Assembly (NCBI RefSeq): GCF_011075055.1
Contig: NC_058149.1
Location: 3,602,449 to 3,666,448 of the forward strand
Length of the DNA stretch: 64,000 nucleotides
DNA from: Mangifera indica
Taxonomy: Eukaryota; Streptophyta; Magnoliopsida; Sapindales; Anacardiaceae
Direction of reading: 5' to 3'
Every line of letters starts with the position of its first letter. Positions within the stretch are counted from its first letter, which is position 1. Positions 1 to 64,000 of this stretch are shown piece after piece. Position numbers and translations under genes: made by a program. A model generated the notes under the pieces. It searched no databases and was not told the origin of the DNA. It saw nothing but the letters and a program-made list of their open reading frames with translations.

Positions 1-2460
1 AGAGAGGAAATACATGAAAATGTCTAGAAAGATAAAAGTATACATATCTAGTCAATTGGCCTGGCGAAAAGAGTTAAGGGTCACACCATGTCGGGGGTCT
101 TAGGGTCCATTTCACGGGCCAGCTTGAAATGACTTACAAAAATTAAAAATTAAAAATTAAATGAATATATAATATGACGGGTTTATTTATTCATGGATAA
201 GAGTCAACTTGCTAAAGGCCCACAAAAGCACTATTGAAGGGATCCTAAACCCTCTTTAGAATATGATTTGAAGAGACCTGTTCAACTTGACTTCTTTATT
301 TAAAATAGTGAAAAACAAGATGATAATAATGCCTTAAATCTAAAATGCTTGCAAAAATGTGTAAACTGAATAAATACTTTAAATGTAGTAAAATTCTCTA
401 ATATGACAACCCATATGTTTGAAAATAACTAATGCATAATTTAGAAATCAATGTATGAATAGCATAAAAATTTTGAAATGTCAATCTTGCCTCTCGCCTT
501 CATGTAACAGTTCTACTGGACGGCTATCCCTCACAGAGCTCGCTACTTGCCTTTACCTGTAAAACCACAAAAAGGAATGCATTAGTGAAAACACTCAGTA
601 AGCTAATGACAACTTGGTACTCTGTACAAAACATAAAATTGAAATCTTAACGTTCTAACATTAATTATCCTTGTGACTGAAACGGATGTTTTTGGCTTAC
701 TACCCTGCCTATCCATATATTCTCGCCATCCTAGTGCCTTGTATACATAGGTCATCTCACACAGATTACTAAGGCTTAAGTTTATCTCAACATCTCTGAT
801 GCCCTAATGAAAATAAATGACACCTTACGTGTCTACCCAACATTATTCCTTGCACACATGCCATATGGTTCATTAGGTTAACTAACTGTGATACCCTACA
901 TAACACATAAAGATGATAAACTTGGCATTCCATTCCTAAATCTCATTGTATTCACATCTTGGCACCTCATGCCCTGACATAAACTTTTGATCAGGATTTG
1001 ACTTGATTCGAGTTCTTGTCATCATCCACATAGTCGAACAACTGTTCTATGTCTCTTTTGATTTTTTTTTATCCTCTAGTTGCTCTTTATTCTATTTTCT
1101 TAATTTTCCCTATTCCATGCACTAGCCTAGGGGTATTATTGTCTTTTTACCTTTACGAAAGAGTACAGGATCATGTGTTTTTCACCCAAGCCCGTGTGCC
1201 TTCTGGTAATTATACATGGGCATATGACACTTAGCACACAGTCATGTATAGAGTAGGTACACATGCGGAGGCGCTCTTGACACACTCTCGTGCACAACTC
1301 TTCACATGCACTATGCCACGTGTCTTTTGGTACATGTTGTCCATTTTTGGAAAGTCATAGATAGATGTGCATCCCATACTACATGACCGTACATGCCTCT
1401 CCTCAAAACTAATTCGGGAAATACAAATATTCCTTATCTTTGAATGACACATGGGCATGTGTGAGACCAAACACAACCATATGCCGCAATTTAGAAATTC
1501 AGGTTTCTATGTAATTCAGACTATAATTCCATGGCAACAACACACTTTAAGGCTAGCATACCAGTCTCTAAACCCTTTAAAGAACATTTTTAATGCACCA
1601 AACAAACAAGATATGATTATGATCTATTCTACCACATCACTATATATCATTAACACTATATTTATGCCTATTATTTAGATTATCAACTAGTTATGGCATT
1701 AGTTAAATTTAACAACATGTCAACATCATAATAACCATGATTTCATGCATTCAATACACTGGGAAAAATTCTAGGAAAGATGTACAACACTACATGTAAA
1801 GATTAATACTCCTTCACCCACGAATTCCCTTTCTAAAAGCATCATAATAATTCCCCATACACACAAATTGATAGCCTGATTTTTATCATCTCTATTCAAC
1901 AAATCGGTAGCACAACCTTTATATCCATAAATCTTGCATAAACATGCCAAAGGGTCGCCACACTTGCCTTTCATCCAAAGCTTGCAAGTTTTTGGCATTG
2001 TTATAGGGATTTCGACGACAGTGGGCTCTTCTTTAGTGACTAGGGTCTTTCTTTCTCTGTTTTCCCTCTTTCTCCCTTGGTCAGGCGGTTGCTAGGATAA
2101 AACTTTGCAAAACAATCAAAGTTTGTGTTTAAATAAAAAATTGCCTAGACACGACATATGGGCGTGTGCCCCTTTTAATTAACTTTCACACACTCGCGTG
2201 AAAATGACTTTCTTTCCATATTCTCGGTACAAATGAACGTCACTCTTTAAATGCATGATCATTCCTACTATAAATCCATGTAAATGACACTCCAAACATA
2301 ATTCTGAATATCAAGAAAAGACTGCAATGCTCTTGGGCTTACTTGTTGGTGCTACTATCATATTGTGGGCCAACATGCCTATAAGATCTTGGCATAACAT
2401 GGCTGGTGGGCACAACAGACTGTGCCAAATTTGGCTCAACATGACCCACGATTGTTTCTA
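1..2460 (-). repeat. Probable minus-strand LTR-retrotransposon relic
   Basis: No protein-coding gene is recognisable. Read on the minus strand, 480-620 has the layout seen in large Ty3/gypsy-type LTRs: a stretch ending in a 'gttttacaggtaaagg' motif just downstream of 'cttactgagtg', as also occurs inside the plus-strand LTR at 7855-10167. Short open frames on both strands (1049-1234, 1231-1476, 1771-1998) have no family motifs and overlap each other, so they are not called genes. The boundaries were not found, and the element may start outside the window. The assignment is inference from LTR-like texture and is uncertain. Confidence 0.35.
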
Positions 2461-2519
2461 AATGAGAGGATCTCAAGCAAAGAGTATATACATTATAGAG
2501 TGGTTTCAATTGTACAATT

Positions 2520-2742
2520 TTTTTTTTTTTTTTGTAATGAGGAGCCCCACCTGAGTTGGATCACCACATTTATGGGATCAAACCAACCATACTAGACAAC
2601 AGAAACTTTGAGTTCAGTGACCGACTCCACAACTACCGAAACAGGTAAGTCAAGAGTTTAATCTTGATATATCCCTAGAAAAGACTTGAACCTATGCTCA
2701 TAGAGTCTTCTTTTTTGCCACTCAAGCTGCCCCTTGGGGTTT
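2520..2742 (-). mobile_element. tRNA-derived SINE with 12-bp target-site duplication
   Basis: A short interspersed element in minus orientation. It is flanked by perfect 12-bp direct repeats AATTGTACAATT at 2508-2519 and 2743-2754, the expected target-site duplication of a LINE-mobilised element. The minus-strand 5' end carries RNA polymerase III promoter motifs: an A-box-like AGCTTGAGTGGCA close to the start and a B-box GGTTCAAGTC (complement of 2683-2692). The 3' end is a homopolymer tail, seen as a run of T at 2520-2533 on the plus strand. The body is about 220 bp, normal for plant SINEs. The A/B boxes with a poly(A) tail and flanking duplications make this a confident structural call; the family name is unknown. 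Confidence 0.82.
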
Positions 2743-2754
2743 AATTGTACAATT

Positions 2755-5240
2755 AATTACACAAACTCATACATAATATTTTATGTAGTTATTCGATTGA
2801 ATCTTCACACAAATATAAATCCACCATGATAATACACATATATGATATGAAATAATGAAATTAAAAATTTGGAGATTTAGATAAACTTGGAGATTAAAAA
2901 TCAATCAGTAAGAAAGTGGTCTTCTTTTACAATTATGAGTTGAATGATGATATTTTTTAGTAAGCTTTCAATCGTGTGAGAATTTGAAAAGACGGCCCAA
3001 CTTTCTTTCTCATTATAAACCCCATAAATTAAATAACTGACACTTTCATTACCCAAATTTATTATTTGTTTATAAAGTGTATTTTATACTTAAAAATTGA
3101 TCACATTAAATCCATATTCAAAAAAAAAAATTCTAAAATTCTTCCACTTGGAAACACATTAACTTTAATTTTTCTAAGGAAAGAAAACAGATTTCTTCTA
3201 ACTTTGGATGAAATAAGTAATTTCACATGTTTGTTATTCCACCATTCTATTGGACAATGATGAGAAAATTTGTTAGGTTGAGTTAGGCTCACGGATAACA
3301 CGATACAAAGTGTTAAATTTGTGCATATAAGGCAATTTAAATACGTATCTATCTAACCCAAACCCCAAAAGGCTACATTTGTAAGTTGAGCAAGCAACTA
3401 TTTCTTCAAGAACTCATTGATCCCCATTTCTTTTGACTTTTTCTTCAAATACAACTTCAAAGGATGCAAATCCGTATATCATATCATTTGAATGTCTTAG
3501 TATGATATATATCAACGAAACTATATATACCTAGTTTTGAATATCAAATTGTAACTAAGATGATATATCATCATGTGATTAAATAATTTTTAATTAAATC
3601 GCATAATAACACATTATCTTGGCTTCAATTCAGTATTTAAAACTATGTACATAAAAAAATATAAAGTCATATCAAATTAAAATTATTTGACATAAATGAA
3701 ATTTCTTCAATAAAAAAATTACGAGGTTTTCCACATTTCAATTAAAGATTAGTTTTTAGTTTATAACTTTGAATTTATATTTTATAGAGCTAGTAATTAT
3801 TCGTTTGCCTCTTATTCATACCTAGAAAGCTCTAAGATAATTGTTTATTAGTTTGTAAATATTTCATAATTAACAACATTTTAAATCGAACAGTTGAACA
3901 ATGATATGTGACCTTTAGAATTAATTCATTAGAACCATGTAAAAGAACTATATACATGTTTTGAAAACCAAATCAAAACTGTTGACCCGATTGGTTGGAC
4001 CGCCACCTATTAGAAAAAATGATTATGATTTGTTGAAAACCCATTTTGAGAGTTATATATATCGCTTGAATTAGATGGCTCAAATGGTTAGAGATAAAAA
4101 ACCAGGTTTGATATGGTCAATAGACAAAAATCAATTTAAAATAATTATTATTGAGATTTTGAACCCAAAATCTCATTTTTCAAATTTAAGCATATATATT
4201 GACAAACTAAGTTTATTTTTATATTAAAATAATTCATATTATAGATTTAATGACTAATTATACAAAATTATTTTAAATATTATCTTTAAACAATTAATCG
4301 ATCCAACAATCAGTAAAATGATTAGACTGTCGATTGGACTGGACCGTCTCCTTCACTAAATCGATGCCTAGTTCAGTTATAGAAACATTGATTGCAAACT
4401 AGATTTCTCTTGAAAGCTGACTTGGCTTAATTTAGCCATACTCAAATTTATTTGATTTGAATTTGAGCCGAATTTCAGTTGAAAGATTTAACTCGAATTC
4501 GAAACCAAGTCAAATTTGAGTTAAGAGGTGTATATCTTTGTTTGACTGGAGTTCGATTTGAATTCATAACTCAAATCAATGGTTCAAATTCATGGTTTGA
4601 TTCAATTTCAATTTGTAGTTTAACTTAACTCGAATTTGTAATTCAAATTAGTGACTCCATTTCGCTTGAATTTATGACTCGAATCGATGATTTTGTCTAT
4701 TATTTAGGTAAAATGACGTAATTTAGTCAATGAACCACAAATTCGATCTATGAATATAAACCATCGATTCAAACCATAAAACCAAACTGAATTGGGTTAT
4801 GAATTTGGCCCATCAATTTGAGCTATAAATTCAAACTAAACTTGAGTCAAATCCAGTTGAATCATATTTTATGCGAATCGAACTCAAGCAATCTTTAATA
4901 TTTGTTTGACAAACTCGAGCTAAATTCGAATAGAATAATTTTTCATTCGAATTAAACTTGCATAAAGTGATATTCGGGCTTCATCCTATTCGCATAAACC
5001 CCTAATTGCCTGTACATTAAAGCACATAAAAACAGATTGTATCCAATCTGTTGTTAACAGAATATTTAAGAGAATTTGTCAACTTACCAACAAAAATGTA
5101 ACCTGTTTTCCACCAAATAAGGTCATCAGAATAAAGTGTGAGATTTCATGATGGATGAACATTAATTATTAGGACAACAATGTTTCTATATCAGAGTCCA
5201 GAATAACGTAAAATTTTGAGGATAATGCAACTTTATTGCT
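2755..5240. other. Intergenic, AT-rich; no gene seen
   Basis: No coding region is supported. The overlapping open frames at 3066-3260 (+) and 3101-3301 (-) lie in low-complexity AT-rich DNA and show no motifs. Between about 4380 and 4990 the sequence is a run of imperfect, degenerate copies of TTCGAATTTGAGC-like words on both strands. A shorter stretch of the same vocabulary occurs at 7260-7510. It is probably transposon-derived, but no termini or target duplications could be defined. Confidence 0.4.
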
Positions 5241-5683
5241 GATGTGATGAGAAAAAACTTTTCCATTGCAGATGCAAGCTAGCCAGGGTGCTTGACCCTG
5301 ATCCTGTCGATGAATATGACAAAGGGCTAGCCTATCGACGTCCTTATCACTGTCTTGGCTGGCTGGAGCCTGCAGCCTGGAGCCATCAATTCTTGCTGCT
5401 GGCTCGTGTTGTGGATAAACTTCACAACTTTTATAGGGGCAAAGGCAGCAGGAGCATGCAGGCACCGAACCCGTTTGGGATCTTTCAGTGTCTGCAACGA
5501 AACTGCTTCAAACAAGAGTCAGAGACTCAGAGCCCTCTTGCTTTTAATTTCAGCAACAGCTAGCCAGCTGTTTCCAGCTTTACTAGCTCTCATTCGCCCA
5601 GTCAGAAACGGCAAGGAACCTTCCAAATTCGCCTCTCTTATCATTTCCTCCGTTTTTTTGTCGATTTCCTTTCAACAGAGGCC

Positions 5684-5690
5684 TATATGG
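5684..5690 (+). promoter_or_regulatory. Candidate TATA box of XTH-1
   Basis: TATATGG lies 64 bp upstream of the ATG of XTH-1. The intact paralog XTH-2 has a TATAAA 58 bp upstream of its ATG, so the spacing is conserved. The upstream DNA of both paralogs also shares short pyrimidine-rich stretches with 'cagctagccagctgtttccagc'-like words, suggesting duplicated promoter sequence. Confidence 0.45.
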
Positions 5691-5747
5691 TCCTTCTTTG
5701 CATGCACATCTGAGACACCAGAAAACTCACTTTTAAAAGAAAGAAAA

Positions 5748-6859
5748 ATGGGTTCTCTTTCTTTAATAGTTTTCCTCGGATCTTTAATGGTTGCTTCTGC
5801 CGGGAATTTGAAATCACATGGGGAGATGGCGGTGGTAAAATACTCAACAACGGTAAACTTCTTACTCTCTCCCTGGACTATAATTCTGGCTCAGGATTTC
5901 AGTCCAGGAATGAGTTTTTATTTGGCAAGATTGATATGCAGCTCAAGCTTGTCCCCGGAAACTCTGCTGGCACTGTCACTGCTTACTATGTAAGTTTCAA
6001 TTTTTTTTTCCGCATTTTGTTTGCTTCAGCGTAGGTGTATTTCATGCATATGGCTTTGGAGCAATGATATCATAACCACTTTTAATTCAAAATCATCACT
6101 CGATAACACATATCGTATGTGTAGATACACATATTTTATTGTATGGTTTTGCTAATACTTTTTGCTGCAGTTACGCTCAGAAGGAGTAACATGGGATGAA
6201 ATAGACTTTGAATTCTTCGGAAACCTGAGCGGAGAGCCTTACACTGTTCACACCAACGTTTATAGCCAAGGCAAAGGTGACAGAGAGCAACAGTTTTACC
6301 TCTGGTTTGATCCCACCAAGAATTTTCACACTTATTCCTTCCTTTGGAATCCCCAACGCATCATGTAATTAGATAGTTATATATACATATCTTATACTGT
6401 GACTGATTTACAATAAAACAAATTATAAAATTTACCTGCTTCTTTAATGTTGATTTACCACATTTCAGTTTCTCAGTAGATGGCACTCCTATTCGAGAGT
6501 TCAGAAACCTGGAGAGCGTCGGCGTTCCTTTTCCGAAAAGCCAATCAATGAGGATACAGTCAAGTATCTGGAACGCAGACGATTGGGCTACAAGAGGTGG
6601 ACTTACAAAGACAGACTGGAGCCAGTCTTCTTTCACGGCTTCTTACGGGAACTTCAACGCTGAGGCTTGTGTTTGGTCCTCCAGAAAATCTTCCTGCAGT
6701 GAAAGCTCGCCTCCTCGAGATGATTGGTTAACGGAAGGACTGGATTCCGCAGGCCAAGAAAAACTCAAATGGGTGCAAAATAACTACTTGATTTACAATT
6801 ATTGCACCGATACAAAGGGAATCCCCAAGGGCCTTCCCAAAGAATGCTCAGTTAATTAA
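5748..6859 (+). pseudogene. XTH-1: xyloglucan endotransglucosylase/hydrolase with exon-1 frameshift
   Basis: GH16 XTH paralog in three exons: 5748-5989, 6171-6364 and 6469-6859, each junction with GT donor and AG acceptor. XTHs cut xyloglucan and rejoin it to another chain or to water in the cell wall. Exon 1 starts with a signal peptide ([19 protein letters not shown]). The conserved beta-sandwich begins with [10 protein letters not shown], but in a different reading frame; the shift is at about 5801-5806. Exon 1 is 242 nt, and 255 would be in frame. The GH16 frame has a stop at 5711-5713 and no ATG before the conserved part, so no alternative start rescues it. Exon 2 keeps the catalytic motif [13 protein letters not shown] with an adjacent N-glycosylation site. 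Exon 3 keeps the [10 protein letters not shown] segment, the C-terminal cysteines and a TAA at 6857-6859. This single lesion makes it a likely young pseudogene, unless the assembly is wrong there. Confidence 0.87.
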
Positions 6860-6890
6860 CGTTTCGAACTATTCGATTTATAAGTTTCAC

Positions 6891-6896
6891 AATAAA
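6891..6896 (+). other. Candidate polyadenylation signal of XTH-1
   Basis: AATAAA occurs 32 bp after the stop codon of XTH-1, a plausible plant near-upstream element. It is only a hexamer match in AT-rich DNA. Confidence 0.3.
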
Positions 6897-6899
6897 CTA

Positions 6900-7543
6900 T
6901 ATATATCTGCTTTTGTTTTTGTACAGGATATTTAATAGAAAATATGTTTAATATTTATAGTAAAAATTAATATTAAGATAGCTATTTAACTTTTAGTGTT
7001 GTTGATTTCTTAAGTAGTTTTGTATATTTTGAAGAACTGTAAAGCAAGTTCAATCTGGTTTAGGAGGATTTTATTCATATTATCAATCAATTCATATTTA
7101 TCAACACAATCATCTTGAAAGATGTAAATATTTTAATATAATAGTTTGAATGGCTTAACAGATTGTTATTATGTTATTATGTTAGTATGACGATAGCATA
7201 TTGTAGGTGGCTTAACAGATTTTACTTCTATGTATATTCACATTCAATGGTGTTCATAAGTACAACTAAATTCGAGCCAAATTTGTTCGAATTTATTTGC
7301 TTAAGCTTTAGAGTTTAACATTGTCGAGTTCAAATTCAAGTTTGAGAAATGTTCGACTAATCAAACTTGTAGGCCTGAAAATTTTATATTCGAATCAATT
7401 AAAATGACATTATTTTATTTATTTTTTGTTTAACTCGATATTATAACCAAATTTGAACTCATTTCTATTCAAGCAAACCAAATTTAAACAACTTTGAGGA
7501 GAGATTGATGAGCTTGAGAACTATCGTTCCCTCACACTTGACC
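6900..7543. other. Intergenic, no gene seen
   Basis: AT-rich DNA with no open frame of interest. The stretch 7250-7510 contains the same degenerate TTCGAAT/GAGTTTGA vocabulary seen at 4380-4990. It ends at the 9-bp duplication that flanks the next TIR element. Confidence 0.4.
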
Positions 7544-7854
7544 AATTAATATGGCCAAAGGACTATCCCCCCACCCCATAAGTTTAAATGCATTCTCAAA
7601 ATCACACTATGAGGTTTGAAAATTCAAAAATCTTATCTATCTGTTAAAAATCTCAGTTATAGTTAGGGACAAAATCATTATTTAATGAAAAATTTTAAAA
7701 ATCTAAAGTTTTATTACATTCCCCTCAGCTTGAAAATCTCACAATTCCCCTCACTTGAAGTTTGAAAAATCAAAATTTTCCGCCTAAGGCTTCCAAACCA
7801 TCTTTGAAAATGGTCGTCTCTGGTGGCATTGGCTCTTCCTCCCGGCTTAACTCT

Positions 7855-9789
7855 TGTAACACCCGAATTCAGGTATGCCAGTGAACTCTACTTCCAAAAT
7901 TACCCCTAGAGTTGATTTTATAACTTGTTATTTAAAGAAATTATAAATGAATTATAGAAAACTACTAAATGAGCAATAATTTTCAAAGGGGGTAAAATGG
8001 TCATTTTAGAAGGATTTAAGAGACAAAGTGGGAATTTAAATTGAATGGCACACTTGAAATTATATGGTGGTGCTAAGGGTTTTTGGTAATTGGTTAAGGA
8101 TAAAATAGTCATTTTTGGAAAAGGTTAAGGGTAAATTGGTTCTAAAAGCTTATAAAACCAACCAACTATTCATTTTCTTCTTCTTTAGCCGAGAATCTCC
8201 ATAATTTTTAGCTAAAGTTTTCCTTCAAGCAAAATTCATCAAAAAACCTAGCTAAACTACCTAATTTCCAAAGCCTCAAGTTATAAAAAATGTAGATCTA
8301 TCAATTCTGGTAAATTCTAAGATAAAAATTTTAATTTTTAAGAGATGTCAAGTTTAGGGTTTTGATGGATGATTATATTTTTTGTTGATTAAGGTTGCTA
8401 GGAAGAAGAAAAGAAAGAGGATAAGCTTAAATCACCTAATTAGCAAAGAAAATGTAAGAATTTCATACTTTACATACTTGAAGTAATTTGAGTTAGGTTA
8501 TTTAAATAACCTTTACTTGTATAAGTCAGTAAGGTATTAGAATTAAGGTGATTTATGCTTAAAAGGATAAAAAAATTCATTAGGATTCATGATGTAATTT
8601 TGGCCATAAGGGTATTTTAGACATTTCATATTCCTAGGGTTAGTTTAGTGGATTTTGTGTGTTGAATATATGAGAAATAATGAATTGATGAAAGAATTTG
8701 CATTAAGGGTAAGCATGTAATTTTATCCATAAGGTTAATTTTTGCTTAATTATGTGTATGATATGTAGAATAACCCTTATATCCATAAGGGCAAAATGTC
8801 ATTTTATGTGATGTAGGTTAATTTTGCTTAATTATGTGTATGATATGTGTAAAAAAACCATTATAATAAATATGTATATTCATATGGAATGCATGAGATA
8901 TATGTAAATGCATGAGAAAATAATCTAATGTTTGATGAGACTTGAAAAGAATAAGGAAAAACAATAAATGGGCATATTTCATATTATGGTTATACATGCA
9001 TACATGAGGAATCATAGCATATGCATAATTTCAGAAAAAATAAAGAAAGAGGAAAAACATTTTATAAGTTATGCATGTTTTCAGAAAATGGAAAACAAGT
9101 ATTTTTGGTTTTATAATGACTCATATGATATAGGAAAGTAGAAAGCATGCTTAAAATCCTTACACGCGAGCTGTACTGTATGGATAGCAAAGAAAAAAAA
9201 AATAGTGAAATATGCGTGTAAGAGAGAATTAACCCTTATATGGTGACTGCAAGTACTATCATATGTAGTATAGATTGGTCAATGAAAATATTTGAAAAAA
9301 AAAAGAAAGAGAGAGAAAGAATTAACAAATATTTTATAAAAGTCATTTGCATTAAAATCATGCATGCAAGCTTATGTGGCTGATAAATAGTTGGGAAAGA
9401 TGTACGATCAGAAAATAGAAAAGTCATGACACTCATACATGCATAAATCATAACAAGTGAATCATATTTGTATAGTAAAGAAATGAATACATGGGTGAAA
9501 GAAAATAATTATGATATGTGTTTAATGCATGTTCCGTGTCAATTATTTTATATGTGAATAGCCCAGACACGCTGAGTATGGAAGAGATTAGTACTAGTAT
9601 GAAATGCTTTGAGTGTTGAGTATGATTTTCTTACTGAGCCGTGGTTGCTCACTCCGTTTAATTTAATATTTTACAGGTAAAAAATTGCAGCAAAGGTTCC
9701 CGGGGAGCACTAGTGAGACATGAGGCTGAGGGAGGAAGGTACCATATTTTTGTTGATTTATATGTTTTGATGTATATGTGAATATGTGC

Positions 9790-9820
<31 letters not shown>

Positions 9821-10167
9821 TGATGTAGATATTGGTGGATATGTATATATTTTGTTTCCTATATGTATATATGTGATTGTGTATAGCTATATCTATATAT
9901 GTATATATATATATGGCTAGTTATGAAAATTGGTTATAAAATTTATGTGGGTGATAATTTTTATGATGGTTATTATTATGTACTTATTTTATTAATTGTG
10001 ATTAAGTTGATGAAAATTCAGTCAGTTGGTAGGACTGGTTTGTATGAATTGCTAATTGGGAGTGTTACAGGGCATAATTAAAAAGAAAAAATATTCTCCG
10101 GGCCCTCTAAAATAGGGGAACTCTTGCCGTTTTTCTATAACACACCTATTGGTTAGGAGAGGTTACA
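7855..10167 (+). mobile_element. Ty3/gypsy-type solo LTR nested in the TIR element
   Basis: A 2.3 kb sequence opening with TGTAACACCCG and closing with GGTTACA, flanked by a 5-bp duplication ACTCT at 7850-7854 and 10168-10172. The host element's own palindrome confirms the junction: its right arm contains the complement of the uninterrupted 'cttaactctccctgtc' sequence, which the left arm has only after the insert is removed. The interior has no pol motifs; the 'ttttacaggtaaaaaattgc' context near 9670 is LTR-like. No internal domain or second LTR was found, so a solo LTR from recombination is the simplest reading. A second 'gtgttaca' at about 10063-10070 could mark an older LTR end. Confidence 0.7.
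9789..9820. repeat. Compound (TA)n(CA)n microsatellite
   Basis: A run of alternating TA followed directly by CA dinucleotides inside the LTR, with more TA-rich sequence at 9845-9915. Simple-sequence repeat without coding meaning. Confidence 0.8.
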
Positions 10168-10685
10168 ACTCTCCCTGTCGATTACTTCCCAGCCACCAAT
10201 GAAGTCTATTTCCTTCGATGAAGAGGAAATTGTCTCTGTTGGAGTGTCTTCGTCTTAGACGAAGATGACTGTTAGAGGTTTCAAACGAAGATGATGTGGT
10301 TATATGAGACCTCTGACAATCGTCTTCATCAAAGGAAATAGACTTCGTCAGTGGCTGGAAAGTGATAGACAGGGAGAGTTAAGCTGGGAAGGAGAGTCAA
10401 CGCCATCGGAGACGATAAAGTTTGTCGTCTCCAACAACAGTTTGCAAAGCCTAAGGGGGAAATTTTAATTTTTCAAACTTTAGGTGTGGGGAATTGTGAG
10501 TTTTCAAGATAAGGGGGCCAAACGTAATAAACCTTTAGTTTTTTTGTTAAATGACAATTTTACCCTTAATCTTAACTAAAATTTTTAATGAATGAGTGAG
10601 ACTTTTAGATTTTCAAACCTTACAGATGTGACTTTGAGAATGCACTTAAACTTGGGTGGGAAATAGTCCTTTGGCCAATTAATAT

Positions 10686-11268
10686 ATTCAAAACACATTG
10701 CGAGATCGCACCTCATAGGCTAATACAATTAAACCTACCAACTTCTCTCTCATTTGGGAATGAGTTCCGTCACATTGGAGCTTCAAATTGACCGGTTATT
10801 TGAACACTTAGATCGAATCTCTTAGCCCTAAACTAACTTAAAATATAAAACTTTTTTTCACACTTGTATATCTATGCCTAATTTATTTTCCTTACAAGGA
10901 AGATTCTCAACACATCTCAAACTCATTGTCTTAATAAGATATGTAATAATAATTCACAAATAAGTATTTTTTTAAATAAATATTTTTCGTATTTTCATGG
11001 AGTTTGCTAAGAGCTGGGAAAGTTCACTTGAAATTTTTTCTGAAGGTAATTAATGAGATTTGAAAGTGCTTTCTGGCAGCCATAAAAGGCAAATAAATAA
11101 CAACCGATTTCGTGAGATAGTTTCCAGAATTTAAACCACTTCGCCGACTAGCTATTTTCTCTTTTTACTTGTAAGCATTTTTCAAGCTTGTGTGCAAGAT
11201 TTGACTACATTCATTTCAGACATTTATTAGAGATTTTACACCTACTAACAATAAAACTACCTCTACTT
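10686..11268. other. Intergenic, no gene seen
   Basis: AT-rich DNA without usable open frames, repeats or RNA motifs that I can support. Confidence 0.4.
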
Positions 11269-11269
11269 A

Positions 11270-13497
11270 TAAGAGTGACTTACATTTTCTAGCCTTAATT
11301 GGTATAAATAACACTTTCTCACTCAAAATCAAATTTAATTAACACTTTCTCATCCAAATTTGAACTCTATTAATAACAATATTAAGAAGTAAAATTACTA
11401 TTTTATCCTTACTATTTCAATTTTCAAAATTATCATATAACTCTAAATTAATAAAAATTAAAAATAACGTTTTAAATTTCCAAATCATATAAGAAGTCTC
11501 TTGTTTTCTTTTCCTTTCATCCTCGCCCTTTCTTTCTCTCTTCCAATAGATAAGGGTATTTTTGTCATATAATCGTATATCAAGGGTCACACTTAAATTT
11601 TGAAAATATTAGGGGTCTTTAAAAATTTTTTTGGAAGTGAGTGAAAATTTGAAAAAAATTGGGGTCTTTCGAAAATTTAATAGTTTATTTGATCGGGTCG
11701 TGTTTGTGTTATATCAATTTAGGTTTTGGGTTAAAAACTCTTAATCCTAACCAGGCCTAAAATAAAATCGTGTCAAAATTTTTCAACCTTAACCTAACCT
11801 AAACTATATTCGGGTTGAGTTGATCCAATCCGAAATGATCTGAAATTGTCTAATGTTTCCACAAAGTGTTTTTAGCATTTTAATGTTTTTACTAAATTAC
11901 CTTCAATCCATAATTAACAATACATACAAAATAATATTTTGTCATGTTTACAAATGCTCTAAAAAATTTACATATCATAACCTTTAAACAACAAATAATC
12001 TTAATAATCAAATTGCATTCTCACTACCAAAAAATAAAATAAATTTTTTAAAGAGTAAATAATTTTTTTCCACCCAAGGTTTAGTTTAAAAACACTTTTC
12101 CACGCCTAGTTGGCATAAATAACACTCTCCCACCCAAAATCAAACTTCGTTTAAAAAGAAAACTAATGACACAAGGTTAAAATAGTAATTTTATCACCTA
12201 TTAATTTTGAGAAAAAAACAATTTTTATAGATCCAAATGTTTTAAGCATGACAATTTAATTATTAGGTTTAAAAACTCACTATTCAATCTTTGAAATATT
12301 TTTCAAGCCTCCATATATTTTAAAACTACCGTATGATCCCAATAATTATAATATGACATTTATACTCATAATTTGTTTTATTCCGTTTAATTTTTTGGGA
12401 GGTAATTATCACTTTCAAAACTATTAAAGGGCATTTGATATTTAAAAAATGTTCAAAAGACTTCAAACTTTTTTTGAATTTCTAATCACCCCATGCAAAG
12501 TTTTAAAAAGACCCCTATTTTAAAAAATTATATTTACCCTCTAACATATGATTATACGACAAAAACACCCTTATATGTATAAGAAGAAAGAAAGAAGGGG
12601 TGAGGGTGAAAAGAAAAGGAAATAAAAGGATTCTTATATTATTTAAATGTTTAAAATATTATTTTTTATTTATATTAATTTAGAGTTATATTATAATTTT
12701 AAAAAATGAAATAGTTGAGATAAAATGGTAATTTTACATTCTAATATTGTTGTTTCATTAATTTAGTTTTTTTTTTTTGGTGGGAAAATCTTACTTATGC
12801 TTGTTTTTGAGTGGAAAAATGTTATTTATGCCAACTAAGGGTGAAAAAGTATTTTAAGGTCAAACCTTAGGTAGGAAAATGTAATTTACTCTATTTAATA
12901 TAAAACTCAATAATAATCAAAATAATTACAACCTTATGAAATAAAATTATATACAATATGTAGGGATTTCAACCATTGTTGATACTGGTGCTTCAACATT
13001 TCTTGAATCTATCTATAACAAATTCTACTATAGTAAACTTTTCTCTGAAGATTCGTGTCAATTCAAATCGTGTCAAATTACTTTATTGTTAACTCTTACC
13101 CCAATCTAATTTAATTTTGAGTTGTATTGGGTTGACATGAATTAAATTTTGTGTCAAGAAATCTCAACCCTACCCTCGATTTTTTTTGTGTCCTATCGTA
13201 TCGAGTTAATGGGTAGTGTTGAATATTGTCAACTCTAATAAGTTTGCTTTTAATAGTTTCAATCATAACAGTTTCACCCCTAAATAATTGAATATAATGC
13301 AACAAAGATTTTTAAGGGTTAAATTGTAATATTTAAAACATTTTGGGTTAGATAAAAAGTTGTCCTTTTTATTTTAAGATTACCATTTTTCCCTTACACC
13401 ATTAGTTTTTTTAATAGAATTTAAATTTGAGTAGAAAAGTGTTATTTATACCAACTAAGTATAAAAAATTGTTTTTAAACCAAACCTTGGGTGATAA
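11270..13497. mobile_element. Outer TIR element of a nested pair (AGAG-ended family)
   Basis: The left end at about 11270 (AGAGTGACTTACATTTTC) and the right end at about 13497 are inverted copies. Both share 'ttggtataaataacactt' about 30-60 bp inside the terminus. Flanks ACTTATA and ATTTATA may be a decayed target duplication. The interior holds a second element of the same family (12053-12895) and GGGTCGTGTC-type sequence at 11690-11870 and 13030-13230 that resembles the ends of hAT-like repeats. No coding region is present. Boundaries are approximate. Confidence 0.5.
12053..12895. mobile_element. Inner AGAGTAAAT TIR element
   Basis: Starts AGAGTAAATAATTTTTTTCC and ends with the inverted AATGTAATTTACTCT. 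The inverted arms extend more than 100 bp and include 'aaggttta', 'tagttggcataaataaca' and their complements. The 'CCACCCAAGGTTT' word in the arms resembles the GGCCAAA family, so the two families may be distantly related. No target duplication could be confirmed. Confidence 0.6.
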
Positions 13498-14204
13498 CTC
13501 TATTTATAATAACTATCAATTTGGTACCAAAGATGATGCAACACTCTAATTGAGTGATTCCAAATTACAAATAAAATAATATTCAAATATATGATAACAT
13601 ATAATCATTGATAAGTCATTTTCCAGCGGGAACTTTCTTATATTTTTCCAACAAGTGCTTTGTTTTGGCCACAATTTTGAGAAATTTGTTGAACTTTTTA
13701 ATTTTTGAATTTTCACTAAAAAATTGAATAATTTTTTTTAATTTATGGATTAAAGTAAAAGTGAGAATAATATTACACGTACTGAATTTTTTAATAATTT
13801 ATCTATACAAACTAATGCATATTTAAGTCATTAAGTTATGGGAAATTATTAAATGCCCCATTCTTTCCCAAACTAAGCAAAGATGCCCAATTTTTCATCT
13901 CCTAAGGAAAAATGCCCCATTTTCAAAGTCTCAACCAAAAATCCCCAAAAACTTTTCAAAATGTTAAAACTACCCTTTACTACTTCTATATAAATTCTCA
14001 CTCTCATACCTTTCCACATCATTCAAACTCTCATTGTCACTTACATTTTTACTCAATATTTGATACGGTGGGTTCATTTGGAAGCAAAAAATTGTATTTC
14101 TAAATTCGAGTCGAAACAAATCAATTCATGAGAAAAAAAAGTATTTATACAAATCTTAACCCAAAACTTAATTTTATTTGTTAAATTAAGTTTGCATATT
14201 ATAA

Positions 14205-15010
14205 AGGGGGCAATTGGAAATACTTGAAATATATTAGGGGGTTAAATGAAATGTTAGAAAATATGAGGGCATTTTATTACTAAACAATGTATAAAGGTTT
14301 TAAATGAAATGTTAGGAAAATATAGGGATATGTTGATACAAGACAACATATGAAGGTATTAAATGAATTGCTAGATAAATATAGGGGGTTAAAAAAATGT
14401 TAAAAAATATGGGGACATTTTGATATTAAACCATTTATGACGGTTGTAAATGAAATATTAGTAAAATATAGGGGCATTTCAATAGAAGACAATATATGAG
14501 GGTGTTAAATAAAATGTTAGATAAATATAGGGGTTAAATAAAATATTAGAAAATATATGGGTATTTTGATATTAAACAATGTAAGAAGGTTTTAAACAAA
14601 ATGTTAGGACTATATAGAGACATTTTGATATAAGACAATACTTAAGGGTGTTCAATAAAATGTTAGTCAAATATAAGGGGTATTTTAAAGTTAGACAAAA
14701 TATTAGGATGCTAAAAAAATATGCAGACATAGAAAGGGCATTTTGATATTATAAGAATATCAAGTTCGTATATGTTATAAAATATAGGGTGTATTTTGAT
14801 ATTGTAAAATGTATTAGAGAGTAAAGAAATATTAGAAAAATATGGGGGTCATTTGGATATTAACCAATATAAGAAATGAACATTTTGGTTTTAGATAATG
14901 TATAAGAGTTTTTAATGAAATGTTGAGAACTAGAGATGGCATATTGATATTCGACCATATATAAGGGGATTAAATAAAATTTTAGAAAAATATAGTAGTC
15001 ATTTTGATAT
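14205..15010. repeat. Minisatellite 1 of MULE-A
   Basis: About a dozen degenerate units of roughly 60-65 bp, each containing variants of TTAAATGAAATGTTAGAAAA, TATAGGGG and CATTTTGATATTA. The inverse complement of the same unit is found at 27730-28090 in MULE-B, so the array was part of the ancestral element rather than a local expansion. Confidence 0.75.
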
Positions 15011-15184
15011 TGATGAATGTCTATTGTGGATTTTTTATAATAAATGTTTAATTCTTTATCAAAATTTTTCATTGTAGGATTGATAATTAAAACAACTAAT
15101 TATATTGTTGTTTGTTTTCAACGAGAATAGATCTAACATGGTCATAACACAATGAGGTATGTTGAAAGTTTTAAAAATTGGTTA

Positions 15185-15420
15185 AAATTCCTTTTGGAAC
15201 AATATCCAACTTTTGAGTGAATAGTATGGTATTTACCCAATCCAAAATTACATTCAACTATGCATGAAACCAAAGATAATCGAACTCAACTCCCCTATAA
15301 AGATAAAAAATGATGAAGATGTGCAAGGCTTTATTGACATGTCACAATACTTCAAGAAATGTATTCTTGCTTTTGTTACGTGTACCGTAATCCAACGAGA
15401 AGAAGTATTATGCCTTGTAC
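15185..15420 (+). pseudogene. MULE-A transposase N-terminal relic
   Basis: A stop-free stretch in one frame reads PIQNYIQLCMKPKIIEL, then IKIKNDEDVQGFIDMSQ, then FVTCTVIQ. The 'I-I-NDEDV--F' pattern followed by a 'VTC' strand is the usual N-terminal domain before the DNA-binding region in plant MuDR-type transposases. MULE-B encodes the same stretch on the minus strand (KNYLQPSMKPKKIEL, VEDV, FVTCTPI), which supports real ancestry. The DNA-binding and catalytic domains are absent here. I recognise the domain from family knowledge; no search was run. Confidence 0.62.
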
Positions 15421-15489
15421 AGGATTTTTGATTTGTTATCTTCACGTTTTCTTTTATGGGAAATATCCTATAAAAAAAATTATTATCAT

Positions 15490-16750
15490 ATCAAAGTTGA
15501 TAAGAATTTCATAAAAAAGACATAAAATCAGAGACCAAAAAATGAATTTAAAATTCAAAAACTATACGTTAAAAAACCCTAAAATGAAAAAAATAAAAAA
15601 GGGACCTGAAATTCGAAAACCACACGCCTAATTCCCTTAGAATCACAAAAGCCCAACAACCAATTTAAAATTCAAAATCTATACATCGGATAACCCTAAA
15701 ATGATAAAAATAAAAAAACGTAATAAAAATTTGAAAACTATACATCAAAAACCCTGAAATGACAAACATTGAAAAACTGATCTGAAATTTCAAAACTACA
15801 CGTCCAATTACACAAGAATCAGAAAACCCAAAAATTGATTTGAAATTCAAAAATTACATATTGAAATACCCAAGTATGACAAGTATTGAAAAATTGACTT
15901 GAAAATTGAGAACATGTCCAAAAATCATAGAATAACAAACATTGAAAAAAAGACATAAAATTCGAAAGCCATATGGCGAAAAATCCTAAAATGACAATCA
16001 TAAAAAATGAATTAGAAGTTCAAAAACTACAAATCCAATTATCTTAGAATAACAAAAACCAAAAAATCGATATGAAATTTAAAAACTATACATTGAAAAC
16101 CCAAGTATGACCAATACCAAAAAATCAACTTCAAATTTGAAAATTATACATCGAAAAACCCTAAAATAACAAACATAAAAAAACGAACCTAAAATTTAAA
16201 GGCTACATGTTGAAAAACTCTAAAATGACAAATATTAAAAAATGAATTAGAAATTCGAAAACTAGAAGTCCAATTACCCTAGAATCAAAAAAATAGAAAA
16301 ATTAATCTAACATTTAAAAACTACATATCAAAAAACCCAAGTATGATAAATACCAAAAACTAACCTAAAATTTAAAAATTACACGTCAAAAAATCCTAAA
16401 ATAATAAAAACTGAAAAACTGACCTAAAATTTGAAAACAACATGTCCAAAAATTATAAAATGACACACATAAAGAAAACGAACCTGAAATTCGAAAACTA
16501 CATATTGAAAAATCCTAAAACGAAAAATATCAAAAAATGGACCGAAAATTTGAAAATTACATATCCAATTACCCTAAAATGACAAATACCAAAAAACTGA
16601 TTTAAAATTTGAAAACTACATATCAAAAACCTTAGAAATCACAAAAATTGAAAAGCAAATCTAAAATCAAAAAACTATATGTCGTAAAACCCTAAAATGT
16701 GAAAAAAAAAAAACATAAGCAAAATTTGAAAGCTATGTGTCACAAAGCCC
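15490..16750. repeat. Minisatellite 2 of MULE-A
   Basis: About twenty degenerate units of 60-66 bp, built from AAAAACTACACGTC, AAAAACCCTAAAATGACAAA and a GACCTGAAATTCG-like word. The complement of the same unit (TAGGGTTTT...GTAGTTTTCGAATTTCAT) recurs at 25845-26460 in MULE-B. The embedded AAACCCTAAA is part of a longer unit and does not form a telomeric tandem array. Confidence 0.78.
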
Positions 16751-17754
16751 TAGATTTAGATAAAATATCAATTTGTCTCCTTAACATTTTCTCATTCTCC
16801 CACAAATCCTAAATGTTTAGAATTATTAAGTAGCCCCCTTATCAATTTATTTCTCTCCCATAAGTCTAAAATGTTTAAAAACTCTCAATTTGCCTCGGGG
16901 GTCCCACAAGTATCATTGTTTAAAAATTCAACATTTCTCCCCTACCTCATGGTTCCCCCATGCTCCTCCATGGGTGACTATTCCAAAACTTGCAAATTTC
17001 CCTCCCCCGAGGTTTCCTCAATAGATCATCTGATGTAACTACTATTTAAAAAATCGCATTTACCCCTTTCCTTATGTTGTCGATTCAACCCAGGGATATT
17101 TCTCAGACCCGGGATTCCACGGGTTTGCAACTATCCCCCAGGGTGAAATTCCAACTTCAAAATGGGTCAATTTTTTAACCAAAATTACAATTTTTGGCTA
17201 CCATTTTAATAACAAAAGATTGTACACCTAATTAACCATAATAGCTCTAAACTAATTCATCCAAAACAACTAAAAATCAAACCACAAAATCAATTGTTCA
17301 AATCTAAAAACTCTAAACTAAAAATACCCTAAATCTTACTCTAATCTATCAAATCTAAACATAAAAATGATTCAAACAAGATAAGGGACGATTAACTCAC
17401 CTTCTTCATCATTTTCATCATTGGAAAAAGTCAAAAATTCAGTCCAAAAGTCGAAAAATCCATCGCTTGTGGAAATTTTCTTTTGTACACAGTTAAGCGA
17501 TGAAAATATGGATGAGAATATGAAATTTTTTGGATTTATATATGAGGGCATTTCAATCATTTCAATAAAGGAGGCATTTGTGCTTCAGTCCAAAAAAAGG
17601 GGACAATTTTTTTAAACCCTTGATGTTTAGGATAATTAATTTAATATCCCTTAATTTATCTAATAATATACTAATCTTTAATTGAAAATCAATTAATTAT
17701 AGCAGTTAATATGAATAAATTAGTAAGTGTATTATTATTTGTAAGGCCAAACCC

Positions 17755-18361
17755 AATGTTTGATGAGACAATAATTGCCTCCTTTAGGTTTCAAAAAATC
17801 AAATTCCCTCGTCGTCCACTTCTGTTAATAAATCTATCTGGTTTTTCTACAAATGATTATTTTGCCTTATAATTTAAATTATAAAATTGTTGTTAAAATT
17901 TAATATAAACGTTAAATTACTAATACATAATAATTTAACATTTTATCACTTAGACTTCTAAAATATGAAATCTAACCAATTTTAAAATATTGCACTTTAG
18001 TCTGTTCTTTAGGGTGTAACTGTCATATTTTAAAATATTGAGTGGGTTATTAAATTTAAAAAAATAAAAAACATTCATTAACATTCTTGACATTTTTTGA
18101 AGTTGCAGTTTTATCCTCAAACTTTTGAAAAAGGAAGTAGGCAAAAATGAAGGGAAAAAATAAAAATAGAAGGGGGACAGAGAAAATTCAAAAAAATAAG
18201 AAGATAAAAAGAAAATAGAAAAAATTGTACAAAATAACCTTCAAATCTTTTCATTTAATGAAATTCACTAACGAATATGAATGATGAGTGGAAATCTAAC
18301 TTTTTCAAACTTAGAGAGTACAAAATTGTCATTTCATCAAACCTTCAGTGGGAAATACACA
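17755..18361. mobile_element. Truncated GGCCAAA-family TIR element
   Basis: Begins with GGCCAAACCCAATGTTTGATG and ends with 'catcaaaccttcagtgggaaat', the usual inner part of the right terminus, but the final 'agtcatttggcc' is missing. The interior shares words with the copies at 21133 and 19017 ('tctggtttttctacaaatg', 'cttttagactt'-type sequence). Probably a copy whose right end was lost to later rearrangement. Confidence 0.45.
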
Positions 18362-18399
18362 AGTCAAGAGGGCTCCCCATTTTTTGACACAACTTGCGA

Positions 18400-18965
18400 G
18401 GGTCCAACACGCATTGTAGCAACCCATGGGTTAACTTATGGGCCATGCAGACATGTTATGGGTCGTGAAGTTCGGCCAGCAGGCTGGCTCGGGCTGACAT
18501 AACATTGTGCATAATTTTTTTAAAATTTTATTATTTATTTATTATTATATAGGGAATCCAAATAATTTACATAGAAAATCCAAAAAGTTCAATAATATTA
18601 TAAAAAATTAAAAAGTAATAATAAATTTATTATTAATTTTATGGAAAACCAAAAGATAATGTGGGGAATATAAATTTAATAATCATTTGTCATTATTCTT
18701 ATGGAGAAAACTAACAGATTAGTATGGAAAATCCCAAAGACATAACAAAAAATGATAAAAAATTTAAAAAAAATAAAAGAAACATATAATTAATGAGCGT
18801 GACACATCTTGTAGCATAGGCCCTGTCGTGGGCCTATATATTTTTGTGGGCCATCCTAGCACAAAGGCTTGCGATTGTACAAGCCTTGGGCCCGACAAGA
18901 CTTGTAACATGGTGGGCTACACCGAAGCTGGTCTGCTCCAACCTAGCAAGACCCACTGCTATGTT
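18400..18965. repeat. GGGCC-rich repeat, hAT-like texture
   Basis: Two GC-richer ends (18400-18500 and 18800-18960) contain repeated GGGCC, GGCCCGAC and GTGGGC words and bracket an AT-rich middle. The same architecture is shown by the better-supported hAT element at 55197-56105. No clear inverted termini or 8-bp duplication were identified. The open frame at 18281-18502 runs across the junction and has no family features. Confidence 0.4.
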
Positions 18966-19016
18966 TACTAGGAAATTGTTTTTGGCCTCTTTGTAAAAGT
19001 AATACCTTATTTTTTA

Positions 19017-20076
19017 AGCCAAATAATATTTTCACCTTTTAAATTTGAAAAAGTCAATTTTTGATCTATTTGTTAAAAATAATGTTTTAGTTTTAACGAT
19101 CAAAGGGTATTTACGTCATTTTGTCTAAATATTATCATGTGGAGTGTGAATATCATTTTTCAAAACTTACTAGGGGAAAATAGTATTTCCCTATTTTGTT
19201 TAAGAAATTATCATATTTAGCTCATATTTTTTAAAAATATATTTATAGTCCTAATAATTTTAATATAACATTTACATTTCTAGTTTGTTATATTTTATCC
19301 ATTTCTTTTGGGTTGTAGTAGTAATATTTAAAATAGCTAAGAGTAATTAAAATTTAAAATTTTTAAAAACACCCTAAAAGTTTTTAGAATTTTTGAAAAC
19401 CCCCTTAAAATTTTCATTATCACCCCTAAAATTAAAAAAATTTAACTTACTCCAAATATATAATTATATGTCATTGACACCCTATCTACACTTGAACTTG
19501 TAATTTTTTATTTTTAATTGAAATTAATATACATTAGGGGTATAAAGATTATTTAATAAGCTTTGGGGGTACATTCATAGTTATGAAATCCTATGGTACA
19601 ATATGCTACAAGTGAAAAATGATACATATCATAACATGTATCAAATTAATAGAATACTGTAAACATATCATACAATACGATACTATCCTATGATATAATA
19701 CATATTACTGATATAATCAATGCACTTTTTGGAGAAAATGAGATGTAATAGGGGTGTATATGAAAAATTTTTAATTTTCATAGGTGTTTATAATATTTTT
19801 CAAAATGATGATGATGTGTCAAGTAATATTTTAGTATATTATTTTTTAAAAGGCATATCCTATAATACGATACCATACATGATATGAAAAATTTGATTTT
19901 CAATATACCACACAATTCATGTCAACTACCATGGGCACAATGTTATTTAGTTAGAGGGCATTTTTGTCTTTAAATATTTTATAAAAAAGATTAACAAATT
20001 TAAAAGATGGGTGAGAAATTCACTTTTTCAAATCTATTAATTCATCAAACCTAAGGTGGAAAATAGTTATTTGGCC
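19017..20076. mobile_element. GGCCAAA-family TIR element (copy 2)
   Basis: Left end AGCCAAATAATATTTTC and right end GAAAATAGTTATTTGGCC are inverted copies. Flanking 9-mers TATTTTTTA (19008-19016) and TATTATTTA (20077-20085) match at 8 of 9 positions. The interior has short inverted arms and a core shared with the elements at 21133 and 12053. No coding potential. Its right-hand duplication abuts that of the next element. Confidence 0.7.
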
Positions 20077-20092
20077 TATTATTTATTATTTA

Positions 20093-20828
20093 GGCCAAAA
20101 GACTTATTCTTACCCAAGGTTTACTCTATTTTCAAACTCCCACCTGTAAGATTCAAAAACCTAAATACTCATCGATAGACTATTAAAGTTAACAAAATTT
20201 ATTAGTTTTAGAAGTAAAATTGTTATTTAATTAGTGATACTAAAAGTAATAAAACTCTATCTCATTTTCCCCTCTAAACCATAAAAACTAACAATTTTCT
20301 CTTAGATTAAACTTTGAAAAGTTTGGATTTCCCCCACTAGGGTTTCAATTTTGCAGGGAATTTTCCAACGAACAACCAACTTCTTCGGCACTCTCTATTC
20401 CTCCCAACGATATTCCTCCCTTTTTGACAACTTGAAAGTTGCTCTCTCATAACATGATTTGTCTAGAATTGTTGAAGATGATTCGTCTTTGTCCAAATGA
20501 AGACGAGTCTAGAAGAAGGGAAAGAAAGGGTTGGAAGGTGTCAACTATTGGAGAGGGAGAGGTTTTATCGAAGAATTGAAACTTTAGGGAAAATGTAACT
20601 TTTTAAAACTTAATCCTAAGAGAAATTATAGTTTTTCTAAACCAAAGAGAGAAAATAATATACATTTTTATATTTTTTAATATAACCAGTTAAATGATGA
20701 TTTTACTCTTAAAATTAACAAATTTTGTTAACTTTAATAGCCTATAAGTGGGTATTTGGGTTTTTTAAAACTTTGCGGGTGAGAGTTGGGGAGTAAACTA
20801 AACTTGGGTGGGAATAAGTCTTTTGGCC
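20093..20828. mobile_element. GGCCAAA-family TIR element (copy 3)
   Basis: 736 bp from GGCCAAAAGACTTATTC to GAATAAGTCTTTTGGCC, flanked by a perfect 9-bp duplication TATTATTTA (20084-20092 and 20829-20837). The arms are nearly complementary through the element, with GACGAG/CTCGTC-like words in the centre. The exact duplication and well-matched termini suggest this is one of the younger copies. Confidence 0.85.
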
Positions 20829-21132
20829 TATTATTTATGTTAAATGTATTGACTAATACTAGTGGTATTCATAAACGTGTTGAGCAAGCCTAAGAGACCT
20901 TATTGAAAGAAAGACAATATCATATCTAAACAAAAGCTAATCAAGGATCATTTAATTTATTAAAAAGTCGTTTTCAGAAAATATTATTTATTATTAATCA
21001 TGTTTTTATATATTAGCTTCATATCGCCTAACAATATTTCTATAAACTTGTTGATGGGCGGCCAGTACGTGAGACTTACTTGGCAACATCGATGCTTCAT
21101 CACCTAACCTTTCTTACATGTTACTGATCAGA

Positions 21133-21727
21133 GGCCAAATCACTATGTCCCACGCAAGGATTGATAAAAGGCCCTTTAAGTTAAAAAAAAAAAAATCAAA
21201 TTTTCATGTTATTGACTTTTATTAATTAATTCTGTTTGGTTTTTCTGAAAATGCCATTTTATAGATTTTAAGAAACTATTATTAATACTTAATATTAATA
21301 TCAAATTACCAGTATATCCTTAGCCATTTAGAAAATTCACTTAGACTTCTAAGAGCCAATTTTAGAATATTGTGTTTTGTTAAGTTTTTAGGCATGTAAC
21401 TATCAATTTTCAAACTATTAAGGGGTATATTAAAATTTTAAAATTTAAGAAACACCCTAAAAATTTTCAAAATTTGAAAACCCCATTATAAATTTTCATT
21501 AATGCCTCTAACTTTTTTAAAAATTATAGTTCACCACAAACATACATAGTTTTGAAAAAATAAAATAAAATAGAAACTTTTATGCAAAATGACTTTTCAA
21601 CTCGTTCACTTGACATAATTTACTAATGGAAATGAATAATGAATAGAAATTTGGCTTTTTTAAGCTTAAACATAAAGCTGAAAATTAATCATTTTAGCAA
21701 ACCTTGGGTGGGCAATGTCTTTAGGCC
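21133..21727. mobile_element. GGCCAAA-family TIR element (copy 4)
   Basis: 595 bp from GGCCAAATCACTATGTCCCACG to CTTGGGTGGGCAATGTCTTTAGGCC (written here as the two ends only). Flanking 9-mers CTGATCAGA and ATTATCACA match at 6 of 9 positions, so the duplication is decayed. The interior shares 'ggtttttctgaaaatgccat' and 'aacaccctaaaaattttc' words with other copies of the subgroup. Confidence 0.62.
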
Positions 21728-22074
21728 ATTATCACATTATGAAATCGTTCTTGCCTGTCCCTGCTAAATACAGGGTTTCATACTATTGGTAATGGAATTT
21801 CAAAATAAAATTATACTAAAACTACTATCTTGACCATTTTTTAATTCAATGATATTCTCCTACTTGTTTTAAAAATTATCATATTCATCTCATATATTTT
21901 GAAAATATTTAATAGCCCCAATAATTTGCACCTCAGTTCAGTTCTTTAGGAGTATAAGTATCATTTTTGAAACTATCAAGGGTCATACTGAGTTGTTTTA
22001 ATTTTCAAAAAACCCAAAATTTTTATTGAATTTCTAAAACCCCAAAAATTCTTCACCACAAACATTTCCAAAAA

Positions 22075-22970
22075 GGCCAAAGGACTATTTCTCACCCAAG
22101 TTTTGATGCAACTACAAATACATACCCATAGGGTTTTAGAAACCCAAATACCCACCTATGAGCCAATTTTCGTTAAAAATTTCAGTTATGGTGAAGGGTA
22201 AAATTTTCATTTTATAATAATATTAAAAAATTATATAATTAATTATATTTTCCCCCAGATTTTAAAAACTAACAACTTCACCTTTGTCAAAAGTTTTCTA
22301 ACTTTAAAAAGTCACATTTCCCTCCCAAACCTAGGGATTCATCTTTTTCCCATTTTAGCCGCTGCCCACACCTTTGAAAACTTCAATTTAACCCCCTCTT
22401 CAACTTTAGATTACTCCGATGACCTCTCCCTCTATTGATTGAGCCGATGTTTACCTTTGCTTTTCTTCGATGCTTGAGCTAGCCTCGGATGATGACGTGG
22501 TGCAATTTCTGGGAGATGGCTGGATATTCTTCGCTTGACGAAGAGACGATCTTTTTGTCTTTTTGTTAGATGAAGAGATCTAGAGATCTATGCCTATGCC
22601 TCTTTGCCACCAGCTAACCATTTCAACGATGAGAGATGGTCAGTCGAACAGAGGAAAAAGGAGGAGTTTTCGAAGATGGGTGGTGGTTGGAGAGGGGTGA
22701 AAAAAAAACCAGGAGTGGGGGGAAATAGACACTTTTCAAAACTGGAAATATTTAGGTAGGGGTAAAATTGTTAGTTTCTCAAATCTCGGAAAAAATAAGA
22801 TAAAATTATAAATTTTTAAATATTATTGTTAAAATGACAACTTTATTTTTAACCATAACAAAAAATTTTAAAAGAAATTAGTCTATATGTGGGTATTTTG
22901 AGTTTTTGAAACCCCACAGGTTTGTATTTGTCTTTTCATTTAAATTTGGCTTTGAAATAGTCCTTTGGCC
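22075..22970. mobile_element. GGCCAAA-family TIR element (copy 5), nested in a relative
   Basis: 896 bp from GGCCAAAGGACTATTTC to GAAATAGTCCTTTGGCC, flanked by a perfect 9-bp duplication TTCCAAAAA (22066-22074 and 22971-22979). The sequences on both sides (21840-22070 and 22980-23254) join into the core typical of the copy-4 subgroup and end at 23254 with AGTTGTTTGGCC. So this copy inserted into an older member of its own family. The central part carries CTTCGCTTGACGAAG-like palindromic words. No coding region. Confidence 0.83.
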
Positions 22971-23254
22971 TTCCAAAAATTACAGTGCACCCCAAACATG
23001 CGATTATACATTAATGACAATCCTTATTTATGTTTGTGTTATTAAATTTTTTGTTATTTTTAATTGAAATTAATATACATTGGTGGTAAGAATTATTTAA
23101 TAAAATTTTTGGAATAAGTCTAACTTAGTTGGAGGGTTATTTGTTTTTTCAACAATTTTATGCAAACTTTTAATATATTTTTGGAAAAACGACTTTTCCG
23201 GGCTGGTGGAAATGTCACCGCATCAAACCTTGGGTGGAAAATAGTTGTTTGGCC

Positions 23255-24063
23255 TTTAATTTTATATGGATGTAGAACTCTAAAATTTATTCATATTTAC
23301 CGAAAGAATTTTTTTTGTTAATTCCGACAAACACCAACCTTAACCATAATCACATAATAGTGATGATACTTCCAAGAAAATTGATTCGTAAATGTCATCG
23401 GTCCATCTACGTTTACCTCCCAACTCCTCAATTTTCTTTCCTACCCAGAAGAAAAATATAATAAAATTATATGCTTAAGAATTTCAGGTTCTTGTTGGTG
23501 AAATTTTAAATTCAAAAACTCCACATTGGAAATAAAAAATGTAAGCAAATTTTGAGTTTGTTGGCCGGACATAATTCTGAGTAAACCAATTCCTGAAACT
23601 TGAGACTGTAATTAGCTAAAGAATTATAAAATTTTTAAATTCTCTTGAAAAATTTTGACTTGTTTATTTGCCCTTTTGTTATCATAAAGATAAGTTTGGC
23701 AAATTATTTGAGATTGAACGATGAACCACTACTAAATACCTGATATCTATATTTTGTCAACTTTATCAGGGGTTTTTCAGTCATTTAAGATATTTATATA
23801 TGAAATGTGGTGGCGTTTTATTGGAATGTAAGTGGATATATGACTCCTCTTTCTAATATATTACTTGGTATAAAAACGATTTTGTAAAAAGTTATTGAAT
23901 TTCTTTTCTAAAGATTAATTATAATTAATTACAAACCTTAACTCATGTCATACTTTAAAAATCTGAGTTAAATACATTTTACTCGAATTTTTTAAGTCCA
24001 TATAATTTTTGAAGTACTATTTCGGTCCTTCTCATTTTAAATCTTATCAAATATTTTATTGAA
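23255..24063. other. Intergenic, no gene seen
   Basis: AT-rich DNA with no open frame, repeat boundary or RNA motif that I can support. Confidence 0.4.
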
Positions 24064-24072
24064 TCTCTAAAA

Positions 24073-24953
24073 GGCCAAATGACTATTTCCCGCCCAAGGT
24101 TTGATGCAAACCCAACTTTCCACTTGCTAACAATCGAAAATAAAAACTCTCACCCATTAATTAAATTTTACTGTTACTATCAGGGGTAAAATTGTTATTT
24201 AAAAATTTTGTTTAAACTCATATTTTTTATTATTCCTAAGTTTTTAAATTTTTATTTTTACCCCCTAAAGTCGTATTTTCCAAAGTTTAAAAAATCACTT
24301 TTTCTCCCCAAGTCTAGGGTTGCAAACTTTTTCTCATATACTATACAATTGAACCCAACTTCCTTTCTCCTTCTCTCCGGTGATGATTCATAGGAGACGA
24401 TAGTTGAATCTCTTCCTTCTCTCTTCCCTCTCCCTCTCGGTCACCCTTTCTTTGCTATTTGACCATCTTTGTCTTTGTTTGGGATGAAGACAATTTCATC
24501 TTCGTCAACGAAGATAATTTCATTTTCGTCTCTGATGAAGATAGTCGAATAGCGAAGGGAGGGTGACCGGGAGGGAGAGGGAAGGGAGGAGGAAGATATT
24601 TGACTACCGTATCAGTGAGTAGTCATCGGAGAGAAGTAGAAAGGAAGTTGGGTTCAATTATAACTTTCTAAAACGTTGGGGGTGGTTGATATGGGAAAAC
24701 GTTTTCAACCCTAGACTTGGGGGAAAAAAGTGAGTTATTAAACATCAAAAATATGAGTTTAGGGGGTAAAAATAAAATTTTGAAAACTTAGAAATAATAA
24801 AAGGCATGAGTTTAAATAAAAATCTTAAATGACAATTTTACCCTAAATAGTAACAATGAAATTTAACTAACGGGTGAAAGTTTGGATTTTCGATAATTAA
24901 TAGGTGAGAAGTGGGTTTGCATAAAACCTTTAGTGGGAAATAGTCATTTGGCC
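24073..24953. mobile_element. GGCCAAA-family TIR element (copy 6)
   Basis: 881 bp from GGCCAAATGACTATTTCCC to GGGAAATAGTCATTTGGCC. Flanking 9-mers TCTCTAAAA (24064-24072) and TATCTAAAA (24954-24962) match at 8 of 9. The element is close to a perfect palindrome: 'ctccctctcggtcaccctttctttgctat' on the left arm faces its complement on the right arm around 24550-24590, with 'catcttcgtcaacgaagat' at the centre. The open frame at 24208-24393 lies in one arm and is not a gene. Confidence 0.82.
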
Positions 24954-25018
24954 TATCTAAAATATGTTTAATATTGTCTTATGTAAATAACATTAAAAAT
25001 TAACAAAATTAAAAAAAA

Positions 25019-28000
25019 GGGAAAATTAAATTGATTGCCTAAAACAAAGGGGGTTTAGGCGAAATTGCCCAAAAATCTAAGGATTAAGAAAAAATGCCCC
25101 TTTTTTGTGCAATGACCAAAATGCCATATATATAAAGCAAGAATTTTACATATTTCTTCCCATAGTTCCCCCATTGCACTATTAGAATTTAAAGAAAATC
25201 ACGGAGTCTCCCACGGGTTTTCCATAGGTGTGGCAAACGTTCGTGTTTTTCATTGACTTTTTATGTTTTTCAATGACTGAAAATGGCAAAGAAGATTAAT
25301 ACATCATCCCTTATCTTGTTTGAATCAATTTATTGTTAGGATTATTGCGATTTGATGAAGATTTTGAGAGTTGAATGTTTAGGGTTCCTATTTTGAACAA
25401 TTCATAAAATGTCTCAATTCTTGGTTGTTTTGCTTGAAATTTTTAAGGGGTATTGTGTTATAGGATGTGTAGATTTGATTTGTGTTGAAATTTAAGGCTA
25501 AAATGATGATTTTTGATCTAAAAATGCATTAGATTGGCCAAAGATTCGTTTCGGGGGACCCCTGGATCCCGCGGGTTGAATTAAATCTCCCACGGGCTAT
25601 AATGATGGCTCGTGGGATGGGGAAAATTTTACTTTTTCAAAATATTAGGGCCTTGGAAAGGAAAGGGAAATCCACGGGCCTAGGGGGTGATCCATGAAAC
25701 ACGGGAAATCTAAGGGTTGGGGAAAAATTGACTTTTTTGAAACTATAGAGCCTATAGGAGATTGAAAAATTGATAAGGGGGAAAGGAAAACTATTGGACC
25801 TATGTGATAGTAGAAATTTTATAAGAGGATAAATTGATATTTTTCACATCTAGGGTTTTTCATCGTGTAGTTTTCGAATTTCATATCCATTTTTCTTGTC
25901 TTAGGGTTTTTCTCTATGTAGTTTTCAAATTTGACATCCGTTTCTTGATTTTTGTGCTTTTTAAGCCCGTTTTGTGATGTTATTTTTAAATTTTAGATCG
26001 ATTTTTTTGTTTTTGTCATGCAAAGCTAATTGAACATTTAGTTTTCGAATTTCATGTCTGTTTTTCTTGAATAAGGGTTTTGGACGTGTCATTTTCGAAT
26101 TTCATGTCTATTTAATTATTTTTGTGCTTTCTAAGGTCGTTTTCTTATGTAATTTCTTAATTTCAACTCAATATTTTGGTTTTTTCGTTTATAAGTTATT
26201 TCAACGTTTAGTTTTTAAAGTTTAGGTTCATTTTTTTATTTTGGTCATTTTAGAATATTTTCACTTGTGCTTTTCATATTTCTAAGCAATTTTTTGATTT
26301 TTTACATTTTAGGGTATTTCAAGTATAGAATTCGACTTTTAGTTTTGTCTTTTTTTTTTTTTGTCATTTTAAAGTTTTTGGATTTGTAATTTTAAAATTT
26401 TCATTTAATTTTTTCATTGTTATCATTTGAGTGTATTTTCATATAATTTAGTAAGAGCATCAATAATTTTTTTTAGTGAGCCCTTCAGTGAATTTAAAGC
26501 CCAATTTCTTGTTTGTCAAGCCTATGAATATGAAATGTCAATTTTGTACCAATCGAGATGTCGACAATTTTCTCTTTAGGCTGATAAATTCAATCAATCA
26601 ACACAAACTTTGATCTTATTAATTGACTTAAAGCCTAGGCCTCAACTTATCGGTCTTGTGGCATTGTTTGATCAATTGAACATATATGAGTTAAATTCAT
26701 TTTACCGATTTGGAACACTTCACTGGATTTGAATTTGGATTTTTATAGATACCAAGGACATTTTTCGTCATAAGACCTAATCTTCCATCATCTAGTGTCA
26801 GACTTATGTACACTGTATTGAAATTTTTTTTCTAGGGCAAATTATTCCACGACATCTTTCAAGTGTTTGCTTGTTATGGAAAATATCACCAAGCTTTACA
26901 ATATTCCCCTCTCAGATTGATCTCATACCACTTGATGATGTTGATGGTTATGGAGGAAAATTGACAAGCCACTTAAACTAATCAGTGGAGACATTGTAAA
27001 AAATTGGTCTTGAATAATTTTTGCCTCCCATAATATGATCTTCAAGCTGCAAACTATTTATACCCCCTATAATAGGTGACATATCCTCAAACTCTGCCTT
27101 ACCAAGAAAAATATCAGTTATCTCATTCCTCTTGAAGTCACCTCAATCGAGAACCCTATCTTTCTCTCTATGAGCTCATTCATTTGCAATATATAATGCA
27201 TCGTTACTAAAATTAATCAGGTTTTCCAAATTAGAGTCTTTTTTAACTTCACCAATTTTTTTCTTCTTCTTCTTCTTCTTCTTGTCTTTCGATCGGGGTA
27301 CATGTAACAAAAATAGGAATACATTCCTTGAAATATTGAGACATATCAATAAGATCTTAGACATCTTCAACATTTTGGATCTATACGAGGCAGTCGAGCT
27401 CAATTTTTTTTGGTTTCATAGATGGTTGAAGATAGTTTTTGATTGGATCAAGACTACAATGCTCACTCAAAAGTTGAATAAATCCTTCAAATGTTGTTCT
27501 AGAGGGAATTTTAATCAACTGTTTACATCCTCCAAATACTTCATTTTGTTGTTATCACGTTGAATCCATTCTCTTTGGAAACGAATAGATTCATAACTAA
27601 CCATTTTAATTATCAATCCCACAATGACAATTTTTTTGGAAAAATTAAATATTTATAAGAAAAAAATTTGCAATAACCATTTATTAATATATATGTCACA
27701 TCTAATTTTCCAAAATGGCTCTACCTACTTTTAACATGTCATTTAAAACTATCTAAAAATGTTTAATATTAAAATGTCCTTATATTTTTTTAACATTTCA
27801 ATTAACCCCCTTTAATTATCTAAAATTTAATATAACACCCTCACATGTTATCTTGTATGGAAATACATCTATCTACTCTTAACATATTATTTAAAACCGT
27901 CTTATAATGTTTAATATCAAAATACCCTCATATTTTTCTAACATTTTAATTAACCCCCTATAATTATCTATCATTTCATTTAACACCTTTATACATTGCC

Positions 28001-28446
28001 TTATATCGAAATAAAACTATCTATTCCTAACATTTAATTTAAGTCCTTTTTACATTGTGTAATATCAAAATATCCAAATGCCCCCTTTGATGATGTATGA
28101 ACTAGATTTAACAAATAAAATTAAATTTTGAGTTAAGATTCGTATAAATACATTTTTCTTATGAATTGACTTTTTTTTATTTGAATTTAAAAATACGAAT
28201 TTTTTCTTTTGAACGAATTTACAGTGATTGATATTAAGTAAAAATAAGAGTGAGAGAATGAAATGAGAGTATTTGAATGATATAAGAAATATATGTAATA
28301 AGATTGAGAGTGAGAGTGTTTATATAGAAGTGGTGAAGGGTAGTTTTGGTATTTAAAAAAATATTTTGGGCATTTTTGCTTGAAAGTTTGAAAAGTAGGC
28401 ATTTTTGCTTAATAAGGGGCAAAATGGACAATTAATTTAATTTCCC
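25019..28446 (-). mobile_element. MULE-B: 3.4 kb Mutator-like element, inverted relative of MULE-A
   Basis: Read on the minus strand it starts GGGAAATTAAATTAATTGTCC, and its plus-strand left end is GGGAAAATTAAATTGATTGCC, so the ends are inverted repeats like those of MULE-A. The minus-strand order matches MULE-A: a leader with 'cacttctatataaa', minisatellite 1 (28090 down to 27730), transposase relic (27545-26560), minisatellite 2 (26460-25845), then a right part with CCACGGG/CCCGTGG words. The flanks are A-rich (TAAAAAAAA and AAAAAAATT), so a 9-bp duplication cannot be confirmed. It keeps about 1 kb more transposase sequence than MULE-A. Confidence 0.78.
26560..27545 (-). pseudogene. MuDR-type transposase N-terminal half, decayed
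   Basis: Minus-strand relic of a Mutator-like transposase, with stops and frameshifts. In order: an N-terminal domain (VFGGCKQLIKIPSRTTFEG, FIQLLSEHC, IKNYLQPSMKPKKIEL, FVTCTPIER); a glutamate run coded by a TTC microsatellite on the plus strand (27260-27284); then a MuDR DNA-binding-like domain with NIVKLGDIFHNKQTL, FQYSVHKSDTR and RSYDEKCPWYL, followed by FQIGKMNLTHICSID. The Phe/Val pattern ending in C-P-W and the later H-C pair are the hallmark of that domain in plant MULE transposases. The catalytic MULE domain and SWIM zinc finger are absent. It identifies the whole element as Mutator-like. Confidence 0.72.
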
Positions 28447-28455
28447 AAAAAAATT

Positions 28456-29640
28456 GTTATTAACTAATAATATTTTAATAATAAGGAAAAAAAAATTAAT
28501 TAGGGGTATTTAGACTTTCAAAACAATGATTCAAACTGGAGTTAATTCTTAATTGGACTAATTATTTTCTATTAAAAAAAAAAGCTTATCTAAAGTTTTA
28601 AGGAATTTTGAAAATTATTTTAGTTATTTGGTTGGATCTCAAAAATGTTTATATAATTTATAAGGGCTTTTTTACAACGTGTAAGAGAAGTTCAGGATAT
28701 AAGATTTTTTCCTTAAAGTTTTGCAGCTTAATCAAGGTATCGAAATTCCAAAAAATATCCTCCTAGTGCTTCATAAATTTTATTAAATTATACGTCAACT
28801 CTATTTGCATAATTTCTACTAAAAGAAATTTGTACCGGAGGAACCATTATAAGGATCTAAATGTTAAATTCAAATTCTAGGGTATCGTGCATTTTCGTCA
28901 AACTTCAGTCACCAAAATTAACAACTCTTAAAATAACAACACCATCTATAACCAATTTGTAATATTTAATTAATAAAATTACCTATATATATACTTTAAA
29001 TTACACAAATAGATGTAAAGATGCGGGGTTATAGTTTTAATTTAATGATAAAATAATACTCAATCATATAATAATATATAATTTGTGTATTAAAAAATCT
29101 ATATACATAATATTACGTATATTTAATTTGATATCTAAATAATATATTATCATATGAGTAGATATAACATATTTGAATATCCAATTTAATACTCCAAACC
29201 GGTTAGAAGTTTTGTTGCTCTTAAAAGTACTAACCCATAGCGAAAAACCCATGCACTTTCATGAATAATATGGAGTGCCCAATATTTTTAGCTTCTAGAA
29301 CATTGATTTTGAGTTTTCGGTCCCAAGTAAGCTGTGAACAATCTGTAAAGAGAGCCACACAACGATTGCTGTAGGTGGGAACGAACCAGAATCTCAATCT
29401 GTATGACATGAGCAGTCAGTCTAAACAAAACAATTGTTCTCCTTAAGTTTTGTCAGTCGTTTGGAAAATATATATGGCATTGACAAATGTGGCGGCAGGT
29501 CGCTCCTGCTTTCGTTTCCCTTGGTCAATTTATTACCGTGTTTGGTGAACTAAGATCATCATTAAATGGCCCATTTATTTTATTTGCAATTAATCAATTA
29601 ATTTTTGTATTTTATGATGATCTCAATTCATAGCGACAGC
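28456..29640. other. Upstream region of XTH-2, no gene seen
   Basis: AT-rich DNA between MULE-B and XTH-2. The open frame at 29064-29252 has no family features. The last several hundred bases are the probable promoter of XTH-2 and are less AT-rich than the flanking repeats. Confidence 0.4.
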
Positions 29641-29739
29641 CAGCTATTCACAGCTCATAATTTTTCTCTCCATCGACTTCAAGAGTCAAGACGGCCACCA
29701 GGATCCTTTCATACACGAACTTAATTAACTTTCCTGCCA

Positions 29740-29745
29740 TATAAA
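29740..29745 (+). promoter_or_regulatory. Candidate TATA box of XTH-2
   Basis: TATAAA 58 bp upstream of the start codon, in a context (CCATATAAACC) typical of plant core promoters. Position relative to the ATG matches the TATATGG of XTH-1. Confidence 0.6.
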
Positions 29746-29797
29746 CCTTCTGAATTGCTCATCAATTCCAACAAAATACAAAGCTTCAGCTCAATCG

Positions 29798-30856
29798 ATG
29801 GCTTCTTCTTCTAGCAAAATGCTAATTATTCTTATGGTTGTCGGCTCTTTCGTGCTTGCTTCTGCTAATTTCTACCAGAATTTCGATATAACATGGGGAG
29901 ATGGTCGTGCCCAAATTCTCAACAATGGTGAACTTCTCACTCTCTCCCTGGACAAAGGCTCAGGTTCAGGTTTTCAATCCAAGAACGAGTATCTGTTCGG
30001 AAAAATCGATATGCAACTCAAGCTTGTCCCTGGAAATTCCGCAGGCACTGTTACTGCCTACTACGTAAGTTGCTTCTGTAAAAATATATTAAAGTGTTAA
30101 TAATATCATCAAATCCTGACGCTAGACATTTTTGTGATGCAGTTAAAATCGGCAGGCTCAGCTTGGGATGAAATAGACTTTGAATTCCTTGGAAATTTAA
30201 GTGGTGATCCTTACACTCTTCACACAAACGTATTTAGCCAAGGCAAAGGTAACAGAGAGCAACAATTCCACCTCTGGTTTGATCCGATTGCTGATTTTCA
30301 CACCTATTCAATTCTCTGGAATCCTCAAAATATAATGTAAGATTCAAGTCATTCATTTAATCTTGATTACTTTTCTTTTTTGGCAATGAAAATTTTCCTG
30401 GAAAATCTTATTGACATGGTCTCAACTTTGTTAATTTTCTTTTCCAGCTTCTATGTTGACGGCACGCCCATTAGAGAGTTCAAGAACACCGAGTCCCTTG
30501 GTGTTGCCTATCTCAAAAGCCAGCCGATGAGAATTTACTCGAGTCTTTGGAACGCTGATGACTGGGCGACGAGAGGCGGACTGATCAAGACGGACTGGTC
30601 ACAGGCGCCATTCACAGCTTCTTACAGAAATTACAACGCCGTTGATGTTTGCGTCTGGTCTTCAAGTTCAGGGTCTTCCTCTTGCAACTCAAATTCGGAT
30701 AATAGCGACTCTTGGCTCTCAGAGCAACTCGATAACACAAGCCAACAGAAACTTAATTGGGTCCAGAAGAATTACATGATTTATGATTATTGCAAGGACT
30801 CAAAACGATTCCCCCAAGGCTTTCCTCCTGAATGTGCAGTCAATAACGCATCCTAG
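29798..30856 (+). CDS. XTH-2: xyloglucan endotransglucosylase/hydrolase (intact)
   Basis: Three exons, 29798-30064, 30143-30336 and 30448-30856, joined at GT-AG introns of 78 and 111 bp; 870 nt coding for 289 aa, the usual XTH length. Residues 1-23 form a signal peptide ending LASA, so the enzyme is secreted to the wall, where XTHs cut xyloglucan and transfer the end to another chain or water. The GH16 domain begins at NFDITWGDG. Exon 2 carries the catalytic motif DEIDFEFLG, which contains the nucleophile and acid/base glutamates, followed by NLSG, the conserved N-glycosylation site. Exon 3 holds [18 protein letters not shown] and the XET C-terminal region with cysteines (VCVWSS, YDYCKDS, PPECAVN). 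Intron phases match XTH-1. The sequence resembles the inducible TCH4/XTH22-23 type, but no specific name is justified. It is the only gene in the window that looks functional. Confidence 0.95.
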
Positions 30857-30991
30857 ATTGATGCGGAAAAACAATAATGACTGTAATTTGATATTGTTAA
30901 TTGTTTATAACTTAGCGATTCAATTTTTCTTATGTTGCAGTCCTTTCATTTTGTGAAATTTTGGTGTAATATGTGAAACATTCTTTTCTGT

Positions 30992-30997
30992 AATAAA
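30992..30997 (+). other. Candidate polyadenylation signal of XTH-2
   Basis: AATAAA 136 bp after the TAG stop, in a T-rich 3' flank, consistent with a plant 3' UTR length. Hexamer evidence only. Confidence 0.4.
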
Positions 30998-31214
30998 TTA
31001 AATGCATGCTACATATGATAGCTCACAATAAGATCAAGGTTAGCTCGATCTTATTATTAATAAAATTAATTTATAGTTTTATGCTAATTAATATTATTCT
31101 AAATAGGGATTGGGAATCCTTGAACAACACTAGGTATGGCTAAATTACTCCTGCTATTACACATAAAGATTAAATTGCCCTTCAATATAAAATTACCAAA
31201 CCACCCTTTATGAC

Positions 31215-31606
31215 TATTGGGTTTGGGACCACCCATAACAGGTTGACCCAATCAAGTTACAAGGAAAACTGCCATAAGGTAGTTGGAGTCAGTTGGATGA
31301 TAGTTGGATTGTTATTTAAATGTACAAAAATTGTCATCTCGAGAAGAAAACAAAATAATGAAATAGAAGTATTTTTTATGTTTTTCTCTTCTCCTTTCCC
31401 AAATAAAAAAGAAAAAAACCAATACATAGAGACCATATCTCCCAAGGATTGCAGTACTCAGGCAAATGAGATCGTGGAAATGACTCACGTCAGACCCTCA
31501 GAGCGTAGTCGAATCAACCACGAGTATAGAAAATGTAACTAAGTACACTTTTCAGTTTACAAAATTTTACAGAATATGATTTATGGCATGTTTGAAATTT
31601 CCAACA
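31215..31606 (+). repeat. 5' LTR of the copia element
   Basis: 392 bp, similar over its whole length to 38392-38770: both contain 'gcagtact', 'gaatcaaccacg' and 'ttttatgtttttctcttctcc'. The expected TG start appears mutated to TA, and the CA end is kept. The open frame 31210-31542 lies inside this LTR and is not a gene. Confidence 0.8.
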
Positions 31607-32205
31607 TTGGTATTAAAGCATAGATTGTGCATATGCCATGTATTATGGGAAAATTAAATTTTGAATTATGTGATTTTTAACTGAAAATTGGTTCAAATTT
31701 GTTTTTTTGGGCACAAATTAAATTTAGCCAAATTGAATGAAATTGAGGCTTGAAAACATGATAATACGATTGGTTGATGTCCTTTACATGCTTTGAATTG
31801 AAAATCGCATAATAGTCCTAAATCAACAAATTCAAAACCAAAATTTGAGACCCATACAGTGTCGTTAAAGTCACCGTTCAGTTTACAAAATTTTACAGAA
31901 TATGATTTATGTCATGTTTAAAATTTCCAACATTGGTATTAAAGTATAGGTTGTGCATATGTCATGTATTATGCGAAAATTAAATTTTGAATTATGTGAT
32001 TTTTAACTGAAAATTGGTTCAATTTTTTTTTAGGCACAAATTAAATTTAGTCAAATTGAATGAAATTAAGGCTTGGAAACATGATAATACGATTGGTTGA
32101 TGTCCCTTACATGCTTCAAATTGAAAATCACATCAAAAATAGCCCTGAATCAACAGATTTAGAACCAAAATTTGAGACCTATGCAATGCTGTTAAAATCA
32201 CTATT
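31551..32205 (+). repeat. 326-bp tandem duplication spanning LTR end and primer-binding site
   Basis: The segment beginning TTCAGTTTACAAAATTTTAC at 31551 is repeated from 31877, a period of 326 bp, with scattered substitutions. Each copy includes the last ~55 bp of the LTR, the TTCCAACA end, a primer-binding-site-like sequence and the leader. The second copy therefore gives the element an extra LTR-end/primer-site junction. Confidence 0.85.
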
Positions 32206-33236
32206 TCATTGGATTCTAATGATGTTAGCACCAAAAGTTGATACAAAGAGAATTGTCGTCGAAGGAGCTTAAAGCTAATTGAACTAGCCAAGAATTAGGG
32301 TTCATAGCATGAATTCGGGTTACAATCAGATTGGAAAAACTCAATTGTCTGACTTGTTTGGTTAACAAGTTGTCTAAACCTGCTGGTTAATGAGTCAACT
32401 CATGGTCAGTTGGGTTAAACTCGAATCGATCAACACCCACCCTAGTCAATTAACCTATCAATGGTCAACAACTATCCACCAATGCATGAGAGAGTATAGA
32501 GGTGCGTGAAAGACCTCTCCTGGCACATGGCAGCACGTGTGGCTCATTTATGATGCGTGAATGTGCATGCATGTATTGTTTTGGCACATGGATGTGCATG
32601 TGATGTCGTCTTAATGTGTGGAGGTGTGTGAGACATCATCTCAATACTGAAGGCGTGTAAGGCCGTGTTTTGGCATGTGACAACTCATGAGATACTGTTT
32701 CCAATGGATTTGGTGTGTGAAACCCATTTTTCGGCGTGTGATAGTTGTTTGATGCTCGAATCTATGTGTGGAATATGTTATATGGGTCTTATAGCACGGA
32801 AAGACATGTAATGCCTTATTTTGGCTCCTAAAAACACATATCAATGTTTCAAAACACATGTTTTTGATCCATGCAAGGTTGTTGGCTCGGGACCATCATA
32901 TTAAGTATAAGATGTGATCATCTGATAATCTAATGGTGTATGTTCAAACTATGTATATATAATTAGTTGTACTCTCTTAATTGGAAAATAGATGGTATAT
33001 AATTTAATCATATTCATTCCTGACCATTAGCCCCTTATAATAAATGATCTTATTCGGGATAAGAATACAAAATTTTGTAGGACTATGTGGATACATTACA
33101 GCTTGCCAAAAAGCGACATATAGTAATGTATATAAGAAAATCCACCGCTTTGACGTTATTTCCAAAACTAACAAAATATGAGGTATTTGACTTATTACAA
33201 ATTTCATAGAGACTTTATCATGGATAAAGTTACTCT

Positions 33237-33388
33237 AAAAATTGTACAGGTTGATGAAATGATCCTAGTCATAATAAGTGATGCATTTGTTGTATCACAT
33301 ATTATATATGTTAAAAATTGTACAGGTTGATGAAATGATCCTAGTCATAATAAGTGATGCATTTGTTGTATCACATATTATATATGTT
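33237..33388. repeat. Perfect 76-bp tandem duplication
   Basis: Two adjacent copies of a 76-bp unit (33237-33312 and 33313-33388) starting AAAATTGTACAGG are identical. The surrounding element is heavily mutated, so this duplication is much younger than the insertion, or was kept uniform by slippage or conversion. Confidence 0.92.
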
Positions 33389-34929
33389 AAATGTGAAAAT
33401 TCAAAGATTGGTAGAATTTAGTAAAATTCTCGTTTAGAATTAATATTGACACAATTAGATTAAATTTTAAAACGTCAAGCAATTAAGTCATGGAAGATAA
33501 TTAGGAACATAGTAAACTTTTGATTCTGTGCATTATATGAGACATTTTAAATTTTAATACGTAATTGATATGTATTTGGTTACATTTATTAAGTTATATA
33601 TGATATGTCTCTATAATTTAATTAACCATAACATCCTAGAACATGATGATTGATTTGAATGAAGATGAAATTGAATAGGGATAATTATAATATATGACAT
33701 TTAAAAATGCACAATATCCTAAATAACCAAAAGGCTTTGGAGGTTGTGAATCGGGTTATGATAGAGTTGCAGTTGACTAAGGGATAGAAACTTGAATGGT
33801 GCTTTACACAAACGTGAAGTAGACCCATATCACACATGTAAGAAGCAAGACTCACACCGTGTGATATCTTAACTAGTTCTATGAATAATGATATGGTATA
33901 CGAGTACTAGTAATATTAAATTGTATAACCATAAGTATGGTTTTGATAAGAAAAGCTTGGAGGAATTATAGTCCCTAAATGAAGATAGCTGATCATTAAA
34001 TTTGATATAATGTCAAATATAATCATAGAATTAAAGCCAATCAAGCACAACCTGACAAATAAACAATAAGTTTATGTAGCAAAATGATCTCTTCTTAATA
34101 GTAGGGGTGTACTCATGCATACGTTATAGAATCAAGTTCTAAAAGTTATTTATGGCTTCAAAAGTAAATGGCCTAAGTCCATGTAAAGGAAGAAAATCGT
34201 ATAATGTTCAAAGAATAAGAACAAGGAATTAAAACGAAAGAGTGGCAAATGTACTGGAATAAGAGACAAAAAACAAGATGAATTATTGCAATAGAAACAA
34301 CGAGAGTTATTTCACCTATGAATGAACAGAGTTGAAAATGATATTATCTCATTCTACATAAAGTGATGAAACTTTAGTTTTCAATGCAGTGATATTAACT
34401 GAGTATTATCTTATGTGGATTATAAACTAAAAAACCACCAATCAAATAACTCATAATAAAAAAGCTTTAGTGGATTTCTATCAATAAGACGAGTTGGATT
34501 TATGTAGACAACAACATAAGGGTTGAAGCAAAAAGGATAGACACGAACAAATAAGTTTTATAAAGTGGTCGAATCCTACACTTATATGAAATCCAATATG
34601 TTATAAATATTTGACAAATCTCTGTCAAAGTACTTGTTCTTCTTAAAATAAGATATAATTTAAATTTCTCTGATTACTCTATTACAATAATAAAAATGAT
34701 TTATATGGATTTGGTTTGTTGTTGAATGGTTATATAGTGTTTGTCACCCTTTATCATGATAATGTTAGTTTTATCATTATTTGTATATATGAATGTGAAT
34801 ACAAATATATGAGCTTTCCTCAACTGGAAAACCATTTAACAAAACTATAAGAGTTTAACTTCTTTTGTAATTTATATACTTATGCGAATGTGTTTATATG
34901 AATGTAAAGTTTGAGTAGGTGTTTCATAT

Positions 34930-37260
34930 TTCATTACTTTTGTTGATGACTATGCTCGATTTGGTCTTGTTTACTTGATCTCCATGAGTTAGAAGCAATA
35001 AATTGTTTTAGATACTATGTATAATTGAGGTTGAGAATAAATTGGATAAAATGGATAAGATTTTTAAGAACTAACTAAAGTCTTGAGTATTTTTTTGAAA
35101 AGTTTAAGGAATTGAAAAATGAAAAAGGAATAGTATGACAACTAATTATTTCAAGAACTACGTAATAAAATGGTGTAATAGAGAAGAGAAATTAAACTTT
35201 ATTATAAATGATTAGGTTAATGATAGTGGATGCAAATATTGGACATCCCTTTTGTGACGATGTAACATTAACTATTGCCTATGTACTTAACTGAGTGTCT
35301 ACTAAATTAGTTACTTCCACTCTCTATAAGTTATGGACATGTAGAATACTTGAGTTAATTAATTACAACCCTAGTGGTTGGCAGTGTTTATCTCTAACTT
35401 TCCCATGAGTTTGAAAAACTAGGACTTAGAAGAAAAGAATATATCTTTATAAAATACGTTGAACACTTCAAATGGTATCTGTTCATTAAGAAGAATTCCA
35501 CTGGAAGATTAACTGAAATTATATCAAGAGATGCTACATTCATAGAGGATATTTTTTCTATAGAGATGATATTGAAAAAGGTTTTATCTATATGAGATAG
35601 GAGAAGAAAGAGAATAGGAACATCTTAACGGTTATTAGTTAAGTCTTAAGAGATAATACTTATACTTATTCCAGATAATGGGAGTAAATGCAAGTAAGTT
35701 CCAACCTATTTTAGATAGTGGGAGCAATGATTCTCAATCGTTTGCTTCATCTATCTCAACCTAGTGGGAGCATTGAGATTAAACTTCAATCTATTTTGGA
35801 TAATGAGAGCAATGATCTTCAATTGCATAGGAGTAGACATCTAAAAGTACTTTAATGACTTTTTGAATTAAAAACAAGGTTTCATAACCATTCCTTAAGA
35901 TGATGAAGAACCTAAAATCATAAAAGAAGTTGTCTCATCCCTTGATAAGTAAAAATGGTAAGATGCATTAGAAGAAGAGATGAAATACATAGAAACAAAC
36001 CAAGTCTAGAGTTTGGTTGACTCACAACTAGGTCAGAAACCAATTGGGAACAAATAAGTTCCCCTAATCAATCATAAAGTGAATGACTCAATAAATAGAT
36101 ACAATTTCACCTTATGGCAAATAACTATACTCAATAAGAAGGTATAAAATGTGAAGAGAAATTTTCGTCAATTATAAAATTTACGTCATTCTATTGGATT
36201 ATAGCTATAGTAACACATTTGAATTTAGAATTGCATCAGATGAATGTCAAGACAACTTTCCTTAGAAGAGAACTTGATAAAGAAATCTATGTGAAATGAT
36301 GTATGGATTTCATAGTTATAGGTAAAAAACACAAAGTGTACAAGCTTCAAGAACATTACATGACCTAAAACTATCATCCAAACGGTGATACTTGAAATTT
36401 CATAAAACTATAATGTCTTATGACTTTAAGATGATTAATCAAGACCACTATATCTATGTGACAAAGTTTGATAACAAATTTGCAATTCTATCTCTATATA
36501 TGTTGATGTGTAAATAGTTGGAAATGATTTGAAGCATGTGATGATCATCAAAGAATGGTTGTCCATGCTTGTGATGTAAAAGATATGGGTAAGTAGATTA
36601 CATATTGGAAATTAAAATCTAAAGGGATTATTCAAAGAAACGTTTGACTGTGTTACAAGAGCATAATATTCAAAAAAAATAAAGAATGATTCAATATGGT
36701 AAGCTACACACCCATTGATACTCCTGTATCGAATGACAAATTATTAAGCCAAGAAATATATCTCAAAACTCAAGATGAAAATAAAGAAATATCAATGGTT
36801 ACATATTCAAATATCATCAGATGTATTATGAATGTTATGGTACGTACATGTCCAAACATTTGTTTTTGTTGTTGAGTTGGTTAGCTTACATGAGTTAAAT
36901 ACTAAAAAGGCTATCAAAAGGATATTGACATATCTAAAAGGTGTTGTGGATTATTGTTTATGTGATTAAGGATCGAATTTCTATTTGATTGGCTATTGAG
37001 ATGCTAACTGAGAATGTGATTTAGACCAATGCAAGTTAATTTTTGGGTATGTTTTCTTATTCTAAAAGAGCCCATATCTATGCATATCTTACTCTAAATG
37101 AGGAGGTGACTTAGACCAATACAAATCATTTCTAAAAGGAAAATGAGTGTATAATATAATTCTATGCATTGTATAGTCATTGATCCTCTGACTGAACTTG
37201 CTTCAAGAGACGCATATTTTGCACATGTTAAATCTCTTGATTGCGTAGACTATGATTGAT
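34930..37260 (+). pseudogene. Copia pol relic (integrase, reverse transcriptase, RNase H)
   Basis: Collinear fragments of copia polyprotein in shifting frames. Integrase: FVDDYARFGLVYLISM at about 34937-34988. Reverse transcriptase: LHQMNVKTTFLRRELDKEIY at about 36224-36290, then INQDHYIYVTKF, and a degraded YVDD box reading YVDV near 36500. RNase H and the connection: AIKRILTYLKGVVDYCL at about 36910-36962, then DPLTELASRDAYFAHVKSL near 37183-37240. Many stops and frameshifts interrupt these, so no protein is made. Order integrase before reverse transcriptase defines the element as copia rather than gypsy. Confidence 0.78.
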
Positions 37261-38391
37261 AAGTTATTGAACTTATATATTGTACTAAAGACACAACATA
37301 GAAAACAATGAATTCAAGTTTATTTTGTTTTGAACTTGTATCTCGAAATTCTTGGGTTTTTACTGTATACACATTATTTTTTGCTCAACAAGATTACAAT
37401 GTCACACAAGTTAGAGATTGACTCACTCACAAGAGTAATTGCCTTTGAATCTGAGAAAATGAGCAAAGATGAGACTTTATTCCTAAAAAGAATAACACCG
37501 AGAGAATGTGCCAATGGGAGACAAATTTTTCGAGAAAAGATTTATTGAAGTTAAAATGTCGCTTTGATAATCAATCAAGATGAGGTCGTAGATAGATACA
37601 TTTGAAAATGACTGATTTGGTTTGCCCATGTCCAAATAACATATGAATGTCATATGTGAGTTCTTAATATGAATAAATACTTGTGAGTGTGAAGATGATT
37701 AAAAACTCAAGTTAGACATTGAATGTAGTTATTGAACTAAGATCTGTACAATATTTAAGTAATGAAATTTGTGAAAGTTACACACTGTAGCATATGATTC
37801 TACCATGTGCGCATAAGTAAGACGACCAATTGAAGTAGTGAGAGGATAAATCCTTACTCCCTCACATTGTGAGACTTTACAAGATTTAAATCATATTAGT
37901 ACCCTTTGACTCTTTATTATTATTTAATATTTACTCTTAGTATTGTTATCTTAGCTTGACATTTATAGTTACACACAATTTGGTCTATAAAACGTGACTA
38001 GAAAAACAACTAAATTTAAATTGAAAATTTTGGTAGGAGAGGAAGACTTATATATATTACGTGTGTCCATTAGCCAGTTGATCATGTTACTCATATGGGA
38101 GAATAGACTTAATCATGGATATACAAGAAAATAACACAATGATAAATGAGGGATTAAAGGGAGCTAGTTTTATTGAGTAAGTTTAGGGTACTATGAGCCT
38201 AACATTTTATTATATTTTATTTGGGTTGAAACAATTATATTATTCCTAATAAATGCATAGTATTTAACTTCTAAGTGCAAGTTGTTTGTGAGGTCATACG
38301 ACACATTTGCAAATATGAAACATATTGTTATATGAGATTTTTGTGTGCCTAAGTATTTGGTTTAAGTCTTCCGTCATGTGTGAGTTGGAGA

Positions 38392-38770
38392 CATTGGGTC
38401 TAAGTCCACCCATAACGGATCGACCCAATCCGGTTACATGGAAAACTGTCATAAGGCAGTTCGGTGATAGTTGGACTGTTGTTTAAATGTCCAAAAACTG
38501 CCATCCCAAGGAGAAGAACACAAAACAATGAAACATAAGTATTTTTTATGTTTTTCTCTTCTCCTCTTCCAAAAAAAAAAATACTAATACATAGAGACTA
38601 TATCTTCTAGGGATTGCAGTACTTGGGCAAATAGGATTGTGGAAATGACTTATGTTAGACTCTCAAAGCATAATCGAATCAACCACGTGAATTGAAAACA
38701 TAACCGGGTATGCTTTTCAGTTACAAAATTTTACAGAATATGATTTATGGCATGTTTACATTTTCCAACA
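38392..38770 (+). repeat. 3' LTR of the copia element
   Basis: 379 bp, direct copy of 31215-31606, ending TTCCAACA immediately before the ATGAC target duplication. A purine-rich stretch GAGTTGGAGA just upstream is the likely polypurine tract. Confidence 0.8.
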
Positions 38771-38775
38771 ATGAC

Positions 38776-39440
38776 AGTTTGCGACACACATTCTGGGGTG
38801 TCTTCTGGCTGATATGTTGGTTATGCGAGTTGGAGTTTGTTGCAATGTTTGTTTTTTTCTGGCTGAGTTACTGGTTTTTAGTTTTAAAATTTGGATTTGA
38901 ATATTCTTATTATCTGATATGTTTTGGTTGATTTCCTGGGTGAGAGAGTAGAAGTATATTGTAGTATATAATATGTTCTGGCTTATTTGCGGAAGTAAAT
39001 ACTTGGTTGTTAATGAGTACTGTACAACAAGTCACAAGGTGCTCTGACATTCTGACATAGGAAGGTTACGTGAAGACAAAGAATGACAGAGAGTTTGTTT
39101 TACGTCGAGATATTAGATTAAAAAAAAAAAATTGATTAAAGTGGGAATATTAGAATGATATGAGTAATTTTTGTAAAGAAAGAGACGCAGGTCGGTGGCA
39201 TATAATTTGTCTTGGTTGATTTTGTAAAGAAAAAAAAAGGTAGAAGATTGAATTGTGATTTACATGGTTAGTCGTGTCGGAAACCATTACAATTACTGCT
39301 ACGGTTAACGTTTTCCATTGAGTCTCTTTCTTATGAAAAGAAACATATATTTTCATTTGGAATACGATGAAATAAAAAGTCTCTTGGATCCTCTTCTCCA
39401 AACCCTAAATCTAGTATCTCTCTCCTTTGGCTTACAATTT
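38776..39440. other. Intergenic, no gene seen
   Basis: DNA formerly continuous with the 3' flank of XTH-2 before the copia insertion. The open frame 38710-38931 starts inside the LTR and runs across its end, so it is not credible as a gene. No motifs recognised. Confidence 0.4.
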
Positions 39441-39502
39441 TCCTTCAATTTCCTTTGATTGATTTGTTCTTTCCTTCAATTTCCTTTGATTGATTTGTTC
39501 TT
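39441..39502. repeat. 31-bp tandem duplication
   Basis: Two nearly identical 31-bp units with CCTTCAATTTCCTTTGATTG at 39442 and 39473. Pyrimidine-rich, immediately upstream of the microsatellite. Confidence 0.8.
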
Positions 39503-39559
39503 ACTTCAATCCTTTCGTGGGTTGATCAATGATTTTATTTTTTTAAAAAATATTTTTAA

Positions 39560-39561
<2 letters not shown>

Positions 39562-39641
<80 letters not shown>
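39562..39641. repeat. (CT)n(TA)n microsatellite
   Basis: About 27 uninterrupted CT units followed by about 12 TA units. The open frame at 39459-39644 simply translates this repeat. Confidence 0.97.
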
Positions 39642-39649
39642 TGAGTATG

Positions 39650-40940
39650 GTGATTTCAATGATGATTTATAACCAGTCCAAATATATTTCCTAAACACTT
39701 TAATTATCAACTTAAAAATAAATAATTATTTTCTTAAGTTACAACAAGGCAAAACTAGGCGTATCCAGTCTAATTCAGCAACTCACCAAGACTTAGGCTA
39801 GAATTGAATGGAAGATAATATACGGTAAGGGAACTAAAATAGGGATATTGAAATTTTTATTATTTTTAAATCTCGACTATATAAATCTACATATATTTTA
39901 TTAACTAAATATTTATATTACAAAATTTAATATAATAAAGTATTTTTGTTTTCAACTTAAAGAATATAAGACTTAGTTAGCTTTTGAATACTAAATATCA
40001 AATATTTTACGAAATTTTTTACTCATAAAAAGTATAATTATTTCATCAATAATATCTAAGAAAACAATAAATAATTTTCTGTTTGGGAAATAATTTATTA
40101 TAAAAAATAAAAGATTATCTCAAAAATGATTGTTTATATTAGCTATAAATTATTACTTTTTATGATAAAAATTGATATGTATAAATAATTATTGTATTTA
40201 GTTAAAAAAATAAAAGAACACTAATATATTATTTTAGTATAATTATTCTAAAATATTTTCATATTATTTGTTATATTAATGTAAAGTAATAGTATTTTTT
40301 TTTTAAAATAAATATTAAGTAAGAATAAAATTATAATAAAATGAATATTATTTTGATAATTTTTTATTCCTAACATAGATGTGAGAATCAAATTACACTT
40401 ATATCACTTATTATATTACTATTGTTATAAAATAATATCAATAATAAAAGATAAATTATTATTATAATCTTTTATAATTTTAACCAATATCTCTATGAAT
40501 ATTTAAATTAGTATTCATTAGTACAAATAACATTACTCTATTTTTGACAAACTGAAGGATAAACTTTAATTAATATATTTTTTTATCGTATCACAATCTT
40601 CATTCAACAAACTTTTCGATTAGTCATGTTAATTTCAATTGTTTTTATTCAAAATTTAAAACCCTAAAATTGGAATTTATTTATTTCTTAAACTATTAAC
40701 ATCTTTTATTTTTTTATTATTTCCTATCAAATGCTAATCATTTAAAAAAATCTTTATAAAAATTTTTAAATATATCATAGAAAAATAAGACACTTTAAAA
40801 ATGATGTCTTCCAAGATTAATGTGATTTAAATTCTCTCCTTTGTCTTTTCATAGTTTAGACAGATTCCTCGCCTATGGTAAGTTTATAGGTTGGATTTGG
40901 GTAACTATTTCTCCTCTAGTTCATCATCTTAAATCCATCC
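39650..40940. other. Very AT-rich intergenic stretch, no gene seen
   Basis: Long A/T-rich DNA with no open frame worth calling, and no defined repeats or RNA motifs. Confidence 0.45.
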
Positions 40941-40948
40941 ATCCATGA

Positions 40949-41184
40949 TGTTAGAAATTTCAAATATATTATTTCTTATGTTAGAATATATCCTAATTAT
41001 ATGATTTCCTAGACCAGTAGATATTCTAAATATATATTTTTTCTTTTTGCATTATTGTATATTAATTATATTTATTTGTATTTTTTTATATAAGATTTAT
41101 GATAGGTATAAATTCATGTATTATTCAAAACAGTTTAATATACCAAAAATATAAGTTATTCATATTTTGATATGGTATCAAAAT
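40949..41184 (+). mobile_element. Copia-type LTR plus primer-binding-site relic
   Basis: An AT-rich sequence starting TGTTAGAA (40949; a second TGTTAGAA start at 40979) runs to TTTTGATA, followed by TGGTATCAAAAT at 41173-41184, close to the initiator-Met tRNA primer site seen in copia elements. The element at 45142 has nearly the same site, TGGTATCAAAG. The rest of the element is not recognisable downstream, so this is a truncated 5' end. Confidence 0.5.
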
Positions 41185-41699
41185 AAAACATCTTGCTGAC
41201 ATTTTAGTTAGGCTCACTCATGAAAGATAAAATAGATGAAAATGAAGATGTAAGCAAGCATCATACATGGTGAAAAAGAATGAATCAAGACATGCACGCT
41301 CAAAAGGGGAAAGATGGAAAAGTTACCTACTCCTTTGCCTCCCATGGTAAATAGGATGATGGAAAAGCTCCTCAAGTGCAAAAGTCTCCAAAGCAAGCCC
41401 ACCATAAGCCTTCTTTCACCCTTGGCCAAGAGACAAGAGAAAGAAGAGTGAGCGTTTTCTTTTAAGTGAGAGAAAGTATTTTTGTAAAATGAATTAAGGT
41501 TTGTTCAAATGAACTAAAATCAACCCTTTTATAATGGTGGGCTAAAATGCAATTTGTTAATTCTCTTTTTGCCCAACAAATTCTCAATTTGTGGACTTGC
41601 CATGCATGTATATCAATTATATATTTTAGGCATCCTAGTTTTATCTCACCAACATTTTAACGTTTAAAATGTTATCTTTGGCCCTTATATAACATTTAT

Positions 41700-42786
41700 A
41701 TGAATATTATTATCCTTTGAAAGATGTTAGCCAACCCTAAATAATCAATCCTCACTCTTGAAAACTTGGTTTATTGGTGTGACTTTTTAGATTTATTGTG
41801 GCGTAGCCTTGACTCTCCTTTCGATGATCCAAAAGGCATCCGAAAACTCAATAACTATGGTGAACATCTAACAATATGCTATAACCCCTAAACCATGATG
41901 AAGAAATACTTCATCGAGTCTAATATCCCCAATTGTACATTCCATGTAGATAATATCCTTCCATTGTCAAATCTAAATTGATTTCAAACTCATGAATCAT
42001 CAAAACCCTAATTTCAATTCTATACAAATCATCGATCCAAATATTTGGAACTCGTCATTATGAACATCCTTCATATGACTTACATTATACTTTGGACAAG
42101 ATTTGATTTTCAATATTTATCAACGTTTGCTTTGAAACTTAGATTCGGATTGAATCAGTTGATATTCAAAACCCAAGACTTTCTAAGTCAATGGATTTCA
42201 TCTTGAGCATCATTCTTCTCCATATACAAATAACGCATGAATAATATGGTTTGTCCTACAAGATATGATTAACCTCATATATATACATCATATGAATTAC
42301 ATGTATTTGTATCAGATTTGATCATGATTTCTCAGGTTAAATGATTACTTTTATACATTAGTACAATCTTACGATAAGTTATTGACAATGATTTGATAAC
42401 TATGTGACTTATTGTTATTTGATCATGTTCGAAAAACGGTTCTCTAACTGTTAATCCATACTAATACCGTAATGACATAACCATTATCGTCACCCATACT
42501 AATGTCATCTCATGGCATTCAATGGAGGTGTTCGATATGTCTATTATGTGATATAATTACTGAAGTTATGTTACATTTATAAGGAACAATTCGATGACTC
42601 AGTTTTTATATTAAGTCATCTGAACAATTCACATGCATACTTTATATCATTGCAGATAAAGGAAACAACTTATTCATATGAACAAAAAAAGCTTTTTCTT
42701 TTATTAATAATTACATAAATGTACATATAAGATTAAAATGCCCCCAGAACCGATAACACGAATGGTTCCTAAGGCATACACTAACA
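41700..42786 (-). repeat. Minus-strand LTR relic
   Basis: Read on the minus strand, the sequence starts at 42786 with TGTTAGTGTATGCCTTAGG, a common opening of plant copia LTRs, and continues through AT-rich DNA. The other end and internal coding region were not found, so the lower boundary is a guess. A similar opening (TGTTAGGATAATGTCC) is seen at 62273. The minus-strand open frame 41214-41429 further downstream has no family features. Confidence 0.4.
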
Positions 42787-42798
42787 ACTCATGTCTTT

Positions 42799-42995
42799 GC
42801 CTTTATGTGTGTGGAAAATGGAAAGAAGAGTTTATCATACCCGCTCACGCCTTTAACTATGTATAAAGTGGAAATATGAGTTTATCAGTCTACTAAAACC
42901 TTCACCTATGTCAAAAGTAGAAAGATGAGTATATTAAACCCACTCGCGCTTTCACCTATATGGCAAGTGGAAAGATGAGTTTGCAAACTCAATTA
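42799..42995. repeat. Four-unit minisatellite, about 50-bp period
   Basis: Units start near 42799, 42849, 42899 and 42948, each with a CCTTTAACTATG or CTTTCACCTATA head, then GTGGAAAGATGAGT and CCCACTCGC-like words. Units differ by several substitutions. It abuts the LTR end at 42786. Confidence 0.8.
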
Positions 42996-43320
42996 AACAA
43001 ATTATTGCTTGCTTTAATTCCCTATATTAGGAAATATTTTAAATATATGTTTTCCTTTTTTTTTTTTTTAATAAATGATAAATTCTCTATAAACTCGTTT
43101 ACATAGAAATCTTAAAACTTTGAGTGTATACAAGAAAACAATTGTCAGATGTTTGTCACTATTGACCTGAATCCTTAAATCCTCAAAATTCAATCCCCCA
43201 TGGGCAACCAATCTTCTTTTAAAATGTCTAAGAACATTGCTTCTATACTAGCATACTAATAAAAGGAAAATGAATCCAATAATAGACAACCTTGGCCAAT
43301 TGCCCAGCAGAATTAGAGAT

Positions 43321-44270
43321 TCAAAGTTTCCTAGAAGCTCTAAGATTGTATTCAAACTTCATAAAATTTGCCTTTAACAACATTGCCTTAGTATCCTAAT
43401 CAAATGCATTGCCAATTTACAAAATCTGCTAGAAAGTTGCATTTCTTTGATTTGCATGTCTTGTGTATATAATCTTTTTGTTTGAATCAAATGTGAGCTT
43501 GTATTTGGATATCAGTAATCAAGGTTTCAAGTTCTTTCTCTAGCCTTGAAACACCTGTTTTGAAAGCGTTTGCCATCATTTACAAATCAATAGACACAAA
43601 TGGTTGTGTATTCTGGATAAAAGCCTTAGTATGAGTAGAAATCATTAATAAGCTCCCTAACTTGAGGATCCAACTAAAAAAAAGTTAGAAGCTCACATTG
43701 TCTATAACTTTCCTCTTAAGCTTAGACCAATCAAAACTTGCAAGAGCACAAAGTCCCCTATATGTCATAACATCTTAAGAAGAAATCACCTTGTTGTAGC
43801 TATTTCCTAAATCAAGACCAACTTTTAAAAACTTATGAGTCGTAAACTTGTACTTCTTAGCCTCTAAGTGAGACAATCTTGTAGCATAATGTAGTTTTTC
43901 TATAGTAACAAGTTCAAAAGCCTTTGGTGTTTACTTTGCTTTGTTAACATAGTTTGTTACATGAGTAAATTGAGCCATCTCAATGCTTACCAAGATAGCA
44001 CTCATACACAAATGAATAATATGCTTCGATTCAGTGCAATAATCATAAGTACAAACATAACTTTTAAAAGCATCACCAAGTGCACCATAAGCATAGTAAA
44101 AATCTCAAAAATCATTGTATCCTATTCTTATGCTCTCTTTGATTAAATTTGTCTTATAAGCATTAAGTTCATTCTCAAGCTTCTTTTTTCACTGTTCAGC
44201 TCTATAGTCCACTGAATCACACTAGGCCATATAACCAAATGGAAAGTCAATGCAACCCAATCTCTAAGGC
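43321..44270 (-). pseudogene. Processed pseudogene of COP9 signalosome subunit 1 (CSN1/FUS6)
   Basis: An intronless minus-strand copy of CSN1, the COP9 signalosome subunit (PCI protein) that helps remove NEDD8 from cullins. Recognised in order: CDSVDYRAEQ, KKLENELNAYKTNLIKESI, FYYAYGALGDAFKSYV, HIIHLCMSAILVSIEMAQF, THVTNYVNKAK, HLEAKKYKF, YRGLCALASFD, VRELINDFYS, then, after about 40 missing residues, QPFVSIDL, MMANAFKTGVS, LEKELETLITD, and the exact C-terminal end NLRASRKL with its stop at 43321-43323. In-frame stops and frameshifts interrupt it. The N-terminal ~110 residues are absent; a TIR element (44288-44887) begins just beyond. CSN1 genes have introns, so the contiguous order across all these segments points to retroposition, though no poly(A) tail was found. 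Confidence 0.88.
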
Positions 44271-44287
44271 AATACATAATTCTAAAA

Positions 44288-44887
44288 GGCCAAAAGTTTA
44301 TTTCTCACCTAAAGTTTAATGCAAAGACAAATACAAATATATGAAATTTCAAAAACTCAAACACTCATCCACCACATAATTTTTGTTAAAACTTGTTGTT
44401 AACTATAAAGGTAAAATTATCATTTAACTAATAATATTAAAAAACTAAAAATCTATATTATTCTCCCTTTATAGTTAAAAAACTAACAATTCCCCTTACC
44501 AAAAAGTTTGAAAAGTTACATTTTTCCCTTAGGGTTTCATTTCTTCCTTTTCTTCTCTGGCAATGTTCTCTGATCAATCTCCTATTTGTCGACTCTTTCT
44601 TTCGCATCCCAGGTAATGACATGACCATCATTCTCCAACCACGAAGGTGATGAATCATCCAGATCTATCGGTCAACAAATATGTTTCTTCCTACCATCTT
44701 TGTTACATTCATGGAAAAATGATGTAAATTTTTAATATTTAGTGATAAAATGACAATTTTATCCTTGCATCTAACAAAAAAAATTCTAACATAAGTTAAC
44801 CTATGAGTAGTTGTTTGGGTTTTTGAAACCTCATGAGTGAGTATTTGTCTTTGCATTGAATCTTGGGTGGGAAACAATTTTTTGGCC
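44288..44887. mobile_element. GGCCAAA-family TIR element (copy 7)
   Basis: 600 bp from GGCCAAAAGTTTATTTCTC to GGGAAACAATTTTTTGGCC (end shown as terminus only). Flanks ATTCTAAAA (44279-44287) and CTTTTAAAA-like sequence at the right match at 7 of 9 with one base of slippage. It abuts the 5' side of the CSN1 pseudogene. The minus-strand open frames at 44458-44658 and 44665-44877 lie inside the element and are not genes. Confidence 0.72.
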
Positions 44888-45141
44888 TTTTAAAAATAGA
44901 AGTAACAAAGGCTCATAATGGTGCTTCATTATATACTAGTGTTTGTTATCCTTTGTTTTTTGAGGACAAGCCTAGAATGTTTTGTTGTCGGGTTTGTGTT
45001 TTTGGGTGTTATGTATATATTTGCTTGCCAAAAAAAGAAAAATGGCTATTGTAATTAGTCAGTACTAGCTAAACTTTTAATGGTTTCATCTATCGGGCAA
45101 TTCCACCAAGATTTTGATATCACGTGGGGATACAACAAAGT

Positions 45142-48100
45142 TGTTAAATAAAATATTTATTTTATTATTTTATGTGTATATTAATTTTATTTATTTACTA
45201 GTATTATGAATCCTTATATAATTCATTTTCTTATTCATATTTAGACTGTCTTGTAATATTATAAATTATACTTCATTTTATCAATAATATTTATTTAGTT
45301 TTACAACCCCAATTTGAAATTTTTCATGGTATCAAAGTAGTAAAAATCCTCCTGTATTTTTTCAACTCTAAAATTTATTTATTTTATTTTATTATTATTT
45401 TTTTTTTTAGCCTTGGAAAGTTGTAATCCCCCTTGTGCACTTTTCTAGGGTTTTGTTATTGCACTTTGGAAAATTCTCTTTACCCGTCTATATTTTTCTT
45501 ACTTTCAATCACCACCCTTAGCTTTTGCAATCTTCTTCATAGTTGTTGCCCCCTTTTTGGTTACCTATCTATCAAAGCCAAGTCGTCATTAGCCTAGCAT
45601 CTATCTCTAACAAAGTTTGCTCCTATCTGGTATGAATGCAATGTCTTTTTTCTCCTTGCCTTGAGTTACCATCGAGTGTGCCTTCTCTCAATTTTGTCAA
45701 TTTCTTCACCGAGATCAAGCAAGTGTTGTGTGCCTTCATTTTTTGGTGCTGTGACAACATTTTTTGTCATCGTTGTTTGCTTGTTCTGGTCATTTTCTTC
45801 ATGCATGATTCACTTTTGTTGCACATTTTTCCTCTGCTACCAAGCTTTATCCACTGATGTCTTCTCTATGGCTCACTCTAAGACAACTCTAGTCACCATC
45901 CCTCCCAACACTCTAACCCCCTCACCTAGGTTTCCTTACTGGTAGCCTCTTTTCCTACCATGTATCATGGTTTACCAATCACTACTGTTTCTTCATCTTT
46001 GTTCCTACTAACTTCTCTATCGATTGCTACTATTTTTGCTAATTTGACATTTACTTTCTTAATGTCCTTACTACCTACAACGATAAACATTAGGAGTTAT
46101 CTTTCTTCTGTTATGGTTTTCAATACTTATCGCACATGAAAGTCAATATTTCTTGATGTGTTTGCTATTTATGATTTACAACATTTGATTGTTGTTAATG
46201 CATGACCTCTACCACCACTTTTTGATGGCATTTCTAATCCAACTTATTCTTACTGGTTATGCATTGATAAATTGGTTTGGACCTAGATTAAATCCACGAT
46301 ATTGCCCGCACTTGTTCAATCTTTATTGCTACCTTATTTTACTACTTTTAAAGTATGGTCCTTGCTTGATCTTCATCTGAATTCAATTTTTGGGATCCAC
46401 CTTTGGTTTATTCGTGACAAGCTACACACTCTTAAAAAGAACTTTAGATCAGTCAATGGTAAATTATCTTATTAATGCCAAGTCCATCTTTGATTCTCTT
46501 ACTACAATTGATTTTCCTATTCCAAATGTTGATTTTGTAGAGTACGTTATTGATGCTTTAGGTCTCAAGTACTAATCTTTCATTACTTCCTTGCATTTTT
46601 GCCTATCCACTACATTTGATAAACTCTATCATATTCTCGTTTGTGAAAAGAGTTTTTAGAAGAAACTCCTTAATATGTCTCTTCCAACTGTTGTTATAGT
46701 TGTTACTCGATCCTCCCCTTAGTCTTTGAATTTATCCAAGTTTTCTAGCAAACATAACTTTCGTAGTCATAATAAACGTGGTCACGGTAATCGTGGACAA
46801 TATATTTCTCACCAACAATCTTTACCCTCATATCAACCTTCTTTGCTTCTTATTCCTACAGGTGTTCTTCCTCAATGTACTAATCATATTTGCAATAAAC
46901 ATAGGCACTCTGTTTGTGTTTGCCTATAATAGGAAAATTTTACCTATATAGTCGATTTCGTGACTACTCCTCTTGCAACTATGTTTGTGTGTGATCCTTC
47001 TAATTCAAATTAGGTTCTAGACTCTGGTGCTACACATCATATGACACCTAATGCTTCAATCCTTTCTTCTCCTTACCATCTCACAGGTATATCTTCTATG
47101 ATTGTTGGAAATGTTCATTTATTGTCAATGTTTGTTTGTCTAAACCTTCTCACTCTCCAGTTATTCTATATGATGTTTTGTGTGTTCTATCATTACAAAA
47201 ACATTTGTTGTCAATTCATAAGTTTACCTCTGACACTAATTTTTTTTGTCTTTTTGATTCATTTAATTTTGTGATTAAAGACATAGACAGGTCAAATCTT
47301 TCTTTTTAGTAACAACAATAATAGTTTATATCAATTGACTCCTCTTATCATTATCGTCCATTCATTTGTTTTGTGTCTCATCTGATGTGTAGCATTGTCA
47401 TCTTAGTAATCCATTTTCCATAATGCTCATTATTTTTGCCTCTATGTCTGATCGAGTTCATCCTTTGTAGGATCTCCCATCTGTTTGTCCAGTTTATCCT
47501 CTTCATAAAAGTCATCACCTTCTTTTTACCAAATGTACTTACATTGTTTGCAGTCCTTTCAAGCTTCTTCACCTTGATGTCTGTGGTCCTGCTCCTGTCC
47601 CATCATTGTCATCATTTTGTTATTGTTTATCTATTATTGATGATTTTAGTTTGTATACATAACTATATCTTGTGTTTAGAAAATCTGATGTTATTGTTGT
47701 TTTTTACTAAATTTAAATTAATAGTGGAGATACTTCTTTCTTATTCTATTCAAATTATTTGTTTGGATGGTGGTGATGAATTTAATAACAAATTATTTTG
47801 TTCCTTCCTTGAGTCATGTGGTATTATGCATCAACTGTCTTATCCTTATACTTCTGCCTAAAATGGTATGTTAAAAGAAACATCAAGACATAATGGAAAA
47901 AGGATGTTGTCTTTTATTACAGGCTAACCTATCCTTGCTATTCGAGTGAAGGCTTTCTTTACTGTTATGTTTTTTATTAATAAGTTGCCCACACAATTGC
48001 TCAAGAATAAAAATCCCTTTGATGTTTTGCTTTGACATCCTCGAAACTATGGATCTTTACATACCTTTGGTTATGCTTGTTATCCTTTGCTTACCTCGAC

Positions 48101-49312
48101 TGTCTAAATAAATTGGTGTCCCAGTACACTCTATGTTTATTTTTGGGATATGATGTTGCATATTATAGGTATCATTTTTTTCATTTTCCTATTAGTTGTG
48201 TCTAGATCTCTTGTCATGTACTATTTCATGAAACCATCTTTTATTTTTATGGTGTTGCTTCTCCCTCTTCAGAGCCTCCTTTAGGGTTTCGCTCATTATC
48301 AATTCTATCGATGACTATGTAACTCTCAGATGTGATCGACCTATCTCTCTCTAGTGCTCTTATAATGCCATCTGATTCTGTGCAGCCTGATAATAGCTCT
48401 CTGCCACTCTCTGTCTCTATTAGTTATCTTGTTTCACCTTCAATTACTTTAGTCACTATAGAGACCTCTTTATCTAATCGATCTGAGACATCACCAATTT
48501 GACCCAAGTTTTGGAGCATTAATGAGATTGTGGTCTCTTCCCTTTATGTGCTTTCTTGAGCTCTTGTTACTAAAGCTATTGATCTGACATTTCATGAGTT
48601 AACTACCTTCAAACAAGAAGTGTTCATAAAGTAACCTCCTGGGTTCATAGATCCAAGTTGGCCATCTCAAGTTTGTTGTCTTATTATGTTTTTCTTGGAT
48701 GCAACCTTGTTTGTTGGATTGCTAAGAAACAAACTGTTATGTCTCGCTTTAGTACTGAGTCTGAGTACCATGCCTTTGCACATGTGATTGCTGATGTTTA
48801 ATGGTTTTGTTATCTTTTAGGAGAGCTAGTTATTCCATGAAATTCATCTCCATTTTTGTTGTGTGGCAATCAATCCGCTGTGCACATGGTTACCAATCCA
48901 ATATTTCATGCTTGCACTCAGCATATTGACATTGATTTACATTTCATTCGTAAGGTTGTTGCTTGTAGAGCTATTCGACATCCGACATGTTCCTACCACA
49001 TCTCAACTTACTGATATATTTACGAATGGGCTGTCTCGTGAACGCTTTATCTCCTTGTGTCATCAATTGTAGCTCCATGAGCTACCACTATAATTGCAGG
49101 GAGTGTTAAATAAAATATTTATTTTATTATTTTATGTGTATGTTAGTTTTACTTATTCAATAGGATTAGGAATCTTCATACAATTCAGATTCTTGTTCAT
49201 ATTACTATTTAGATTCTTATTTATATTTAAACTGTCTTATAATATTATAAATTGTTCTTCATTTGAGCAATAATATTCATTTAGTTTTACAACCCCAATT
49301 TGAAATTCTTTA
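45142..49312 (+). mobile_element. Ty1/copia element inserted in XTH-3 exon 1
   Basis: LTRs at 45142-45326 (185 bp) and 49104-49312 (about 209 bp) both open TGTTAAATAAAATATTTA and share TTTTACAACCCCAATTTGAA near the end. Flanks AAAGT and AAAGC form a 4-of-5 target duplication. A primer-binding site TGGTATCAAAGTAG starts directly after the 5' LTR, and a polypurine tract GCAGGGAG directly precedes the 3' LTR. Coding relics, in order: VLDSGATHHMTPNASILSS (protease, about 47018-47075), DVCGPAPVPS (integrase, 47576), QLSYPYTSA (47833), GFIDPSWPS (start of reverse transcriptase, 48640), then directly RNase H (FLGCNLVCWIAKKQTVMSRF from about 48691). Most reverse transcriptase is deleted. The 3' LTR has about 24 extra bases from a small internal duplication. 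Confidence 0.9.
45327..45340 (+). other. Primer-binding site of the XTH-3 copia element
   Basis: TGGTATCAAAGTAG follows the CA end of the 5' LTR with no spacer. The plant initiator-Met tRNA site in copia elements is TGGTATCAGAGC; eight of the first eight bases match. Confidence 0.75.
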
Positions 49313-50236
49313 AAAGCTAAGTTCTTGAACTATAGCCATGTTCTTTCTCTGAATGTTCACAAAAAGTCTAGCTCAGGCTACCAATCCAAGAATAAATATC
49401 TTTTTGGAAAGATTGATATGCAGATCAAGTTTGTCTATGGAAATTATGCAGGCACAGTCACTACTTATTACATATATCTCCTGCGTGTTATCTTAATATA
49501 TTCCTCTATTTCATCATTTCCACTGAAACGTATTTTCTAAAAGTACAAAAAAAAAAAAGTGAGAAATTGTATAAATATGAAAAATATTGTAAATACCATT
49601 TTTTTTTTAAACTACAGCAACATGTATTTCTTTTAAAAATATGTATTTAGCAACAATAGGGTGTGCACTTAAACAATTCGGTTTATCAACCGAAAATAAA
49701 ACAAAATAGTGTATATTAAATCCTACGAGGCCAATTTTTCTAGTGTTTGTTGACAGTTAGAAAAGTTGGGGAGGAGAGAAACTTTGGATGCTAAAGAAGA
49801 GAGGGGACAAAATTAGAGTTAAGGTTCGAAATTGTGAAAAAAAGTGAAACATTAAATCAATTTTTAATCAATTAAAAAATAAGGAAAAGAAAAATGTTTC
49901 TATTCTTGAAACATGATTTGAATTTTTTTATATTTTCAAAATTCCCCTGAAATGTTTCATATAAGTTTTAGAGCATTTTGGAAATGCAAAATTGCATCAT
50001 GGGGTCCGTTTTTGTGCTTCCTAGCTTACAATTCTTGGCCCGAGCTTCATCCGAACAAAAAATAATATCTCATGATCTAAGCTTTACTGAACAAATTACA
50101 AAATTGTGATTTCTTGTGTTTTAGTTTCTATGCAGAAGGAATTCCCATAAGAGAATTTGAGAACTTGGAGCCTTATGGCATTTCGTCCCACAAGCACAAG
50201 CCAATGAGAATTTACTTAACCATTTGGAAAGCCAAT

Positions 50237-50790
50237 CACTACTAAAAAAAAAAAAAGAAAAGAGCTATAATAAGAGGAAAATTAGTCATTAAAAATCTAT
50301 TTCCTGTTATCGCTCATTATTATAGCCTCCGTTGTTAAAAATATCAATGATAGGAAGTAAAGTCTCATGTTAATATAAATAAAAAAAGGTATAAGTCTTA
50401 TTGTCAAAAATAGTAATTTCAATGATGTTAATCCCTGTCGTTATAACAATATTTATCTATCACAATACATAATATTAACAATGAATAATTTTATCGTTAT
50501 AATAATAGTTATTCGTCACTAAACATAATATTAACGATAAATATCCCTTCGTTTTAATAATATTTACTGGTCACTAAACATAATAGCAATGAAAAAATTC
50601 TCATCATTATATCAATATTAATTATAAAATTTTGATTATCAAAATATTATTATTGACATTGATTATGTTTTAATCATAATTATCTCAAAGTCTTTATATG
50701 ATCCACAATTATTAAAAATAAAAACTCCAACTTAAATGTTTCGTGTTCACTGAAACAATATTTGAAAATCATGACTCTTAAATCTTATAA
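50237..50790 (+). mobile_element. CACTA-like transposon end
   Basis: Starts CACTACTAAAAA exactly where XTH-3 exon 3 stops aligning. Plant CACTA (EnSpm) elements open with CACTACAAGAAA-like sequence followed by subterminal repeats. Here, 50410-50620 contains degenerate units of about 60 bp with GTCACTAAACATAATATTAACGA-type words (described, not listed in full) and inverted versions of them. The opposite end (TTTTAGTAGTG) was not found nearby, so the element is truncated or rearranged; it runs up to the O-fucosyltransferase pseudogene. Identification rests on the terminus and subterminal repeats only. Confidence 0.5.
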
Positions 50791-50798
50791 AAGACATA

Positions 50799-52110
50799 CT
50801 TTGAGTTCTTCAAGTGTTCAATCAGTAGAGAGAAATGAAATTCCTTGTATGATTGAAGTTCCTTTCTCCTTCTCGGAAATCAAATTGGGAGCATGCTACC
50901 ATGTCCTCTTTGAATCTCAAGTGTAAGGCAAGATACCTAGATGGACTTCTTGCAATGTCCTTATGTTTGGCAGTCGTGGTGGGCATGAAGTTTTCCTGGA
51001 TATCCTCAATCTCTGTTGAAAATCAAGAATTTATCAAGAAGTCATGAAGCCAAGAGCAAACTTCCCAGATACCCTATTAGCGTAGAGCTCCTACAGAGCA
51101 AATATTAGCCCTGTAGAGAAATTGGAACAAGAAATGAAATTAACCTGAAGATTGGAAGGCAATAGGTCAAAAGCCTAGTTGATTTCCGAATCAATAGGCT
51201 TAGCCTCCTTCACAACATCTGCATTAGTGATCTGATAAAATCAATACAAAAAGTTTAGAACAATGTTCATAAGATTGCTTATGAGAAACAATCACTTGCC
51301 AAAGCTTTAACAATAAAAAATCTCAATGACTAAATTATTCACGAGAAACAGAAGAAACCCTTTTTTGGTTGGTTTCACTGAAACGAAGGTTAAATAAGCA
51401 GCTTAGATACTTATAGCAACTCGTTGACTGAGACTGCCATTTGCACACACTATAATATAGCCATTACTTTCCTCAGGCTCCCTGTCTCAAGAACATAAAT
51501 TGAAGGAATTAACCTGTTAAATTGTCTACATTCAAATTCGGTAATCAGCTAACATTAATGTTTCTCAATTACCCAATTTTGGAGTTCTTCTGTCAGCACA
51601 GGGTTTTCTAGAGCAACTACATTGAAAGAAAACCTAGAACAGGGCTTAAGCCTGTAAGCATCACCTTAATGATCAAATTTTAAATGTAGAACAAAGCATT
51701 AAGGGGGGTGGGTAGAGTTACGGTATGCAATGCAACCTAATCTAAAGAGAAAGAGGTACCTGATCAATCACATGCTCAATTTTTTCTTTTCATATTAATG
51801 GCTCTTGAATATTAAATGCTGCCATATGGTAAGAGCACATAATAGATCAATTACTTTTCTCATAAAAAACCTCAAATTACATGTGGTTTTAGCCACCAGA
51901 AGTCTTCATAATATATCAAGCGCAGAAAAAACAATTGTTACAAAAAGACTTAAAGAAGGCCTTAAACCTGTCTAATGTCAGTTTTGATATTGTCAGCCCA
52001 TAGAAGCACCACTAGCGCTATTAGTATAGCGAGTGTGCACAAGGATATCACTTGTACAACAATATCCTTACAACCCCAGTCCTCATAGAATAAGTTCAGG
52101 TGACCAATAG
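50799..52110 (-). pseudogene. O-fucosyltransferase-family (GT106-like) pseudogene fragment
   Basis: Minus-strand gene relic with introns. Exon pieces, 5' to 3': a membrane-anchor segment LCTLAILIALVVLLWADN (about 52010-51985 region, exon end at 51968 before GT); ENPVLTEELQNW (51616-51573); EPEESNGYIIVCANGSLSQ and RVAI (51481-51411); ITNADVVKEAKPID ... AFDLLPSNLQ (about 51232-51140); and RYLALHLRFKEDMVA, CSQFDF, then ELQSYKEFHFSLLIEHLKN in a shifted frame, ending at 50799. The ANGG-like, LHLRFEDM-type and HF-LL blocks are the family's conserved motifs; these Golgi proteins transfer sugars to glycans or proteins. Internal stops and a frameshift before ELQSYK show it is dead. C-terminal exons are missing; CACTA-like DNA lies there. 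It is convergent with XTH-3. Confidence 0.8.
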
Positions 52111-53396
52111 AGCTAACTCTATTAGCAAAAATGCTAAAATGACCAATGGAGCTTCATAGTTATACTGATTGTTCTAGAATAATGATAAGAATAATAGAAG
52201 TCCATATGTTAAAGCTCAAAGCAAGACCAATTAAGACTCATGTGACAAGCTTATGTAAGTTTTCCCTGAAGTCTAATTTCAACTGATATAAGTGTACACC
52301 TGAAAGCACAAGCCTATATGATATGATTAACTGACTCAAATTTCTAAATATATGTGTTATGCTTCTTGACGCTAAACCTAAAAACAGATGACAATCAGCA
52401 TTTTGGCACAATGTGCTTTAAATTTTATCATGTAACTAACATACCTTTCTCCCAAAAAGAAACTCCTCAAATATGTAAAGTTTAACATTATTGCTGAAAT
52501 TTCTTTTCATTTTCAAGATCTGTAATATATTTTTAAACAATTTATTGTTTTTTTTTTCTTTTAAGAAATGTACACTAGTGATGTTAAAAAATAAAACATA
52601 AACTATGAATAATGAGGTTCTTGCTGCCCCTCCTCCAGTCTCAGTTAAACCATATCCCTAAGAGAAAAGAATAAAAAATCTACACTCAACAACCAGCAGC
52701 TATTGACAGTACCTTTGAAATATTTATTCCTTAAAACAGCTAGCTAATTGTAACTACAAAATCAAATTGGAAAGAGTATGCATCATAAGTTATTCTGCAG
52801 AACATTACAAAGCAAGTTTCTCATCAATGTTGTTCCAAGGGAGGATTCTTTCCAAGTGGGTGCAATAAATATTGCATGATTCTCTTTAAGATAGCTAAGT
52901 GCAATGAACTGAACATTTTTTTGTTCTTATGAGACACCTAATATCAACAAAGTCACAAATCACTTATGGCCTTCATGCTTAATATTGACAGAGCGCATAT
53001 AAAAATAGAAAACTAAGCCAAAAAAGAAAAACAGAGGAGGCAAGGCAACTTAAGAAAACAAATAACACACTGAAAAGCAGTTATCGACACTGAAAAGCTC
53101 CAGCTGAGAGAAGCCAGCCCAACAGCCACAAACCATTCCCTTCCAAACAAAAACACACAGAGGAACTACCACAGGAGAAACAACAACACTCCAGAAAAAA
53201 AAAAAAAAAAACTTTGGTTTGTTAATGAGTTACAAAATCAAATAATTGATAGAATTTCAAAAACAAATACTAATGTATCATTATATGATAGAATGTTATA
53301 TTGTTACTATAATGACAAGTCAATATTTATACTTATTGTTAGTACATATAATATTATATATTATACCATGTGGAGTTTGTGTGCAATAAAATGTTT
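52111..53396. other. Intergenic, no gene confirmed
   Basis: May include the upstream part of the O-fucosyltransferase pseudogene on the minus strand (for example the pyrimidine-rich minus-strand sequence at 53040-53200), but no further conserved motif was recognised. No repeats with clear ends. Confidence 0.4.
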
Positions 53397-54475
53397 GTAT
53401 CATAAAAAAGTTTAGAGATTATGATATTAATAGGCACTGAATGGATATAGTTTGTTAATCTTAAGTGCAAATATTGTTTCCAAACTCATCTACGTTCAAA
53501 ATGCCTCAATGTTGACTTATTCCTCCTTTTTTTTTTTTTTGTGATATTGGAAAAGAAAAGCTAGTGAGGAATTTTGTGAAACTAGTTGTAACCCTTGAAA
53601 TGAAATTTTGATTTCAAAATATTTATAGATTTTCCGAAGCCTTTTGCAGTCAATTGTGATCGTTGAAGATTTGAAACAACAAACACAATTGGTTACGTTT
53701 TTGTTTGATCTTTGCATGAAGATCTCAAACTACTTAGCCTCTTCAAAGACCCTAAGATTTTGAGAGAAGATTGATGAAATTAGAATGAGTTTGATAATGT
53801 AGAGTAAGAATGTAATATAAGAATGGAGATGAGAATGTTTTGTGAAAAATGAAAGCAGTTGGGGGTATTTATGATTGTGAGTGTGAGGGGAAAGTGTAAT
53901 ATTTTTTGGCACTTTCCCCAACCAACAGTCAGTTTAACTGCAAGACAACAGTCACTCGATCATTAGAATAAAAAGTGTATAATTAAAAAAGCCAGAGATG
54001 ATGATATTAATAGGCAACAAATGGATGAATAGTTTGTTAATCTTAAGTCTAAATAGTGTTTTCGAACTCATCTAAATGCAAAATGCCTTGATCTTGATTT
54101 ATCTGTTTTTTGTGATATTGGAAAAGAAAAGCTAATGAGGATTTTCTCAAAGCTAGTTGTAACCCTTGAAATCACACTTTGATTTTAAATTATTTTTAGA
54201 TCTTCTGAGATCTTTTGAAGTCAATTATAATTCTTGAAGACTTGAAACAATTATCGCAAACTATTACACTTTTGTTTGACCTTTGCCTGAAGATCTCAAA
54301 TTACTTAACCTATACAAAGTCATTATTTTGAGAGAAGATAGATGAAATTAGAACAAGTTTGATAGTTGATGGTAGGAATGTAGTGTAAGAAAGGAAATGA
54401 TATTTTTTTTGTAAAGAATGAGAGGAGATTGTGGTTTTTATAATTGTAAAGTATGGGGGGAAAGTGTAAATTGAC
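53397..54475. repeat. 0.58-kb imperfect direct duplication
   Basis: Two copies, about 53397-53905 and 53977-54475, period about 580 bp. Shared landmarks: 'gatattaataggca', 'tagtttgttaatcttaagt', 'gtgatattggaaaagaaaagct', 'agttgtaacccttgaaat' and 'gaagatctcaaa'. Divergence is roughly a fifth of positions by eye. The minus-strand open frames 53730-53921 and 54310-54570 are equivalent parts of the two copies (both read IKL-LISSIFSQN) and are probably non-coding. The minus-strand layout resembles the leader of MULE-B, so it may be a MULE terminus. Confidence 0.75.
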
Positions 54476-54489
54476 CCTTGGGGAATAAA

Positions 54490-54885
54490 TATATATTTAA
54501 CATTCTGATTTAAATTTGTTTTAAATTCAAAGGGTTGCACATTACGTGCTTGTTTGTGTATAAAAAGCAATTGATCTTGATTGTAATTATATCGCTATTT
54601 TGTTTAAACAATCTAAACCCATATGGCTTTAATGTGAATCTTCATAAAGAATAAAATAAACATAAATCAAAAAGCAATGCTATGTATAAATATTTTTAAA
54701 TACATAAATGAGTGTTTATATTATATGTCATTATATAATTGAGTATTATTTTTAAAATCATCTAATTACTTAATGATATATATCAAATATGTATCTATTT
54801 ATATACTTAAAATAGGTACAAATAATTTAATTGTAAATCAAAACACTAAAAATATGAATATATACTAATAAAATAAACATACATA
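54490..54885. other. AT-rich intergenic stretch, no gene seen
   Basis: No open frame, repeat or motif supported. Confidence 0.4.
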
Positions 54886-55196
54886 TAACATTCTCCAATT
54901 CAGAGGTTCTGGGTCCAAACACTATCCATAACTCCACAATAGCATAACGCTACTGGCAGCACCATGTTCCAATATGCACCAACAATTTACCTATCTTGCA
55001 CAGCTTTCAACCAAGAAAACTTGTCCTAAGTTGACCCATCGATGTTTGGATTCTTAGTTTAGAAACTAACAGGTGCACTTGACAATCAACCCATAGATCT
55101 CAAAACTCTTTGTAACTCCCATGATAGTAGGTACTAGAATATTGTTTGTAGAGGACAGTGCTCTTGTGGGATCTTATAATACCTTACAATCACAAC

Positions 55197-56105
55197 CAAA
55201 GATGTCAATGGGCCGAGCTGGCTTCGACTTGACCCATCGGGGCTAATGGGTCGGGCCAGGCCCTAGGCCCATACAGTAATTGGCCTTCGAACTGGGCTAG
55301 CCAATGACGTGTGAAGGCCTAGCCCTATATATATAGGGTCGGGTTGGGCCGAGCCGAGCCTTAATCGGGTTGGCCCGACCCATTTAAACTATATTTTTAA
55401 AAAAATTGAATTAAAATTTTTAAACACAAATTATTTTTCAATTATTAAAACCGAGAATAGTATCCCGAATATTTTATATATAATACTTCACTTATGGCGG
55501 AAGAATATTATAGTAATATGATGAAAAATAGTATAAGTTTATAACATAGTATAAATAAATTAATTTACATACTGTATAAATTACAAAACATAAATAAAAT
55601 ATATATACTATATCATTTATCTACTCATTTTTATAAAATAAAAACAAAATTATAAACATAAAAATTATTATTTGCAAATTCAAATAGTTTTAGAAATAGA
55701 GTTGATGAGAGAAAATGAGATTGAGAATATAATGAAAAAAATTGAGACTGAGAGATTTGCAAATAAAATTGAAAATGAAAAAAAGTTGAATAGGGTTATA
55801 TAAGAAAAATAAATAAATTTAAAAATTTAAAAAAAATTAAACAAATTGAAACAAGTTGAAGATGGGTTTCTACCAAGGCAGAAGCTTCTGCCAAAGCATC
55901 AGTTGCTTCTGCTACAAGCAACTAAATATTTCTTTAAAATTTTTTATAAAGTGTTGGGTCGTGCCAACCCATTGGCTTAATATTAAAATCCTAAGCTCGG
56001 CCTGACAAGCCCATCGGCCTAGCTAGACACGCTACAATGTCGTGTCAAGCCTCAGTTTCATTTTTTGGTCGAGCCTCCATTTGACCCGGTCCAATTGACG
56101 TATCT
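55197..56105. mobile_element. Non-autonomous hAT element, 909 bp, nested in copia
   Basis: Flanked by AATCACAAC at 55188-55196 and 56106-56114, containing the 8-bp duplication expected of hAT. The left end reads CAAAGATGTCAATGGGCCGAG and the right end, inverted, reads AGATACGTCAATTGGACCGGG, so GATGTCAAT and GATACGTCAATT-type termini match. Both ends are rich in GGGCC, CCGAGCC and GGCCCGAC words; the middle (55400-55850) is AT-rich with no coding capacity. Removing it with one duplication restores the copia reading frame across the site. Confidence 0.83.
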
Positions 56106-57416
56106 AATCACAACACCTAACTTGTCTTTAGTTGTAAATAAGTCAAGTCAATTTTTGAAGGTTCCCACACAATTGCAATGAGAAGTTTGTAAAAGAGTTC
56201 TAAGGTATATTAGGGGAACCTTGCAGTTTGGAATAATGTTTAAAGCAACTTTAATTTTTCAGTTCAAAGCTTATGTTGATGTTAATTGGGCTAATACTAT
56301 ATGAGATTAAAGATCCACTGGTGGCTGTTGTGTATTTGTTAGATAGAATTTGATTCAATGGACTTCAAGAAAGCATAAAGTAGTTGTTTTATTATTTACT
56401 AGATTTGAATACAGGGCATTGAGTCGGGTTTCTACTAAAATATCTTGGTTGAACAATCTATTTTCTGAAATACAACATCATTGTCTCAAACATACTATTA
56501 GTTGGTGTGATAACGAGGGAGATGCTTCCTTAGCGTCAAATTCTATTTTTCATGGTAAACATAACAGAAATTGATGTGCATTTCATAAAGGAACAAGTTA
56601 ACATAAAACAATACTTTCTACGCAATATGCGCCTTTCAAATTTCAAGTTGCAGGTGTGCTCACTAAACCATTTTCACTTGCAAGATTTGAGATGTTAAGA
56701 TCCAAATTAAATGTGATGTCTACTGTTCCTTTGAAAGTTAGTGAAAAAGAAGTTAACAAGGAATCAAATTAGTTTCAAGCTACTTATGTTGTATAGTTTG
56801 TGTTTGATGATGATCTGTTGCTGAGCAAGTTGTTCTTGACTTGCTCTGTGTAAATTGGTGATGATGTTTGAAAAGAAACTTGGAGGATTATTGATTTTCA
56901 TAGATTGTGTGAGGATGATTTTATGACAGTGCAAATTGTTCTTGACTTGTTTTTTGCGAACTAGTGATGATGCTTGAAAAGAAGTTGTTCTTGACCTATT
57001 CTTTGCATACGAGTGACGATTCTTGAAAAGAAGCCAAGAGGACTAATGAGTTCATAATTTTTGAGTTTTCTATTTTTTGTTCTTCGTCGAGGCAAACTGG
57101 CGTATTAATCTTCTGGTGAATGATTCCTGAGAGTGTTGATGTATTAAATCTTTCTGGATACGCTGATGATTTTGGTTTTTGCCATATAGGAGTTGAACTA
57201 GCGATTTTGTTTTGTTTCTAATGTTATGCGTTGCTATGGTAATACTTCTAGTGATTAACTTTTGGAAGTGTTGCCTTGATTTTATGGTTCCAAGCAGGAG
57301 GATACTTTTGTTAATGTATTTTTACAGGTTTGTGTTTAATCATTCTTCTTTCAAGTTGAAAGAAATAGATTGAATTTATTTTTTTTTTCTTGAGGGAGGA
57401 TAAGAAGAATGGAGAC

Positions 57417-57825
57417 TGTTATGTGGACGCAAAACTCACAAAAGGTTGCACATGAAGTAGACCCTGTTAAAGGAGAAGATATATGTGAAGTTTTGGTGGA
57501 AGCAAGAAACGGTGCATTTGAGACTATGGCGTATTAAGGAAGAATCATCTGACGGTGGATATTAGCAGCCGATGTGTTTCCTTGTGAATAATCGAATGGT
57601 TATTTTTGTTCTCCCTTCGGTTGCCAACCTGGCTTTCTACTAGATATAAAAACTCTAATTTTTCTCACTGTTAAGTTGAATCGATTTTATTGAATTGAAA
57701 TTAAAAAAAAAATTTCTCGTTTTTTCTTTTTTGATTGAATGTTAGGAAGTTATATCGATTTTATTGAATTGAAATAAAAAACAAATTTCTCGTTTTTTAT
57801 TTCTTGATTAAATGTTAGGGTTACA
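57417..57825 (+). repeat. 3' LTR of the interrupted copia element
   Basis: Begins TGTTATGTGGACGC directly after a purine-rich tract and ends GGGTTACA. Near its end is a tandem duplication (57677-57820) of about 73 bp with ATCGATTTTATTGAATTGAA and TTTCTCGTTTTTT in each copy. No 5' partner was found, so the LTR end is inferred from the TG...CA pattern. Confidence 0.55.
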
Positions 57826-57899
57826 ATTTTGGGTAAAATTTGTCAATATTTACTCAGTAAATCCATAAACCTAAAAGACCAACATTAAAGTTGCATGAA

Positions 57900-58910
57900 C
57901 CAAGATAAACAATCAAAAAGCTTGGGCATATTAATTAAAATAGGCAAAAAAATTGTCATCTAAACATTTTTATGCCGTTACTTTTATAAACAAATTTATT
58001 TTGTATTCCAATAATATTTTTTTCCTTTAGTATATCTTCCCTTTAGCCATGTTCTTTCTCAACTCAACCAACGATGGTACACTCTAGCACAACATCATCA
58101 TATTGAATATAAAATAGTTTGATAACTTATATCACAATAAATCGAAACTTTCATTAAAAACTTGTTGTGGAAACTTTGATGAATAAAAGTTTAAAACTTT
58201 AAATGCTAATTTCTGAAGTTTGAATATTGATATTTGAGAAAGGTTTGATTTTGTTTACTTATGTAGTTACTTATTACATTAGTTGTATAGATAGTGAATA
58301 TCTATTATATTAGTGAAAGTAAAACAAGGTTTGATGTCAGATCACAACAGAAAGCAAAAACGAGATTTTCTGGAAATCGAGTATGCCATGCATGCACTCG
58401 CACTCACACTCGCATTTCGCGCTTGTTTTCTAGAAAATCATGTTTATGCTTTCTATTCTAATCTGACATAAGAACTTGTTCTATGTTGACTAATAAAACA
58501 GATATTTACTGTCTACACAACTAATGCAATTGACAACTAAACAAATAAACAAAATCAAACCTCTCCCAGAAATCAATATTCAAAGTTTTAAACTTTTATA
58601 TGTGGAAGTTTTCACAATAAGTTTTCAACGAAAGTTTTGACTTATTATGATATAAGTTATCAAACTATCTTATATTCAATATGATAATGTACTGTTGGAG
58701 TATAACATTGTCGACTAGGTCGAGAAAGAACAAGGTTGATGGGAAGGTATACTAAAGGAAAGGGTATTATTAGAATAAATGATGAATTTGCTTAGAAAAA
58801 TAACTACATCAAAAGTTTGCCTATAAACGTTTAAGCAGAAATATTTTTTGCTTATTTAATTAATAGCCCAAAAGTTTGAAATGCTACAAATATTAATTTC
58901 TTTAAAGCTA
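57900..58910. repeat. Long inverted repeat, about 1 kb, arms of about 470 bp
   Basis: Left arm about 57900-58377, loop about 58379-58425, right arm about 58426-58910. The arms pair end to end with roughly 75-80% identity by eye: for example 'catattgaatataaaatagtttgataacttatatca' is matched by its complement near 58645-58685, and 'aaaagtttaaaac' and 'aggtttgattttgttta' likewise. The loop holds GC-richer 'actcgcactcacactcgc'. No coding region. Probably a foldback or long-TIR transposon; no target duplication was found. If transcribed it would form a long hairpin RNA. Confidence 0.78.
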
Positions 58911-59069
58911 ACCAATCCCAGTCAAAGCAAGTTCTTCTAATTTATTGTTGTTAGTTGCAACACGAACTTTGTAAAAGGTTATCTGAATTTAAGAAGAAGA
59001 AATTTGAAAAATAAATTTCAAGAAGAGTAGTGGTGGTAGCAAAGGATTAGGTTAGGTAGGGTTTGCAAA

Positions 59070-59897
59070 GGCCAAAAGACTTACTCCCACCCAAGGTTTA
59101 GTGCAAACCCAAACTCATACCTAATAATTTTCAAAAACTTAAATGTCCATCTGTTTGTTAAAATTTGTTGTTACTATCAGGGGTAAAATTGTTAGTTAGC
59201 AAAATATTTTTAAAAAATCTAAAATTTATCACTTCCTCCTCCTAAGGTTTAAAAATCTAACAATTTCTACCCAACCCAAAATTTGAAAAATTAACATTTT
59301 CCTTTAGGGTTTTTCCAACCACCATTGTAGGCGACGTTTTCCTCTCTCTTGACTTCTCTCTCAATCTTGTTCCATTCTTGGACGAAGACGTGTTCTCCAA
59401 ACAAAACTGCTCTATTTTCGATGTTCTTCAGATGAAGACATGATTTATCTTCAGCTCTCAAATGAATACGACTCATCATCCTTGTCTGAGATGAAGACGT
59501 TTCATGTCTTCGTCTAGAGAACACAAGGAATGAAGCAGTCTTCGTCTAGAGAATACGTGTTCATCCGAGAATGGGGGGGGGGGATTGAGAGTGAAACCGA
59601 GAGGGAGGGAGAACGTCGTCTTTGTCTCTGACCACCGACAATGGTGGCTAAAAAAACCCTAGGGGAAAATGTTAACTTTTCAAACTTTAGATTAGAGGGA
59701 ATTTATTAGATTTTTAAACCTAAAAGGAGGGGAGAATGTGATAAATTTTAGGTTTTTTTAAATGTTTTTATTAACTAACAATTTTACCCTTGAAGTAACA
59801 GCAAATTTAATAGACAGATGAGTATTTAAGTTTTCAAAAGTTAACAAATATGAGTTTGGGTTACACTAAACTTTGGTTGGGAATATGTGTTTTGGTC
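59070..59897. mobile_element. GGCCAAA-family TIR element (copy 8)
   Basis: 828 bp from GGCCAAAAGACTTACTCCC to GGGAATATGTGTTTTGGTC (terminal base change). Flanks GTTTGCAAA (59061-59069) and TTTTGCAAA (59898-59906) match at 8 of 9. The arms carry GACGAAGACGTG and CGTCTTCGTCTAG words in inverted order, plus a run of ten G at about 59574. The minus-strand open frame 59291-59524 lies across the palindrome and is not a gene. Confidence 0.8.
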
Positions 59898-60051
59898 TTT
59901 TGCAAATAATAGCTTTATTATAATGCATGTAAAGACCGTTTGTACCACTAAGTAGCTAAAATAAAAAGCTTGGACTGAGATACAAAATAATATATTCTTC
60001 ATCTTATAATCTTCTTATGTTTTTTATTCATAATAAAAAATTCTCCATTAA

Positions 60052-60530
60052 GGGGCATTTGGTTGAGGGTATTGAAATATTAATCTAATAATCTATATTT
60101 TATTACTGACATTATTTTATTTGATTTGTAAGTAATAAACAATTTTAATAATCTTTTATTACTAATGTAATATGACAAATAATATAAGAGGTAATTTGAC
60201 TATTACCTCCACCTTAAGTATTAAAATATTACCAAACTAATGCTAATTTTGTTACAACTCTATCCTTAATTATTAATATGACAAAAATATCTTTATTTTT
60301 AATTAATATGACAAATAACAGGAAGAATATTTTAGAATAATTATATTAAAAAACATTTAAGTAAAATAATCTTTTAATATTATTTTATTACATCCAATCA
60401 AATATAATAATTATTTATGTCTACCAAATTTGTCAAACATAGTAATAATAATACCTATTAATTAGGTAATTTATCTTTATAATAATCTTTCATATTTAGT
60501 CATAAAAGATTATTAGAACCATACGTACCC
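60052..60530. mobile_element. Tourist/Harbinger-like MITE, 479 bp
   Basis: Left end GGGGCATTTGGTTG and right end, inverted, GGGTACGTATGGTTC are imperfect inverted repeats, flanked by TAA at 60049-60051 and 60531-60533. A 3-bp TAA duplication and a GGG-start terminus with TTTGGTT are typical of Tourist MITEs. The interior is highly AT-rich with no coding capacity. Confidence 0.6.
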
Positions 60531-60649
60531 TAAGTATAAGGTTTTATGGCCTTAGGATAGTGGAATCGTTGATTAAAATTTTTAAAGATAACCAAACAAA
60601 ACCATAAAACCCCATTTGAATCTCTTTCATAGGACATTGAATACACAAA

Positions 60650-62273
60650 CATGATTTAATACATATATAGGGTGTTTAGATCATTATACTTTTGTTGAAG
60701 ACTCATTCATTTTTCATAGTAATCGGAAAGATATCAAAGTCATTCTCAACCAAGAAAAAGACTACACTTTGATATCCTCACAAAGCATGAACCACAAGGG
60801 GATTAGAAGAATTTAAAGATGTCTAGAAGAGCAAGATGAAAGAGCAGGGTATTTTGGTGTATGAGCATGACTATGTGCATAAACAATGAAAACGCAAAAA
60901 AGTTGAAATCATGTAAAATCGTGCTTGTATATATAAGCATCATGTATGGTCATACATCTATGATATGCAGGCATACATCCCCTTGATCCTTATTCCTTCT
61001 AATTTGTGATTTATCCTATTCTTAGGCACAGATAAGAATAACAAATTATCCTTATCTAGCTAGCATGCACAAGCGTACATTAGACATATATGGTCATACA
61101 TGGTCAAGAATAGTCAAATTTAGGTTTATGCTTATCCCATTGGATAAACACTCCAAAATTATTGCATTTTAGTCCTTACCTGCAATAAAACACACTTTGA
61201 GTCCAAAGGCCTTTCTAAGACTCAAAATCTTCTATTTTAGTTCTAGACTAGATTCAGTTTGGATAAGCCTATACCTTTAAAATTCAATCAATTCCTTTTA
61301 TTTGTGATCTATGGACTTTTTGCTAGGTTAATAGTTAGATTCATATCGAGCTCTTGACTTGATATTTGTCTGGACATAGATCAAGATTAGCTTCTTACAA
61401 AACATCATGGCCACCCAATTAGTGATACGATTACACATACAATTCAATCTTTTCATCATATAATATTTTTTTTGAGGTTGAGGTATAGATTAAGTGTCTA
61501 CCTCAAAAACCCTTTGATACACATGGACTAACTTATGTTAACGACTGGATGATAACATAGCGAGCACCAACTCAATTCCATTGTGGTCACATATCTAATT
61601 GGCCATTGTTATTCTTCAATAGGCTCATATGAGATATCATCTCCAGTGCTTGAGAGTGATAAATCTTTTGTTGATCAACTATAGTCTTTTGTATATATTT
61701 TGATATGGTCAATCACAAACTTTCCGATATTCCTCAAATCAGACTACCTTAGGCTAGGGTTAAACCATACCGATCTTTGTATAAGATGGTCTAATGACCT
61801 CAAGTATGAGAATACCACATATACCTCCTTCCACTAAAATAATATATTTCATAAATACTAGAACAAATATCCATATGAAATCCTCTCAGTGAGTATGTAT
61901 GATGAATATGTCTATAACGTGCACCTATATGTTGCACCAAATTATCAATAAATAGCTTTAACACGTGAGAATTGTCACTATATTTTGATTGAATTGTTCA
62001 ACATTATAATAATTCATCACAATTACTTGTGTCATTAGTTATAGTAATATCAGAATTATAGACATTTTAAGAATGACCGTCTAATGTGCATATAGAATTA
62101 TTATGATCAGTTATCATGTAATAAATCTCTAATTATAATTTAACTATTCTTAGGACAATTATTTAAATTGTAAATATAATATGAGATAATAAAATATCAT
62201 TTTATTAATTAAAACAGTAGTTATTACACGAAATCACAACTGTGAGGATTTACTCTAGGACATTATCCTAACA
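60650..62273 (-). repeat. Minus-strand LTR or retrotransposon relic
   Basis: Read on the minus strand the sequence begins at 62273 with TGTTAGGATAATGTCCTAGAG, a copia-like LTR opening, and runs through non-coding DNA to about 60650 ('taaacaccctatatatg'). No primer site, pol motif or second LTR was identified, so the lower end is approximate and the family is uncertain. Confidence 0.4.
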
Positions 62274-62715
62274 TTAAGTGCATGTAGTTTTTTCTATTGG
62301 AATTTTCGCGCAAATACTTATGTTTTTGTATTGACTACTTGTTCATTTTTGCAGCTAGTTTTTCTTTGGGTTTCCTAAACATTTCTCTTACGGAAGAAAG
62401 TTTAGATTTCTTTGTTAATGCATTAAAATGGTCTAAATATTTACTTAGGATAGAAGTTTTGTAACCCGTAATTTTCTACATATAAAATGAAAATTATTGC
62501 AGCAAGCATAAAGTTGAGAGCCTTTCATAGTGACACTTGATTTTTCTAGGTTCACAAGTTTTGATAACGGAGTCAACACGACAAGGAGTCGAAGTCTAAA
62601 TAAACTTGGAAAGATAGCAGGGCCAAAGTAATATAACTAGATTTTATGTGATAAAATCGATCTATTTTTTATACATAAAGACCTTGACCTTTTAATACTT
62701 GACGGTTTAAGGAAT

Positions 62716-62829
62716 CATAATATGCATAATTCAACGCGTGACATCCGACCATAATTAAAATGTTTAGGTATGAATTAAAATGTTTTTTAATTATGGTTGG
62801 ATGTCACGCGTTGAATTATGCATATTATG
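62716..62829. repeat. Near-perfect 45-bp inverted repeat with 24-bp loop
   Basis: Left arm 62716-62760 and right arm 62785-62829 are complementary at 44 of 45 positions, separated by a 24-base loop. Each arm includes CAACGCGTGACATCCGACC or its complement. The only mismatch sits near the middle of the arms. Size and symmetry fit a small foldback MITE or the precursor of a small RNA. No open frame. Confidence 0.92.
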
Positions 62830-62849
62830 GTATTTCATTGTAGAAAAAA

Positions 62850-63300
62850 TTTGGATAAAGTTGTAACTAAGTTCACACTTTTGACAGCAAACAAATATAC
62901 TTTGTAAAACTAGAAAATGTAACAAATCTAGAAAAGTACAGTTCAACCCAAGAACTGCAGTTTAACCTAGTTAAAGCAGAAAACCCAGACACTGCTGTTT
63001 AACCCAAAAATTGCTGTTTAACCCAGAAACTACAGAAAATTGAAGTTGATTGCTAAAGAGAGTGAAGAAGAAACAGCCAAAGAAGCTACCTACATCCATT
63101 TGGGACAGTCACTAAGAAAAATTAATCCATGAATTAGAGTAGTTTACAGGAATCTCTTTGCTCTGGAGTGTGGCCGGGGGGAGCGGGGCGGGCCAGGGCG
63201 CAATCTCAAGGAGGGTTAATCTCTGTAACAATGTAACGTCGTTTTTTAATTTATAATTGAATTTTTTTTATTGATGTGACAGTTAGAAAGAAGACTTGCT
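62850..63300. other. Intergenic, no gene seen
   Basis: Contains several degenerate CTGCTGTTTAACCCA repeats at 62938-63035 and a short GC-rich island (63170-63205) with no coding or RNA motif. Function unknown. Confidence 0.4.
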
Positions 63301-63310
63301 TTGAGATTGA

Positions 63311-63465
63311 GACAGTCAAAAAAAAGAGCTAAAGAAGTTTGGTTTTATTCCGAATGCATATAATATAATACTACTAATATCCTCTGGAATTTGGACGGTC
63401 AAAAAAGAGCTGAACAAGTTTGGTTTTATTCCGAATGCATATAATACTACTAATATTAATTAAAA
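63311..63465. repeat. 83-bp imperfect tandem duplication
   Basis: GTCAAAAAA followed by AGTTTGGTTTTATTCCGAAT and GCATATAATA occurs in two adjacent copies offset by about 83 bp (from 63315 and 63398). The units are about 90% identical by eye. Non-coding. Confidence 0.85.
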
Positions 63466-63849
63466 TAGATGTAAAGCTTTGTATTTAGATTTTTTAAAAC
63501 AAACTTTTAATAAATTTAGTTTTTCTAAATAAATTTAATATTTATTTTAATGATATTTTTTTGATAGTTTATTTTCTTCGGTTATTTTTTAATAATATTT
63601 TTTTTCAATAGCATATTATAGTATCATTAAATTGATTATAAATTTATTTACTTATGAATTAAAATATTTATAAATATGTTTAAAAATAAATTAATTTTTA
63701 GTTTGATTATTAATATATCTAAATTAAAACGAAAAGTAAAACAGATGTGAATGCAAAGAACACGAATATAAAAAGTGTGAATATAAGTGCAATGAGTATG
63801 ATTGCATGGAATATACAAAGTGTGCAGAGTATAAAAATGTAAAAATACT

Positions 63850-63906
63850 TTTATATAAAAACATGAAGCGTGTCAAATACGTGGGCACTTCATGTTTTTA
63901 TATAAA
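63850..63906. repeat. Perfect 19-bp hairpin
   Basis: TTTATATAAAAACATGAAG at 63850-63868 and its exact complement at 63888-63906 flank a 19-base loop. It lies in very AT-rich DNA that contains further weak TATATAAA-type inverted repeats up to 63950, so it may be the core of a small MITE. Confidence 0.85.
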
Positions 63907-64000
63907 TATTATAATAATATTTATATAAAATTATTATGTAAATATTATTATAATATAAAAATATTTATATGAAAATACTCTTTGCACTCTACACATTGGT

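What the first reader, a model, noticed from the sequence alone, without database searches (positions are those of the whole stretch)
7553..59897. A GGCCAAA-ended TIR family with 9-bp duplications, at least eight copies in 52 kb
Elements at 7553, 19017, 20093, 21133, 22075, 24073, 44288 and 59070 share the terminus GGCCAAANGACT followed by an ACCCAAGGTTT word. They are 0.6-1.1 kb long and mostly palindromic. Six have 9-bp flanking duplications that are perfect or 8 of 9: AATTAATAT, TATTATTTA, TTCCAAAAA, T(C/A)TCTAAAA, (G/T)TTTGCAAA, TATT(T/A)TTTA. Several carry central CTTCGTC/GACGAAG palindromes. The size, arms and duplication length indicate a Mutator-related MITE family that has been very active near these XTH genes. 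I cannot name a described family for it.
Basis: partly seen in the sequence, partly recalled or inferred. Interest (0 to 1): 0.75.

Follow-up and report, generated by a model that had tools for sequence, protein, structure and literature searches.

The report
Abundant plant fold-back MITE family
These are short, mostly palindromic jumping-DNA copies of a Mutator-like family that occurs thousands of times across this plant's genome and duplicates nine bases where it lands; it is a new, very abundant member of a well-known kind.

Summary
Eight elements lie at the stated coordinates, and all six quoted duplications are there as written. Flank agreement over the eight pairs is 63 of 72 positions at length 9, against 25-48% at lengths 4-8 and 10-14.

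Corrections: (1) six of the eight are fold-back elements (type A). 19017 and 21133, a degenerate copy at 17745 and the host around 22075 (type B) share the outer tip with A but have another body. (2) The 7553 element is 3.1 kb because a 2.3-kb solo-LTR-like insert with a 5-bp duplication sits in an 806-bp fold-back. (3) 22075 is inserted in a type B element; the rejoined site is collinear with two relatives, so its 9 bp are a true target duplication. (4) Duplications at 21133 and 44288 are weak (6 of 9).

Genome-wide (391 Mb): 9,563 terminus matches with at most one mismatch, reversed-pattern control 0. Outside the window 7 of 11 independent pairs match at 8-9 of 9. The family is genome-wide, not an XTH-linked burst.

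No transposase partner was found at seven MULE loci. Best reading: a non-autonomous, FARE1-like Mutator MITE family.

The parts
7553..10676 (.). E1, type A fold-back MITE; TSD AATTAATAT at 7544-7552 and 10677-10685 (9/9); interrupted by an LTR-like insert; 806 bp without it
7855..10167 (.). 2,313-bp TGTAACACCC...GGTTACA insert inside E1, 5-bp duplication ACTCT on both sides; solo-LTR-like by its terminal letters (not part of the MITE)
   Evidence: six-frame Pfam scan of E1 empty at E 0.1
17745..18369 (.). E2, degenerate type B element, 63% identical to E5 over 577 columns; no duplication found; ends approximate
19017..20076 (.). E3, type B element, TSD TATTTTTTA / TATTATTTA (8/9)
20093..20828 (.). 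E4, type A fold-back, TSD TATTATTTA (9/9); 16 bp from E3, its left duplication overlapping E3's right duplication by 2 bp
21133..21727 (.). E5, type B element, flanks match only 6/9
21848..22074 (.). H6, left half of the type B element that hosts E6 (aligned part; its left terminus was not recognised)
22075..22970 (.). E6, type A fold-back nested in H6, TSD TTCCAAAAA (9/9)
22971..23254 (.). H6, right half with its own GGCCAAACAACT right end at 23254
24073..24953 (.). E8, type A fold-back, 76% self-complementary over its length, TSD TCTCTAAAA / TATCTAAAA (8/9)
44288..44887 (.). E9, decayed type A fold-back, flanks 6/9
59070..59897 (.). E10, type A fold-back, TSD GTTTGCAAA / TTTTGCAAA (8/9)
11273..13499 (.). 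Cousin (type C): GAGT-tipped element(s), flanks TACTTATAA / TATTTATAA 8/9 (found by trying end offsets of up to 3 bp), with a second pair of GAGTAAA ends inside (about 12053 and 12893, no duplication found) and a type B body at 12271-12572
   Evidence: end coordinates approximate

Best explanation
A high-copy family of non-autonomous Mutator-like (MULE) MITEs. Type A elements are about 0.6-1.0 kb and consist of two long inverted arms with little or no loop in the best-preserved copies; type B elements carry much the same tip on another body. Shown: shared tips, 9-bp target duplications in the window and elsewhere, one nested insertion whose empty site can be rebuilt, and about 9,600 terminus matches genome-wide. 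Inferred: a MULE transposase encoded elsewhere binds the GGCCAAANGACTATTTCCCACCCAAGG tip in trans, cuts the element out and inserts it with a 9-bp stagger into A/T-rich sites; A and B are moved by the same or a closely related enzyme because they share the tip. The window copies are divergent members; the genome also holds many copies with one identical 27-base tip.
For: 9-bp length specificity: 63/72 positions agree at k=9, 25-48% at lengths 4-8 and 10-14; permutation 9 of 100,000. Empty-site test of E6: with one TTCCAAAAA copy the host aligns collinearly to E3 (66% over 398 columns) and to E5 (70% over 167) across the junction. Copies outside the window: 13 inward pairs listed, two being duplicates of two others; of the 11 independent ones 7 have 8-9 of 9 matches, 5 at the predicted ends and 2 after shifting one end by 1 bp; chance of 8 or more with the freedom of shifts allowed 0.010. 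Genome count 4,745 + 4,818 terminus matches with at most one mismatch, 0 + 0 in the reversed-pattern control. In the 100 places listed there (all on one contig, 0-7 Mb, exact) 24 neighbouring pairs under 5 kb face inward, 22 of them 480-945 bp apart, against 1 outward pair under 5 kb. Fold-back structure: self-complement alignment 58-76% over full length in six type A elements, far above shuffles. Literature: 9 bp is usual for Mutator-like elements (PMC4334395, passages); in a survey of 207 plant genomes Mutator makes up 41.5% of MITEs (PMC12550479, abstract and passages).
Against: No transposase partner: at seven MULE loci (three of a family with frames of about 605 aa, one 707-aa, one 709-aa, two FAR1-type; 25 kb read at one, 6.2-7.5 kb at the other six) no pair of family ends encloses the transposase frame as one element. 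E5 and E9 have weak duplications (6/9), as have 4 of 11 independent pairs elsewhere (6-7/9). Type B shares only its tips strongly with type A, so one common enzyme is inferred. No repeat library was available, so the family may already have a name.
Confidence: 0.9

Rival explanations
1. The tips belong to another superfamily with duplications near this length (hAT 8 bp, Merlin 8-9 bp, P 7-8 bp; lengths recalled), not to Mutator.
For: No transposase was linked, and structure alone cannot name the superfamily. PMC3169594 notes that fold-back shape occurs with different transposases (passage).
Against: Agreement peaks sharply at 9 and is 0.48 at 8 and 0.41 at 10; long arms are typical of TIR-MULEs; mudrA-type MULEs are plentiful in this genome.
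Confidence: 0.07
2. Types A, B and C are separate families that share a tip by convergence or by a very old split, and use different transposases.
For: A and B bodies differ; in 200 kb of sampled genome the B body has 1 match while A arms have 27; C tips begin GAGTAAA.
Against: The outer 33-35 bp of B ends match A ends at 82-89%, and some B ends show weaker similarity to A arms (60-68% over roughly 90-210 columns); the B element E3 has a 9-bp duplication like A; a B-type body lies inside type C.
Confidence: 0.2
3. The duplications and pairs are chance matches in A/T-rich DNA.
For: Flanks are A/T-rich; two window pairs and four outside pairs match only 6-7 of 9.
Against: Length and register specificity, permutation test, empty-site alignment and independent copies.
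Confidence: 0.01

Closest known systems
FARE1, fold-back MULE of Arabidopsis (Windsor and Waddell 2000; paper not held; described from recall and from citing passages in PMC4486113 and PMC3169594)
   Same: About 1 kb, made almost wholly of long inverted repeats, 9-bp duplications (recalled); classed with MULEs (passage in PMC4486113)
   Different: FARE arms are modular and its tips imperfect palindromes (recalled). Here no direct repeats were found within the first halves of four elements, and the tips form no consistent hairpin. [quoted passage not shown] no partner was found here.
MuTAnT of Medicago truncatula (PMC4486113, passages read)
   Same: Non-autonomous fold-back MULE MITEs, 9-nt duplications, tips starting with G
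   Different: 218 copies, 90% of them 200-300 bp, targeting (TA)n; TIR mask GGGGTTTGCTAGAACA; an autonomous Jittery-like partner is known
Tm1 Mutator/Foldback family of root-knot nematodes (PMC3169594, abstract and passages read)
   Same: Fold-back repeats, mostly 9-bp duplications, mostly MITE-like copies
   Different: Composite repeats built of 13-15 bp tandem units; nematode; a Phantom-type transposase is known
CitMule of Citrus (PMC4334395, passages read)
   Same: Probably the same plant order (Sapindales), 9-bp A/T-rich duplications
   Different: 6.9-kb element encoding a FAR1/MULE protein, with short degenerate tip repeats and no long inverted repeats

Membership tests
Mutator-like element (MULE) superfamily | Target duplication of 8-11, mostly 9, bp | tested here: met
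   63/72 at k=9 for eight window elements; 7 of 11 independent pairs outside at 8-9 of 9
Mutator-like element (MULE) superfamily | Long terminal inverted repeats (over 100 bp) in the TIR-MULE class | tested here: met
   Type A arms align over about 250 bp; type B elements do not show them
Mutator-like element (MULE) superfamily | Autonomous member encoding a MULE transposase between the same ends | tested here: inconclusive
   Seven MULE loci read; none enclosed by these ends; only 150 of 1,545 first-look PF10551 candidates were scored
MITE | Short, non-coding, high copy, inverted repeats, target duplication | tested here: met
   Inward spacing mostly 0.6-0.95 kb, 9,563 termini, no Pfam match in six frames of E1 at E 0.1. 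E6, E8 and E10 were only looked at for open frames (longest inside about 85 aa); the other members were not checked for coding
FARE-type fold-back MULE | Element made almost entirely of the two inverted arms | tested here: met
   Six type A elements, self-complement 58-76% over full length; type B elements are outside this
FARE-type fold-back MULE | Modular, internally repeated arms (recalled) | tested here: not met
   No direct repeat at E 0.01 within the first halves of E4, E6, E8, E10
FARE-type fold-back MULE | Imperfect palindrome at the tip itself (recalled) | tested here: inconclusive
   RNA folds of the outer 60 bases of 16 ends differ from end to end, -1.0 to -10.0 kcal/mol
Pack-MULE | Captured host gene fragment between the ends | not tested
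   Only E1 was scanned against Pfam; the host gene set was not available

The most novel reading that the evidence does not exclude
The two arms of a fold-back element evolve together: inside each lineage the palindrome is re-made from one arm (for example by template switching or gap repair through a hairpin), so an element's arms are sisters, although the family is old and the arms drift apart between such events. One transposase would also serve fold-back and other elements that share strongly only about 35 bp.
Probability: 0.3. Interest if true: 0.5.

Novelty: new member of a known kind. Interest (0 to 1): 0.3.

Why it matters
Thousands of hairpin-like elements in a 391-Mb genome are a large source of insertions and of possible double-stranded RNA, and a useful marker set for this plant. 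The sister-arm pattern and the nested insertions make it a good test case for how fold-back MITEs form and renew their palindromes. As a kind of element it is not new.

Tried and rejected
Transposase inside the 3.1-kb E1: rejected; the extra length is an LTR-like insert with a 5-bp duplication, and no Pfam match in six frames at E 0.1.

Selection for a hairpin RNA on one strand: G-U-compatible changes between arms 181 against 156 on the other strand, no element significant (smallest P 0.086). A fold of E8 is extreme on both strands (-507 and -456 kcal/mol against shuffle means of -203 and -188), but that only restates the palindrome.

Dating by comparing arms with duplications: arms differ by 25.5%, duplications by 5 of 54 (P 0.0025), but against the transversion-only rate (9.0%) the gap vanishes (P 0.64), so methylation decay may explain it; not used as evidence.

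Known family by text: terminus letters in the open-access library gave nine papers, none on a transposon by title; the one plant paper opened holds a potato primer. Looser combinations gave none or listings without a description of this family. No repeat library could be searched. FARE paper not held. Other listings used for background only; PMC3310237 seen as abstract and one passage, PMC8547701 and PMC2955051 as passages.

Rfam and tRNA scans of the window: no match.

Other collections: one terminus pattern each in viral contigs and genome contigs, 0 matches. A spurious frame from E10 as protein query: no homologue.

Partner hunt: seven MULE loci (L029, L030, L031: one family, frames of about 605 aa; L032, 707 aa; L037, 709 aa; L033 and L034, FAR1-type). 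L030, L031, L032, L034 and L037 show no family end above 6 bits; L033 has two right ends as neighbours; the 25 kb around L029 hold two complete copies and one more right end, each copy closed with its own nearer partner.
Full report
What the window is. Pfam finds the catalytic (GH16) and C-terminal domains of xyloglucan endotransglucosylase/hydrolase in frames at 6.4-6.9 kb and 29.7-30.9 kb. The closest proteins to the last exon of the second gene are from Pistacia (88-89% identity) and Mangifera (85-88%), so the plant is probably a member of Sapindales near Anacardiaceae; this is an inference. The window is G000:C13:3602449-3666448 of a 391-Mb, 241-contig genome.

Check of the observation. 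All eight left ends and all six quoted duplications are present. GGCCAAANGACT is exact at five of eight left ends; the rest are one mismatch, two mismatches, and degenerate (19017). A profile of 14 ends scores its members at 28-67 bits and finds three more ends at 29.1 (18357), 21.9 (21727) and 32.1 bits (59895), with further hits of 6.9-16 bits inside or near known members and type C; the reversed window and ten Markov shuffles give at most 8.5 bits. Agreement between flanks over the eight pairs is 63 of 72 positions at length 9, and 25-48% at lengths 4-8 and 10-14; sliding one flank by one base drops it from 63 to 29-32; re-pairing ends at random reaches 63 in 9 of 100,000 trials. Against: 21133 and 44288 match only 6 of 9.

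Two kinds of element. Self-complement alignment gives for type A: E1 without its insert 72%, E4 64%, E6 62%, E8 76%, E9 58%, E10 73% over full length, with scores far above ten shuffles each; for type B: E2 52%, E3 55%, E5 58%, scores modestly above their shuffles, and the E6 host 48%, no better than its shuffles. E5 and E9 have the same percentage, so the split rests mainly on sequence relatedness: A elements share about 250 bp of arm with each other, B elements share a body (E2 and E5 63% over 577 columns; E3 and E5 65% over 304). A and B share the outer 33-35 bp strongly (82-89%), and some B ends have weaker similarity to A arms (60-68% over roughly 90-210 columns). A B-body profile finds further copies at 12271-12572 and 11552-11681 (231 and 40 bits; best control 11.6), inside a GAGT-tipped cousin whose flanks match 8 of 9. 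So 'mostly palindromic' fits six of the eight listed elements.

The long first element. E1 measures 3,124 bp. From 7855 to 10167 it carries a TGTAACACCC...GGTTACA segment with ACTCT on both sides; without it E1 is an 806-bp fold-back, 71% self-complementary over 843 columns. It is therefore an ordinary member hit by what looks like a solo LTR; a six-frame Pfam scan found no coding domain at E 0.1.

A nested insertion shows the duplication. E6 lies within a type B element whose recognised halves are 21848-22074 and 22971-23254; its left terminus was not found. With one TTCCAAAAA kept, the rejoined host aligns through the junction to E3 (66% over 398 columns) and E5 (70% over 167). The 9 bp therefore arose by insertion.

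Genome-wide. The terminus pattern with at most one mismatch occurs 4,745 + 4,818 times; the pattern read backwards occurs 0 times. The 100 places listed, all exact and on one contig, contain 24 inward neighbours under 5 kb, 22 of them 480-945 bp apart and two near 1.8 kb, and 1 outward neighbour; by my eye count 44 of the 100 have the same 27-base tip GGCCAAACGACTATTTCCCACCCAAGG, whose C at position 8 is absent from the nine exact GGCCAAANGACT termini of the window. In 20 evenly spaced 10-kb stretches from five contigs the end profile scores 20 bits or more 14 times (7 of 20 stretches; reversed sample at most 5.7 bits), against 17 in the 64-kb window, whose ends trained the profile; the arm profile hits 27 times at E 0.001 in 10 of 20 stretches and never in the reversed sample, the B body once. 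Fourteen in 200 kb would mean roughly 27,000 ends in the genome, a rough figure. Outside the window, 13 inward pairs were examined (eight loci chosen by a terminus pattern, twenty by position); two are duplicates of two others, leaving 11, of which 7 match at 8-9 of 9 (5 at the predicted ends, 2 after a 1-bp shift) and 4 at 6-7 of 9. A further pair at L002 matches 9 of 9 after a 1-bp shift but did not meet the arm rule and is not counted.

How it most likely works. A MULE transposase made elsewhere recognises the shared tip and inserts the element with a 9-bp stagger into A/T-rich DNA. Shown: tips, duplications, nested insertion, copy number. Inferred: the enzyme, its superfamily and shared use by A, B and C. 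The genome has many MULE genes (150 of 1,545 first-look candidates scored for PF10551; 150 of 1,040 for PF03108). Seven loci were read: three of a mudrA-type family with frames of about 605 aa, one 707-aa and one 709-aa locus, and two FAR1-type loci (Pfam domains checked for five of the seven). None is enclosed by the family's ends as one element; nearby family copies are complete or one-sided neighbours. At six of the seven only 6.2-7.5 kb was read, so ends farther out would have been missed. The partner is unknown.

Arms as sisters. In the tree of six window elements the two arms of an element are sisters for five of six (support 74-100; E9 not), and identity is 62-84% within against 54-70% between elements. 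With shorter arms (130, 170, 210 bp) the result holds for E1, E4, E8 and E10 (support 77-100), while E6 and E9 are weak or lost. With seven more elements, arms are sisters in 12 of 13 (support 48-100; E4 not), and the own arm is the closest by plain identity in 9 of 13. This fits lineages in which the palindrome was renewed after the family split, but old, separate lineages would give a similar picture; it is a lead.

Activity near XTH. Seven of ten element starts lie within 6.4 kb (7 of 20,000 uniform simulations reach this), between the two XTH genes. But the family is widespread in this genome, window copies are strongly diverged, and nested insertion itself causes clustering. I see no evidence for a special link to XTH.

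Known or new. Fold-back MULE MITEs with 9-bp duplications are known (FARE1, partly recalled; MuTAnT; Tm1), and Mutator MITEs are the largest class in a survey of plants (41.5%). Text searches of the open-access library for the terminus found no description, but no repeat library could be searched, so the family may already have an entry. I file it as a new member of a known kind.

Noticed in passing
window 14235-14681 and 15534-16735: Two degenerate minisatellite arrays with a 59-bp period (and multiples) and opposite GC skew, side by side; only weak inverted similarity between the regions around them.
   Followed up: partly
window 20077-20092: E3 and E4 are 16 bp apart: two insertions into TATTATTTATTATTTA, their 9-bp targets overlapping by 2 bp.
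   Followed up: partly
window 47424-47861: Open frame ending LDGGDEFNNKLFCSFLESCGIMHQLSYPYTSA, which looks by eye like a retrotransposon integrase fragment; no Pfam match at E 0.1.
   Followed up: no
L029, L030, L031, L035, L036: An abundant, apparently recently amplified large mudrA-type MULE (frame about 605 aa; L029 is 96% identical to L030 and to L031 over about 6.6 kb), with 360-bp repeats in inverted orientation far from the gene and no obvious terminal inverted repeat.
   Followed up: partly
L005 and L006: Two loci 64 kb apart on contig C5 carry the same two neighbouring family elements with the same duplications, so a segment holding both was probably duplicated.
   Followed up: no
window 11273-13499: GAGTAAA-tipped cousin elements, apparently one inside another, sharing a body with type B.
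   Followed up: partly
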